The notes below the pieces were generated by a model. It did no database searches. It was not told the origin of the DNA and worked only from the letters and a program-made list of their open reading frames with translations. Shown here one piece after another: positions 1-64,000 of a stretch of DNA of 64,000 nucleotides (position 1 is the stretch's first letter; each line of letters opens with the position of its first letter). The DNA is from Lineus longissimus (Eukaryota > Nemertea > Pilidiophora > Heteronemertea > Lineidae). The stretch lies in NCBI RefSeq assembly GCF_910592395.1, contig NC_088315.1, positions 18,893,808 through 18,957,807 of the forward strand, given 5' to 3'. The translations under genes and the position numbers were made by a program.

Positions 1-1458
1 TATGCCGAGCTTCTGGTAACCCACAAAAAATGGGATTTTCATTGGTCTGACGTAGACTTTTAGGACTCTGCAATTTTGAAACAGATTTTCAATTACTTAG
101 CCAAAGAGTCCTTTCTTTATTTTGAGAGGGGATAAAAGCTCACGATTCTTTCAGGGGGGGTAGCAGGAATCCCCGTTAATGGTTCTGTAGTCATTGGAGA
201 AATAGGCCCTTGGATAAGAATCGACAAAACAACTCCAAAATATTTTAGTTAAAGTAAGAGTCACTGAACAATAAGTTGATATCAATAGAAATGCTTTGAA
301 TTTTTAAAACAGATTGTTTAAAATTGCATGGTTTACTGAGGATTCAAGTTAGAAATGCCTGACAATAGGCAATTTGCTTTTGGCGTTAGCATATTCACAA
401 GTAAACGTTTGTCATATTTGAAAAAAAGCTGTGTTTTTCCAATGTGATGTGCCTCCTTATGTACACAGATCTAAAAAAAGTTATGTAACTCTGATATTCA
501 AATTAACCTGGTGTAAAAAGGGACTAAAATTTCCAGCAGATGATTTCTCCCTCCCCCTTCTGCCATTGCTCATTCTCCCTCGGAGTTTTGAGCACATTTG
601 CTCATGCTCAAACTGAGTTATGAGCAATGGTACTCCCTGTGGGCAACCCTGTACCAAAAAGTCCTATGGGGGTCATCGGTTACTCCTTGCTCTCTAGGCC
701 TTGGTGGGATATCAATTCCAGCACGAAAACATACCCTGTGAAAACGGGGATGGAAATTTCTGCTTCAAATCCAGGGATGTGGCATTTCCGATTTTCTCTG
801 CCTGATAAGGGTTAAATTTGACACCAGAAGTAGAGGGATGTATGCGTCAGCTCTCTAAAGAACTTTGAATCTTCGAAATCGGACCAAAAACTAACAAATT
901 AGGGGCTCATTTTGCAAGTAAGGACAGCTTTTAAGAAATTATTTCCATATTTTGACATTGACCACAGAACTGAACAGAGCTTTGCCTCTTCTCTCTGCAG
1001 AACTTTGAATTTTCGAAAATGGACCAAAAACAAGCATTTTGAGGCATATTTTGCTCAAAATTTCCCTGGAACTTTTTCCAAGTCCTGTCACATCCCTGCA
1101 GATCGCACTCAAGGATGACTGGGGTGGAGTAACTGAGTCCCCCATCTTAAAATGCATTCCATTCAACAGGTCCGCCCAAGAAGACATCATTGAAAGCAAC
1201 AACCGTTTGTACACAGCAACCGTACAAATGTTCGTCAAGGTGACATTTTTCTGTCTGAAACTCAACAGAGAAAAATTGGGTGTGAAAAATCTGGCTCGAT
1301 TTTATGACAAGGAGGCATTTCAAGAGCAAGAGTACACACCACATGCATACACCAAGTAGGTATGGTACCAGAACAACGGCCAGACCCTTCACTGATTTTT
1401 CACGTATTCGAACGATGTTTTAATGAGTTGTTTTCTATCCCCGATTGGGGTCTTTCAG
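1..1458 (+). other. Non-coding stretch, probably intron of the FNBP4-like gene
   Basis: I see no exon that can be joined in phase to the WW exon at 1459. The short open frames near 900-1360 show no domain and no clear splice pair. The simplest reading is intron, and the rest of the gene lies to the left of the window. Confidence 0.5.
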
Positions 1459-3751
1459 GGATTATAAACGCTACTTCTACCAGAGTGACGAGACTGGCGC
1501 ATCCCAGTGGGAATACCCGATCGAGATGAGTGAGGGATTCGGAGACGGCGTAGAGGCAAGCTCAAGCGCATTGGAAGAAGAGGTCGACTCAAGTGAAGGA
1601 AGACAAGCGCAGGTAAGTTGAACCTCTCTTAGCGGACACCTCTCTATTTAGGACACTCTCTCTAATAAGGACCCTGGTTTTGATCCCAAACCTGCCATTC
1701 TGTTTGAATTGACTTCTGTAGAGTGTACTGAGGACACCTCTGCGTTAACGACAGTGTTAGTCAGACCGGAAGGTGTCCTTAATAGAGAGGTTAGAGTTAG
1801 ACTGTAATTTATTTTCTACGTGTGAACAAGTTTGGTGTGCTTCTGGTCGGTAGATAACACGGTAGATAACCAGCTACCGTACCATCTTGCTCTGCTTTGC
1901 TATAAACCCCTCTTTTAAGACAATGGAAATATTTGGCAAACTCACTTTCTGCTTTTGTTTATCATCAGATTTTCAATGGAATGGAAGGCGATGGTTCGGA
2001 TATAACGAGCACGTTCGTCGAGGAACAAGATCAACCGCAGGTTCCCGATGACTTCGTTGATCCCCCACCTCCTGCAGAGCCATCAGATCTACCGCCCTTG
2101 CCGGAGGAGCCAGACCCGCCTCCATTGCCTCCGGTCTCCCCACCGCCCCCTCCCAGCTCCCCTCCTCCCCCACTCCCTCCAGACGACCCCGCACCACCCC
2201 CAGAAACTGACCAACCACCACCGCCTCCACCCGGGTTTGAGTCAAATTTCGTCCCCCCACCTCCCCCGCCAATATTACCAACTGGCTACAGTCCGCCGCC
2301 CTTACCCCCAGGGACTGAGCACCCAACGTATCATCTAGCTCATAGCCCCATTCAGGAGATCGACATGGAAATTGACGACAATGAAGTAGACTCGACGGTC
2401 CCGGACCTCCAGCCTCCACCCATGCCCCCGTACACCAAACATCCCATCTCAATCTCGTCAGTATCGAGTTCTTATAGTGTCACACCAATGCCCTTCTCAT
2501 ATCAATCCACTGCCTACAGTGCCTCAACGACGGTACCTGACTACCGAGTCGCCCCACCTCCCCCACCCCCGCCCAGCGGTATGGAGTCCGAGGACTCACA
2601 AGACGCCCTGTACCCGACTAGTTCGATCTCCCGACTACCAACCATTGACAAACCTGCCCACCTAATCGCACAACCAGTCCTGTTCAAAACATCTCAAACG
2701 GAAGCAAGTACGACAAGACGTGTCAGTCTGCCGTTTACGTTTGCGCCGGATACGACGTCGGGCGCCGCCGTGTCGTCTACAGAGTCGGCGGTGCCGAGTA
2801 CGAGTCAGCAAGGTCATAGTGCGAGCCAGCTGGCGATGAACTTGGCAGCATCTGTGTCGGAGAGTGGGAAAAAGAAGAAAAAGGTTTGTAGAAAAAGCTT
2901 TGGTTTGGGTATTTGGTGCCTTTTATCCAGTCTGATGAAGCAGTGTAACTATGTCTTCTGTGTAAGGACGCAAAAAGTAAAGTCTTCGGTTCTGTGCATT
3001 GATGTATGTAAATCATACTCCATGCATGCGAGTACTCGGAAGTGTGCCTGGAGATTACATAAGTCGTAGTTCCACCTATCATAAAACCCCGTGTTTTTTC
3101 AAGACCCTTGTCTTCGCCGTGTGTCAAAAAACCCGCGGCGCACTTACACCTATCAGTTGTGTTAGATAATGGTTAATAGCCCCGGCGACAGGTGCGCTGT
3201 AGGTAGGGAGCTCTCCTGTATTTCTTTCCCGTTGGAGAAGGCGCAATACCGAGGCAACTACACCGCGCCATCTGTCGCCGGATCTTAGAACTTGCAATTG
3301 CCGTGTCTATTCAGATTCCACCTATCAAAAAACCTGTGTTGAACACGGGTCTAAATTAGCCCCCAATTAGCCCCATCGAGCTCGATGGGGCTAATAGACA
3401 CGGGGATTTGACACACGGGTCTATTTAGACACGACAATTCATAGGTGTAAGCGCAAAAGACATGGGGATTTGATAGGTGGAGGTACGACTATACACACAG
3501 TCCTAGCCTTTCGAGTCACGTGTTTAGAAATGCATCAGCTGCGGTATTAACCCTTGAGAGTCAAGATGTAGATACGTTTCATCTATTCATGTATGTTTCA
3601 GATCAAAATCAAATCCGGTGGTGCTTTGTCTCTGAAGAAGAAAAACGTTTCGTCGATGGTCCAGAAGTGGCAGAAAGCGCAGCGAGAGGTCGAGGACGAA
3701 ATTGCTCAAGCGGCTGCCCGTGCTATAAAAGAAGGCGAAAATAGCAGTTGA
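1459..3751 (+). CDS. FNBP4-like WW-domain, proline-rich protein, 3' end (three exons)
   Basis: The three last coding exons are 1459-1612, 1969-2883 and 3602-3751, with the stop TGA at 3749-3751. Exon 1 follows a TCTTTCAG acceptor and encodes the end of a WW domain (YKRYFYQSDETGASQWEYP, with the second Trp and the Pro), then an acidic Ser/Glu tract. Exon 2 (305 codons) starts in phase 0 and is dominated by proline-rich stretches (PPPPLPP-type) that would bind WW/SH3/EVH1-type partners. It ends in a Lys-rich run before a GTTTGT donor. Exon 3 is Lys/Gln rich (VSSMVQKWQKAQREVEDE), predicted helical. Phases agree (0/0). WW plus polyproline plus the KWQK-type C-terminus matches formin-binding protein 4, a nuclear/cytoplasmic adaptor. 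Upstream exons lie outside the window or were not recognised. The identity is inferred from layout and motifs, so another WW/polyproline adaptor is possible. Confidence 0.7.
1620..1797. repeat. Interspersed 'CCTCTCTATTAAGGACACC' repeat (copy 1)
   Basis: This intronic stretch begins GAACCTCTCTTAGCGGACACC and closes with the complementary GGTGTCCTTAATAGAGAGGTT, so the ends form an inverted repeat. Related copies occur at 4137-4440, 6238-6310, 13308-13390, 29810-29990, 39985-40170 and 49850-49915. It behaves like a high-copy foldback element. No coding capacity is visible. Confidence 0.75.
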
Positions 3752-4136
3752 TTGTGCGTGAAATTGGGGACGGTTTCACCTCGTGTCGTCAGTTAGGACA
3801 ATTGTGATCATTGGTCATGGTGACCGTATCGAATCCTTGGCTGATTGAGAAATTTTGGAATGTGGGGCGGAGCTGAACTTGGAGAGTCCAATCGAAGAAT
3901 TGTTGGGATTGAGTTTCCTTCCCTAGAAATGTTTTGAAATTTTTGTACCAAGTAGGCATTTTTCTGGGCATCTGAGGGTTAAAATTTCAATTAGACGTGT
4001 TTTTTTTGGGGAGAGGTGCTCTGAAAATTTGTTACTCTCTGACAGAAAAGGGGGTTGCAAGCCTGATTCCCACCCCTTAATCCACATCTGCATAGAAATG
4101 GAAAAGTGTTGATTCAGTATTATTTATACTAAGTAC
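3752..4136. other. 3'UTR / intergenic DNA after the FNBP4-like gene
   Basis: No conserved reading frame or domain is visible on either strand. It directly follows the stop codon, so at least part should be 3' untranslated sequence. The downstream large gene runs toward it from the right, and no exon of that gene could be recognised here. Confidence 0.5.
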
Positions 4137-4440
4137 AGTAGAACCTCTCTATCCAGGACACCCTTGGGACTGACAAATGTTGTCCTAAATAGAGAGGTGT
4201 CCTGATAAGAGAGGTCAAATGAATGGAAACAATCATTTGGGGACCAAAGCTAGTGTCCTTAATAGAGAGGTGTCCTGATAAGAGAGGTCAAATTGAATGG
4301 CAACAACCATTTGGGGACCAAAGCTAGTGTCCTTAATAGAGAGGTGTCCTGATAAGAGAGGTCAAATTGAATGGCAACAACCCTTTAGGGACCAAAGCTA
4401 GTGTCCTTAATAGAGAGGTGCCTGCAAAGGGAGGTTCCAA
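4137..4440. repeat. Tandem array (about 3 units of ~78 bp) of the 'CCTCTCTATTAAGGACACC' repeat
   Basis: Three near-identical units each carry GTGTCCTTAATAGAGAGGTG, then GATAAGAGAGGTCAAAT and a GGGGACCAAAGCTAGT block. It is the interspersed foldback family amplified in tandem, as seen on a larger scale at 6290-8715. Confidence 0.85.
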
Positions 4441-4484
4441 TGTAAAGCACTTTGAGGATGTTGTATACATTAAAATTAAAGAGC

Positions 4485-4768
4485 TTTGTAAGAAGGCCGC
4501 GGCTATTCTTACGACGATCCCTAATGCATTTTACATACAAAGTGCTTGTTATTCTTACGACGATCATTTTCACCTTTTTGGGCCTTAATCCTAACCCTGA
4601 CGCTCACCCTGACCCTTGCACTTACTCCTAGCGCCAACCCTAACCCTAACCCTTCCTTTACACTAGTCTTATCTCCCTAGATCCTCAGTTTAATCTCTGA
4701 AATCGCATAAATCCTAAGTTACGACTAGTCGTAAGAATAGCCACTTTGTTGTAAGAACTTACATTGAA
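4485..4768. mobile_element. Small foldback element with telomere-like interior
   Basis: The left arm reads GGCTATTCTTACGAC (about 4500) and the right arm GTCGTAAGAATAGCC (about 4728), a perfect inverted repeat. Outer TTGTAAGAA copies occur on both sides. The interior (about 4585-4655) holds degenerate CCTAACCCT repeats. No coding sequence is present. I read it as a MITE-like element that carries or captured telomere-like DNA. Confidence 0.6.
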
Positions 4769-5149
4769 AGGTCTTTTGTAAAGGCTTGTAAAATCGCTTG
4801 TAAATCTTTTGTGAAGTCTACATGTATTGTGTGTGGATGATTCACATGTGATGTTTATTCAGTCACAGTATTTGATGTACTGTAAAGACTAGGATGTTCA
4901 GTAACGAGTTTTAATTTGAGAAGAGCCAATAATTGTTTTAAAAATGTGGACAGATGTCATCATGTGCATCTTTATGGCTGAACTCGGGGGTCACACACTG
5001 TTTTGAGTCTTTCCAAGATTCCTGAAAATGTCTGAAAAAAATTAAATTTCAGAGAATTTTTAGTTTTGCTGATTTCGAAACCTTTTTCGGTCCAAAAGAT
5101 ACAATTTTCAAGAACTGCAAACTAGGGTGCTGATTAGACCAGGTTAACT

Positions 5150-5556
5150 ACCTGTATTACAGTACTCTGAGTACCGGTATTCCAGTATCATTGGTGAAGT
5201 ACCAGTATTGCGGTACCGGTATTCCAGTGTCATTGTTGAAGTACCAGTATTGCGGTACCGGTATTCCAGTGTCATTGTTGAAGTACCAGTATTGCGGTAC
5301 CGGTATTCCAGTGTCATTGTTGAAGTACCAGTATTGCAGTACCGGTATTCCAGTATCACTGTTGAAGTACCAGTATTGCAGTACCGGTATTCCAGTGTCA
5401 TTGTTGAAGTACCAGTATTGCAGTACCGGTATTCCAGTATCATTGTTGAAGTACCAGTATTGCAGTACCGGTATTCCAGTGTCATTGTTGAAGTACCAGT
5501 ATTGCAGTACCGGTATTCCAGTATCACTGTTGAAGTACCAGTATTGCGGTACCGGT
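5150..5556. repeat. 42-bp minisatellite, array 1 (~9.5 units)
   Basis: The unit is built from AGTACCAGTATTGC, AGTACCGGTATTCC and a more diverged AGTATCATTGTTGA, i.e. three 14-bp subunits. Because 42 is divisible by three and the unit lacks stops in several frames, long spurious open frames appear on both strands. The paired array at 11810-12620 is longer. Confidence 0.95.
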
Positions 5557-6290
5557 ATATCTGATCTCTTCATTTCTTCGAAATAAGTTAGTAGTCAACT
5601 AATTACTGGAGTAGACATGTTCGATAAAGTCGGTTTGGGCTCTTGACCTGTTGGGTGTTTGACCTCGAACAAAGGGGTCACTGTGGCTTATGGTATTGTC
5701 CAAGGTAACAATATCTTGGCACGCTTGAGTTTATGCATCTGTTCGTTCGTTCGGTCGTCTTTGTTGAAACTGTCTATATTGCACACACCATGGCCTTATT
5801 CTTTGAGAATTTTTGATGTAAATTATTTCATGTAAAATATTTTATTTAGGACTTTGTTCAAATTATGACTGACGAGAAAAAAATGGCTGTTGTTGTGGTA
5901 AACATAGCGTGACTGAGATTTTCTCTCAAAAAATCGCTCAGGCAAGAACGTTGCAATATTTACAATAACAAAATTGGGGCACCAAAGCAAAATTTATCAG
6001 AACCACAGCTATTTTTAGGCCTTGCTTCCATGTATTTTGATGCAAATGCATGAGAATCATGTGATTGGATAATAAACAAAAAAATGAAATGACTTTTTTG
6101 TTGTATATTTTGTGTTCTTGTTTACATTGCCAATACTGTTGCCAAGGCAACTTTTGGAAAGGCATGGAATTTATTGACGGGAGATAACAGGCAAGAGCGG
6201 ATTGGGATATCCCTATCTCGTAGATCATCAAAACTACAATGGAACCTCTATTTGAAGGACACCATGGGGACTGATAAATGTGTCCTTATC
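5557..6290. other. Duplicated spacer between the two minisatellites (copy 1)
   Basis: Nearly identical to 12620-13370. The two copies differ by small indels (for example a 16-bp insertion in copy 2 near 12780) that break any shared reading frame, so I treat it as non-coding. It ends in a copy of the GGAACCTCTATTTGAAGGACACC repeat at about 6238. Confidence 0.75.
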
Positions 6291-8715
6291 AGGCAGTTGT
6301 CATGATAACAAATAAAATTGATTGGAAACTATCTGTTCTGGCCCAATACCACCGTCTATAAGTTGTCTGTCCTGATAACAAAAACGATCTTTTGGCCCAA
6401 TACCACTGTCTATAAGCTGTCCGTCCTGATGACGGAAACGATCTTTTGGCCCAATACCACTGTCTATAAGCTGTCCGTCCTGATAACAGAAACAATATTT
6501 TGGCCCAATACCACTGTCGACAAGCTGTCCATCCTGATAACAGAAACGATCTTTTGGCCCAATACCACTGTCTATAAGCTGTCCATCCTGATGACAGAAA
6601 CGATATTTTGGCCCAATACCACTGTCTATAAGCTGTCCGTCCTGATAACAGAAACAATATTTTGACCCAATACCACTCTACAAGCTGTCCGTCCTGATGA
6701 CAGAAACAATATTTTGGCCCAATACCACTCTACAAGCTGTCCGTCCTGATAACAGAAACAATATTTTGGCCCAATACCACTGTCTACAAGCTGTCCATCC
6801 TGATGACAGAAACGATATTTTGGCCCAATACCACTGTCTATAAGCTGTCCATCCTGATAACAGAAACAATATTTTGGCCCAATACCACTGTCTGCAAGCT
6901 GTCCGTCCTGATGACAGAAACGATATTTTTGCCCAATACCACTCTACAAGCTGTCCGTCCTGATAACAGAAACGATATTTTGGCCCAATACCACTGTCTA
7001 CAAGCTGACCATCCTGATGACAGAAACGATATTTTGGCCCAATACCACTGTCTATAAGCTGTCCGTCCTGATAACAGAAACAATATTTTGGCCCAATACC
7101 ACTGTCGACAAGCTGTCCGTCCTTATAACGGAAATGATATTTTGGCCCAATACCGTTCTACAAGCTGTCCGTCCTGATAACAGAAACGATATTTTGGCCC
7201 AATACCTATCTACAAGCTGTCCATCCTGGTAACAGAAACAATATTTTGGCCCAATACCACTCTACAAGCTGTCCGTCCTGATAACAGAAACGATATTTTG
7301 GCCCAATACCACTGTCTATAAGCTGTCCGTCCTGATAACAGAAACGATCTTTTGGCCCAATACCATTGTCTATATGCTGTCCGTCCTGATGACAGAAACG
7401 ATATTTTGGCCCAATACCACTGTCGACAAGCTGTCCGTCCTTATAACGGAAATGATATTTTGGCCCAATACCACTCTACAAGCTGTCCGTCCTGATGACA
7501 GAAACGATATTTTGGCCCAATACCACTGTCTACAAGCTGTCCGTCCCGATAACAGAAACAATATTTTGGCCCAATACCACTGTCGACAAGCTGTCCGTCC
7601 TGATAACGGAAATGATATTTTGGCCCAATACCACTCTACAAGCTGTCCGTCCTGATGACAGAAACGATATTTTGGCCCAATACCACTGTCGACAAGCTGT
7701 CCGTCCTTATAACGGAAATGATATTTTGGCCCAATACCACTGTCGACAAGCTGTCCGTCCTGATAACGGAAATGATATTTTGGCCCAATACCACTCTACA
7801 AGCTGTCCGTCCTGATGACAGAAACGATATTTTGGCCCAATACCACTGTCGACAAGCTGTCCGTCCTGATAACGGAAATGATATTTTGGCCCAATACCAC
7901 TCTACAAGCTGTCCGTCCTGATGACAGAAACGATATTTTGGCCCAATACCACTGTCGACAAGCTGTCCGTCCTTATAACGGAAATGATATTTTGGCCCAA
8001 TACCACTGTCGACAAGCTGTCCGTCCTGATAACGGAAATGATATTTTGGCCCAATACCACTCTACAAGCTGTCCGTCCTGATGACAGAAACGATATTTTG
8101 GCCCAATACCACTGTCGACAAGCTGTCCGTCCTTATAACGGAAATGATATTTTGGCCCAATACCACTCTACAAGCTGTCCGTCCTGATGACAGAAACGAT
8201 CTTTTGGCCCAATACCATTGTCTATATGCTGTCCGTCCTGATGACAGAAACGATATTTTGGCCCAATACCACTGTCGACAAGCTGTCCGTCCTTATAACG
8301 GAAATGATATTTTGGCCCAATACCACTCTACAAGCTGTCCGTCCTGATGACAGAAACGATATTTTGGCCCAATACCACTGTCTACAAGCTGTCCGTCCTG
8401 ATAACAGAAACAATATTTTGGCCCAATACCACTGTCGACAAGCTGTCCGTCCTGATAACGGAAATGATATTTTGGCCCAATACCACTCTACAAGCTGTCC
8501 GTCCTGGTGACAGAAACGATATTTTGGCCCAATACCACTGTCGACAAGCTGTCCGTCCTTATAACGGAAATGATATTTTGGCCCAATACCACTCTACAAG
8601 CTGTCCGTCCTGATGACAGAAACGATATTTTGGCCCAATACCACTGTCTACAAGCTGTCCGTCCTGATAACAGAAACGATATTTTTGCCCAATACCACTG
8701 TCTAGATGCTGTCCT
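6290..8715. repeat. 54-bp minisatellite, array 1 (~45 units)
   Basis: The unit starts CTGTCCGTCCTGATAACAGA and continues to a TTTTGGCCCAATACCACT block. Shorter variants lacking GTC within CACTGTCTACAAG give higher-order blocks from about 7370. The left edge grades into a GGAACCTCTATTTGAAGGACACC repeat copy and the right edge ends in a TGTCCTTGATACAG variant, suggesting the array grew from one interspersed repeat. Spurious open frames occur on both strands. Confidence 0.95.
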
Positions 8716-8767
8716 TGATACAGATGACCTGATTACAGAGGTAAAATTGTACAGAATTTACCTATTT

Positions 8768-9008
8768 TTGAAAAAGCTGGATCACTGGACTGCTAGATGT
8801 ACTGGATTGTGACTCATGGATCACCACCGCCTGGATGGATTGCGCAATTCCCGAATCCCTAATGTTTCCCACCATGTGCTTCAAGTGCACACACTGGCAC
8901 TGCCGTCGGTATTGTTATCATATTCCGAACGGTCCCCAGTCCAGGCGGTGGTGATTCATGAGTCACACTCAAGTGAATCCAGCTGTCTGACGATCCAGCT
9001 TTTTTCGA
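8768..9008. mobile_element. Foldback element with ~65-bp inverted arms (copy 1)
   Basis: The left arm (AAAAAGCTGGATCACTGGAC then GACTCATGGATCACCACC) is the imperfect reverse complement of the right arm, which ends GACGATCCAGCTTTTTTCG. It has a unique centre of about 100 bp and no coding capacity. The second copy lies at 14219-14466. Confidence 0.75.
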
Positions 9009-9525
9009 ATACTCCCGTAACCTGTATATGTACATGTATATCAATTTGTGCCGAGCGGCCACCACCAAAATAGTATTTTTAATTCATGGTGTTTTAAATT
9101 GAACATGGTGCTGACCGGAATCATCCCTGATTTGAGTAAGCTTGAAACAAGACATCATTTAATTGATTAATTTGTCTGGAGTAGGCCTATACAAGGATTT
9201 CGTGGTACAAATTTGACTGATGAACTCTCTTCTTCTTTCATTAAAGCTTTACCCAATCTCCCGCAAAACTGACGTACCAAAACCTGATATTTTTATGCAA
9301 GCCATACCTGGTCATTATGCTACCGGATACACGCTTAGACATTATAAATTTTTTTTATATATATTGACATTAATGACAACAAAATTGGTGATGCATCAAA
9401 CACGTTCAGAAAAATAGTTTGGTGAACCAGAAGAAGAACAAACATACTGTTAAAGGGAGACTGTAGGCAGAAGTCACATCGGTCATTTCAAGGAACGAAA
9501 TCAGCGCGCGCCTCTCGTACCGATC
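9009..9525 (+). other. Upstream flank of GPCR copy 1
   Basis: Duplicated at 14467-14994. No domain or conserved frame upstream of the receptor ATG. A promoter or 5' leader is expected here, but no motif is clear enough to mark. Confidence 0.5.
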
Positions 9526-10548
9526 ATGGCGTTCGTTGGATTAGAAATGACCACCATGCTTTCAAATGTAAGCACGACTGCAACAACTTCGTCACCAAGT
9601 GATCAGCGCCTTCTAGAGATATTCCTGCAAATCTTCAAGCATCTAAAATACATGATCTTTTTTACGATGACATTTGGGATACCTGGGAATGTCTTACTCT
9701 TCCTGGTGATGATTCAGAAAACGAATAGATCGTCGTCCACTGGCGTATATATGTGTGCGCTGTCAGTTGTCGATACAATCGCTTTCATAGCGCCTGCGAT
9801 TGACGGGATTGGCGCGAAAGGGAAGAATTGTTGGTTGAGCTTCGTCAACAATGCGGCCACAGCGTGTTCGAGCTGGATTATCGTGTCAATGTCTACGGAT
9901 AGATTGATTGCAGTCCAGTGGCCTTTAAAAGCTATTGACTTCTGCTCTAGCCGGCGTGCGAAGTGGACTGTCTTTTGCATGTGCACATTCTGCGTCCTGT
10001 TCAATTTCCATTTCATACTAACGCAGTCATACGTCTGTGATCCTGTCTTGAAGAGTTGTATCTGCACCCAGCATGCATTTGGTTCTTCGTACTGGGTCAA
10101 TGTCATTCGATGGAGTGATTTTATTGTAAGTGCTGTGATACCTATTTCATCTCTGCTAGTTATCAATTCGTTGATTATCAAAGCATTGAAGCGTTCGTCC
10201 AACAAACGGGCTGAACTGAGCGGTACTGGAAACAAAAATGAAAAGGAGAAACGCCAAAAAGATGTCGTGGCAGACACTCGGCTCATCACACACATGCTTT
10301 TGCTTATTAGCTTTGCTTTCATAATCACGGTTGCTCCACATAGAATCGTCCGATCATTAAACAGTCTTTTCAAGCCGACATCTGCTCTTGCTCAGGCTAT
10401 TGTTCTAGCCTTTCGGAGGTTCTGTTTTCAATTCATGTTTGTCAATAACGGAGTCAATTTTTATTTGTACATTTGCGGCGGAGGGAGGAGATTCCATAGA
10501 AGTTTGGCACTTCTATTCAAAAAAGTCATCCCATGGAACTGCCAGTGA
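9526..10548 (+). CDS. Rhodopsin-class GPCR, copy 1 (single exon, 340 aa)
   Basis: Seven hydrophobic segments are visible. TM1 carries GIPGNVLLFLV (GN motif). TM3 ends with STDRLIAV (DR in place of DRY). ECL1 has a Cys (KNCWLSF) that can pair with ECL2 Cys (YVCDP/CICTQH). TM6 has a PHR turn (ITVAPHRIV). TM7 ends NFYLYICGGGRRF, replacing NPxxY. The short N-terminus contains an N-glycosylation site (NVST). These features match peptide-receptor-like class A GPCRs of lineage-expanded invertebrate families, and the ligand is unknown. Over 95% identical by eye to the copy at 14995-16008: differences include a 3-residue KEK insertion in ICL3 and changes near TM6/TM7. The ATG sits where the two copies begin to agree as protein. 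It is a plasma-membrane receptor by family knowledge. Confidence 0.88.
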   Translation: MAFVGLEMTTMLSNVSTTATTSSPSDQRLLEIFLQIFKHLKYMIFFTMTFGIPGNVLLFLVMIQKTNRSSSTGVYMCALSVVDTIAFIAPAIDGIGAKGKNCWLSFVNNAATACSSWIIVSMSTDRLIAVQWPLKAIDFCSSRRAKWTVFCMCTFCVLFNFHFILTQSYVCDPVLKSCICTQHAFGSSYWVNVIRWSDFIVSAVIPISSLLVINSLIIKALKRSSNKRAELSGTGNKNEKEKRQKDVVADTRLITHMLLLISFAFIITVAPHRIVRSLNSLFKPTSALAQAIVLAFRRFCFQFMFVNNGVNFYLYICGGGRRFHRSLALLFKKVIPWNCQ

Positions 10549-10809
10549 TAGGGAGGTAGTCCTAGTAATATCTACATGTCCCTCTCCAAAGTTTTCAGAA
10601 ATCTAATTGGTTGGCCTTGCTAGTTCAAACCTTGCCTCATCTTGAAGACTCTGAAACGATAACAAAAGATAAGTTCTGATTTCGATCCAACGAAAGATGG
10701 GTTCAGATTTTGAATAAAAAAAACGTGAACAAAAGTCAATCTTGAAGTAACAAGTTTCACCATTTAATATGTCTATGCTTTTAATCTTGCAGTAGTTAGT
10801 TTAACCATT

Positions 10810-10958
10810 CCGCCTGGCGGAAAAGACGCCACTGGACGCCGATTCTGGGCAGGTGTGCTCTGACCGATATCCACTGGCCGCCAACTTTGGCGTCGAGAGG
10901 CGTCAGCCGAACGCTTCTTGTCGCCAAAGTTGGCGGCTAGTGTGCTGCAGGCTTTACA
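10810..10958. mobile_element. Fragment of the CGCCAAC-type MITE (copy 1, left end missing)
   Basis: It begins internally (GGCGGAAAAGACGCC) and keeps the right terminus TTGGCGGCTAGTGTGCTG. Full copies are at 28521-28879 and 42275-42715. The equivalent site in the second duplicate (16290-16745) is longer, so this one suffered an internal or left deletion. Confidence 0.75.
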
Positions 10959-11180
10959 GCAGACACATTTGAAGTCCGTGCTTTAAATCTATTCAGATTC
11001 ATTCCAAGGACAAGTAAGCTACGATATCGAAACGACTTGTTTAGATTTGTAAGTTTACAAGTAACATTCACTAGGCAAATGCCGTTTTGATTCGGGACTG
11101 ATAATGATTACCAACAACTTCATCAAACTGCTGCTGTGTACAGCCTAGGTCTCCTGAGCTGTCAAGGATTAGCAATGGTG

Positions 11181-11300
11181 CCTCCAAAGTCTCTGCCAGG
11201 AGATGGAGACAGACTGTTGACACCACACCAAATTGAGGACCTGGCCCAGGATAGGGAAAGCTGGAGGAAGCTTGTGGCCGCCAGATGCGCAGTCGACTGA
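11181..11300 (+). pseudogene. LINE ORF2 C-terminal remnant (copy 1)
   Basis: A 39-codon frame ending in TGA reads ...EDLAQDRESWRKLVAARC..., the DR-x-x-WR-x-LV pattern typical of the very end of non-LTR retrotransposon ORF2 proteins. It is followed by a short GAT-rich tail. It is duplicated at 16793-16912 and nothing else of the element remains. Confidence 0.65.
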
Positions 11301-11329
11301 TGACGATGATAAAGATTAGGCCTATTCAC

Positions 11330-11647
11330 GGAGACGAATCTCGGGGTTCCGTGGATGCGTCCGTCGATCTTGAATTCGCTTTTGTCTAATAATACCGTGT
11401 CTGGAATAGGAAAGGCAAGGGATATAGTAAAAACCGTTTTCGAACAAATCTCGTAAAAAAGGATTTTGAACTTTTTTATCGCAAGATGATAGAGGATCAT
11501 CTCGGCGTGTTATTACTTTCTATTCGTGTTGACGTCCATGTCGTAATGGGCGACCAAGGCCTTCACATGTTGCTCTCTCCTCATGCCCACCTTTTTGATG
11601 TAGTCGACGATGTCGGCATCTGGGAGATACCGGTCATAGATGCGGAC
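11330..11647 (-). pseudogene. Duplicated LamG exons of the large gene, splice donors lost
   Basis: Segments 11647-11521 and 11400-11330 match exons 59 and 60 of the large minus-strand gene in length and frame. Both keep their acceptors, but the first donor is GAAAGT instead of GTAAGT and the second is GTGAAT instead of GTGAGT. The preceding exon (17889-17818 in the intact gene) is absent here. The protein changes are slight (RYLS to RYLP, MDFN to MDVN). I read these as dead exon copies left by tandem duplication. They could instead be read-through terminal exons: without the first donor, translation stops at TAA after NTNRK. Confidence 0.7.
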
Positions 11648-11757
11648 CTGTAACCCATAAAACATATGAACGTGGTAAATAACTCTGACTCTGTCCTATA
11701 GTCTCGGCTGATTGGTTGTGAATCAGTCCTATTCACGGGCGATGCCATGACGGGTAT

Positions 11758-12620
11758 AGGTGTCTAAACCTACAACCTACAAATGCAGTGATTCGAAGTT
11801 TCCAAACAATTGGTATTCCAGTATCATTGTTGAAGTACCAGTATTGCAGTACCGGTATTCCAGTATCATTGTTGAAGTACCAGTATTGCAGTACCGGTAT
11901 TCCAGTATCGTTGTTGAAGTACCAGTATTGCAGTACCGGTATTCCAGTATCGTTGTTGAAGTACCAGTATTGCAGTACCGGTATTCCAGTATCATTGTTG
12001 AAGTACCAGTATTGCAGTACCGGTATTCCAGTATCATTGTTGAAGTACCAGTATTGCAGTACCGGTATTCCAGTATCATTGTTGAAGTACCAGTATTGCA
12101 GTACCGGTATTCCAGTATCGTTGTTGAAGTACCAGTATTGCAGTACCGGTATTCCAGTATCATTGTTGAAGTACCAGTATTGCAGTACCGGTATTCCAGT
12201 ATCGTTGTTGAAGTACCAGTATTGCAGTACCGGTATTCCAGTATCGTTGTTGAAGTACCAGTATTGCAGTACCGGTATTCCAGTATCATTGTTGAAGTAC
12301 CAGTATTGCAGTACCGGTATTCCAGTATCGTTGTTGAAGTACCAGTATTGCAGTACCGGTATTCCAGTATCATTGTTGAAGTACCAGTATTGTAGTACCG
12401 GTATTCCAGTGTCATTGTTGAAGTACCAGTATTGCAGTACCGGTATTCCAGTATCATTGTTGAAGTACCAGTATTGCAGTGCCGGTATTCCAGTATCATT
12501 GTTGAAGTACCAGTATTGCAGTACCGGTCGGTATTCCAGTATCACTGTTGAAGTTCCAGTATTGCGGTACCGGTATTCCAGTGTCATTGTTGAAGTACCA
12601 GCATTGCAGTACCGGTATAT
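11758..12620. repeat. 42-bp minisatellite, array 2 (~19 units), with duplication-junction segment
   Basis: 11758-11808 (TGTCTAAACCTACAACC...) matches 18257-18310 in the intact gene, then passes straight into the same 42-bp unit as array 1. This marks the junction of the tandem duplication. The units are very homogeneous, differing mainly at an A/G site (ATTGTT/GTTGTT). Confidence 0.92.
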
Positions 12621-13370
12621 CTGATCTCTTCATTTCTTCGAAATAAGTTATTAGTCAACTAATTACTGGAGTAGACATGTTCGATAAAGCCTGTTTGGGC
12701 TCTTGACCTGTTGGGTGTTTGACCTCGAACAAAGGGTCACTGTGGCTTATGGTATTGTCCAAGGTAACAATATCTTGGCTTGGGCCTTCAGACACGCTTG
12801 AGTTTATGCATCTGTTCGTTCGGTTGTCTTTGTTGAAACTGTCTATATTGCACACACCATGGCCTTATTCTTTGAGAATTTTTGATGTAAATTATTTCAT
12901 GTAAAATATTTTATTTAGGACTTTGTTCAAATTATGACTGACGAGAAAAAAATGGCTGTTGTTGTGGTAAACATAGCGTGACTGAGATTTTCTCTCAAAA
13001 AATCGCTCAGGCAAGAATGTTGCAATATTTACGATAACAAAATTGGGGCACCAAAGCAAAATTTATCAGAACCACAGCTATTTTTAGGCCTTGCTTCCAT
13101 GTATTTTGATGCAAATGCATGAGAATCATGTGATTGGATAATAAACAAAAAAATGAAATGACTTTTTTGTTGTATATTTTGTGTTCTTGTTTACATTGCC
13201 AATACTGTTGCCAAGGCAACTCTTGGAAAGGCATGGAATTTATTGACCGGAGATAACAGGCAAGAGCGGATTGGGATATCCCTATCTCGTAGTTCATCAA
13301 AACTACAATGGAACCTCTATTTGAAGGACACCATCAGGACTGATAAATGTGTCGTTATTAGGCTGTTGTC
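12621..13370. other. Duplicated spacer between the two minisatellites (copy 2)
   Basis: Same content as 5557-6290, including a poly-A-rich stretch and a closing GGAACCTCTATTTGAAGGACACC repeat. No conserved coding frame. Confidence 0.75.
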
Positions 13371-14170
13371 CTGGTAACAGGTAAAATTGATTGGAAACTA
13401 TCTGTTCTTGCCCAATACCACTGTCTATCGATCTTTTGGCCTATACCACTGTCTATAAGCTGTCCGTCCTGATAACAGAAACAATCTTTTGGCCCAATAC
13501 CACTGTCTATAAGCTGTCTGTCCTGATAACAAACGATCTTTTGGCCCAATACCATTGTCTATAAGCTGTCCGTTCTGATAACAGAAACGATCTTTTGGCC
13601 CAATACCACTGTCTATAAGCTGTCCGTCCTGATAACAGAAACGATCTTTTGGCCCAATACCACTGTCTATAAGCTGTCCGTCCTGATAACAGAAACAATC
13701 TTTTGGCCCAATACCACTGTCTACAAGCTGTCCGACCTGATAACAGAAACGATCTTTTGGCCCAATACCACTGCTTACAAGCTGTCCGTCCTGATGACAG
13801 AAACGATCTTTTGGCCCAATACCACTGTCTATAAGCTGTCCGTCCTGATAACAGAAACGATCTTTTGGCCCTATACCACTGTCGACAAGCTGTTCGTCCT
13901 GATAACAGAAACGATCTTTTTGCCCAATACCACTGTCTATAAGCTGTTCGTCCTGATAACAAAAACGATCTTTTGGCCCAATACCACTGTCTATAAGCTG
14001 TTCGTCCTGATAACAGAAACGATCTATTGGCCCAATACCACTGTCTATAAGCTGTCCGTCCTGATAACAGAAGCGATCTTTTGGCCCAATACCACTGTCT
14101 ATAAGTTGTCCGTCCTGATAACAGAAACGATCTTTTGGTCCAATACCACTGTCTATAAGCTGTCCTTGAT
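13370..14170. repeat. 54-bp minisatellite, array 2 (~15 units)
   Basis: Same unit as at 6290-8715, but shorter and lacking the CACTCTACAAG short variants. The length difference accounts for most of the size difference between the two duplicated blocks. Confidence 0.95.
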
Positions 14171-14218
14171 ACAGTTGACCTGATTGCAGAGGTAAAATTG
14201 TACAGAAATAACCTATTT

Positions 14219-14466
14219 TCGAAAAAGCTGGATCACTGGACTGCTAGATGTACTGGATTGTGACTCATGGATCACCACCGCCTGGATGGATTGCACAATT
14301 TCCGAATCCCTAACGTTTCCCACCATGTGCTTCAAATGCACACACTGGCACTGCCGTCGGTATTGTTATCATATTCCGTTTTCCGAATGGTCCCCAGTCC
14401 AGGTGGTGGTGATTCATGAGTCACAATCCAATGAATCTAGCAGTCCGACGATCCAGCTTTTTCGAA
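14219..14466. mobile_element. Foldback element with ~65-bp inverted arms (copy 2)
   Basis: The left arm CGAAAAAGCTGGATC is matched by the right arm GATCCAGCTTTTTCG. The inner parts (GGATTGTGACTCATG against CATGAGTCACAATCC) pair as well. Same element as 8768-9008. Confidence 0.78.
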
Positions 14467-14994
14467 TACTCCCGTAACCTGTATGTACATGTATGTCAAT
14501 TTGTGCCGAGCGGCCACCACCAAAATAGTATTTTTAATTTATGGTGTTTTAAATTGAACATGGTGCTGACCGGAATCATCCCTGATTTGAGTACGCTTGA
14601 AACAAGACATCATTTAATTGGTTAATTTGTCTGGAGTAGGCCTATACAAGGATTTCCGGATACAAATTTGACTGATGAACTCTCTTCTTCTTTCATTAAA
14701 GCTTTATATATATATATATATATCTCCCGCAAAACTGACGTACCGAAACCTGATATTTTTATGCAAGCCATACCTGGTCATTATGCTACCGGATACACGC
14801 TAATAGACATTATAAAAAAATGTTATATATAATTGACATTAATGACAACAAAATTGGAGATGCATCAAACACGTTCAGAAAAATAGTTTGGTGAACCAGA
14901 TGAAGAACAAACATACTGTTAAAGGGAGACTGTAGGCAGAAGTCACATCGGTCATTTCAAGGAACGAAATCAGCGCGCGCCTCTCGTACCGATC
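14467..14994 (+). other. Upstream flank of GPCR copy 2
   Basis: Equivalent to 9009-9525. It differs by a (TA)n run near 14705-14722. No gene seen. Confidence 0.5.
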
Positions 14995-16008
14995 ATGGCG
15001 TTCGTTGGATTAGAAATGACCACCATGCTTTCAAATGTAAGCATGACTGCAACAACTTCGTCACCAAGTGATCAGCGCCTTCTAGAGATATTCCTGCAAA
15101 TCTTCAAGCATCTAAAATACATGATCTTTTTTACGATGACATTTGGGATACCTGGGAATGTCTTACTCTTCCTGGTGATGATTCAGAAAACAAATAGATC
15201 GTCGTCCACTGGCGTATATATGTGTGCGCTGTCAGTTGTCGATACAATCGCTTTCATAGCGCCTGCGATCACCGGGATTGGCGCGAAAGGGAAGAATTGT
15301 TGGTTGAGCTTCGTCAACAATGCGGCCACAGCGTGTTCGAGCTGGATTATCGTGTCAATGTCTACGGATAGATTGATTGCAGTCCAGTGGCCTTTAAAAG
15401 CTATTGACTTCTGCTCTAGCCGGCGTGCGAAGTGGACTGTCTTTTGCATGTGCACATTCTGCGTCCTGTTCAATTTCCATTTCATACTAACGCAGTCATA
15501 CGTCTGTGATCCTGTCTTGAAGAGTTGTATCTGCACCCAGCATGCATTTGGTTCTTCGTACTGGGTCAATGTCATTCGATGGAGTGATTTTATTGTAAAT
15601 GCTGTGATACCTATTTCATCTCTGCTAGTTATCAATTCGTTGATTATCAAAGCATTGAAGCGTTCGTCCAACAAACGGGCTAAACTGAGCGGTACTGGAA
15701 ACAAAAATGAACGCCAAAAAGATGTCGTGGCAGACACTCGGCTCATCACACACATGCTTTTGCTTATTAGCTTTGCTTTCATAATCACGGTTGCTCCACA
15801 TAGAATCGTCCGATCATTAAACAGTCTTTTCAAGCCGACATCTGCTCTTGCTCAGGCTATTGTTCTAGCCTTTCGGAGCTTCTTTTTTCAATTCATGTTT
15901 ATCAATAACGGAATCAATTTTTATTTGTACATTTGTGGCGGAGGGAGGAGATTCCATAGAAGTTTGGTGCTTCTATTCAAAAAAGTCATCCCATGGAACT
16001 GCCAGTGA
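14995..16008 (+). CDS. Rhodopsin-class GPCR, copy 2 (single exon, 337 aa)
   Basis: Tandem duplicate of the receptor at 9526-10548, with all seven membrane segments and the same signatures: GN in TM1, STDRLIAV after TM3, paired extracellular Cys, APHR in TM6 and NFYLYICGGG at the end of TM7. Distinct residues include ITG for IDG after TM2, N for S in TM5, AKLSG for AELSG, a 3-residue deletion in ICL3, and SFFFQFMFINNGI for RFCFQFMFVNNGV in TM7. The reading frame is fully open, so both copies may be functional. The third receptor at 26114-27739 is a more distant relative. Confidence 0.88.
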   Translation: MAFVGLEMTTMLSNVSMTATTSSPSDQRLLEIFLQIFKHLKYMIFFTMTFGIPGNVLLFLVMIQKTNRSSSTGVYMCALSVVDTIAFIAPAITGIGAKGKNCWLSFVNNAATACSSWIIVSMSTDRLIAVQWPLKAIDFCSSRRAKWTVFCMCTFCVLFNFHFILTQSYVCDPVLKSCICTQHAFGSSYWVNVIRWSDFIVNAVIPISSLLVINSLIIKALKRSSNKRAKLSGTGNKNERQKDVVADTRLITHMLLLISFAFIITVAPHRIVRSLNSLFKPTSALAQAIVLAFRSFFFQFMFINNGINFYLYICGGGRRFHRSLVLLFKKVIPWNCQ

Positions 16009-16289
16009 TAGGGAGGTAGTCCTAGTAATATCTACATGTCCCTCTCCAAAGTTATCAGAAATCTAATTGGTTGACCTTGCTAGTTCAAACCTTGCCTCAT
16101 CTTGAAGACTCTGAAACGATAACAAAAGATAAGTTCTGATTTCGATCCAACGAAAGATGGGTTCAGATTTTGAATCAAAAAACGTGAACAAAAGTCGATC
16201 TTGAAGTAACAAGTTTCACCATTTAATACGTCTATGCTTTTAATCTTGCAGTAGTTAGTTTAACCATTCCGCCTATACTTATCACGGAC

Positions 16290-16752
16290 TTCAGCCCGCA
16301 GCACACTAGCCGCCAACTTCGGCGTTCACAGGCGTTTTTTGCCGGAAGAGTCCTGAACGCCTGAAAAATCCCTAGTCTGCTACGAACGGCGTCGGCGAAC
16401 ACGACTTGACGCCACTTGCCGCAACTTAACGCCAGATATCTAATATGTTTGATTTTTTACGCTTGTCGCCGCGTTTGAACGCAAGAAGAAGCCAGGTGTG
16501 CTACGGATGGCCGCCTGACTTGGCGTCGGCGGCGAGGCTATGGCCAATCAGCTTGCGTCTTGATGTCACATGATTTCAAAATGGCAGCCTAAAGTGGCGG
16601 AAAAGACACTACTGGACGCCAGTTCTGGGCAGGTGTGCTCTGACCGGGATCCACTGGCCGCCAACTTTGGCGTATAGAGGCGTCAGCCGAACGCTTCTCG
16701 TCGCCAAAGTTGGCAGCTAGTGTGCTGCTGCTGCTGCTGCTGCTGCTGCTGT
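16290..16752. mobile_element. CGCCAAC-type MITE (copy 2) ending in a CTG run
   Basis: The left terminus AGCCCGCAGCACACTAGCC is intact. The right terminus reads GCTAGTGTGCTG and then runs into (CTG)n at about 16725-16751, so the expected final GCGGGCT is replaced by triplet expansion. Confidence 0.75.
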
Positions 16753-16792
16753 GTACAGCCTACTCCTGAGCTGTCATGGATTAGCAAAAGTG

Positions 16793-16912
16793 CCTCCAAA
16801 GTCTCTGCCAGGGGATGGAGACAGACTGTTGACACCACACCAAATTGAGGACCTGGCCCAGGATAGGGAAAGCTGGAGGAAGCTTGTGGCCGCCAGATGC
16901 GCAGTCGACTGA
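16793..16912 (+). pseudogene. LINE ORF2 C-terminal remnant (copy 2)
   Basis: Same 39-codon remnant as 11181-11300 (EDLAQDRESWRKLVAARC), followed by (GAT)n. It lies about 30 bp beyond the donor of the last recognised exon of the large gene. Confidence 0.65.
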
Positions 16913-16941
16913 TGATGATGATAAAGATTAGGCCTACTCAC

Positions 16942-18961
16942 GGAGACGAATCTCGGGGTTCCGTGGATGCGTCCGTCGATCTTGAATTCGCTTTTGTCTA
17001 ATAATACCGTGTCTGGAATAGGAAAGGCAAGGGATATAGTAAAAACCGTTTTCGAACAAATCTAGTAAAAAAGGATTTTGAACTTTTTTATCGCAAGATG
17101 GTAGAGGATCATCTCGGCGTGTTATTACTTACTATTCGTGTTGAAGTCCATGTCGTAATGGGCGACCAAGGCCTTCACATGTTGCTCTCTCCTCATGCCC
17201 ACCTTTTTTATGTAGTCGACGATGTCGGCATCTGAGAGATACCGGTCATAGATGCGGACCTGTAACCCAGAAAATATATGACCAACGTGGTAAATTACTC
17301 TGACTCTGTCCTATAGTCTCGGCTGATTGGTTGTGACTCAGTCCTTTTCACGGGCGATGCCATGACGTCCCAGGCCTGTATCTGGTTATGAATATGTCCT
17401 TAGAATGTGTATAGTGCAATGAATGGTCTCTGGCCCAGTTACAAAATCGGCGTCAGAGCCAAACGTCGGCATTAGCTCTACTAAGCGATACCACCTTTAG
17501 TAAATTTCTAACAAAACAGTAGCATTAGGACTTAACGCCAACGAAACTGCTGACAAAGATTGAGCAACCAGGCTCTGATCGTTTTTGAATGCGCTGGTCA
17601 GAATAGGCACAAAATTTACACCGCAGTGACTTTAGATGGACAATGTATTGTGCTCGCCGGTCACCGATCCAGAGGTTGACCGTGCTCAATGTTGCTTAAC
17701 TTTCAATCTGGGGCCAACGCGCCAACCACTGGGCCATAAAGGAATTCCCTCATGGCCGGCGGGTTAAGCCGTGCCATATACCTGGGGGTACTATACCGAC
17801 ATGGTATCATCACTTACATCCTCAATCTCTCCGAGAAAGAACGTACTCTTATCTTTCCCTAGGTATATAGTCGTGTCGTTATCCATTGTCTGAAAGAGGA
17901 GATATTCCTATTAACAAAACTATAAACGCCATCATTGTTCTTCAAATGAAATGTGGAGCAGAAACGTGGAAACGGATTGTAATGTAATATCCTGTTCCAG
18001 ATAGCCAACTGTGTCACCTACCCCTACATTTGTATCTTACCCAATTGTACAAAGCAACACCACGAAAAGCAGTTTTCTTTGTAGCATTCACAAAAAGGCT
18101 CAATCGCTGGTCTGAAAGATGAAAATTCTGTGTAAAATGATAATACTAGCGTAAGGGTTTTTGAGAGTGTGCAATTGATAATCAAATAATGTCTTGTGAT
18201 TTCTTTTCAAAATACGACGTATTATCTGGTCAAGTTCTCCTTGAAAAGAAGGGGTAGTGTCTAAACCTACAACCTACAAATACAGTGATTCGAAGTTACC
18301 GAACTATTGGTATTTCGAGTGTTATGTACTTACAAGCATATTCGTAATGCATGGTCACAACGGTCCACGCCCTGGCTGGGATTGACGTGTTTGATGTGTA
18401 AATACCGCTCCCGTATTTGCATTGGAACATCCCGTCTTTTACGAAGAGACACAGAGATTCGTTGGCTGAACACAAGATTGGTTGTCGGGTTGTGTTGTAA
18501 GGTGACGGCATCCTGACCCAGGCTTCGAGGGTGAAACTGGAACGTAAAGAAGAATGGCAGACGCTGGGAAGTAGAGTTGTCGTGTGTCTTTCCATTTTAA
18601 AAACAATGTCATTATGCCATTGTGCTCAGCTAAGCTTTTGTTGAACCAGAGTCTTTCAAATAAATCATTATTGTTTGAAAGACTGGTTGATAGAGCATGA
18701 GGTAGTTTGAACAGAGGTGAAAGACTCTGACATTACCTTCTGTTCAACCCAAGATTCTGGACCGTGTCCACCGCAACATAGTCACCCACGCCGTCCAGGA
18801 GTAGGGCCTTGTTATTCCTGTCCGCGCACGTGTTCCTCAAATGCGACCAGATCGCTCCAGGCTGTGTGTTCATGAACAGACCAACTCGGCCACCCTTCAG
18901 GACGTCATCGAAGATGGCACCCGAGTCTACGATCAGAGTTTCGCCCTGCTTGATGATGATT
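16942..18961 (-). CDS. Large gene, exons 55-60: LamG-like domain and start of a second, open 3' end
   Basis: Exon 55 ends [18 protein letters not shown], then 18536-18334 ([11 protein letters not shown]...[12 protein letters not shown]), 18111-18041 ([15 protein letters not shown]), 17889-17818 ([19 protein letters not shown]) and 17259-17133 ([17 protein letters not shown]). This is the LamG/jelly-roll order W-x-x-V...L-x-x-x-V-N...I-x-x-G...F-x-G-x-I-x-x-VRIY-x-R-x-L. Exons 59-60 then read [12 protein letters not shown] and [12 protein letters not shown], the typical opening of a second such domain. Exon 60 (17012-16942) ends phase 0 at GTGAGT. I found no continuing exon to the left, so the true C-terminus is unknown. 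Confidence 0.8.
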
Positions 18962-21900
18962 CTGTAAGATATTTAGGTTGTCAACAAAACTGAACACCAA
19001 CAACGTTATTCCATAGCAGCGGTACACTTTAGTTGACAACTTGAATACATACATGTATATAATGCGATGTCATCAATAATAAAAGCTCTTTTTCTCGATC
19101 CCGCCAAGAGCCATCAGTGCGCTTCTTGGCAATGCCGAGTTAAGTGGCTGAACTTGATTATGTTTTGTCTTCGCTTTATTTTGCCGACCAATGACCTGTG
19201 CGAGTCCTGCTCCCTGCTATCTGTATGCTGCCGTTCGTTCACCCGTCAATTCTCGTGGAATGTCCCACGAAGTCCCCAACATTGGGAATCCTCTGGGAGG
19301 GGCATGGCTCCCGAGAAAAGGGTATCGTGCCATGAGCAAAAAATACGATTCTTAGTCAGTTGGCCGGGCTGTTTCTTTGAGCTCCTTTCCTTCTTGCGGG
19401 CCTCACCTGATTGTGCCCACCGATGGCCTATGAGAGACCTGCCACCTGTAGGCTGTCTTACACTTCCACCCGGCAAGATTCGGGGCATGCCATACCAGGT
19501 CCACAACGTTGGCAGTCGTCTGGGCGTCCCACAGCGCCTGCACTAGGGTGGTACCTGGGCTCACGTTAAAGCTGATGCGCTGAAATGAAAGAAAGTTTCG
19601 TGGTGAGAAACTAATGGGGGGACGCACGAATTGAGTATCAGGAAGAGCACCGTCGTGTAATTTGCGAGAAAAGTTCCGATTCGGTGATGGTGTCCTAGAG
19701 ATGTACATTGTGTATGTAGAACTCCTAGCTAGAATACCATCGGGCCGGAGTTGTAATCCAACTGATTAACAACATGACCTTACGGTCATGGCAACATTCT
19801 GTTGGCTATCGTCAAGCTTACCTTGAGTTGAATTCCTTTGATGCCAGCCTTAGGACCAGTGAACTTTGGTTTATGCTTATGCGTCCACATGACAACGTAG
19901 AAACGTTTGCTGTTCTGGTAGGCGAACACGAAGCCGATATAACCATCGCACTTGTCACTGTTGACGAACATCGTTCCGTAGTAGTCCATTTCACCGAAGT
20001 GTGTCTTGGCTTGACGCGAAAAAGAAAATTTTAATTGGATACAATAAGAAATAAAGTTTGTTTATAAACCAAATACGAAGAAGCTGGACAATCAACTGTT
20101 TACATGTGGATCAAATCAATAGCAACTGATTTGAAAACATTTATGACTTGAGGTCGTTAACCTGTGAAGAATGAATGAGTCTCTGTTTCCCTGACCCTCA
20201 TTAGTCGGACCTCTCTCCTCTTGGCTAGGATCAGCCCGCAGATTCGCCGACAAGGACGCATCCAGGTCCACGGATAAACTCAAGGACTGTGTCCAATCAC
20301 ACCCAACTTGGCCTTAGGGTGCTTGGTAAGGTCTCTTACCGATGAACAAGGCAGGCATCTCCGTGTCCACCATTTGCCGGACCTCTTTCCCCTGCGCCAG
20401 GATCATCCACGCTGGCTTTGCCTTGATGGACGGGTCCAGGTCCACTGACCGATACTCCGTGAAGTTGGAGGAGTGAAGGAACTTGTTCTGGAGGCAATCG
20501 TCGAATTTGTCTTTATATCCATCGCCATCGTAGTCGCTCTCGCAGGCGTCACCGCGTTTGTTGTCTGGGAGTAAAAATTTCAGAAAAGAAGTTCTTGAGA
20601 TGATATCCCCTCCCCATGCCACGGTAGAACCCTGATACTCAATGACGGGTTTAAACGCCTGGCTCTACAGAGTGGAAAAAACTGACGACGATATTTTTTA
20701 CCACGCAGAGGCCAATAGCATTAGATCAGCAGAGTATTTCAATAAATCTATTTTAGAAGAAAAATATTACCAAGATATCTCCATTTGTTCCAATAACTTA
20801 GCTTCGGAGCCACTTTTGTGAAGAAAAGCCGGTAACAATTTCGAAGTTCTTTCGGCTTAACCACGGACGAGAGTTGCCGTGGCTTAAATTTCTCCCGATT
20901 TTGCTTCACGAAGTGAAGCAAAAACTACTGGATTAAAAACATCTTGGTCTCATGATTGGTTCCCGGTAGACTCTTTCACCAGTCACCTCAATTCACTCCC
21001 GCGGCGGTTATATTAGGTTCGAGGTTCCCTGGACTAGGTTCCCGGATTCGGGCGGCGAAAATAATTTGCGTGACGTCAAAATGACGTCTATATCTCCATA
21101 CTCACCATTGAGATCCTTCTGGTCTTTATTGCTGACGTACGGGCAGTTGTCAACATCGTTCTTCAAGCCATCATTGTCAATGTCCTCATCGCAGAGATCG
21201 CCAAGCCCGTCCCCATCCGTGTCAACCTGGTCACCATTTGGCACGGCAGCGCAGTTGTCCATCGTGTCAGTGATACCGTCGCCGTCCCTTGAAAAAAAGA
21301 AGTTTTCAATCTCATGTCTTTTTACGTGTTGGTTTCAAGCATAGGCCAATCAATGACATGCTCGTGACACGTGACATTTGTCGCGTGACCGGTGCAAATG
21401 ACAGCGTAAACCTGGTCTACATCTAAGAATTAATTTACTAAAGACGTCCGAATATTTATATATATATATATTTGTAGTTTTCGAAGAGCTCATTATCATT
21501 CAATACAGGAGTTAAAGCGAAGGACCTTAGCCATTTTACTTAATCACATACTCGTGTATACACCTCTCCATCGATTTTTGACAAGAAGTTTTGTAAAAGA
21601 AAATGAATCGAAAGCGAGCAATCGGCCATTGTTAATTATACGCATATTAATTCAAATATGACGCCATTGCTCTCCGATTGGCTAATGTGTTGTAAAGTCT
21701 CCAGCTCGCCAAACAGGGTAGATTTTTTACCTGTTTGGCAAGCTTGGCCGAACAGGGTGGCTTTTTAGTACTGTTTGGCAAGCGGGTCTCCAAACAGGAC
21801 AAAAAAAGATGCCTGTTCGGCGAGCGGCTTGCCAAATAGACCCGGCCTATTCTTACTTGTCCTTTCCATCGCAAGCATTGCCCACCCAATCCTGATCACC

Positions 21901-24900
21901 ATCCTCCTGTTTCGGGTTCTTCACTTTGATGCAGTTATCACAAGCATCGCCGACCCCGTCACCGTCAGTATCCTTTTGGTCTAAAATATGAATACAAAAC
22001 GGAATCAAAAAGGCTAATTTCACTAGTAAGAAGCATTTTTTTCGCTTTGGTCGCCGCTGCCAGTTATATGAATGAATGAATGAATGAATATAAGAATTTC
22101 TATAGCGCCTGAATTAAAAGAAAAACTTAAATTCTCAGGCGCTTTACAAAGCAAAACACTCCCTGAAAAGGTGTTGTTTCAGGAGAGTTTTGAAAATGTC
22201 TATGGAACCAGCAAGCCTGATGTTGGAAGGTAGCTGGTTCCATAGAACCGGTGATGACTTGTAAAAAGAACGGTCACCAAAGGTTTTGCACTTAGTGCGA
22301 GGGACCACCAAAGTTGGAGCAATAACAGAGCGGAGATGGTAGGTGGAATGGTGCCTCAGTCTGACCATATCACACACATACGCAGGTGCGACTCCATGTA
22401 TTGCCTTATATGTAAATAAAAGCACTTTGAAAACAATCCTGTATTTAACAGGAAGCCAATGGAGTCGCATGAGAACCGGTTATATGTATCGTATTAAGAT
22501 CAACTATTGTCATCGAATTAATAGTTGCGGAGTTTTTGTCGACCAAATTGCGTCTTAGATCGCTGTATGACATCATCACGAAATGAATGTATGCATGTAT
22601 GTATATACCATATTTAAATTTAAGCGCCCTTTTCAGATTATTATCCGTTCAAAGGCGCTTTTACAATATTAATAACATTGTCGAAAAAGATGAGTCTTTA
22701 GCATCGTCTGAAATGATGCAAGGCTCCTTGCTTGCCTGACCTCAAAAGGGAGCGCATTCGACAGAACAGCAGCGGAGAAAGAGAAGCAACGCTCTCCATA
22801 TTTGCTCCGGGCCCTTGGAACTTCCAGTCTGTTGTCATCAGCTGACCGAAGGTCTCTGCCTGGCCTATAGATATTAACTAGGCTTGACAGGTAACGTGCA
22901 GTGAAAGTGCAGAAGTAGAAAGGCGGTGATCTGATTCTCTAACGAGAGATTGGAGATTGCCCGCCCAGAGGAGACCAGATGCAACTTTTTCTGTCTGTAT
23001 CTTTGCGGACGCTTTTGGTAGTGTACTCTGATTGTGATGACGCATTGAACCATACCAGACCATACCAGTTCACATCGCTCTCGACGCCATGAATGACGTA
23101 GGCCTGAGTCTCTTTATGACGTAAGCACTACATCGAACCAGACCAGATCAGATTCGTGCGTTTACATGACAGACTTCTGATCCCGATCGATCTAGATCAG
23201 ATTAGTCCCGTGTAAACGGCCTCGTGTCAAAGTTGATCATTTGGTCAACACTCAAACAAACAGCCGTGACACAAAATGCTTTAAAATTGGTGAGCTTTTG
23301 TCTTACTCGATTTTTAAAACGCACTCAACTGACCAGTGTTATGAACCAGAGGGCAGTTATCTTTTGCGTTCAGGACCCCGTCGCCATCCTTGTCCGTGTC
23401 ACACACATCTCCAATCCCATCGCCGTCGACATCTGATTGGTCAGGATTGTGCGTGCTCTTACAATTATCGCACGCATCCCCACTTTTATCGCCGTCCGAG
23501 TCCTTCTGGTCGCGATTGTAGACAAATTGGCAGTTATCCTAGAATGCAAAGACGTTTTGCTTGAGAAGCCCAAATCTAAATTGTATACTTACTTTCAAGG
23601 TGTTCATTAGAAAGGGTAACAGTGACTTAATCCGATCAACAGTCCCATTTTACCACGCTGGAGCACATCACCTTGCTTACCCTTGCCGGTTCAGACTAAT
23701 CGACGCTCATGGAATCTGTTTCGTCGCGTTCGATCTTATCATACGGCCAGATAACGCTTCGATACGACAGAAGAACAATGGGAATTAAGGCGTAGGTGCG
23801 TGCGGGCTTTGTTTAAAGACAATAGATCGTGTAGGCTATTGGGCTTGGTGTACAGTACCCCAGGTATGGCACGGCTTAACCCGCCGGCCATGAGGGAATT
23901 CCTTTATGGCCCAGTGGTTGGCGCGTTGGCCCCAGAGTGGAAGTTAAGCAACGTTGAGCGCGGTCAACCTTTGGATCGGTGACCGGCGCGTACAATACAC
24001 TTGGCCTGATTGTTTTTGTTAAAGGACAGTTCTCGTTAAAACGCTTAAGAAATTGGTGTGCTATGAATGGCCCGGTAAAAACCTAAGGCGGGAATAAGCT
24101 TTCATTGATAAATCTAAGGAGTTTCAAGAACCCCAAATCACTAGTAAGGTTCATAGGATACTGGTCTGTCATTGGTTTAGGTCTCCTTATCATTTACATA
24201 CTCCAATATCCAGAAATATAACAATATTTACGATAACTTTTTATGTTTTTGACATTATTTGCGACCATTATCGATAACGCGCTCCATGCGGATTCGTAAG
24301 GTACTATTATAGTATAACACCATGCCTCGTCAAGTTACCTCGCTTGCGGAGCCACCTGGGTGACCCACGTGCTTAGACTCATAGTAAACATTGTAGTAGA
24401 AATATGCTAATGACTATCCCTTATATGGAAACCGAAGTAGTTGAATATTTTCACTGCAGGTGTCTCTGATAGTCACGTGGATTGACGAGCAATCTCCTTT
24501 AACTTCGAGGTAGGGGGAAATTGACGTAATGGAATTCAGATGTTGTTAGCAGCTAACACCCACGATATCATTTTCTCTCTTTTAAACCCTGTTTAGTTTG
24601 GCGACCGCTAAGTTTTAGTGACAGCAATTAAACTTGGCTGCACCCATAGTAGAGCCCTCGAGGTTCCGCTGACTTAGCGGTGGCGTATAGCGCGGGCTGC
24701 TAAGCCTATTAACTGACCAAACTTGGTGGCGCGCTATTAGATAACGGTGGCCGGGTTTAGTGGCCGCTATTAAAACCAGATAGCGGGTTTAGCGGCCGCT
24801 GAACCAGATAGCGGAGCTTTGAACAACCGGGCCCTGGTATTTTTATTTTGTCAACATACATCAAGGTCGTAGATGTAATCGTTGTCATCATCCGGGTCAC

Positions 24901-27900
24901 ACACATCGCCGATCCTGTCACCATCATTGTCGTCCTGACCAGTGTTGGCCGTCAGAGGGCAGTTATCCTGGGAAGAATAAGTACAAGATACATGTAACGT
25001 ATATTGAGGAAAGATGCCAATGGGTAGATATGCTGGGAAAGAGAACGCGTAGGCCTATGAAATACTGAAAAGCAATGGGTGATTTCAAGAACAAATAAAG
25101 ACTGGCAAATGCTTTTATCTAAAACTCCATGTACATTTACACCAGGCGTTTCTGTACAAAATTGAAGTAAAAGCATTTGCTAGACTATTCCTATCAGACA
25201 ATGTCAAGGCTTCACCACTTATGACAAGATCAGCCGCTGTCTGCCCAAGCATTACACCCCCTCCCTCGAAAGCACCACGAAGAAGGGTTTGACGACACTC
25301 TTTAGAATCGGGTTTCTCGATCGGTTCTCGCAATCCGAAAGTCGACTCCCGGGGCAGTCCATTGCGTCATCCTAATTGGATCTTTTACGAAAGGTAATTG
25401 TTGCCAGTAAAGTGTGTTCACCGCAATTACATTTTAGTTTCGGGTGACTCGCCTCCCTCTCGTATGCCTCTGGCTATATTTCAAGTAATTTTTGGGATCA
25501 AATGGCAGATATACGGTAATCAGCTAGTTGCCAAATATAGCCTACGGCCTAATCGACGCACCACCAGCACCGATAACTCGACTCCCGAGTATGATCACAG
25601 GTGCCAAATTGCAGTCGCCGTACGATGGAATACGAAGGTCTTTTTGAATATATATTTGAGTGCGAAAAAAATTGGGACGACGTCACATTATTTCATAGTT
25701 GCCATAACTTCTGTACGTCTCTGCCTTTTAAGCGGGCTCCACCCAGAAAATCACCAGATGCAGAACATATTTAACGTTTTGAAATAAATACGTTCTTAAA
25801 ACTGGCAGGTTCTGCGTATGAAGCGAAAGAGATAAAGGTCTGAAGTGGAGATGCGTTCAGGTCGTCAGTACGACTTGAGAACACGCATGGTGGGATTCAC
25901 GAACTGACAAAGTGTGCTTACTCCGTTTTCCCGACTGATGATTATTGTGAAGGTTTGTATAAGGAATAAACGAAATCGTCGCGAAAACCCGGACTCAACA
26001 TCCCTTTTCATGCTGTGTGTACATGTGTACATGTTCCAGCGGCTTGCATTGGTAAGACTAGGCACGGATAAAAAAACGAGCTCCGTGCATAAGTTAAGCA
26101 ATTTATAGTTACTTTGTCTCTTACTGGTAACATGGAGTTGGCGGATGCGAACGCCACCCATATAGGCGCCATGGATGACCCCTACTGGGCGTTGGAAAGA
26201 ACATTCCAAGCTTTGCACAAGTGGATGCCATTTTTTGGCATAAGCTTTGGTATAACTGGGAACATTCTCTCCTTCCTTATCACGACAAAGACGGAGAACC
26301 GCGCCATAAGTACGTGCGTGTTTATGACCGCACTCAGTGTCGTGGATACTGGGGTCCTCACAACTGCCTTGCTGTACCGACTGCTCACTAGCCATGGTTT
26401 AGGTGCGCATCTAAAGGATCGTTTCACTGTGAATCTGTACGTATATGAATTATACATGATTTAGTATGTTACTCTAGTTTCGCCGTTGTAAGACCGCTTC
26501 ATTAATCACAACGAAATCGACAAAGGCCAAGCAAAAACGTCAGGGCCATCGAAAAATTTGTGTAGCTAACCAATTGTCTCGCTCGAGTGACTGAATTAGA
26601 CATGTTGAATGGCATCGAACGACCATGTACATATTTTGCTCAATATTTAAAAAAGGTCTTATATTGGTGAAACCAGAGTATTTCTGTCATCACAACGTTT
26701 TCACCTTATTGCATTTTATTCTACAGTGCTACCGGACTAACTTCTAGGGCATATTTGAAAAGAGAGGGGCATTTTGTATTCATCAATAATATTAATTTGT
26801 TCAGTGATCGTGCAGGGGTTTATTGCTAGAGAGACCATGCCCCTAGATTATAATCGTACATGAAGTTGACTCGATAGAATTCTCTTTTGGCACGGACTAT
26901 GGCTCTTAGATCACTGTCACACATGATCTGCTACTGCAATGAAAAACGTCTACAGTTGCAAAATAATCATTACATGTGGTCCAGTTCTTGTAATATCGAC
27001 TCTTTGTTTCAGAATAATGTGGTACGTTTCATATACTTCGTCCCAGTCGTCTGGTCTCTTTCTGGCAGCAATGACTTTGGACCGCGCATGCGCAGTGTTG
27101 TTCCCATTGAAAGCAAAAACTTTGTGCACCGCTGCTCGTGCGAGGAAAACTGTATTAATACTTTTCCTCATCCCTGCAGTTTTCAATATAAATATGTTCT
27201 TTACGTATATTCCTTACTTCAAGGGAACTAACATGGAGTCCGCAATCTTGGACTTCCCCGAACGCCCCTGGGTGGAAATAATGGTGGGGGCCTACAACCT
27301 CGCGATAGGGACCATCGTCCCTATCTCTGTCATAATCACGTGCAACATTCTGATAATCACAAACGTCAGGCGATCATCAAAAACGAGATCCAAGATGGCG
27401 ATCGAGCAAGCTGATATGGAAAAAGGAAAGACTAACGACAGGCAACTCACCCGGATGTTAATACTGGTATCGATTGCTTACATTTGCTCTTCTTTACCGC
27501 TTCGAACGTATGAGTTACTTTTGACAATACCGGATGTGGTTCGTCGTTACAAAATGGATGAACTCTACTGGCGTTTGCGCTATAATGTAGAGTTTTGGTT
27601 TGTTGCCGAATTGTTTCATTTGAACTACGCAGTGAATTTTTATCTTTATATATTAGGAGGAGGTAAAAAATATAGAAATAGTGTCCGGGAGGTGTTCAGA
27701 TTATGTGGTAAATGTGAGGGTCTAAAAGGGAAGAATTAACAGGTAAGGGGAAACGCGGTGTTACCTTCTGGCAGTACCACCCGAGGCATGATATAGGCTT
27801 GCTTGGAATGTTATCCTGGTCCGGGTCCTCACCGCACACGTACGTCCCGTCGCCAGCCCAACCGTTCTTGCACTGGAGAACAAATCAAAACGTCCGTAAA

Positions 27901-30900
27901 CAGCGTCGCGGGTGTTTTATTTTAATTCGCGAGTCGGAGTCAAACACGAATTCGATAATAAAAAGCCTGAATATGTCAACTGTATGGCATTAGCTATTGA
28001 ATTTCGGCAGCAAATGCTATATTCAGTCTCCCGCCAACTGGACATAAACAAATTCGCCAACTTTACGCTTCGCGAACATAGATCACTTCGAAAGTCGGCC
28101 AGCAAGTAACAACAACGTTTCATCTTGGCAGTGCATCATTTCGTACTAGCATAATTTTAATTCAACTCGAAACTATTTTCGCTATACGAAAATTGTTCTG
28201 CGTTGTAATAAAATTATGCTTTGTTTAAACGATAGTACGCTTCGTTTTAATAAAGTATTTTCGCTATACCAATAACATTTTGAGCCTATACGCTAAACAT
28301 CTCGTTCGCTATTATAAAATGTTCGGGAATCTCAGAAAAATCTATATTCTGGTTCGGTCCCAAAATGAACTCATCGTCATTCGATGCAATTCAACATGTT
28401 TCAATTTGGATATAATAGACAATGGGCTGGTAAGACCAATTTATTCGATGGTCATGGGACGTCATGTTTCGGCTTATATAGCCCTGTGTTAATTACGTAG
28501 TAACCAATGAAGCGGTCTTAAGCCCGTAGCACACTAGCCGCCAACTTCGGCGGTCACAGGCGTTTTTTGCCCAAACGCCAAATATCTAACATGTTTGATT
28601 TTTGACGCGTGTCGCCGCGTTTGAACGCAAGAAGAAGCCAGGTGTGCTACGGATGGCCGCCTGAATTGGCGTCGGCGGCGAGGCTATGGCCAATCAGCTT
28701 GCGTCTTGATGTCACATGATTTCAAAATGGCAGCCTAAAGTGGCGGAAAAGACGCTACTGGACGCCGATTCTGGGCAGGGGTGCTCTGACCGGGATCCAC
28801 TGGCCGCCAACTTTGACGTCGAGAGGCGTCAGCTGAACGCTTCTTGTCGCCAAAGTTGGCGGCTAGTGTGCTGCGGGCTTTAGATCGATGAAACTAGAGT
28901 GTATATTTTATTACCTCGCATCTGTACTGGCCTGGCCCGGTATAAACACACAGCGCCTCCTGGTGGCAGCTGTAACGCTTTGTCTTGCAGAAGTCCCCGT
29001 CGATACAGCCGTGAAGACTGCTTCCCGCGTAGCCGTCACGGCACAAACCGCATCGGTAGCTGCCCTACAAAACGAACAAGAGAAATACGCTCTTTCGTGT
29101 TCTTCTCTGGTAAAGTGATACAAACTACTGTAGTTAAGGGGTGTGTGTGTGGGGGGGGGGGGGTCCTCGACTCAAGTGACGCTATCTTAATTGAACAGAT
29201 TTTGCTGAGGGGAGTGTCATAATTTGAGGAAAATTGCAGGTAGGCCCCTATCTTCACGGCTAGTGCGCAAACATTTTTGATGCAAGTGCGTCAGTCGCTC
29301 TCGCTATATTGATTGAAATGAACTGCAAATGCGTCAGTCGCTCTTTCTATATATATCAATTGAGATGAACTGCAAATGCGTCAGTCGCTCTCGCTATATA
29401 TATATTGATTGAGCTGAATTGCAAGTGCGTCAGTCGCTCTAGCGATATTGATTGAGGTGACAAAATTGCTCAGAATGATTCCTTTATCCTGAAATTTATA
29501 ATGCAAATATTACTTACGATTGTGTTATGACAAATAGCATTCGGGTCGCACCCTCCATTATTGGTGGCGCATTCATCAACATCGTGACAGTACTGCCACT
29601 GAGTGAAGTCCTGGACCTGGTTCTTAAAGTAGAAGGCCCGCCTGGTGTTGTTAATGGCGATCGCGTCCTCGAAGGTGCCGTTGTAACCGAGGGGGCAGGC
29701 AAGGCACTGGTATCCAGGATTCGTATTTATGCATCGGTTCTTGAAGCACGGCTTCTTTTCGAAGCACTGGAGTAAAGTAGGATAGAATAAATATTTTTTT
29801 TAGCAAGAATTACAGTAGAATATCTCAATTGAGGACACCCTCGGGACTGACAAGCGCTGACCTTAATAGAGGGGTATCCTGATTAGAGAGGTCAAATTGA
29901 ATGGAGGCAACCAATATGGGACCAAAACTAGTGTCCTGATAGCTAGGCTGTCCTTAGTAGAGAGGTGTCGGCTAAGGGGGGTCCCACTGTATATCCAACG
30001 GCGTACAGGCCACTACACACTCCACCAGCACACGAAGAAACTCGGATTAAGTGCAAGGAAAGGGAAAAAAACGTCATAATTATTTTAACGTGATGATTAT
30101 TGTTAAGCACAAGTATTTTGCTTGGTCCGAGTTTTAAAAAAATGAACTCTGGTCGAGCCGAAAACGCGGTCTACTGTCTAAAAACTAAGCCCGCTCGCAC
30201 CTAGACCTAAATTCACATTGTTCTCAAGCCTTATCAAAGGGCCACAAGGGCAAATCTTTATAACCTAGACCTCACAAGCAGTTTCAGGATGGCCGATAGA
30301 CCGACAAGGAAAAATGAAGGTAATGTCTTCGCTTATACCCTAAGTGTAATTTGAATGAATAATAAAGGCCTTACCTCATCGATATCAGTACAGTTGCTGC
30401 CATCACCGCGGTACCCAGGCGGACATTCCCGACATCCGAAAGTATACTTCCCGCCGTCCAGTTTATTGTAACACAACTCGTTCTTGAAGCAGTTGTGCTT
30501 CTTCTCCATGCAGGGGCACAGTCCAGGCTTGCATGGCTTGCAGAGCGTCCCGTCCCCTGTGGACCAGGTCCCCTCCTGGCACGGGGTACACCTGTCCTTC
30601 ATCTTGGTCGAGGTGAACCCGGGCGCGCACTTCTCGCACTTGTCCCGTCCCGTCATGTTTTGATATTCGCCGCCGAAACACATCGGACAGAATACTGAAA
30701 ATAGCAGTTATGGTGAGTGTGCAATACGATTCGTACATTCTGATCGGGTCGTCTTTTCATCTATAGAGTTTTGAATTGAGGAGCCGCAGCGGTCTGGAGG
30801 CCAGGACACAGTCACAGCTAGACAGCCGTGACTGGATAGAGTCATAATCATACAGCCGTGAGGAGGACAGCGTCACAACCATGCAGCCGTGACCAGGACA

Positions 30901-33900
30901 GAGTCACAATCACACAGCCGTGGCCAAGACAGAGTTTCAACCATACAGCCGAAACGGATGCGTTTCGTACCCAATTGTCGATGTGTGACTCCAGGCATGG
31001 CTCTTCGTCGAAATTGCCCTACTCAACAAGGCGTATCACACAGGTACCGGTCGGAAATGTTCGAGTTGTAGCACTGGTTGAACAGCTCAGCTCAGGTATG
31101 CTAAAAGGTGCAAATGCTCTTTAAAAACCATTAATCCAAACTAACAATAGTTGGAGTTGCAGTAAGAGTTGAAATCACAGTCTTCTTATAAGTGATGGTC
31201 ACGCTTTGTGGAAAACGATGCTCTTTGAGTTAACCAGAGCCGGATGCATGGTGTAATCTTCGTCAAAGGTTGGCGCAACGAAGTCCGTGTCGTCGCATTG
31301 GTGTCCGAAACTTGAGGGTCGGGATGGGTGCAAGGAATTCGAAATTGTGTGGCTTACTTTGATTGCCATCCGAGTAGGTTCCAGTCCTACAAAGGTGTTT
31401 CTGCCCGCCTCTGCAGGCATAGCCAGGCTCGCAATGGGTACACGCGCTTGGGCAGTAGGTCTCATTGCAGTAGGCGTAATGGTACTTGGGGCAGGGAGTC
31501 CCGTAGCCATCTTTGCAAATCTAGAGGACAAACGTGAACAGCTTTGAAAACAATTGCGTATCGTACGATATGAAAATACCTTAGAAAATGCAATGCCGCA
31601 CGAAATCGTTGGAACAATTTCTAAAGTTTTGCTGTAAACTGGCTCTCAAAGAGCCTTTGAAGTCTTTCATCCAGGTGTTTCAAAATACTTTCGAACAAGA
31701 AGAAGACTTCAAAAAGTCCCGGGCCCAACGCGGCGCTGAATGAAACTAACCCATCCGAGCGGACAACTGGTACAGTTTGACGCCTCGCCGAAAGAGTGCT
31801 CTGTGCGCGATCTGCGGCACGTGGAGTTGTCCGAGGGTGGGTCGCACCGCCCGCAGGCCCGCCTGATGCCATCGCCTGTGCAGTACCACGTGGTTTCACA
31901 GCGTTCACAACGGGTGTCGTCTGAAATCGCAAACATCAAAAACAACAATACGACTATACTCGTGTTACAAATCTATCTACATCTTGAAAATGCTTTTTTC
32001 GAGTTAGCACATAGGCTCGATGTACAGTAGCGGATCGATGCTATATAATGGGCTAGGTTTTTGCCTGCCCCAGCAAAGACGCCAGCAAAGGAGCCTCGAT
32101 TTGGCGTCTCATTCGTGAGGAATTCACTGTCACTTTATCCTGTTTTTATGAGAAAAGCCCATTATTTCGTCACCCAAACCGAGTCCAAGATGATGCCAAG
32201 TTTTGAAGTCAGTGACTAACTAACTTCTTTTTTAAAACCTCAGAGTAACCTCAGAGTAATCTGACTCTTAGGCAAAACCTACGACTCAGTCCTTACTTCG
32301 GAACTGTGTTCAAGTGATTCGCCTTTAGGTTAAATTGTGTATTCACATCTTCTGAGGAATTGAACCCACTTACAATATATTTGCTTGCCGTTCTGGCATC
32401 CGATCAGTTCAAATCTCAGCGCGCACTCCTGCTCACACGTGAGAGGGTAGATCCTGAATTGCTTTGATATGGCTGGTGGGTCCAAGTCAATCTTCACCAC
32501 AGAATGCTGGTCGGTCGGCCCGCTGAAGACCTAGCAAATGAGACAACATTATATAGTTCAAATTTCAAGGCGCTTTTCTGCTCAACCACGTCTGATGGCT
32601 GGGGGGGGGGGGGGGTCCATCATTTGTCTGTGGCTAGAGGGTCAGTCCAAGTCAATTTGAACCAGCATAAGTATAGGCCTACTAACACGGACAGTTCCAC
32701 GCACTGGCGGGCAAAATCGCCATCTCAACTGAGTATCACCCCAGACGTCGCCACTTTAGCCAACATTCCCGGCTCGATTCACCGAATCGTGAGATTGAGG
32801 TCACCTTCACTGCGCATATTATTACTTCTATTTATATATCATAACTCTCATAATATGTGTCATTTCATCTCATCTCACTAATAATTCCTGGCACTCAAAA
32901 ACGTCTAGCCTTAGGTGAGTTCTAGTATAGTTTATAGAGCGAAGGGCCATTTACCCTTTGCGTCCTGTTCACGATATCACAGTAGTTGCTGTGCAGTCGC
33001 GTTTAGCTGGGTTTAGTGCGTCGGACCAGGCCACGGAATACACGTATGTATATGAGTGTTTTCACGGTCAGCCATATTGGAGGGCAGAACAACGATTTGT
33101 CATGCCTGACTTTACTAAATCTTGGTCATTTCAATTGGGCTTGCCTTCTTTCGTCTGTCCCTCCAGTATGGCAGTTCCACGCACTGGCCACGGACAGTTC
33201 CACGGACTGGCGAGCAAAATCGCCATCTCCACTGAGTATCACCCCAGACGTCGCCACTTCAGCCAAAATTCTCCGCCTCGATTCACCGAATCGTGAGATT
33301 GAGGTCACCGTCTACCACTATTGAAAAGGCGCCCTTCAACAGATTAAGTGGCGTCGACACAGTAGGCTATATCCATGTGTCGCAAAACGGGGATCCTTGC
33401 TCGGTATAATTTGCACGGTACTCATTCTTTCATAACTCAGTTTATCGATCAGACTTCACTGGGCGTGAAAGTACACAATGCATGCTTTGTAGCCTGCATT
33501 TGAATACACGTAGTTTACACTACCATTCTAAAGAGCATGATACATAATTACATTATTAAAATATTAAAATGTGCCGTGCTTTCTTTCCAGAACGAGAAAT
33601 AATAGAGATGGCCTCTCAAACACCACGACCCACGAAAAATCTGATACTATCCGATGGTGAAGACAGAAAAGAACCCTGCACCCCGTGTAAATTCCAGGAC
33701 AAAAAGTCGCCGGCAGTCTCCGCTTGTAACACATGTCGAAATTATCTGTTGTGCAGGAGTTGTCAGGTAAAACACAACCAAAACGCCAACACCAAGGATC
33801 ACATTGTTGTTGCATTGATTGATCAGGACTCGGAACAGATTACCTTATGTACGAAGCACCTTGGAAGGAGCAGGAGCTTTCTTTGTGTTGAATGTGACCA

Positions 33901-36900
33901 GCTAATTTGTGATGTCTGTATTGACATTGAGCATGGTGACCACAGCTTGAAAAGCATTGAGGGGATAACGAAGGAGATACGTGTTGCTATGGAGCCGTTG
34001 ATTTCGTCTGTGTCTGATGACATCGACCAAGAGATCGAGGCAATAAAGTCTTCGGAGAACGGCATCATCAAGAAAGTTGAAACGCATGCGGAAGGCCTCA
34101 TAGCGGCGATAAATAGTGAGAAAGATCGGGTCGTTTCGGAAATAAAGATATATGGATGCACCGAGAGTACAACGGAATTGGCGAAGGTGCGTAGTGTCTT
34201 GGGTGAGGTTTTACGACGAGGGGAAGAAGCACTATCTTCGAAGATCGAGAACATACATCATTACAATGCAATTCTTAAAACGAAGTCCGATTTAGAAAAG
34301 GCAAAGGCAGAAAACACCAGCTTCATCACCAAATTGAGCGGTAAACGTAAGTCCTTAGCAATGGCAACATTTGTTCCATCTAAAATCCGAATAGATAACT
34401 TGTTGGGAGATTTTGTCGTCGCACCAGCGGATACAGAGGAGAAGGTATTCACAATGAAGCAATTAGAAAGGTGGACGATAAAACCTTGTTGTAAAGTGGG
34501 GCCAGTGGTCATCTTGCCAAATGGCTGTGCATTTCTGTGCTCCCGCGCACAAAGCGAAATGACCTCCATGCAGATTTACACAACCGGCAATCCTTTGAGG
34601 GAAGTATCTTGCGGTAACGTGGTAAACTTGTTCGTCACAAATGACCGCATTGCATGTGTTACATCATCTCAAGAACTTTTTTCATTGCCTCTCATCGACC
34701 TGGAAAAGAAGGTTGGACACGAGCTATCGAGTCAAGTCAGAATAGATGGGTACTTTTGTGCAAAAACCAAAAAAGGAAATAACGTGGTTGTTGAAGGATT
34801 ACCACCTAACTATTCTGGAACATTTTTCAACGTGAAGTTTCGAAAGGGTGCCTTTTATTCGACATTCGGCATAAGTGATCTGGCAATCAATATTGGACCT
34901 GCTTCATTCATTGCAAGTACATCCATCGGTTGGATCAAGTACCTCGACATGCTCCTCATACATGACGTTCGGATTGGGGAAGTACTTGCATACACTTTAG
35001 AAGTACGAAACGAAATCAAGACGGATTCGCCACTGACATTGAAATACAGTCTTGAGAAGAGGTCGTCAATTTCCTCACCGTTGCCTGGGTTCTACATCGT
35101 GGAGATATATTGTACCGATAATCTTGCGTACCTGTACCTGAAGAAGGGCAATCAGGATGACAAAACCATAAAGGCCGCCCCAGTCAAGATCTACGAAGCA
35201 CAGTTTATCGATAACCACTGGAAGATGACTAGTTTAAAACTGGTTAAGCCTGATGGAGACGAGCTGTGTTCCCTTGAGAACGACCAACAGATGAAGATCG
35301 CAGCCAGCGATGACAAGCTGCTATGCTTAGTGTACAATCCAACTCCGCTCGGAAAGGATAAGGAAAGCCTCGTCCCGATGATGGATATCACCTGCTATGT
35401 CGGAAGTAAAAGCAGTGCTCTCAGTCAGACGACGCATGCGCCGAGTGGATCTCCTGTCGCTGGTTGCAGTTCTTCGGGACCTCAACGGAAATGATTACCT
35501 CGTGTCCGAGAACAGATTAGTCTTTGTGACTTGGACACTTATGGTAGCGGAAGCTGTAGGTTTCACAGATCTTTTACTCTTCAGAATATCTTCTGTATTT
35601 GCAAAAACAGCAGTGACGGAAACTGAGTATTTACGCCTATATGTAGCTAGTATTTTCCCGTAGCAGCTATCAAAACGCGTCAAGAGGCCCAATATATTGT
35701 ATTAATTTATCCAAGCCTGCGACACAATTTATTCTGAGCAATCCGATTGGCTCACTCAAACGACAACGTTTCAACACGTGCGAGCAACGGAACTATTTAG
35801 TCAATAAAGGCTGAATAGTGCCGTAGTACGGTACATGTACATGATGCCTTACCTTCTGCCCAGCCTTGTCAACATACTGTGTCCACCTGGTCCCATCGTC
35901 ACTATATTTGAACGCAAATGTCTTCACCCAATGGGCGGCGTCACTTCTTCCTTGGAGAGCCACCTGGCGGATCCGGTAGACATCTTTGAGGTTTGCACCG
36001 ATCCAGGGGGTCGTATCGTCTGACCTTGGGACCCAGGCGCCTGGATAGCCGCCCAAGATGGCTACAATGGAAGCAAAGTTTTGTGTAACCTTCCGGTGTA
36101 CCCTGAACTGAGCAACGTCAAAACTTGGAGTAACCAGACTAAACGACGACTGCACGAGCTTCGGTTAATCAACGTGATATATCTAGGTAGAGCACCCACT
36201 GTACTCAGGATCGTAATTTCCTCTTGTTCGATATGTAACACATATACCGGTATATCTTTGGTTTAGGATAGTATTTTTTTTTGTCAGATCCATATCGCAC
36301 GAATGTCAATAATTTTGTTTTGTTTAATATGTGACGCAAACATCAGTAGTTTAGATTCTTTTGTTCAACTCGTGACGCATATATCAGTAGTTTAGAATGC
36401 CAATTTATTTTCTTTTGTTCAATACGTGACGCATATATCAGTAGTTTAGAATGCCAATTTATTTTCTTTTGTTCAATACGTGACGCATATATCAGTAGTT
36501 TAGAGTGCCAATTTATTTTCTTTTGTTCAATACGTGACGCATATAATCAGTAGTTTAGAAAGCCAATTTATTTTCTTTTGTTCAATACGTGACGCATATA
36601 TCAGTAGTTTAGAATGCCAATTTTCTCTTGTTCGATAGGTAAGGCATACACCAGCCGTTAAAAATGTAAACTTTCATTTGTTCGATACACGACGCATACA
36701 TCAGTAAATACCAGTATCTAAGATTGCCAATTTTCTTTTGTTCGATACATGAGATATACATCAGTACATTTGTAGTTTTGAATGCCAATTTCTTTTGTAC
36801 AAAACGTGACGCATACTATAGTACACGTAGTTCTGAATGATATTTTCCCGTTGTTCGAGGAGCAATGCATTGCTGTATACGGTGAATTTTTTTGCGATAT

Positions 36901-39900
36901 ATTACTCATATCTCCGTAGTTTATTATGCTTTCAACGTTGATACATAACTCAGATCTGAGACAAGACCACAATTGATTATTTAAGCCTTTTAACAGTTAA
37001 ATTGTCAATGTTTGACCGCGACGCATCAAATACTGCGTGGGGTTGTGAATCTGAAATTTTGATATGATATTCCGGACAGTCGGACAAGTAAATGGTGAAA
37101 AAAAAACTGGTAGTTGATCACGGAAATTTTTTGATAATCGACAAATCAGACAGACATTGATATTTCCACTCTTTTCAGCCAACTGGCAGAAAAATCTCAG
37201 AACACGCCCCCTATTACCAAATTAGCAAAATTCGAAATGAATTTTTTCATCAAATAATTTCTTTATATCTGTAGACTTGCCACAACAAATAGTTTTTCAA
37301 TACCTCTCCAAATATGTACTTGAGAGTTAAAAACATGCACTCGTCTAATTGATAGGCCTCGACCCTCCAACCTATGAAGATTCATTAGTGGTCTTGTCTC
37401 ATCTTGTATCTGACACGTGTATCAGTAAATTTAGGATGCCGCTTTTTTCTCGTGCGTATATCTGTAAAAGTTTAGAATGTTAATTTTCTGTGAGAACCGC
37501 CAGACTTCACATTGATGATAGCCAGGCCTTTGAAATGTACACATTCATGACTTTTGTAGAAATGTACAATGTTTGATGGTACCAATTGATAGTAAATGAC
37601 ACTTGCAGATTGTAGATGTCAATTGGTAGATGAAGTCAACTGCTGAGTGAAATAAAAGCTGAATTTTGTAGTAAAGATTTTTGAATAAATGAGGGTTCGC
37701 GAAAATTTCACGATTTTTATTTCGGTTTTTCGAATGAAAGAATATTTTCGCGAAATCCGCGAAAATGTCAACTAAAACACTCGCGAAATTTTTGCTGTTT
37801 ATAGTATTAAACTTACGATCTGTGTGGTTTCTACTCAATCTTCCTCGGGCTGGATCACTCTTCTCGATGTTCGAGGAGACGCTGAGATAGGAGTCCGGTA
37901 TGATGGCTTTGGCTATGCCGATATCTTCAAGGCAATCTGCGGAAGAGTTTCATCAATAAAATACATTACATGTATAATCCTTATTGACTTTGAAAGAGCA
38001 CAGCAGTCGGCATGAAAAAAATTATTTTATTTTACACTCGATTATGCATGAGCAAGAATTAGCACAAAATTTTATACATTGTCAACTAACCTGTGACGGA
38101 TTGTAGATGACATACATGTATTTTTGATAGGGACAGTGACATCAGTGTCGACAGTGTCACAACCGAACACATGTTACTAAACGCAAAAGATAGAGGCGAT
38201 CCCAACCTTTCGAATGGCGGGACAATTTGGTGGCTGTACTTACCGTAATTCACCTGGTAATACCCGGGCACCTTCAATGTCACCTCCCCGCTCCACCTAT
38301 CAACAGTAATATTGACAAACAGCGGGTTGTAGATGACATCCACCAGGCACGAGTTGCTTATCTCGATGGAGACGGTCGCCACGGTGCCCCTTTTTGGAGT
38401 GCCAAGGTCCATGACGGCAATGTAGAAGGTCAGGGTGGTATTCTGGGTGTAGACTGAATTGAAGATGCTCTGGGAGCTGTTGTAGTTTACTGGCGGGCTG
38501 CATAGAAGGAGAGGACTATGTTTTACAATCTTAAAGTATAGGAATTCATGGCTAGAGAAATCGTAGCTAATATCGCACATTTTTCGGACATCGGAAATTA
38601 AATTTTTTTTTTTTGATGAGCAACTTACTCTGCTGTTACGGAGGTCCTCTTGAATTCGATCAGACCATTCATGCCACTGTCCGTGTCGGTAGCGAATAGC
38701 TGTATGATGGGAGTGGGTTGCAATGCTGGGTAGGCGATGTGGACGAAGAGAGACTGGTTCAATTCCGGGCAGTTATCATTCACATCCAGAATAAAGATCT
38801 GCAGTAAGAAATGACAAAATTATCTCGTTCTGGTTCTGGTTTCGGGTTCACGCTGTGACGCGATCGTTATGCCCGGGGCCGGGCCTTTGGCCATAGAGGC
38901 GAAGTCCATCGCAAGCTGCTCATGTTTTTCACTGGGTGGGGTCTTTGGCTTCCCCTCGCACAGACACTAGGTAAAAGGAACATCGGTTTTACGTCTCATT
39001 CGAAGGATATTAAAGAGTCAGAAATGTTAGTTCCCTGAAAGCTACGCTGGTGTAGAAGTAGAAAATAACTCCCTAAGTGTCAGCTCTATTACATTCTGAC
39101 GGATATGTTTCTATAAGAGGCCAATAGCACGGAGATTTAAAGTGCACAATACATGTATTATCTTTTGTTCCCCGACATTCTATCCTAGGACATTTCAAAA
39201 TTCTACACCTGTCGCTTACATCATGAGTACCACCAATAATACCACTTTCGTTTCCGATCCTCACCTTTATGTTAATGTAACCCGTCCTTGACCCATCGCT
39301 GACCTCAAGTTCAAGGTCATAGGATGTTGTATTCTCGAAGTCGAGGCTAGCCGTGAGCATGAAGAGAACTGTGGGTGTTGATACGATGAACGGTTTGTGG
39401 AAGGCATACGGCACGGCGGTCCCGGGTGTTTCTGAAGAGTTTGTGCATTCTGAAAAACAGTGCGAACAATAGTATAACAATAGGAGCATTGGTTTGCCTT
39501 TGGAAACAAGTGCCTAGTATAGTCCTTGAAAGATATAATGGTCAGAAGTAAGCTACGTGACCCCAGGCCCATCAAAATGAACCAGTGTTCGTCTATTTCT
39601 ATTGTGTCGTCATTTCACCCTCAGGTTAACTCGCGAACTCTTTGAAGGTAAACGTATACCTAAATTATGGCGGTAAACCGTATTGTCAATATCATCCTTG
39701 TCATCGCGAAGTACGCCTAAGCCAATATAAGCTTACTGATCGAAAGTAAACTGCGATTGAAATATCCTATTCTGGACTCAGACTCACCAATGAATGTATA
39801 ATTCTCCAACGTTACGTAATTGTGGAGAGGAGTCGGAGAAACTGACGTATTCCTGTTGGTCGTAGTATCATTCTTAAACTCAAAGATTCCAAGTTCGTTC

Positions 39901-42900
39901 CCTGAAATGAAATGTCAAGGAGCCTAAAGAGCGATAATCTCGGTTCGAAAATCTTTATTGACGAGCACCCATTAGATAGGCCTACAGTACAACCTCTCTA
40001 TTGCGGACATCATTGAGGCACTAAATGATGTCTTTAATAGCGAGGTTACCTGATTACAGAGGTTTAAGTAAAACGAAATGACAAGTTTGGGACCACTATC
40101 AGTGTCCTTATGATTGATAGAAAGGAATGATGTCTTTCTAAGAGGTGTCCGCAAATGGATGTTCTATTGTAAGGGTTATTGATACTATCTGTAACTTTCT
40201 ACATTAGTTTTGTTCCCGGTGTAACACCTGTGGTTGTTTCCCATTCGGTGTTTCCATGCAGAAGACAGCTGGAAAGACCACAAATTTGTATCGGGGGAAA
40301 CACAGCACGTGTCAATCTATCTCTCAGCGTTCTCAAACAATGATGGGAAGAACACTCAGAAACGAAAACATTCAAAAGTGTTACACCGGGGTTCAGTTCT
40401 GGTTAAGAGTATTTGAAATAATTAAGATTATTTGGAATCCTCTCTTAACAGTGATATGGAGCCTATTGCGTAATTCACCCCTAAGTCATCCCAAGTCAGT
40501 CTTTATGGTCAAGTTTAAAGGGGGACGACGAAGGTGGAACCCCAAACCATCCCCACAGCAGCAACATAATGTACATAATCATCGTCTTGAATTTCGCTAT
40601 GGGTGCATGCGTCGGCCATGGGTCCCCTATAGTTTCAATTATAAAGGTATATGCACATCTGATAATCCCTCTCGGAAAATTCAAACATGTCACACAAATT
40701 TCATCACACTCACCCCGTGTGACCATGGCAACAAAAGGCCCGGATGTCAAGGTGTCCCCAATCTGCAGGGTCGCAATTATGGATCCAACGGGCTGGTCTT
40801 CGGGGAGATACAGGCGGTAATCCAGCGGCCCGGTCGTGCCGTCGGCGCTGCTGAGGGTAGCGAACTCGACCGAGAAGAAATCGAGGAGTAACTCCGAGGT
40901 GCAGCGGAGACGCTCGGCGTAGAAGATGTCCAGGCTATAGGTTTCTCCCGACTAAAGGAAGAGGGAAATTATGCATACTGTATCATAACGTTGTTTGTCC
41001 TTTTAAGGCCCATCGACCCCTAAAAAGCCTCTTCGTGGAGATAGATGTTATCAAGATTTGCCCTGATAACCCCTTAATAAGTCAGTGCAGCGAGAACTTC
41101 TGTTTCTTGTGAAGTGAGGACTTCACTTACTTCGATAAGAGTACTTTTACGCCGCTCCTAAAATATTGTCAGTAGGTAAAAAACCAAGCCCCTTTTTTGA
41201 TTCCGGGCCCCGGCCCTACACTTACCACAAGCTCCAAAGCGACTGCCTCCTTGGTTGCATTTCCAATAATGGCACATCGCCCGCTGACGATACTCCCCAT
41301 CTCCGGAATAATGGTACCACCCGCTTAATGTAGAAAAAAGATAAATAACTTTATGATATTACTCTAAAACCGCTAACTTTTCGCGGAGTTCGCTGATTTA
41401 GCTTCAAGAAAGTGAAGTAAGCGCGCCATTTTGTTTGAAAAACCGAAGAATGTTCTAGTAATCCACAAATAGAGTGCAAAGTGGGCAAAAGAAACGCCAA
41501 AAATTACAAACGTTTTGCTTAAAGGCCGACTCCGTTCGTTGAAAAAGTTTTCAAATTACTCGAGTTTGAAAATTTCTAAATAGCACTAAATCCCCCATTT
41601 CAACAATGTGTTGTGGAGGCAGTATCATGAAACTGAAGCCAGCTGTTTAAACGTCTGCTAATGGTTATAGAAATCACAACAGCAGGAGTTACATATACAT
41701 ACGGCAGATAATCTAACTAACAATTGATAGAATCACAGTGCAACTGGTACTGAAAGGATTCTGACCTGGAGGCTAAATATACGGCAAACGTTTGCCATAA
41801 AATTCAAAATGAAGAACAAAAAATTTATGACAGCTGTGGGATTCGAACCCACGCCCTTTCGGACTGGTGCCTAAAACCAGCGCCTTAGACCGCTCGGCCA
41901 AGCTGCCTTCATGTTCGACTGATCGGTACGAGTTGTCTAGTGAAAGCTAGCTCAGCGCACAATATCGATCGAACTTCGGAAGCCATCGTGAATCATCGGA
42001 TCTAGCTACGAATATTGGCGCTAATAACAAAGCTTCAGTGATTGTTAATCACCAATTATCTTAGTTTTGCCAGAGGACACACGTTGATAATACAATATGA
42101 CTGCATGATTTTCGTTGATATTTGGTATTCAATGCTTTAGTACAGGCTGGTTCATTTGAATGACTTTTCAATTGCACGTCAATCAATCGTTCTTATTTAA
42201 GGGGGACTATTGACGAAAGCCAGCAGGCGTGTTAAATTGGTAGTCGTTAGGATACTATATAGTATGCAAAGTTAAGCCCGCAGCACACGAGCCGCCAACT
42301 TTGGCGACAGGAAGCGTTCGGCTAACGCCTCTCGACGCCAAAGTTGGCGGCCTGTGGATCTCGGTCAGAGCACACCTGCCCAGAATTGGCGTCCAGTAGC
42401 GTCTTTCCCGCCACTTTAGGCTGCCATTTTAAAATCATGTGACATCAAGACGCAAGCTGATTGGCTATAGCCTCGCCGCCGACGCTAACTCAGGCGGCCA
42501 TCCGTAGCACACCTGGCTTCTTCTTGCGTTCAAACGCGGCCACACGCGTAAAAAATCAAACATGTTAGATATTTGGCGTTTAGTTACTGCAAGTGGCGTG
42601 AAGTCGCATTAGCCGATGCCGTTCGTAGCAGACTAGGGATTTTTCAGGCGTTCAGGACTCTTGCGGCAAAAAACGCCAGTGAACGCCGAAGTTGGCGGCT
42701 AGTGTGCTGCGGGTTTTAGGGGTAGGGTTGTGTTCGATTAAGCAACAACCGTTTGTTACGGGGTCAAGCAATGGTTAGGTATTGCTCTCTTGTGGAAGTT
42801 ACTTACATCCACTGACAGCACCAACCAGGTTGATCCTCCTGCACGGTTTCTTGGCCGCCAGCGGTACGTCATGGACCTCGGCCACCAATGTCTTGTTGAT

Positions 42901-45900
42901 GTAGACGTACATATCCTCACCGCCCCCAAATATTATAGTTTCGTTGGCGTTGAAGACGAATGCGGTTCGTATTGCCATGGTGAAGCTGCGGATAGAAATT
43001 GTCAGATAAACCCGAAGTTTTCGCTCTCCTCAGGATCGAGGTGATTAACTAGGTGCGCACGCGCAACCAGCTAAAATGCTCCTAGAGACTACTTATTTGG
43101 ATGTGGCGTCTCCATCGCAGGTCTGGGCTGAAGATCTCGTACAGATGCTGGACGTTGAAGAAGAAGAAAAAACGACTGTTCACAAGACATGGAAGTGGTG
43201 ACAATCTAAAACCGCAGCGGAATACACAAAAACCAATATGAGTCAGTGAACCGATCAGACTTTCTTACCCAAAATTGTGATAGTGACCCGTGCAGTTCTT
43301 CTGTGCCTGGTGTTTGAAACCTCTACCGTCCAGAGGAAAGAACTCCCCGCTCCAAAATCTGTAACAAGGTCATAAATAGGAAGTTAATATTTATAATAAT
43401 AATGATACTATAATAGTGAGTTCTTTTAGAGCGCTTTTCACATTAGTATTTACTGTCTCAAAGCGCTTTACAATTATATGTACGAACATTATTACCCAGC
43501 CTGTTCAAAAAACCTTTCCGGAGAAGCAGGGCAACCACAATCTAGCGCACGCAAGGACATTTCAAGAGTAACATGAAAAAATGACAAAATGAAAGTAACA
43601 TATTTGAAAACTCATCTCAAGGTGTAAATAAACCGTGTAAGTGTGGATAAAATAAGTACGCGATATTAAAAGGTTTACCAACTTCCTCCAAGAGATCGAC
43701 GTCGCATTCTTTCCCGAATTTCAGTGGAGACCCGGCGGATCTGCTCCAATAGGGCCGTTTAAACGGAACCAGACCATGCCCGACCAGGCCAGACTAGACC
43801 AGATCACATCAGTCGTTTACACGGCAGACCAATTTGGACCGATCTGGATCGGTTTGGCCCGTGTAAACGGCCCTAATGTGTACCTTTTAGACCCAGTCGT
43901 GTCGTTCTCGAACACAAGTTTGTCCGGGTAGACATAGTTTATCCCGGGGACACTCCTGTACCACCTCGAAAAGTCATCATCGGTAATAGTAGGCGACTGG
44001 ACCAGCCAGGAGGTGAACGGGCTGTGCGCCAGCAAGGGCGCTTTGTACGGCTTGGGCTGGTATTCACTGAAGTGAAGGTGGCTCACGCTGAAAATTAAGC
44101 ACGCAGACTTTTAAACGAGTATCAGCATAATGTAGTAGTTGATGCTAGCGACTGGACCAACCAAGCGGCGAAGGGACTGCGCTCAAGGAGTGGTGCCTTG
44201 TATGGTTTGGCTTGTATTTCGATTTGCTGTAGTGCAGCTGGCCCAGAGAGCCTTTGCCTTCAAGACCAAATATCTAGCGACGCCCCAAGTAGGACGCATT
44301 GTTTTCCTGAAGTGAAGTTGGCTTTCCCTGAAAATGAAGCGCACAGCTCCAGCTGAACTAGCAACGAGTAATGGGGCAATTACAAAAATATGCGCTTCCA
44401 TATAAACGGCGGTGTGGTTCGAATGTAAATAAAAACCTACCACTTCACAGTTCTTGGTCACCCTTTCACATGATAACTATTACTGACCTGAAATCGTAAA
44501 AGGTTACGGCCATCTTGAAGCGATCGTCTACCACTGTTGTATTGGTACCGTCTGCAAGATAAAAATCCATGTTTTGTGGCCGAGATTTTGATATTGATTA
44601 CGATGTACGATCTTAGTGTTCAAGCCTTTATACTTTTGAAGGCCGCTCCAAAGTGTGTACCATCCGGCGGCACAATTGTCACCCTACACGCGCTCATCAG
44701 TTATAAGAACAGGTTAAGTCCAATACGCAGTCTATTGTCCTTAGACAAAGCCCGCTCGCACCTAGGCAGAAATTCACATTGTTTTACAGTCTCATCATGG
44801 GTCATCAGGGGAAATCTTGATCACATTGACCCCACGAAATTTCGTTCTGGGTGATCAATAGGTCTAAACCATCAGGAGAAAATAAACGTAACGCATGTAT
44901 TCCACCGCGTGACATTGATGACTTAAATCAAAATAATGAATAATCTGATGATATTATCTTCCTAAATCTTACTTTTTGGAGGCTCAGGGGGGATATAGAC
45001 CATCAACGGCGAACTCCAAGGCGACAGTGCCCCATCCGGCGCCTCTATCCTCACCCTACACGTGTAGGTCGTGTCGTGTTCGAGGTCATCTTCAAGCGTG
45101 TGGCGGACTTCGTCACCAATCAGGGCGGTGCCGATCACTGTGGAGTTGGCTCCCGGAGATGGTGTGGTGTTCGTGTCGTTCCCGAAGGCGTACACAATGG
45201 GGATGCCTGGGGCCTCACACACCACCCAGTAATTCCTACATATGAGAAAAGCAACAAGTAGTGAATTACGCACCTCACTGCGAGATCTCGTGATAGTATT
45301 CGGATGGTCGATCGTAGGTGCGGCTGCCCAAATTCAATTTCCCGGATGTCAGACAATGCGTAGGCGATCGCAGTCGCGTTTCGCCGGGGGCTCTGCGAAA
45401 ACTCCCTATAGACTCGCACATCGCTGCGACCTGAGATGCCGACCACCGCAACCGAGCGATAATCGTCGTATGCGATTTAAATCGCAAGTCGCCGCGATAT
45501 GAATGGCTCGTTTGAAGGGCGCTTAAGGTTAACCTCCCATCCCCATTTTACGTTTTCTGATCACAAGCACATGAAGATAATAACGCAAACCCTACTCACA
45601 ACACTAACATTTGATGAGTGTTGTAAGTGGGGCTGGAGTTTTTATCTTCATGTGCCTGTGTTCAGATCAGCTGATTTTAAATCTGAATCTGTGTAATGAA
45701 ATGATGTGTTTGTAGGATAGAGTGAATTTTGCAGACGCTCACCAATCATTCGGGTTCCCCTTCCACCGTACACTTCTCCTGTCTGCCGTGGGCCTGTCGT
45801 TCAGGATCCATACCACCTCGATCTGGAGGAGATCAATGTAGGTGAGGTTGGTCAAGACTGGCGCTGTTAAAAGAGAAGGTCGTGCTTTGAAAAAATACTG

Positions 45901-48900
45901 ATGGATGAGATAAATTTTGAAATGGCCTGGAATAGAATGTCCAGGGAACAAAGGATTCTATTATACGCTTTTAATCGCTGGCCTCTATAAAACCATACAT
46001 CCGTCAAAATACAACAGGGCCGGACACTTTTCGTTCGGGGGACATTTTCTACTTCTACACCGGTCCTGAAGGGCACACTTGCTGAAAGAAAAATGCTGTG
46101 CATCAAAAAGCACATAAACGCAATGAGAGGAAAATACGTAAGAACTTACGACAAGGGTACAGTTTCGGGGCTTTCGTCTTGAATGTCTTCTTAGTGATGG
46201 TGAAACCCTTTAGCGCGGTGGGTGTGGCACATATCGCTCCCTTCAAGGCGGCTTGGACCGGCTTGAGAGTGTAATGGGTGAAGCAGTCACAACTCAGCGG
46301 GTTCTTGCTTAGTATCCTTGGGTAGAAAAGGAAAATAAGACCGAGTACAAAAACTGGTCACACCTAATTTTTTGCTTGATACCGCAATTAAAAAAATAAA
46401 GCATAGCTGTAATATTCTTATCAACACAGAGATACCAAACGCGTATGTTCGTGTTACTTCAGTTGAACCGCGTGTTTTGATAAAATATATGACAGCTGTG
46501 GGATTCGAACCCACGCCCTTTCGGACTGGTGCCTAAAACCAGCGCCTTAGACCGCTCGGCCAAGCTGCCTTGATGTCTACTTGGGACGCATTGCACGGGC
46601 AGTGGATGAGGAATACTCCTTCGAGAATAACACCTCCAAGGGCAAAAGCGAAAGGAAGAAGAACAGAACTGAACCGGATCTATAATAGAACGTAGTGTAC
46701 GCACTATTGTACGTGTCCAGAATTGGGAAAATAGACAGGTTTCGCAACCCGAACGAACTTCGAAGTATAAAATGACAGTGGCGTCATGCGAATCTCATTG
46801 TTCGACATCTTGATCAGGAGCTCGAACAACGGGATAGGCGTTCGCGTGGGCGTTTCGGGGGCTTTGCGAAATCTCCCGATTGCCTTTTGCCGGGCACTAC
46901 TCACAGACTAGCGAAAGCCTTCCCGACACTGTGAAATGCGTTGACGCCAAACGTCCGTATGTCGTTCTCCTGTAGGTTGAGAGTCCCCAAGTTCGGAAAC
47001 GAGATGGTCGAGTTAGCCGCATTCGGATCCATGACGGGGAAGTGCTGGAGTTCGTTGTAAGCCAGGTTGATGAGCTGTATGATTCGGTTGTCGACGAAGG
47101 CTCCTTCTTCAATCTGGGATATTTTGTTGCGAGAAAGATCACTACAAAATTGTAACAGAGAGGTTTCGATCAATCGCAAATTTGTAGGGTAACTGTTTAA
47201 GTGTACCTAGGTAAAATTCGTCTGCGCAATACGTCACCCCCCCCCCCCCCCCACCCCCACCCCCACCCCACCCCCTGCAAGTATATCATCAAAAATGACC
47301 TTAATTGCAAAAAAGAGCATCGTTACGATGCAGAGACTGATTATACGTTGATTCGTGGAATTTTTTGGGAATTGGATTGTTCAGGAGATATGATTGTCTT
47401 CGGCCCCTTACGGCCCAGGCAGAATCGCTTTAGAAAGTTTAGAATTAGAAACATCATCGTCTTTTCAAAGCCACGTGTTTCTTGCCCATTTTCCCTATGA
47501 TTCCTCCTACGACAGCAATTGAAGACAATTAAGATTCTCAAGAACAGGGATACCAGAGTGATAAGCTGGTGTTTGCTGAAAATATTGATGCAATTGTACT
47601 GAGTAATTGGTCTAATTAAAAGGTAAATGTACCTACAGGAACATTAAGGCCTTGGCCTTTCCGAGGAATCCCGCTGGAATCTTTGTGAGGCTATTATACT
47701 GGATCCTGAGCGACTGGAGATTGGTGAAATTGGTCAAGGAATCCAGCGGCAGTTCCTCGAGGTTGTTGTAAGAGAGATCGCTGAAAATGATTGAAAGACT
47801 CTTGACATCGACGCATTTTCACCCTGTGGGGCCAGCAGCAACCTCTCCGAGGCTTCCCCACCTTTTCGAAGGAACCCCTTTTCTCCGAGGGTCCCCCACC
47901 TCTCCGAGTCAGGGTGAAATAAATGCGCATGAGAATGTTGTTAATGTTTATAACATTATATCCAACCCGAACAGAGGTGTCCCGATTCGTAACAATGCGT
48001 TTTCTGTCACGTGCCTCTGGGCCTCCTAGCGGGATTCGACGCAGTTTGAAGGAATACTCACAGCTCGACGGGGTTGACAACACCAAGGGCTTTCGGGAAG
48101 TCGAACAACTGGTTGTGATGGATGTACACAATTTGGGACGTCAGTCCAACGAACGTCTCGTCGAGCAAGGAGATCAGTTTGTTGTGGTTGAGACGAAGGT
48201 ATTGCACGTTTGAGCCTTTCGTAAACATCTGGCCCCGTATACCAAGTAATCCATTGTTGGAAAGGTCTCTGGATAGAAAATAGAAAATAATTCGAAGTGA
48301 CCAATTGTTGTTAAGTTCCCTGAACAAAATGAAATTCGGAGTAACCCATCATTGGAAAGGTTCCTGAATAAAACAAAATCGTAGTACATTGTTAATAAGT
48401 CCCTGAGTGATATAGAATTCGGAGTAATTTCTTTGTTGGTGAGAGGTCATTGAAAAAAAAAATCGGATTGATTTATTCTTGAAAATTTTTGTAAACTTTG
48501 TAGCGTTTTCGTGAACTTACAGATTCATTGCCGTTACCGGCGAGAAGGCAAACTCTTCAATGTAGGCGATCTTGTTCATGGAGAGGTCCAGTGTGGTTGC
48601 CACACGTACATTGTGGAAGGTGTGCGACTGGAGATTTGACAGGAACATGCCTCGGAGATTCCTGAAACGATAGCCTTACTCTACTCTAAACCACTAAATC
48701 TTTCGCAGGGAGTTTTCGCAAATACCCCGAAATGCCTCTCCCATTGTTCGAGCTCCTGATCATGACATCGAACCATGGAACAGGCGTTCGCCCTTGGCGT
48801 TTCGGGGATTGCGAAAACTCCCTACGCCAAAATATAACAGCGAAATTTCTGCTGATGCAGCAACAACCACCAAAGATGGGAAAAGTGTAGTTGACTTATT

Positions 48901-51900
48901 CACATTTAAGACAACGAATGTATTTATGTAATATTGTTTAGAAATACGCACATGGTATTACATCGTACGTTTACAAAGGAGTACTCTTCGAGCTCGTGGA
49001 GTGGGTTACTGCCGAGACCGATGTTTCCTGAACCGCTGGCGATGTCAACAAATGCGTACGATTCAACCTTCCGTAGCCGGTTATTATTAAGCAACCTGAA
49101 TAAAGAAAAAAAGTCAAAAAAGAGTGTCAAGCGAGCTGCGACTTGCGATTATAATCGCTGCTATGAGTGACAAAAAGATCACTTGTCTGCGGGTAGAACA
49201 GGTAATCATTTGTTTGATATTGATCGCAGGTCGACGAAAAGCAGCCATCGGGATGGGGGAGTATTCTGGGTAACTTAATTGGTATTGTCCAATCAAGAGC
49301 GCCGAAGCCTTTACCCCGGTGTGCTCATTTGGAATGAACCAATCAGCGGGCTCTTTTTTAAGGTTCGTGAGGCAAAAGTTGCTTTCGGAAAATAACGATG
49401 TATTTGATTTGACAGTGCATCAGGTCCAAAATCTTATTGATAGGAAATCGTCAAAAGGATTGATTCTGGTCTATATAATTGTTCTTTACTCACAAACTTG
49501 CGCCGAGGAATGTCAGCTTGATGTTCTTGAAAGCGCCGCTCTCGATCGTGTGGATGTGATTATGGCTGAGGTCAAGGCCGTAGGTCACGGAAAGATCATG
49601 GAAGTCCTTGCCCATCGGGAGCCTCGTCAAGCGGTTATGGCTAAAGGAGCTAAAACATAAATGTGCATGGCGGTTAAATGGGTGAGTCGAGACTGATGAA
49701 AACAGAAGTCGGTCCAAAGTGTTGCCCGTAAGCAATGCCTTGCCATGAATAAAATTGCGAATGCGAATGCGAATGTACAATGAACATCATTCTATATTCT
49801 ATTTGACCCGTAATTGGTTGTTGCCATTCTATTTGACTTCTATCTGGCCACCTCTCTATCATAGACAGTACTTGTCAGTCCCGAGGGTGTCCTTCATAGA
49901 GAGGTCCTACTGTACTTACAAGTAACTAACACTAGTTATGTGTGCCAGCGTCCCGTCTTCAATATAGTTAATCCGGTTATTAGTAACGGTAAATCTGTAG
50001 CTGAATCTGCCATCCTTGAAGGTGGTCTTCATCAGGCGGCCTAGTTTGTTGTTAGCAAGATTTCTGTCGAAAACGAGAAAGTCGTAGTGAGGTTTCGCAA
50101 ATCTTACAAGTAAAGTTTCGCCAGTCCTACGAGTGAGGTTTCGCAAATCTTACGAGTGAGGTTTCGCAGACTTGTACTAAGTAAGCCTACGGCTCTTGCG
50201 TTGTTTATTGAAGCTTTCGATGATCCAGTTTGGAAAAGTCACGGCCCATGGAAGCCGTTTTCGTATGAAGACCAACACATTTGGATCGAGAAGGCACGGT
50301 CCTGCGGGAGGCCATTTTCGAATGAAGAACCAACATCGCAAGCCAAAGTTGCCCTTTCAACTTACAGAGAGTCGAGTGCCTTGCAGTTGTAGAAGGCGAT
50401 GTCGGGTATTTCCGTGATTTCGTTGTCCTGGAGGCTGAGTGTCACCAGCTTCGTCTTGTTAAAGAATGGACCTTCGTGGGTGAATTTGTATTTGTTGCCG
50501 TTGAGGTACCTACGAACAAAATGAAGAGGCGGTCATTGGAGATCATCGCCAGCCAAAGGATGTGTAAAAGTTTCAACCGAAGAACTGTTTACAGTTAATT
50601 ATATTCTTTAGGACGGTGTAACGTTTTTGGCTGTTTGTTATTTTCGAGCGGTTCCATACAATCCAGGCAGATTTTCCAATAGGGGAAACCGAGAAAAACG
50701 TGTCAATTTGTCTTTAAGCAAAAAATCAGCTCCAAGGCTGCATTCGACTCCCTGTCCACGAACAAAAAGAGCGATGTTCTTCAACGAGTCAAACCCGCGC
50801 GAACACGAACTTGCTTCCTAATCTCACACCTCGCCGATGTGTGGCGTGACCAGAGCAGACCGGGAACAAACATGGCGGACGAGCTCGGTAGGGTAATCGA
50901 AAGTGTCGCTTCTTTGCCAATTCCAAGTGATTCTTGTTTCAGACAATGTCATTGCGATTTTGACTGAACCATTTGCAGAAACAAGGGAGAGTTGGTACGA
51001 AAATTGAGCATTTCTGAGTAATAAGCAAACGGTTTAAATTCCCCGCCATGCCGCAGCTTGTTGGCCCGTCCACACGGAACAGAGAACAGGAATTTTGCTT
51101 TCGAGACTCAAGAACGCGTGTCCACGTTCTTGGCATGTTCGTGAGCAGTGGGGAACGGGGAGTCGAATACAACCCAAGATGAGAGAGGGCGACAGCCTAC
51201 CAATTTCACCACCAGGCGGTACTTACACTTCTAAAATGTTATCATGGAATGTGTCGTTCTCTACTGCAATGATTTTGTTGTAGGCTAAAACACTGTAAAT
51301 AAACAACATTTAGCGACTTAGAGTCAGCAAGTTCACGTTTTGCGGGCATGGAAGAGGGAACAGATAGCATTGCATTCCGATTTCGCTTGAGGCAAAGGTC
51401 AGTGGTATCATTTTAACATCGCCGGTGTAGAAGTAGAATATGTCCCCCTAGAAGAGTGTCCGGCCCTATTGTATTCTGACGGATTATGGTATATGATTGT
51501 AGAGGATATGACTGTCAATACCCCGGAGATTTCAGGCTTTGAACAACTGGATACAGATGATTTTTCAACGAATTTCCGCCGCGTCACATTTATCATTCTC
51601 GTGGTTGGATGCACACAACGAACATTATGTTATTTACACTTCTTTTAGGGACTGGAGGTTGTGGAAAGTCCCTGACTTGACGTAGGTCAGCGAGTTGCTA
51701 TGAAGATGGATGAACTCTATGACAGGAAGTGACGTTGGCGTTGTAATGGCCTCTGGAATGACCTTGAACCTATTGCCACCCATTTTTCTGAAATAAAAAG
51801 GAAATATTTTACAAAAATAGAATGAGGTGAAAAATGTTGGAAAGGTGACATGACGCAACAGTGTTTCACTTCAGTATCTCAACTGAGAATCTTATAGGAA

Positions 51901-54900
51901 TCTTATCTAACTTCTTTGCTTGGGTAAGCATATTTTGAAGTTCACATGAAGTCGCCGAGAGTAAAAAGGTAAGCAATGACGACTTACAGCACCCTCAAGT
52001 CCTTCACACAGTCAAACGCCTTGGCGGGAAGTGTAGTCTCGTCGAGGAGGTTGGAGTTCAGTTGCAGTACCCTGAGTCGCTTCAGGGCACAGAACTCATC
52101 CGGGGTCACTAGCTTGATCAAGTTGTTTGCAAAGTTCCTGGAGACAAAGTAAGTTTAAAAAGAATTGGAAGCTCAGAGTAAAGTGTCAGTTAGAGACATA
52201 CATTTTTCATTTTTTGTCAGAAATATAAAAAGGTGCACAATTTTTCGGTTAATGTTCATGTACTTACAGTTCGTTGATGTCGGGCGTCGTCACCCATTTC
52301 TTATGTTGCCTCATTCGGATCACTCCCGCCGTGGCCATCAGGGGAGGGTACGCCTCTAGGCCGTACTCGGTCGGGTTGCGAATGCGATTGTTGTCCACAT
52401 GGCTAGAAAACAAGGCAGCTTGATTGATCTGATGAAAAACAACGGCCTATGGAACATCAACCGTACGGATGGGCCTAGGCTGCACTCTAAAACTAGGAGT
52501 GCTTCGAGGCACGCCTAGTGTCATAGCTCGCCGCTCACACGGTACCCCGCACAACACCCCTAAACAGGGTGCTGATACAGCACCCCATTATAAAGGGTGC
52601 CGTGGGTTAGGGTGCTATGAATAGGGGCGCCATAGCAAATAGGGTGCTATAACTCAGGGTGTGGTCGGAGCTGGGGGCGCCTTTGGGCCCTCCCCAAAAG
52701 AATTTAAGGGCCAAATATGCATTTTCCTGGCACCTGGACTTTGTGTCAACATCGTTGATTTCATCTATACTTACACAGATTTCAGATTGGGCCATTCCTC
52801 ATTTGACAAGGCTGGGTGTGGGAAAGTTTTCAGGGCATTTGTCCCCAGGTATCTGAAAGAAAGGTTAACGCACCGTGAAGAGGAAAGAAAGCGCTGCAAA
52901 TCTACGTGTATGACGATGACAATGAGGACAGTGATTATGGGCGCAGGGATCCAGTCGATGATGTCAGGCCGGTTGTTAATTGTTTTCCATGATCTTAGTC
53001 TAATTAGAATGATCAAATGTATTAGAGAAGATGTTTGAACAATTTACGACTTAAGTAAGAGGTATTTGAAACTGCTGATGTTGAAGAATCACCCCCATCC
53101 CCAATTTCAGATGTATTCCACAACGTTTTTTTGCGCCATCCCTTACAGAGTCGTCAATTTCTTCATGTTTGCCATGGAGCCCGACATGACGGCTGCCATC
53201 TTGGGAACTTGACTGTGTAGGATCAGAGTCCGAAGCTCGGGGTTGTTCTCGAAGCTTCTCCGTATTAGAGTCTGCATTCGATTACCGTGGAGATCTCTAC
53301 AAATAAAACAATATGGAAGTATGAGCTTCGCATAAGCCGAGTCTTTCAAAACAATTTATTTGAAAGACTCTGGCATAAGCTAATCGAGAAAAAATTATGT
53401 CATTTTTAAAATAGTTGCAACGACTCCGGTGCAGTTGCGTACGTCGTTATTAAAGATAGCGATTGATCAGCCAGATACCAGAGTTCTTCAATGTACATTA
53501 TGGATCACTTTATGTCCAGGGTTAAGCGTGTGTTTTCTGTGGGTTGTGGCCAGTGAGGCTGATAGATCGCTATAGAGTTGTCGATTCGGATATCATCACC
53601 AGCCTGTACCGCATCCGGGACCTCATGTCGTAATGGACGTCTATACTGGCAGAGAGAATATCCTTCGATCTGCTTGGAGAGTGTCGATAGGGCAGACACA
53701 TGTATTCATCCACCATCGGAAATGTGGCGCAGTCAAATAGAGCTTATCAAATGTCATGTTGTGATAAATACATGGCTGGGGTGGATCAAAGTGGAATTAA
53801 TTCTCAATCTGTGGTTTATTCCAAATCAACAGAGTCAGGCCATCACAGAAATATGCTTTTTGATAAATATGTTTCAGAAAATGTTGTCTGACTGGTCTGT
53901 TTAGAACCTGTAGGGCCATATCAATGCGCGAGTGTCGATTTGACGGATATGCTGTACAGAAAGTCATTGTTTCTCAGACAATTGGTATTGAAATGTTGTA
54001 AAATGTTATTATGATATTGGTAAAGGGTTCTTCTTAACACAAATACAATTTGGTGATGATTGATCGGCCCTGGGGGTACTTTTTCAACGAAAACTTATGT
54101 GCAGCAATGTACACGTAATGTACACAGTCTCTAATACAGAGCTCTGGCCTATAGAGACTGACAGCAGCGTATCGTTTACCGTAGGCCAAGAGGGAAGGTA
54201 AACCGGTGTACGGATGGACACATCACTTACAGGTGAACCAGCTGCGGCAGGTTACTGAATGCTCCAGGGGCGATGTACTGAAGCCTGTTGTCATGAAGCT
54301 CCCTGAAACGAGAAGAAGCATTTTAAAAGAGGTTCGTTTGACCACTGGCGTAAAGACCAGCGCCTTCTGTGTTTTTTGTGTCACAGGTGGATAGAAATAA
54401 ACTCTGGCTATAACGCCTGTAGATCAGCAGTGCATTTCGTCTCTATTCCCAGTAGTGATGGATAAGTAAGGGTCACTTTTGGTTCATGGACAATGTGATG
54501 GACAGCACAAAAGTTTTCAGTAAAAAACAATCTTTTTTGCAACTGGGAAATACATGGTAACACATTCCAAGATGGCAGAAAAACTAGTTTTTTCTTCTGA
54601 GATATACAGATCCAACTTTGTTTACGCCATTGTACGTCTCAAAGGTACATGTACACCAAAAGCGGGCCTACCAATTTCACTGAAGAAAAACCAAGGACAC
54701 GTAAAAGATAAACATTGCCAAGCAGCTTCGCCTGTACTTACAGTATCTTGAGGTATTTCAACTGCGAGAATGCACCCGGTTGCACATAATTAATCAGGTT
54801 ACGACTGAGGTTGCTGAAACGGAGACAGAGATTTTGTGACGGCCACTTAATAAAGTTTTAAGCCGTTTTCCCCTAAAAACGGTGCTTTCTACATGCTCAT

Positions 54901-57900
54901 AACTTTTTCCGATACGTAATCCGGGAGGAACGCTTTCAAAGCCAAATAGACATATCCTAGCCTGTCAAACCATGACATTTTCGTTGTACGTAATGCATGA
55001 TAATTTCAGGGTTTGGGGGATGATTTTTGACGTATTTTAACCCGCGAGTCAGCTTTTTCAACACGACGGGTTGAATGGAGCCTCAAAACCACATAAGTAA
55101 GCCAATTGGACTGAAACTTCATCATTTTCTTCATTCTAAACACACCTTATTCTCAATTTTAGAAAAGTTATATCTTAAATGGAAAATACCATTCAACTGG
55201 TACGGTGAAACCACGCATTGATCTCAAACTGAACTATTTTCGTGCGTGACCTGACGTTATGCTTAAAAGGCTTTTAGACTTGGTCTACGTGAAGTTCACG
55301 TCGTCACTCGTAAGAAGCTCCAAGGTAGAGCAGATAAAGTTATACATCAAGGCGCCAAACGGCGTCTCCCCTCACAGGGCATCGAAACTACTAGTTATAA
55401 TCAAGATTGTTAGCGAAATTAAATCATCGCTTGACAAACACAACCCAGGTTGTTCAAAAGCAAAATAGTTGCGTTATCCCTAACGGTTACGTTAAGTAAC
55501 CCTTGACGTTATCTCTTTCAGTTGACCCATTAAAAATTTCACGTTAAGACTGAACGACTCGGTTATAAACTAAGCTGGTTTTGACAACCCAGGCCTCTAA
55601 TCGTGTATATAATACATACTCACAAGTGCATTAGCTGACTTCGATCCCCGGACAAGCCCCTCAGATGCGGTATCGATATGGACTTCAATTTGTTTCTCTC
55701 AATATTTCTGGAACAAAGAAAAACATTTTTTTCAATATTACACATAGTTTAGTAACCATTTCGTCACCTAAGAGCCGAAACTGAATGATGTCGAGTTGTA
55801 ATTGAATGTATTTTATGAAAAATCAAAAATGGCGGTTTTTACTCATTGAAGAGTTAGGGGTGGAATATAGCAGCAAAAAACAGCCCTGAGTCGTTGTACT
55901 AACATGACCGCTAAACCCATTTACCGTACTCACAAAAACTTCAACTTCTTCATGTCTTGTACTGCATCTGATGGAAACTGGAAGAACTCGTTGATTGCCA
56001 AACTCCTGAGAGATTAGAAAGTGCATAGATACGATCAGTTCGCCTGGATATACGGATCCGAATCGGTAAAGCTACTGCTGAAACCTATCTGATTGAGATC
56101 AAGGTAATTAGCGACAACACTAATCGAGGCATGTTCAACTCCAATGGAAAATTCGTCCTGTTTTATGCTGGCGAAGCACCAAGAAATGTCCGCGCAAACT
56201 GTTTAGTTTTGTAACTCGTGTGCACATCCTCACATCAGATGGAATGATCAAGGATCAGAGAAGAACTCGACAAGAGAGGATAGAAATCCAGGTGCTGAAC
56301 ATGCAGGAAATGGAGACGAGTTGGTCGCGCTCTGAGAACACCAGGGGCCAGCATTGCGAGCCAGGCTCTCAGACGGAACCCACAAGGGGAGCGATAGGTA
56401 AGCAGATCCTACAGCACATGGAGGCGATCCTTAATAGATGAAGTCCCTGTCGCGTTCATGGAGGCACACTGAGGCAGCCGCAGAAGACCGTAAGGGTCGG
56501 AGGACGACGTATGCTCCGATTGGAGCCAGCGGGTGTAAGCCAAGTGAGTAGAGATTGTCAGGGTCAATTTGAGAAACGTTTAAGATGGTCAACAAATATG
56601 ATGCTTAATGGAGGAGCCCAAAAAAATTGAATTGAGATACTAATGGGTTTATAAAGCCATTAGAGCTCTCATCTCGCGCGTATACAGTAAGTGAGGAATT
56701 CATCGTTACTTACAGATACTCCACGTTGGTTCCTGTGAAGTACTTGTGAGGCAACCAGTAGAGTTTGTTCTGGACCAAGGATCTGAAAGATAAACAGGAT
56801 CTCAATTACTGATCATTCCCAAGAAATTCAGGACGGAAACGACACATGGACACAATGGAGTGAAATGTATGAAGAAAGAAAAAGGTAATATTAAAAATGA
56901 CTATAAAATGTATCGGAAGAATACGTACATTTCCTTAAGTGTGGATGGCCACGTGTAACCCGCGTGTAGAGTGTTCATCGACAGTTTGCAATCATGAAGC
57001 ATTCTGGAGAAAGAAAAATATATCAAAATAAACATTTAACCTCAAAATACTTGCAGAGGGGATACCAGCAGGAGAAGGGGGCCACTTGGTGGACTCCAGG
57101 CGCTTATGAGTACCATTCTCCGCGCAGATCGATTGATATTCTCTCTCTGCCAACACTGATCGCCATCACGCCGCGTGGTCACATGTGCGTGACGAGACCT
57201 GAATCAATCAACCAATCAGCGATCGGTCATCCCCAACAAAGCTTAGACAGAAAACACTCGCACAAGACAAGACATCAAAGGGTGGAATGTGTTTTGTAGG
57301 TTGTGAGTGTCAATTATTACGAGGTATGTCACTCTGGTATGCTCAGGCACCCATGATTCTCTCCAAGAATCTTGGAGTGGTGGGTCCAAAATGGTCGCCC
57401 GTGTTAGCAGTCACGGAACGACGTCATCTGTTCAATAAATCTAGTTCAGGGGAAAGGAAAACTACGCTCTACTTACACTTTTGCCACCTTTGTCTTGGAG
57501 AGATTTGGGATACCAGTCTTGATAGATGTCTTCCACATTTCACTGAATTCAAAGAAGAAGGTGATATAATGTATGACATACCGGTGTTACCTCTCTGGTT
57601 GTTCCCTATAGTTTAATGTTACACTCAAGAGTTAAAATTTTAATAACCCCCTTTAAAAAGTGATGATTTAAGGCATGGTTCTTTAAATTACATTGGCGAG
57701 GAAGCAACCTGCCGGTGCACACGACGGCTGCCGAGAAAAAAAGGAGACCCGTCCATCAGCACTGATCATGTGCTGCGCGTGCCTTCATGGCAACCGTCCC
57801 GCGGAGACATCGGGTTCCCACACCACACTGTGCCGCGGAAAAACATCAGAATTTGACCTCAATGGCATTCGTCAATCCTTAGCTTTGAAAAGGTATTGAC

Positions 57901-60861
57901 TTACAGAACAGCCAAGTTTGGTGCTTTATCGAATGCATCGGTGGTGATGTTCTCCAGGCTTCTGACATTGTAAACAGTCCTAGAAACACAAGAATCAGGG
58001 CGACGTCACTAAAAATGCTGAATGTTATTAGAACTTAGAAAAAAGGGTTACAGAGGGGTGCTATGGCGGTTCAAAGACCCCCAAGGTGCTCATTGGAACC
58101 CTCGGAGAAGGAAGCCTAGGGTGCCCTGGGGTGCTAATTTTAAATGAAAAATTATCAGAGAAATCACACATTTGTTGACAAATAACTCCGTTCAGTTGAT
58201 GCATGCGCCGGTCACCGATCCAAAGGTTGACCGCGCTCAACGTTGCTTAACTTCCACTCTGGGGCCAACGCGCCAACCACTGGGCCATAAAGGAATTCCC
58301 TCATGGCCGGCGGGTTAAGCCGTGCCACATACCTGGGGATACTATACAATGCACATGTTTCAGTCTTGTCAGAATGTCGATGCAAAATGAATGTTTTATG
58401 AATTTGGAAACATATATAAAGGTGTTAACACAAGATAAGGGGTGCAACATAGCACCCTACAACACCCTTCTGGAGGAGTGCTACCACGGCGACAAAATGA
58501 GTCTCCAAAACAGTTTTGTTCCTTCACTATTGGTTTTATTGTGTAACTGAAGAACCCCGCTGCTGAAGAGTAGGCGAGTCTGCAAACGTTCGTCCTGAGG
58601 ATTTGTCGTGAAAGATACCAGGAACCCTGCCAAACTCAGTAAAATACGCGTTCTTGAAAGCTACTTACATGGATCTGACACCTGCAGTTAGCGTTTCATT
58701 GGTGATGTTCGGAAAAGAGATGTGACTGAGTTGTCTGCAATTAAAATAAGGCCGGGTCTATTTGGCAAGCCGCTCGCCGAACAGGCATCTTTTTTGTCCT
58801 GTTTGGAGAGCCGCTTGCCATTAGCACCAAAAAGCCACCCTGTTCGGCCAGCCGGGCTTGCCAAACAGGTAAAAAATCTACCCTGTTTGGCGAGCTGAAG
58901 ACTTTACTTTAATATTAATGAGTTCGGCTCTCCATTCAGGACAAGAAAAAGTCGCTGTTTTGGTAAGCCGGGCTTGCCAAGTAGTCACTTCCTTAAAATA
59001 ATGGGGAGGTTAAGAAACATCACGAGAATGAGAACGATCTGTAAAATTCATATTGCGTTAGAGTGGTCCGAGGAGATTTCAAAACAAACAAACCCATATT
59101 GAATTGCGACTATGATTTACGAAGACGATTTATTTGTATTCGCGTACCTTTGATCCATTCGATTGCAAGAATTCGTAATCATTATTCATAACCGTTGTTT
59201 GTAAGGGATGCGGAAACCGGCCGATATTGGTGGGCAGAGCTGATACTCCACGTTCAATATACACAAAGTCAAATTAGCAAAATTTGAAGGATGACGGTAC
59301 TCACAGTTGTCCCGCCGAGCAGCCTTTGATGATACCCTTGGCCCTGTCGTAGCAGCCTCCTTCGTACATGAAGTTGATCACGGGATTGCCTTCCGATAGC
59401 ATATACGGCGCTGCCACCCACGAGCTTGGGAACGACCACATCCCGTAGAACATGTTGCCCGCTTGAACATAAGAGAAGCTGTGTTTACATTTAGTAACGC
59501 CTCGAGGTAGATGCCATTTTGGATTTTCGGAGGTCACATTTTTGCTACAGATTTCTGCCAATAATTTCTTTCTCCCATATTGTTTTTGGATGGCAATTCC
59601 TCGAGCCACGAGAAAGATGTGAACATAACGTGTTTGTTTGTAATTTTGGCGAATAATTGCTTTCGAAAGGCTTGCAATGCGTCTGGACTTAACAGTATGC
59701 AGCATGCTCCCAAAACAAAGTTGTACTCTAAAATGTATACACATGGGTAGAAAGAATAGAAAAAGGGTCGTACCTCCATCCGGGTATTTGATTCCCTGGG
59801 GTCTGTACAAACTATTCCAATAGGAGGCGCCACTGCACATGCAATGAGATGGCGCTCCGTACCATCGCTGCATGCAAAGCAGACATCAACACAAGCGTCG
59901 CCACGTCAAGATATTCCATCATGTTCAAACAATTTCGCCGAATCCGGGTTATTTATCAAGTTTGTAGACTTTTTGAAAACAAAATTTTACTCGCCGAGAT
60001 AACGGCGTGAGCTGATCAGCGAATTAATTCCAAGAAAGCACTTCAAAAAAATATATGAAAACGGGTTCCAGAATAATTCATACAAGCTACAGTTCATTTT
60101 GAGATGATCACATACGTTTAGCGAACATGACAGTTAGCTTAATTGTACCGTACTGCATGATGTATTCATTTGTTTTTAAAAACGTGAAAAATAAGATATA
60201 CACAAGTAGGAAATAGTTTCTCGGGAAAAAAATCAAAAGTTTTAGCCTCGAAAACTGTCTAATCTATAGTCGATAAGATTTAAAACGTCGATATTACGTC
60301 GTTATCGGTGATAAATTATGATATGAACCCGTTCCTAAAAGTTTTTCTCGGTGCGCTATCGATCGGCATTTTTTGAATAACTGTCGCGTCGTGACCATAT
60401 TCATGCACAACGGATGTCCAAATAGTGTGCCATTTTACCGTGGCGAAATAATGCCTCCTCTTGCAAAAAAAGACTAAAATGTTTGGGGGCAGTGAAGTAT
60501 TTCGTATAAAAAAACTTTTTTCTTGCTAAAAATGACTAAAATGGCCGGGAAAAGTTACAAAGACTATTCATTGCGCTTCAGACGGCTTGTTTCTCACACA
60601 CGATTCCTTTACAAATTGATTGGAAGTTCTCCCATTAAAAAGTGGCGATATAACGCATAATGTTCTCACTACGTGGCGATACAATATCGCGCAACGTTAC
60701 TTACCTCCATCCGGGTAGTTTATTCCCTGGGGCTTGTACAAACTATTCCACCAGGAGGCGCCACTGCAGCGACAATCAGCTGACCCGTGCCACCAGTAAT
60801 TCTGGCCGAAAGCAGGCAAAGCACAAACGAGCACGATGGTCACCAAAACAAGATATCCCAT
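16942..60861 (-). CDS. Giant secreted LRR / fibro-slime / discoidin / thrombospondin protein (at least 60 exons, at least 2,926 codons)
   Basis: One minus-strand gene. The start ATG at 60861-60859 opens a signal peptide ([20 protein letters not shown]). I traced 60 exons with GT-AG borders, and every junction is phase-compatible, giving 8,778 nt of open frame. Approximate residues: 1-20 signal; 21-104 Cys-rich N-domain; 105-1003 LRRs; 1004-1059 LRRCT; 1060-1187 FN3; 1188-1435 fibro-slime; 1440-1719 cadherin-like; 1720-1881 discoidin; 1882-2232 Cys-rich and EGF; 2233-2500 TSP type-3; 2500-2718 TSP C-terminal; 2720-2902 LamG-like; then the start of a second LamG. No transmembrane segment is visible. 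By family knowledge this is a calcium-binding matrix/adhesion protein. It resembles 'mega-thrombospondins', but LRR plus TSP in one chain is the striking point. The 3' end was not found. Contiguity is inferred from phase and domain continuity, not from a transcript. Confidence 0.85.
17655..17800 (-). mobile_element. SINE-like repeat with 5S rRNA-like and tRNA-like parts (copy 1)
   Basis: Reverse-strand copy of the element described at 23847-24003: on the reverse strand it contains TTATGGCCCAGTGGTTGGCG and GGTCAACCTCTGGATCGGTG. It is located in an intron of the large gene. Confidence 0.7.
18737..20564 (-). CDS. Large gene, exons 52-55: thrombospondin C-terminal lectin-like domain
   Basis: Exons 20564-20340 (end), 20009-19822, 19579-19407, 18961-18737. 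Matches to the TSP_C family are continuous: [132 protein letters not shown]. The WK-type beta-sandwich ends at the Cys of RNTCADR. All junctions are in phase. This is the conserved thrombospondin core and fixes the family of the gene. Confidence 0.95.
20340..27872 (-). CDS. Large gene, exons 47-52: thrombospondin type-3 calcium repeats
   Basis: Exons 27872-27765, 24967-24860, 23538-23334, 21980-21857, 21287-21106, 20564-20340. The first opens [20 protein letters not shown], equivalent to the C-x-x-GWAGNG...CG-x-D-x-D start of the TSP wire. Next come repeated DNCP-x-x-x-N-x-DQ-x-D-x-DGD-x-x-GD-x-CD motifs (e.g. [20 protein letters not shown]). The set looks complete for a TSP type-3 domain with aspartates intact, so it should bind many calcium ions. 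Exon 52 runs into the C-terminal domain ([15 protein letters not shown]). Confidence 0.93.
21690..21847. mobile_element. Foldback repeat 'CTGTTTGGCAAGC' (copy 1)
   Basis: Repeated CTGTTTGGCAAGC / GCTCGCCAAACAGG half-sites in both orientations. An inverse copy lies at 58753-58910. Its right edge is only a few bases from the donor of exon 50 (21857). Confidence 0.75.
22068..22470 (-). pseudogene. L2/CR1-type LINE 3' end
   Basis: About 109 codons without a stop read [20 protein letters not shown], then [20 protein letters not shown] and [10 protein letters not shown], the standard C-terminus of L2/CR1/jockey-clade reverse transcriptase ORFs. It is followed on the minus strand by GCGCTATAGAAATTCTTAT and an (ATTC)n tail, as expected for L2/CR1 elements. 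5'-truncated and not autonomous. It lies in an intron on the same strand as the large gene. Confidence 0.85.
22610..22720. repeat. Fragment with LINE/SINE-tail-like 'AAGCGC' motif
   Basis: TTTAAATTTAAGCGCC and AGGCGCTTTTACAAT resemble the 3' tails of L2-like elements (compare 22080-22150 and 43400-43480). Only a short piece, so assignment is tentative. Confidence 0.4.
23045..23222. mobile_element. Short MITE related to 43751-43874
   Basis: It shares CCAGACCAGATCAGAT and the terminus CCCGTGTAAACGGCC with the 124-bp element at 43751. The left end is less clear. Confidence 0.5.
23847..24003 (+). mobile_element. SINE-like repeat with 5S rRNA-like and tRNA-like parts (copy 2)
   Basis: It contains TGGCCCAGTGGTTGGCGC, which fits a tRNA/pol III box A, followed by GAAGTTAAGCAACGTTGAGC and CTTTGGATCGGTGACCGG, which match the 5S rRNA region from helix III to loop E/helix IV. 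Three copies are in the window (also 17655-17800 and 58204-58350), all strongly alike. I read it as a pol III-derived SINE family; the 5S resemblance is from memory of 5S sequence. Confidence 0.72.
24580..24840. repeat. Degenerate repeat of 'TAGCGG' half-sites
   Basis: Many TTAGCGG / CCGCTATT / CCGCTAAG half-sites in both orientations, forming potential hairpins. Not coding. Probably a decayed foldback element next to exon 48. Confidence 0.5.
26114..27739 (+). CDS. Rhodopsin-class GPCR, third member (two exons), nested in the large gene
   Basis: Exon 1 ends at 26436 before GTACGT; exon 2 is 27013-27739 after TTTGTTTCAG; junction phase 2. The start may be the ATG at 26132 (343 aa) or an in-frame ATG at 26114. 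Features: [11 protein letters not shown] in TM1, [10 protein letters not shown] in TM2, MTLDRACAV after TM3, [11 protein letters not shown] in TM6, [20 protein letters not shown] at the end of TM7. Homologous to the tandem pair at 9526 and 14995 but distant, and with an intron they lack. The pair may be retro- or intron-loss derived, or this gene gained the intron. It lies antisense within the intron between exons 47 and 48 of the large gene. Its stop is only 25 bp from exon 47. Peptide-receptor-like; ligand unknown. Confidence 0.82.
28521..28879. mobile_element. CGCCAAC-type MITE, full copy, TTA target duplication
   Basis: Terminal inverted repeats AGCCCGTAGCACACTAGCC and GGCTAGTGTGCTGCGGGCT, 359 bp in total, flanked by TTA on both sides (28518-28520 and 28880-28882). 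TTA duplication and TIR form fit PIF/Harbinger non-autonomous (Tourist-like) elements. Lies 35 bp beyond the donor of exon 46. Confidence 0.85.
28915..31920 (-). CDS. Large gene, exons 42-46: Cys-rich GCC2/GCC3-type and EGF modules
   Basis: Exons 31920-31751, 31520-31358, 30694-30375, 29766-29518, 29064-28915. The first two hold Cys spacing of ephrin-receptor-like/GCC2_GCC3 units ([27 protein letters not shown]). Exon 44 adds [10 protein letters not shown] and [17 protein letters not shown], then [20 protein letters not shown], an EGF-like end with a calcium-binding start. Exon 45 contains [12 protein letters not shown] and [18 protein letters not shown] (cbEGF). Exon 46 is [13 protein letters not shown]...C. 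Phase-0 borders from exon 44 onward are like those of thrombospondin EGF exons. Confidence 0.85.
29145..29165. repeat. (GT)n/G-run simple repeat
   Basis: GTGTGTGTG followed by a run of about 13 G. A second G-run occurs at about 32600-32613 and a C-rich run (C17 then CCCCCA units) at about 47237-47275. Confidence 0.9.
29262..29455. repeat. Tandem repeat, ~4 units of ~60 bp ('GCGTCAGTCGCTCT')
   Basis: Each unit has GCAAATGCGTCAGTCGCTCT, a variable TATA run, and ATTGAGATGAACT. Intronic and non-coding. Confidence 0.85.
29810..29995. repeat. 'CCTCTCTATTAAGGACACC' repeat, copy in large-gene intron
   Basis: It contains GGACACCCTCGGGACTGACA and GTGTCCTGATAGC, then TTAGTAGAGAGGTGTC. Same family as 1620 and 4137. 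Confidence 0.7.
30115..30275. repeat. Dispersed repeat shared with 44690-44860
   Basis: AAGCCCGCTCGCACCTAG, then AAATTCACATTGTT and a GGGCAAATCTT block occur in both places in the same order. No coding frame in common. Confidence 0.6.
30795..30955. repeat. Tandem repeat, ~4 units of ~38 bp ('CAGCCGTGACC')
   Basis: Units of CACAGCCGTGACC..GGACAGAGTCACAA. Intronic. Confidence 0.85.
32374..37936 (-). CDS. Large gene, exons 39-41: discoidin (F5/8 type C) domain
   Basis: Exons 37936-37817, 36061-35853, 32530-32374. It begins with [21 protein letters not shown], continues [20 protein letters not shown] and [19 protein letters not shown], then [10 protein letters not shown], and closes with [21 protein letters not shown]. 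This is the canonical C...G-x-I...S...GAW...PW-x-x-V-x-L...QGR...Y-S-x-D-G...R-x-x-P...E-x-x-GC order. The middle exon's start was set at TTGCTTCCATTGTAG because only it keeps the frame. The intron between exons 40 and 41 contains the B-box gene on the other strand. Confidence 0.87.
32670..33310. repeat. Pair of ~120-bp direct repeats (32688-32810 and 33185-33308)
   Basis: Both contain GACAGTTCCACGCACTGG or GGACTGG, then AAAATCGCCATCTC, ACCCCAGACGTCGCC and TTCACCGAATCGTGAGATTG. Located in the intron upstream of the nested B-box gene; function unknown. Confidence 0.75.
33608..35494 (+). CDS. B-box (TRIM-like, RING-less) protein, nested in the large gene
   Basis: 628 aa from ATG 33608, which follows a CTTTCTTTCCAG acceptor at about 33590, so an untranslated 5' exon is likely. 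An earlier in-frame ATG at 33569 lies before that acceptor and is less likely. Residues ~20-70 form a first B-box-like zinc unit (CTPCKF...[17 protein letters not shown]). Residues ~78-115 form B-box 2 ([19 protein letters not shown], then [12 protein letters not shown]). A helical coiled-coil region follows (~120-250). No RING finger precedes the B-boxes, and the C-terminal ~370 residues match neither NHL, PRY-SPRY nor filamin domains that I can see. Probably a cytoplasmic adaptor of the TRIM-like class without ligase activity of its own. It lies antisense in the intron splitting the discoidin domain. AATAAA at 35803 is a likely poly(A) signal. Confidence 0.85.
   Translation: MASQTPRPTKNLILSDGEDRKEPCTPCKFQDKKSPAVSACNTCRNYLLCRSCQVKHNQNANTKDHIVVALIDQDSEQITLCTKHLGRSRSFLCVECDQLICDVCIDIEHGDHSLKSIEGITKEIRVAMEPLISSVSDDIDQEIEAIKSSENGIIKKVETHAEGLIAAINSEKDRVVSEIKIYGCTESTTELAKVRSVLGEVLRRGEEALSSKIENIHHYNAILKTKSDLEKAKAENTSFITKLSGKRKSLAMATFVPSKIRIDNLLGDFVVAPADTEEKVFTMKQLERWTIKPCCKVGPVVILPNGCAFLCSRAQSEMTSMQIYTTGNPLREVSCGNVVNLFVTNDRIACVTSSQELFSLPLIDLEKKVGHELSSQVRIDGYFCAKTKKGNNVVVEGLPPNYSGTFFNVKFRKGAFYSTFGISDLAINIGPASFIASTSIGWIKYLDMLLIHDVRIGEVLAYTLEVRNEIKTDSPLTLKYSLEKRSSISSPLPGFYIVEIYCTDNLAYLYLKKGNQDDKTIKAAPVKIYEAQFIDNHWKMTSLKLVKPDGDELCSLENDQQMKIAASDDKLLCLVYNPTPLGKDKESLVPMMDITCYVGSKSSALSQTTHAPSGSPVAGCSSSGPQRK
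36310..36840. repeat. 54-bp tandem repeat ('GTGACGCATATATCAGTAG'), degenerate toward the right
   Basis: Clear units start at 36372, 36426, 36480, 36534 and 36589 (GTGACGCATATATCAGTAG..CTTTTGTTCAATAC), becoming diverged to about 36840. Not related in sequence to the other 54-bp array. Confidence 0.88.
36957..37402. mobile_element. ~440-bp element with GACAAGACCAC terminal inverted repeats (copy 1)
   Basis: Left end AGACAAGACCAC, right end GTGGTCTTGTCT. The body is nearly identical to 62572-63014 (e.g. GTTTGACCGCGACGCATCAA, CGCCCCCTATTACCAAATTA). Non-coding MITE-like element. Confidence 0.8.
37690..37800. repeat. 'CGCGAAAAT' palindromic repeat
   Basis: TCGCGAAAATTT / CGCGAAATCCGCG half-sites in both orientations. 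A related stretch is at 62045-62215. Confidence 0.55.
38244..39901 (-). CDS. Large gene, exons 35-38: cadherin-like repeats
   Basis: Exons 39901-39788, 39449-39265, 38798-38629, 38497-38244. Sequence [29 protein letters not shown] contains the DxNDNxP calcium motif and the preceding V-x-V-x-DG. A second repeat starts IAYPALQP...[14 protein letters not shown] (A-x-D-x-D-x-G-x-N). A further unit is [21 protein letters not shown]. About one and a half to two cadherin-type units, with some calcium-site residues missing. Phases fit. Confidence 0.78.
39985..40170. repeat. 'CCTCTCTATTAAGGACACC' repeat, diverged copy
   Basis: AACCTCTCTATTGCGGACATC at the left and AAGAGGTGTCCGCAAATGGA at the right. 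Same family as at 1620. Confidence 0.65.
40714..44551 (-). CDS. Large gene, exons 29-34: fibro-slime (PA14-like) domain
   Basis: Exons 44551-44488, 44087-43884, 43358-43269, 42985-42807, 41323-41226, 40951-40714. Diagnostic runs are VTFYDF, then [15 protein letters not shown], then [14 protein letters not shown], then HYHNFG and [17 protein letters not shown], and finally [14 protein letters not shown]. This is the order seen in fibro-slime domains (WY-x-x-xPG-x-N, FFP-x-DG-x-G, NF-x-F...G-x-D-x-x-V-x-IN, Y-x-L-D-x-F-x-AER). That family is a PA14-like beta-barrel known from Dictyostelium and bacteria and uncommon in animals. It is probably a carbohydrate or adhesion module. The last exon continues into a cadherin-like strand ([16 protein letters not shown]). 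Confidence 0.85.
41828..41907 (-). tRNA. tRNA-Leu (anticodon TAG), copy 1
   Basis: The cloverleaf reads from GGCAGCTTGGCCGAGCGGTC (box A TGGCCGAGCGGTC) through anticodon arm CTGGT-TTTAGGC-ACCAG (anticodon TAG), a class II variable arm, and GGTTCGAATCC (box B), ending AGCTGTC with discriminator A. The 7-bp acceptor stem pairs GGCAGCT with AGCTGTC with one G-T pair. 80 nt, no intron. Lies within an intron of the large gene on the same strand. Confidence 0.95.
42275..42715. mobile_element. CGCCAAC-type MITE, full copy (inverted), TTA target duplication
   Basis: AGCCCGCAGCACACGAGCC at the left and GGCTAGTGTGCTGCGGGTT at the right, with TTA at 42272-42274 and 42716-42718. It contains the longest interior of the four copies (441 bp). 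Confidence 0.85.
43400..43480. repeat. Fragment with 'AGCGCTTT' LINE/SINE-tail motif
   Basis: TAATAATAATGATACT microsatellite followed by AGAGCGCTTTTCACATTAG and AAAGCGCTTTACAATTA. Typical of short L2-like or SINE tails. Confidence 0.5.
43751..43874. mobile_element. 124-bp MITE with AGGGCCGTTTAAACGG termini
   Basis: Left AGGGCCGTTTAAACGG, right CCGTGTAAACGGCCCT, flanked by AAT on both sides. It sits 10 bp from the donor of exon 30 (43884). Confidence 0.8.
44690..44860. repeat. Dispersed repeat shared with 30115-30275
   Basis: See the copy at 30115; this one carries AAGCCCGCTCGCACCTAGG and GGGGAAATCTTGATCACATT. Confidence 0.6.
44973..45863 (-). CDS. Large gene, exons 27-28: fibronectin type III domain
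   Basis: Exons 45863-45743 and 45235-44973. The frame runs [19 protein letters not shown], then [18 protein letters not shown], then [13 protein letters not shown] and [18 protein letters not shown]. The Trp in the B strand, the YxCRV core and the closing S-x-P-x-x-V/PPEPP match an FN3 domain. Boundaries are phase 1 in and phase 1 out, typical of a shuffled FN3 module. Confidence 0.8.
45340..45490. repeat. Hairpin-rich 'GCGATCGCAGTCGCG' repeat with TTCGC..GAAAACTCCCT end
   Basis: Short inverted GCGATNNCAGNCGC sites plus a GCTCTGCGAAAACTCCCTA end shared with 46737, 48697 and 63092. Intronic. Confidence 0.5.
45960..46095. repeat. Dispersed repeat 'GGTGTAGAAGTAGAAAATG' (three copies)
   Basis: Present here (inverted), at 39045-39150 and at 51415-51500, each with ACATTTTCTACTTCTACACC or its complement and a GTATTTTGACGGATG block. 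Non-coding. Confidence 0.65.
46150..46316 (-). CDS. Large gene, exon 26: LRR C-terminal cap (LRRCT)
   Basis: The exon opens [19 protein letters not shown] and contains [10 protein letters not shown] and LYPC, giving the N-P-x-x-C-x-C...C...C pattern of LRRCT caps. It enters in phase 2 and leaves in phase 1, ending the phase-2 LRR series exactly where the LRR domain ends. Tolerant but clear match. Confidence 0.88.
46490..46569 (-). tRNA. tRNA-Leu (anticodon TAG), copy 2
   Basis: Identical over all 80 nt to the gene at 41828-41907: same box A, TTTAGGC anticodon loop, box B GGTTCGAATCC and acceptor stem. It lies in the intron between exons 25 and 26 of the large gene. The flanks also share TATGACAGCTG, suggesting recent duplication. 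Confidence 0.95.
46737..46888. mobile_element. Foldback 'GGAGTTTTCGCAAA' element (copy near exon 25)
   Basis: GGTTTCGCAACCC..., a central GTTCGACATC/GAGCTCGAACAA pair and GGGGGCTTTGCGAAATCTCCC. Related copies are at 48697-48828 and 63092-63330. Confidence 0.65.
46905..58734 (-). CDS. Large gene, exons 3-25: about 37 leucine-rich repeats
   Basis: All exons enter and leave in phase 2. Exons: 58734-58669, 57979-57905, 57542-57477, 57003-56929, 56782-56714, 56005-55934, 55707-55624, 54813-54742, 54302-54231 (single repeats, 66-84 nt); 53296-53147, 52852-52775, 52402-52268, 52137-51988, 51787-51638, 51292-51227, 50509-50366, 50063-49920, 49649-49494, 49095-48952, 48661-48521 (mostly double, 135-156 nt); 48268-48062 (triple); 47780-47637 (double); 47141-46905 (triple). 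Repeats follow LxxLxLxxNxIxxIxxGAFxxL, e.g. [16 protein letters not shown]. The first five are poorly conserved, and exon 14 (52402-52268) has an irregular second half. This is extracellular LRR architecture like LGR, Slit or peroxidasin-type proteins. The U-turn donor of exon 21 was placed at GTGCGT because only that gives phase 2. Confidence 0.88.
48697..48828. mobile_element. Foldback 'GGAGTTTTCGCAAA' element
   Basis: Left AGGGAGTTTTCGCAAATACC, right TTGCGAAAACTCCCTA, with inverted CCCATTGTTCGAGCTCC and CATCGAACCATGG near the centre. Confidence 0.75.
52480..52680. repeat. 'AGGGTGCTAT' short-period repeat
   Basis: Repeated AGGGTGCTAT / CAGCACCC half-sites. Similar blocks at 58040-58140 and 58440-58500. 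Intronic and non-coding. Confidence 0.6.
58204..58350 (-). mobile_element. SINE-like repeat with 5S rRNA-like and tRNA-like parts (copy 3)
   Basis: Reverse-strand copy, the closest of the three to the one at 23847. Located in the intron between exons 3 and 4. Confidence 0.72.
58753..58910. mobile_element. Foldback repeat 'CTGTTTGGCAAGC' (copy 2)
   Basis: Starts GGCCGGGTCTATTTGGCAAG and mirrors 21690-21847 in inverse order. It begins 19 bp from the start of exon 3 (58734), so it abuts the acceptor tract. Confidence 0.75.
59305..60861 (-). CDS. Large gene, exons 1-2: signal peptide and Cys-rich N-terminal domain
   Basis: Exon 1 (60861-60705) encodes the signal peptide and then [19 protein letters not shown]...YPDGG, ending phase 1 at a GTAAGT donor. 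Exon 2 (59461-59305) continues [15 protein letters not shown]...[10 protein letters not shown] and ends phase 2. The domain of about 85 residues is rich in Trp, Tyr, Gly and Ser with four Cys, and I do not recognise the family. It may act as an LRR N-terminal cap, but it lacks the usual LRRNT Cys pattern. A possible acceptor (TTTTAG) just above the ATG at about 60878 suggests a further 5' untranslated exon upstream. Confidence 0.75.
59774..59922 (-). pseudogene. Duplicated first exon of the large gene, frame broken
   Basis: This stretch in intron 1 aligns with exon 1 along its length. ATG-ATG-GAATATCTT resembles the signal-peptide start, [18 protein letters not shown] resembles [18 protein letters not shown], and the donor GGAG/GTACGA is at the same place. 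The signal frame and the domain frame are offset by one base, so the copy cannot be translated through as exon 1 is. The domain part is well conserved, so it may be a recent break. Alternatively it may be an internal exon entered through the CAG before CGATGG (phase 0), which would need a different, unseen first exon. Confidence 0.65.
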
Positions 60862-62571
60862 TTTGGCTTTACGGGCTCTAAAAGAATTTTTAAATAAATG
60901 GTACATGTACGTCACTAAACAAATTTAAACGCTTCCTCCAGTATAAAGTTATTTCCAAGCGAACTTAGGCGATCCAGTTTCGACTACAAGTCACGTGAAC
61001 TGTTCATTATTTTGTAGACGATTTCTTGAGATAAGTGGTTTTGATGATGATGTGTCGACGCTATTTAGCCGGCTGTTGCACACGGCATATATCATTTAAG
61101 TTAGGCCTTTTGTACAGGTGCCCCTCAACCGCTCAATAGAGTCGACACAGTAGTTTTGACACGTTTATATCAAAAGTAGTTTGTTAGAACTTTTCACTTT
61201 CTCACACAAGGTGGATGCTATCATACGATGGTACTCTCTGATAATTTTTTTATCCTTCTTATTGACACAAATCCATAGAATGGATACTTCCTTCAAGGGG
61301 TTGAAGCACTAAGGAATGAGAAGACGAATATACAGCCACCAACTTCAACGGCCTGACCGCAAATTAGATCCAGATTCCAACGAGGCGATATGTCGTCCTT
61401 TTAGCCGGGAAATCACGAAGAAATCTATCCATTTTATAAAAAAACTCAAAATAACTAAAAACGCGTTAAGATGCCGTATTGTATCACTCGAAGAGCCAAA
61501 TTACTGTCTTTTATTTACATAATCATTTCAACTTAGAAATTGTATATATATATATAGATGGGTCCATAAAACTATCGGTAATCCACTCCTGCAATGTACA
61601 AGCATTTGATGAAAGTAATTTTGTTGCTTACTCCAACATGAAATGTATCACAACCTCAACTACGAAATATTCCAGACAATATCGTTTATTAAGATATAAT
61701 CTGCACTTAAATTCATAGCAATCTTTGTTGTAAATGCTCTGATTTCATTGCTCTAAGACCTGTTGTGAATATTCAATTCAAAGATAGATATCATGTACAC
61801 ATGATCGTTTGATTCCATTCAAAATGTCCAATTTGGATAGATAATGGGTTGGTAACACCAAGCTGTCCGATGGTCATGACGTCATAGTCCTGCCTCGCCT
61901 TCGTTTCGATTTCCTAGTCACTAATGAAGTGGTCTTATATCAGAAGAACTAGAGTGTTACCATTACGTTTCTTTATGCAAATCCAATTGTTGCTTTTGAT
62001 GAGCAAACTGTAGAAAGCAACATCTTTGCGCATTTAATTTTTGCTATTCGCAAAAATTTCAGAAAAAAAATTAAATTTCACGATCATTATTTTGGCGGCG
62101 GATAACGATATTTCTTCCCGTTTTTCGTATTAAAAATTATTTTCGCGATTTTTATTTTCGCGAATCAAGATCCGCGAAAATTAAATGCTCGAGAAAATGT
62201 GGCGGTTTACAGTATTGTATAAATGTACAGTCTAATGTGTGGCCAAGGAGTGGTACAAAACCCTTTAATTTCACAAAACATGTTTATTCATATTCACGTA
62301 GGCTTACATTAAGTTTACTAGACAATAGGCACTTTTCAAATTTAAGTACAATTAAATGAAAGTTGTGCCTCTGGCGTACCTCGCCCCGTGAAAAGGAGTT
62401 AAGATCTGAAATGCATTGATAAATCCAAAATCGACAATTGGATGATTTTCTACAAAAAGGTTGTAATGATAATCCTTATCTCCCTGGAATGGTGGCCAAA
62501 CATTTGTGTCATTATCAGCTTGAAGCATCTCAGAACAGGACTTGCTAGTCACAGCAGAAATATTAACTGGA
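60862..62571. other. Upstream flank of the large gene
   Basis: No exon or domain found on either strand. A possible splice acceptor at about 60878 implies a non-coding first exon somewhere here or to the right. 61835-61950 resembles 28425-28510 (GGTAACACCAA..GATGGTCATGACGTCA), a dispersed repeat, and 62045-62215 is a CGCGAAAAT palindromic repeat. Confidence 0.5.
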
Positions 62572-63014
62572 GACAAGACCACCATTGATTTTTTAAGCCT
62601 TTTAGCAGTTAAATTGTCAATGTTTGACCGCGACGCATCAAATACTGCGCGGGGTTGTGAATCTGAAATTTTGATATGATATTCCGGACAGTCGGGCAAG
62701 TAAATGGTGAAAAATAAACTGGTAGTTGATCACGGAAATTTTTGATAATCGACACATTAGACAGACATTGATATTTCCACTCTTTTCAGCCAACTGGCAG
62801 AAAAAACTCAAAACACGCCCCCTATTACCAAATTAGCAAAATTCGAAATTAATTTTTTCATCAAATAATTTCTTTATATCTGTAGACTTGCCACAACAAA
62901 TCTTTTTTCAATACCTCTCCAAATATGTACTTGAGAGTTAAAAACATGCACTCGTCTAATTGATAGGCCCTCGACCCTCCAACCTATGAATATTCATTAG
63001 TGGTATTGTCTCAC
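62572..63014. mobile_element. ~440-bp element with GACAAGACCAC terminal inverted repeats (copy 2)
   Basis: Near-identical to 36957-37402. The open frame on the minus strand (62352-62699) is not conserved in the other copy. Confidence 0.8.
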
Positions 63015-63091
63015 TGTATATATTGTATCAAGAGGCCGCCATCATGGGCTAGCCATATTTCCGAGGAATATATCGAGGGACTCGAAATTCG

Positions 63092-63335
63092 GCTAGGGAG
63101 TTTTCGCAAATCCCCCGAAACGCCAACACGAACGCCTATCCCATTGTTAAACCTCGTGAACGAAGTCGAACAATGCGATAGGCGTTCACATGGACGTTTC
63201 GGGAGCTTTGCGAAAACTCCCTACAAAGCCCCCGAAACGCCAAAACAACGCCTGTCGATCCCATTGTTCGATATCGTGTTCAGTAGCTCGCGTTCGCGCT
63301 GGCGTTTCGGCGGCTTGCAAAAACTCCTTAATACG
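63092..63335. mobile_element. Foldback 'GGAGTTTTCGCAAA' element, tandem double copy
   Basis: Two copies head to tail: AGGGAGTTTTCGCAAATCCC ... TTTGCGAAAACTCCCTA, then a second with AAAGCCCCCGAAACGCC ... CGGCTTGCAAAAACTCC. Confidence 0.7.
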
Positions 63336-64000
63336 AGATGACTCGGAAACTGGATTTGGCCGGTAGTTCCCATCTGAACTAGTATGTATTGATATTGCTC
63401 AGCTAACAGACAACGCGCGTCAGTATAAAATTTCAGTATGGTTACTCCCGCATTTCGGATTCGATTCTCCCCGGATGCAGAAGGGATGCGGCGTTGTTAA
63501 TAGACAGTCACATCAAGCAGCAACAACAGTTTTGATTTGTCATTGTGACTTTATGCTTTTGTGCCTCTTGAATTTATCATCGAATTCATTTATCGATTCA
63601 TCAATGAAAGGCCCTTAACCGCCAGATGTCGCCCCATATTTACATGCATGTATGATAGTGAATTAATATGTGACCCACTTCAGCACTATCTCCTTTGTAA
63701 ATGTTGTAGAATTTCTGTCGATCTGCTGTGTATGACATTGTATGCGATCACATTGCGTACATGTTCAGTTCGTGTTTGTATATACCAGTCTAAACGCTTA
63801 TAATTCAAGAATAGGGCCTATACTAATTCAGCGAAAGCATTGGTCTTTACATGGATTTGTTCCTTCCTGTCCTGACGGTGGATAGGCCTATGCTGGCCAA
63901 CTACTGCAATATAGGCTTCCTCACATGCTTGGACGTTCTTCGTCACACTGACCTCAGAAGGCTGTACCATTCCGAGTTACCATCAATTTTGCTGGAGTCC
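63336..64000. other. Right edge, no feature recognised
   Basis: No domain-bearing frame, RNA gene or clear repeat was found on either strand. Confidence 0.5.

Follow-up and report, generated by a model that had tools for sequence, protein, structure and literature searches.

Mega-thrombospondins (mega-TSPs) are defined by a signal peptide, about 1,000 residues of LRRs, a central cadherin, the C-terminal region of thrombospondins and a second ConA-like domain (PMC6526912, Shoemark et al. 2019). In bilaterians the middle of the protein typically adds Fn3, discoidin and a growth-factor-receptor Cys-rich domain, and the Hydra protein has a PA14 domain (PMC6526912). Members are found from ctenophores to invertebrate chordates and typically exceed 2,700 residues (oyster 2,910, Acanthaster 2,889 and Ptychodera 2,920 residues, with amphioxus and Ciona also represented; PMC6526912, Table 1). 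According to the same paper, mega-TSPs are without the DDD motif in TSP_C, an RGD at type-3 repeat 7 is reported for a single mega-TSP, and knock-down in Hydra blocks head regeneration but not foot regeneration; Toll-like receptors are brought up as an analogy. This was the one paper that named mega-TSPs in our literature search, which also returned no paper with both ‘fibro-slime’ and ‘thrombospondin’ (most subscription journals lay outside its scope); for variant spellings, none appeared among the 10 of 1,738 papers listed. The term ‘mega’ is absent from a sea anemone matrisome study (PMC12549020).

Here we describe a locus of the nemertean Lineus longissimus, contained in a stretch of 64,000 nucleotides (the window; contig C8:18893808-18957807 of a 391-Mb assembly in 30 contigs). 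As judged from the genomic sequence, it is very probably a single gene for a bilaterian-type mega-TSP, that is, a predicted secreted matrix glycoprotein of about 2,900 residues, and the assignment to the mega-TSP family, taken by itself, appears close to certain. The family was compared by its published description. Like mega-TSPs, the product has a signal-peptide-like start, an LRR arm of about 900 residues, a middle with cadherin, discoidin and Cys-rich parts and a weakly Fn3-like stretch, then EGF domains, type-3 repeats, TSP_C and a second ConA-like domain, and it agrees with them in length and in having no DDD. Unlike mega-TSPs as described, it has a Fibro_Slime match above the cut-off, a term with 0 occurrences in PMC6526912, and it has the RGD at type-3 repeat 7 that is reported there for one member only. 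An initial annotation of this DNA had mentioned that extended mega-TSP forms exist in invertebrates, missing their connection with LRRs, and had called an LRR arm on a thrombospondin uncommon or undescribed. That judgement does not hold, since N-terminal LRRs of about 1,000 residues define mega-TSPs (PMC6526912). The architecture itself is already known, and the gene is a well-preserved further example of it.

Results

An exon-chaining program with splice-site matrices and codon log-odds, trained on the exons found, was applied to the minus strand. The resulting model runs from 60861 to 16942 through 60 exons (8,829 nt, 2,943 residues), is stop-free and has compatible phases throughout; the donors are GT in 60 of 60 cases and the acceptors AG in 59 of 59 (58 counted and that of exon 31 read separately). 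The 60 minus-strand GT-AG exons of agreeing phase reported in the initial annotation were thus reproduced in count and ends. Its continuous frame stands too, with the length corrected from 8,778 nt; the missing 51 nt suggest that a short form of exon 57 was presumably used there. That 20-nt form was rejected because Laminin_G_3 then scores 55.4 bits, compared with 72.0 for the same piece with the 71-nt form. Exon 31 (90 nt) raises Fibro_Slime from 40.3 to 49.5 bits on the same piece, and a candidate 54-nt exon at 35091-35038 was rejected, given that F5/8 type C scores 71.1 bits with it and 78.4 without. An alternative donor for exon 35 at 39737 (+51 nt) is also in frame and may be the one used.

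The exon chain scores 712 on the strand of the gene (68 exons, some weak and outside the gene), 73.7 on the opposite strand and 2.2-11.4 in eight dinucleotide shuffles of the window. The scoring was trained on this very gene, and the independent evidence therefore comes from Pfam and PDB matches. Domains were called on pieces of successive gene models by Pfam, NCBIfam and PDB searches together with reading by eye (Table 1). The start, ATG at 60861, was picked by inspection, as the gene finder itself did not choose an ATG. With flanks added, the chain extended onto weak exons both upstream and downstream; hence the 5′ end was placed by eye and the 3′ end is provisional. Positions 60800-61500 gave nothing in a scan for promoters of bacterial type, a method inapplicable to an animal gene.

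Table 1 Features of the window, with positions counted from its first nucleotide and residues numbered on the 2,943-residue model.
Feature	Position	Strand	Residues	Description	Match
Exon 1	60705..60861	-	1-20 (signal-peptide-like)	ATG, hydrophobic signal-peptide-like stretch, start of Cys-rich LRR N-cap	
Exons 2-26	46151..59461	-	102-992	LRR arm, 33 marked repeats, then LRRCT-like cap	LRR_8 6.2e-86
Exons 27-28	44974..45863	-	1042-1168	Weak fibronectin-III-like region	fn3 E 0.073, 13.7 bits, below the Pfam cut-off of 25
Exons 30-34	40862..44083	-	1192-1431	Fibro_Slime region	TIGR02148 4.4e-13, 49.5 bits, above the curated cut-off of 45
Exon 31	43358-43269	-			
Exons 34-38	38347..40861	-	1432-1702	Two cadherin-like stretches, DVNDNCPE in between	Cadherin (Pfam) 1.2e-8, 35.7 bits (cut-off 28.8)
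Exons 39-41	32396..37934	-	1738-1891	Discoidin (F5/8 type C)	F5_F8_type_C (Pfam) 6.6e-22, 78.4 bits, above cut-off
Intron 40	35852-32531	-		3.3 kb	
Exons 41-44	30516..32395	-	1892-2069	Cys-rich, ephrin-receptor-like region	Ephrin_rec_like (Pfam) 1.1e-5, 25.5 bits (cut-off 23.1)
Exons 44-47	27834..30503	-	2074-2262	EGF-like domains	EGF_CA 2e-15
Intron at EGF/type-3 junction	27764-24968	-		2.8 kb	
Exons 47-52	20485..27833	-	2263-2518	Thrombospondin type-3 repeats	TSP_3 6e-44
Exons 52-55	18820..20481	-	2520-2734	TSP_C (L-lectin/ConA-like)	TSP_C 1.5e-64
Exons 55-59	17209..18807	-	2739-2894	Second ConA-like domain	Laminin_G_3 7.8e-20, 72.0 bits
Exon 57	18111-18041	-			
Exons 59-60	16942..17181	-	2904-2943	C-terminal stretch that looks like the beginning of another LamG-type domain	By eye
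Exon-1 copy	59919-59771	-			
Exon-59 copy	11647-11517				
Duplication	5160-11752 and 12217-17367			Exons 59-60 and a GPCR gene are both duplicated in it	
GPCR ORFs	9454-10548 and 14923-16008	+		Rhodopsin-type, closely similar to each other	7tm_1 1e-17 and 7e-17
TRIM-like ORF	33560-35494	+		644 residues stop to stop, single exon	zf-B_box 1.3e-8; TRIM28 4.7e-8
Proline-rich ORF	1906-3069	+		387 residues stop to stop	
tRNA-Leu genes	41828-41907 and 46490-46569	-		TAG anticodon, 80 bp each	
Dispersed repeat	16295-16728, 28574-28874 and 42280-42713				
Dispersed repeat	36958-37409 and 62570-63019				
Dispersed repeat	21692-21859 and 58738-58907				

At the N-terminus, hydropathy reaches 2.26 over residues 1-19 as counted from the start codon chosen by inspection. 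The tandem LRRs that follow are in keeping with the arm of about 1,000 residues that characterises the family. The arm itself served to train a weight matrix, which marks 33 places within it (that at residue 102 being doubtful), none elsewhere in the protein and 0-3 in 20 shuffled arms. The initial figure of about 37 repeats is attainable if degenerate ones are counted. The arm closes with a CDC...C...C pattern that we take to mark an LRRCT-like cap (residues 990-1040). The matches of the arm (best 60 of 300) include IGFALS, LRRC32 and LGR4/5 at 1e-29 to 6e-25 and TLR3 at 1e-22. With these secreted or receptor proteins and LRIG1 it shares extracellular LRRs of about 24 residues and an LRRCT-like cap, a general LRR similarity (best 1e-29) that does not imply orthology. 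A second copy of exon 1 lies nearby, identical in 115 of 160 columns (72%, 11 gaps) and out of frame, the frame being shifted ahead of a terminal part that is otherwise well preserved and has a GTAC donor.

In the middle region, the Fibro_Slime stretch is without any Pfam match at E up to 1, which may be why this module has so far gone unnamed in mega-TSPs. The discoidin domain is complete only across intron 40, and a Pfam scan of the first gene model at 1e-3 gave zero sushi matches.

The thrombospondin core, claimed to be complete in the initial annotation, is indeed so: EGF domains, type-3 repeats and TSP_C are all matched, and thrombospondin-2 aligns across the three at 2.3e-149 (PDB match). 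The domain search likewise confirmed LRR_8, Fibro_Slime, cadherin, F5/8C, TSP_3 and TSP_C in the product. Alignment of the core to canonical thrombospondins (TSP-2 2rhp/1yo8, TSP-1 1ux6 and COMP 3fby) requires small gaps only, but here an LRR arm and a cadherin/discoidin middle precede the core, an additional ConA-like domain lies behind it, and the DDD motif is absent, its aligned place being occupied by CDG (residues 2587-2589). Canonical thrombospondins have 840-1,152 residues and a single C-terminal L-lectin-like domain, whereas the product has 2,943 residues and two ConA-type domains. Its RGD (residues 2495-2497, exon 52) lines up with the one in type-3 repeat 7, in a loop without extension relative to the TSP-2 alignment. 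By gap-free counting from the RGD, the positions of the three Asp that bind calcium close to the RGD in TSP-1 (D902, D904 and D906; PMC6526912) read D, N and N, and because these acidic residues are partly replaced by Asn the loop may behave unlike that of TSP-1.

Across the genome, TSP_C gave six matches at two loci, the window and a locus on contig C2 (8/8 candidates scored). The C2 gene is a canonical-type thrombospondin, 46% identical to the mega-TSP over 422 residues; it has DDD, and its type-3 repeat 6 bears an RGD where repeat 7 reads LGD. It was modelled with the same program, and hence with the same biases, and is incomplete on its N-terminal side. In the aligned core, five of the seven mega-TSP introns have the same place and phase in the C2 gene, which has nine there: those before CKNGWAG, DNCPLTAN and DNCQFVYN, that at KD|K before DGDGITD and that in front of NKRGD. 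Introns 49 and 52 are unmatched, and one more shared intron, before GSYRCG, was found by reading just outside the counted range. The shared introns take in both sides of the 2.8-kb intron at the EGF/type-3 junction. Such common positions support descent of both genes from one ancestral TSP core.

At the 3′ end, what the initial annotation had called a LamG start comprises one complete Laminin_G_3 domain, and after it what may be the beginning of another, recognised by eye and without a Pfam match. Exon 59, if unspliced, meets a stop two codons beyond its donor (..NTNSK*, stop at 17127-17125), so that the protein would finish behind a second ConA domain that is complete. Left unspliced, exon 60 would read on to a stop at 16774. 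About 47 kb downstream yielded no continuation of the putative third LamG domain: in positions 1-16941 of the window a satellite ORF is the sole candidate exon above threshold, and the 30 kb beyond the window contain two low-grade exon candidates without LamG likeness and the weak exons chained there. Over the whole minus strand, one LamG motif recovers the known domain (one place, 18804), and a second is uninformative since an intron splits the known domain and the motif misses it. A search of the whole genome for Laminin_G_3, in which 150 of 242 candidates were scored, listed none from the window as far as C8:18750043 (a distance of about 144 kb), which is no evidence of absence because the search misses the window's own intron-split LamG. 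The plus-strand reading just past exon 60 resembles, by eye, the end of a retroelement protein.

The 3′ exons lie in a duplication whose pieces are 92, 94 and 96% identical and whose arrays differ in length; the exon-59 copy has lost its GT donor. This may be a true duplication or two haplotypes assembled. The GPCR ORFs, of which that at 9454-10548 has opioid receptors as its best PDB matches (6.5e-8), were duplicated along with exons 59-60 and with 42-bp and 54-bp repeat arrays.

Discussion

The locus provides a nearly full mega-TSP gene structure, with the genome's one other TSP_C gene for comparison, and its Fibro_Slime match and RGD are two concrete testable details. A plausible mechanism, which in its entirety we consider about evenly balanced between right and wrong, would have the secreted protein act as a multivalent linker. 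Ligands in the matrix or on surfaces, whether carbohydrate or protein, would be bound by the curved LRR arm together with the discoidin/fibro-slime middle. Receptors on the cell surface would be engaged by the calcium-loaded type-3/ConA core, whose RGD in type-3 repeat 7 is a candidate site for integrins. Lacking the DDD motif, the protein should be retained in the matrix by a route other than that of canonical thrombospondins. Fibro_Slime and PA14 folds are similar, and the PA14 domain of the Hydra protein may be the same module as the Fibro_Slime region here. A bolder joint reading, tentative and on balance doubtful, is that a fibro-slime (PA14-like) module for binding glycans, conserved but not yet named, is common to bilaterian mega-TSPs and that in this lineage the RGD and DDD motifs are divided between the two paralogues: the mega-TSP, with RGD at repeat 7, has no DDD, and the canonical gene, with LGD at that repeat and its RGD at repeat 6, retains DDD.

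The initial annotation had proposed a new matrix or immune-type recognition protein, of which the matrix part stands and the immune part finds no specific support. Carbohydrate is a possible ligand of fibro-slime, discoidin and ConA-type domains, and recognition of microbial patterns by the LRR arm, in the manner of Toll-like receptors, would suit both this capacity and the presence of TLR3 among the many matches of the arm. IGFALS, LRRC32 and LGR4/5 nevertheless outscore TLR3 among the best 60 of 300, the hydropathy scan found no hydrophobic stretch other than the N-terminus, and the Pfam scans found no signalling domain. Toll-like receptors appear in PMC6526912 as an analogy, and the mega-TSP function published there lies in regeneration; an effect on the Hydra head and not the foot fits a matrix patterning cue better than an immune receptor. 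An immune recognition protein is thus very unlikely, and we favour a matrix glycoprotein.

That the locus is one gene, as initially proposed, is supported by the unbroken chain, by a domain order known from an existing family, by the TSP-2 match across the EGF/type-3 junction (with a 3-residue gap nearby) and by the shared introns. Two or three adjacent genes (LRR; fibro-slime/cadherin/discoidin; thrombospondin) read as one would be highly improbable, even though the model was built from genomic sequence and contains two large introns. The one at the EGF/type-3 junction belongs to the intron positions common to the canonical-type gene, and the other has to be spliced out to give a complete discoidin domain. 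At zero break cost, with 1 unit each charged for start and stop, the chain remained unbroken from 60763 to 17012. Rewarding a break with 5 units produced a single one, between exons 43 and 44 (31520/30683) in the Cys-rich part, and with 10 units the gene fell apart everywhere. All exon phases agree, and the same domain order is found as one protein in several phyla, that of Nematostella having been sequenced from cDNA (PMC6526912).

A decaying gene, with its 3′ end in a duplicated, repeat-rich stretch holding exon 59-60 copies, a lost donor in the exon-59 copy, a broken exon-1 copy (72% identical, out of frame) and no further LamG exon found downstream, is barely credible given that the main copy has 60 of 60 exons open with canonical splice sites and that the stop two codons after the exon-59 donor would terminate the protein behind a complete ConA domain.

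Other features of the window and genome

The proline-rich ORF near the start of the window has no Pfam match at E up to 1 and no NCBIfam match at E up to 0.1. The TRIM-like ORF, with B-box zinc fingers, is nested antisense in intron 40. Two identical tRNA-Leu genes lie in introns on the strand of the host gene, and copies of the dispersed repeat families, mostly in the introns of the gene, are 91-96% identical. Laminin_G_3 stretches number at least 150 across the genome (150 of 150 scored, from 242 candidates); they are mostly open frames of about 200-280 residues and often clustered, for example at C14:10.36-12.63 Mb, C17:5.55-5.65 Mb and C8:18.65-18.75 Mb.
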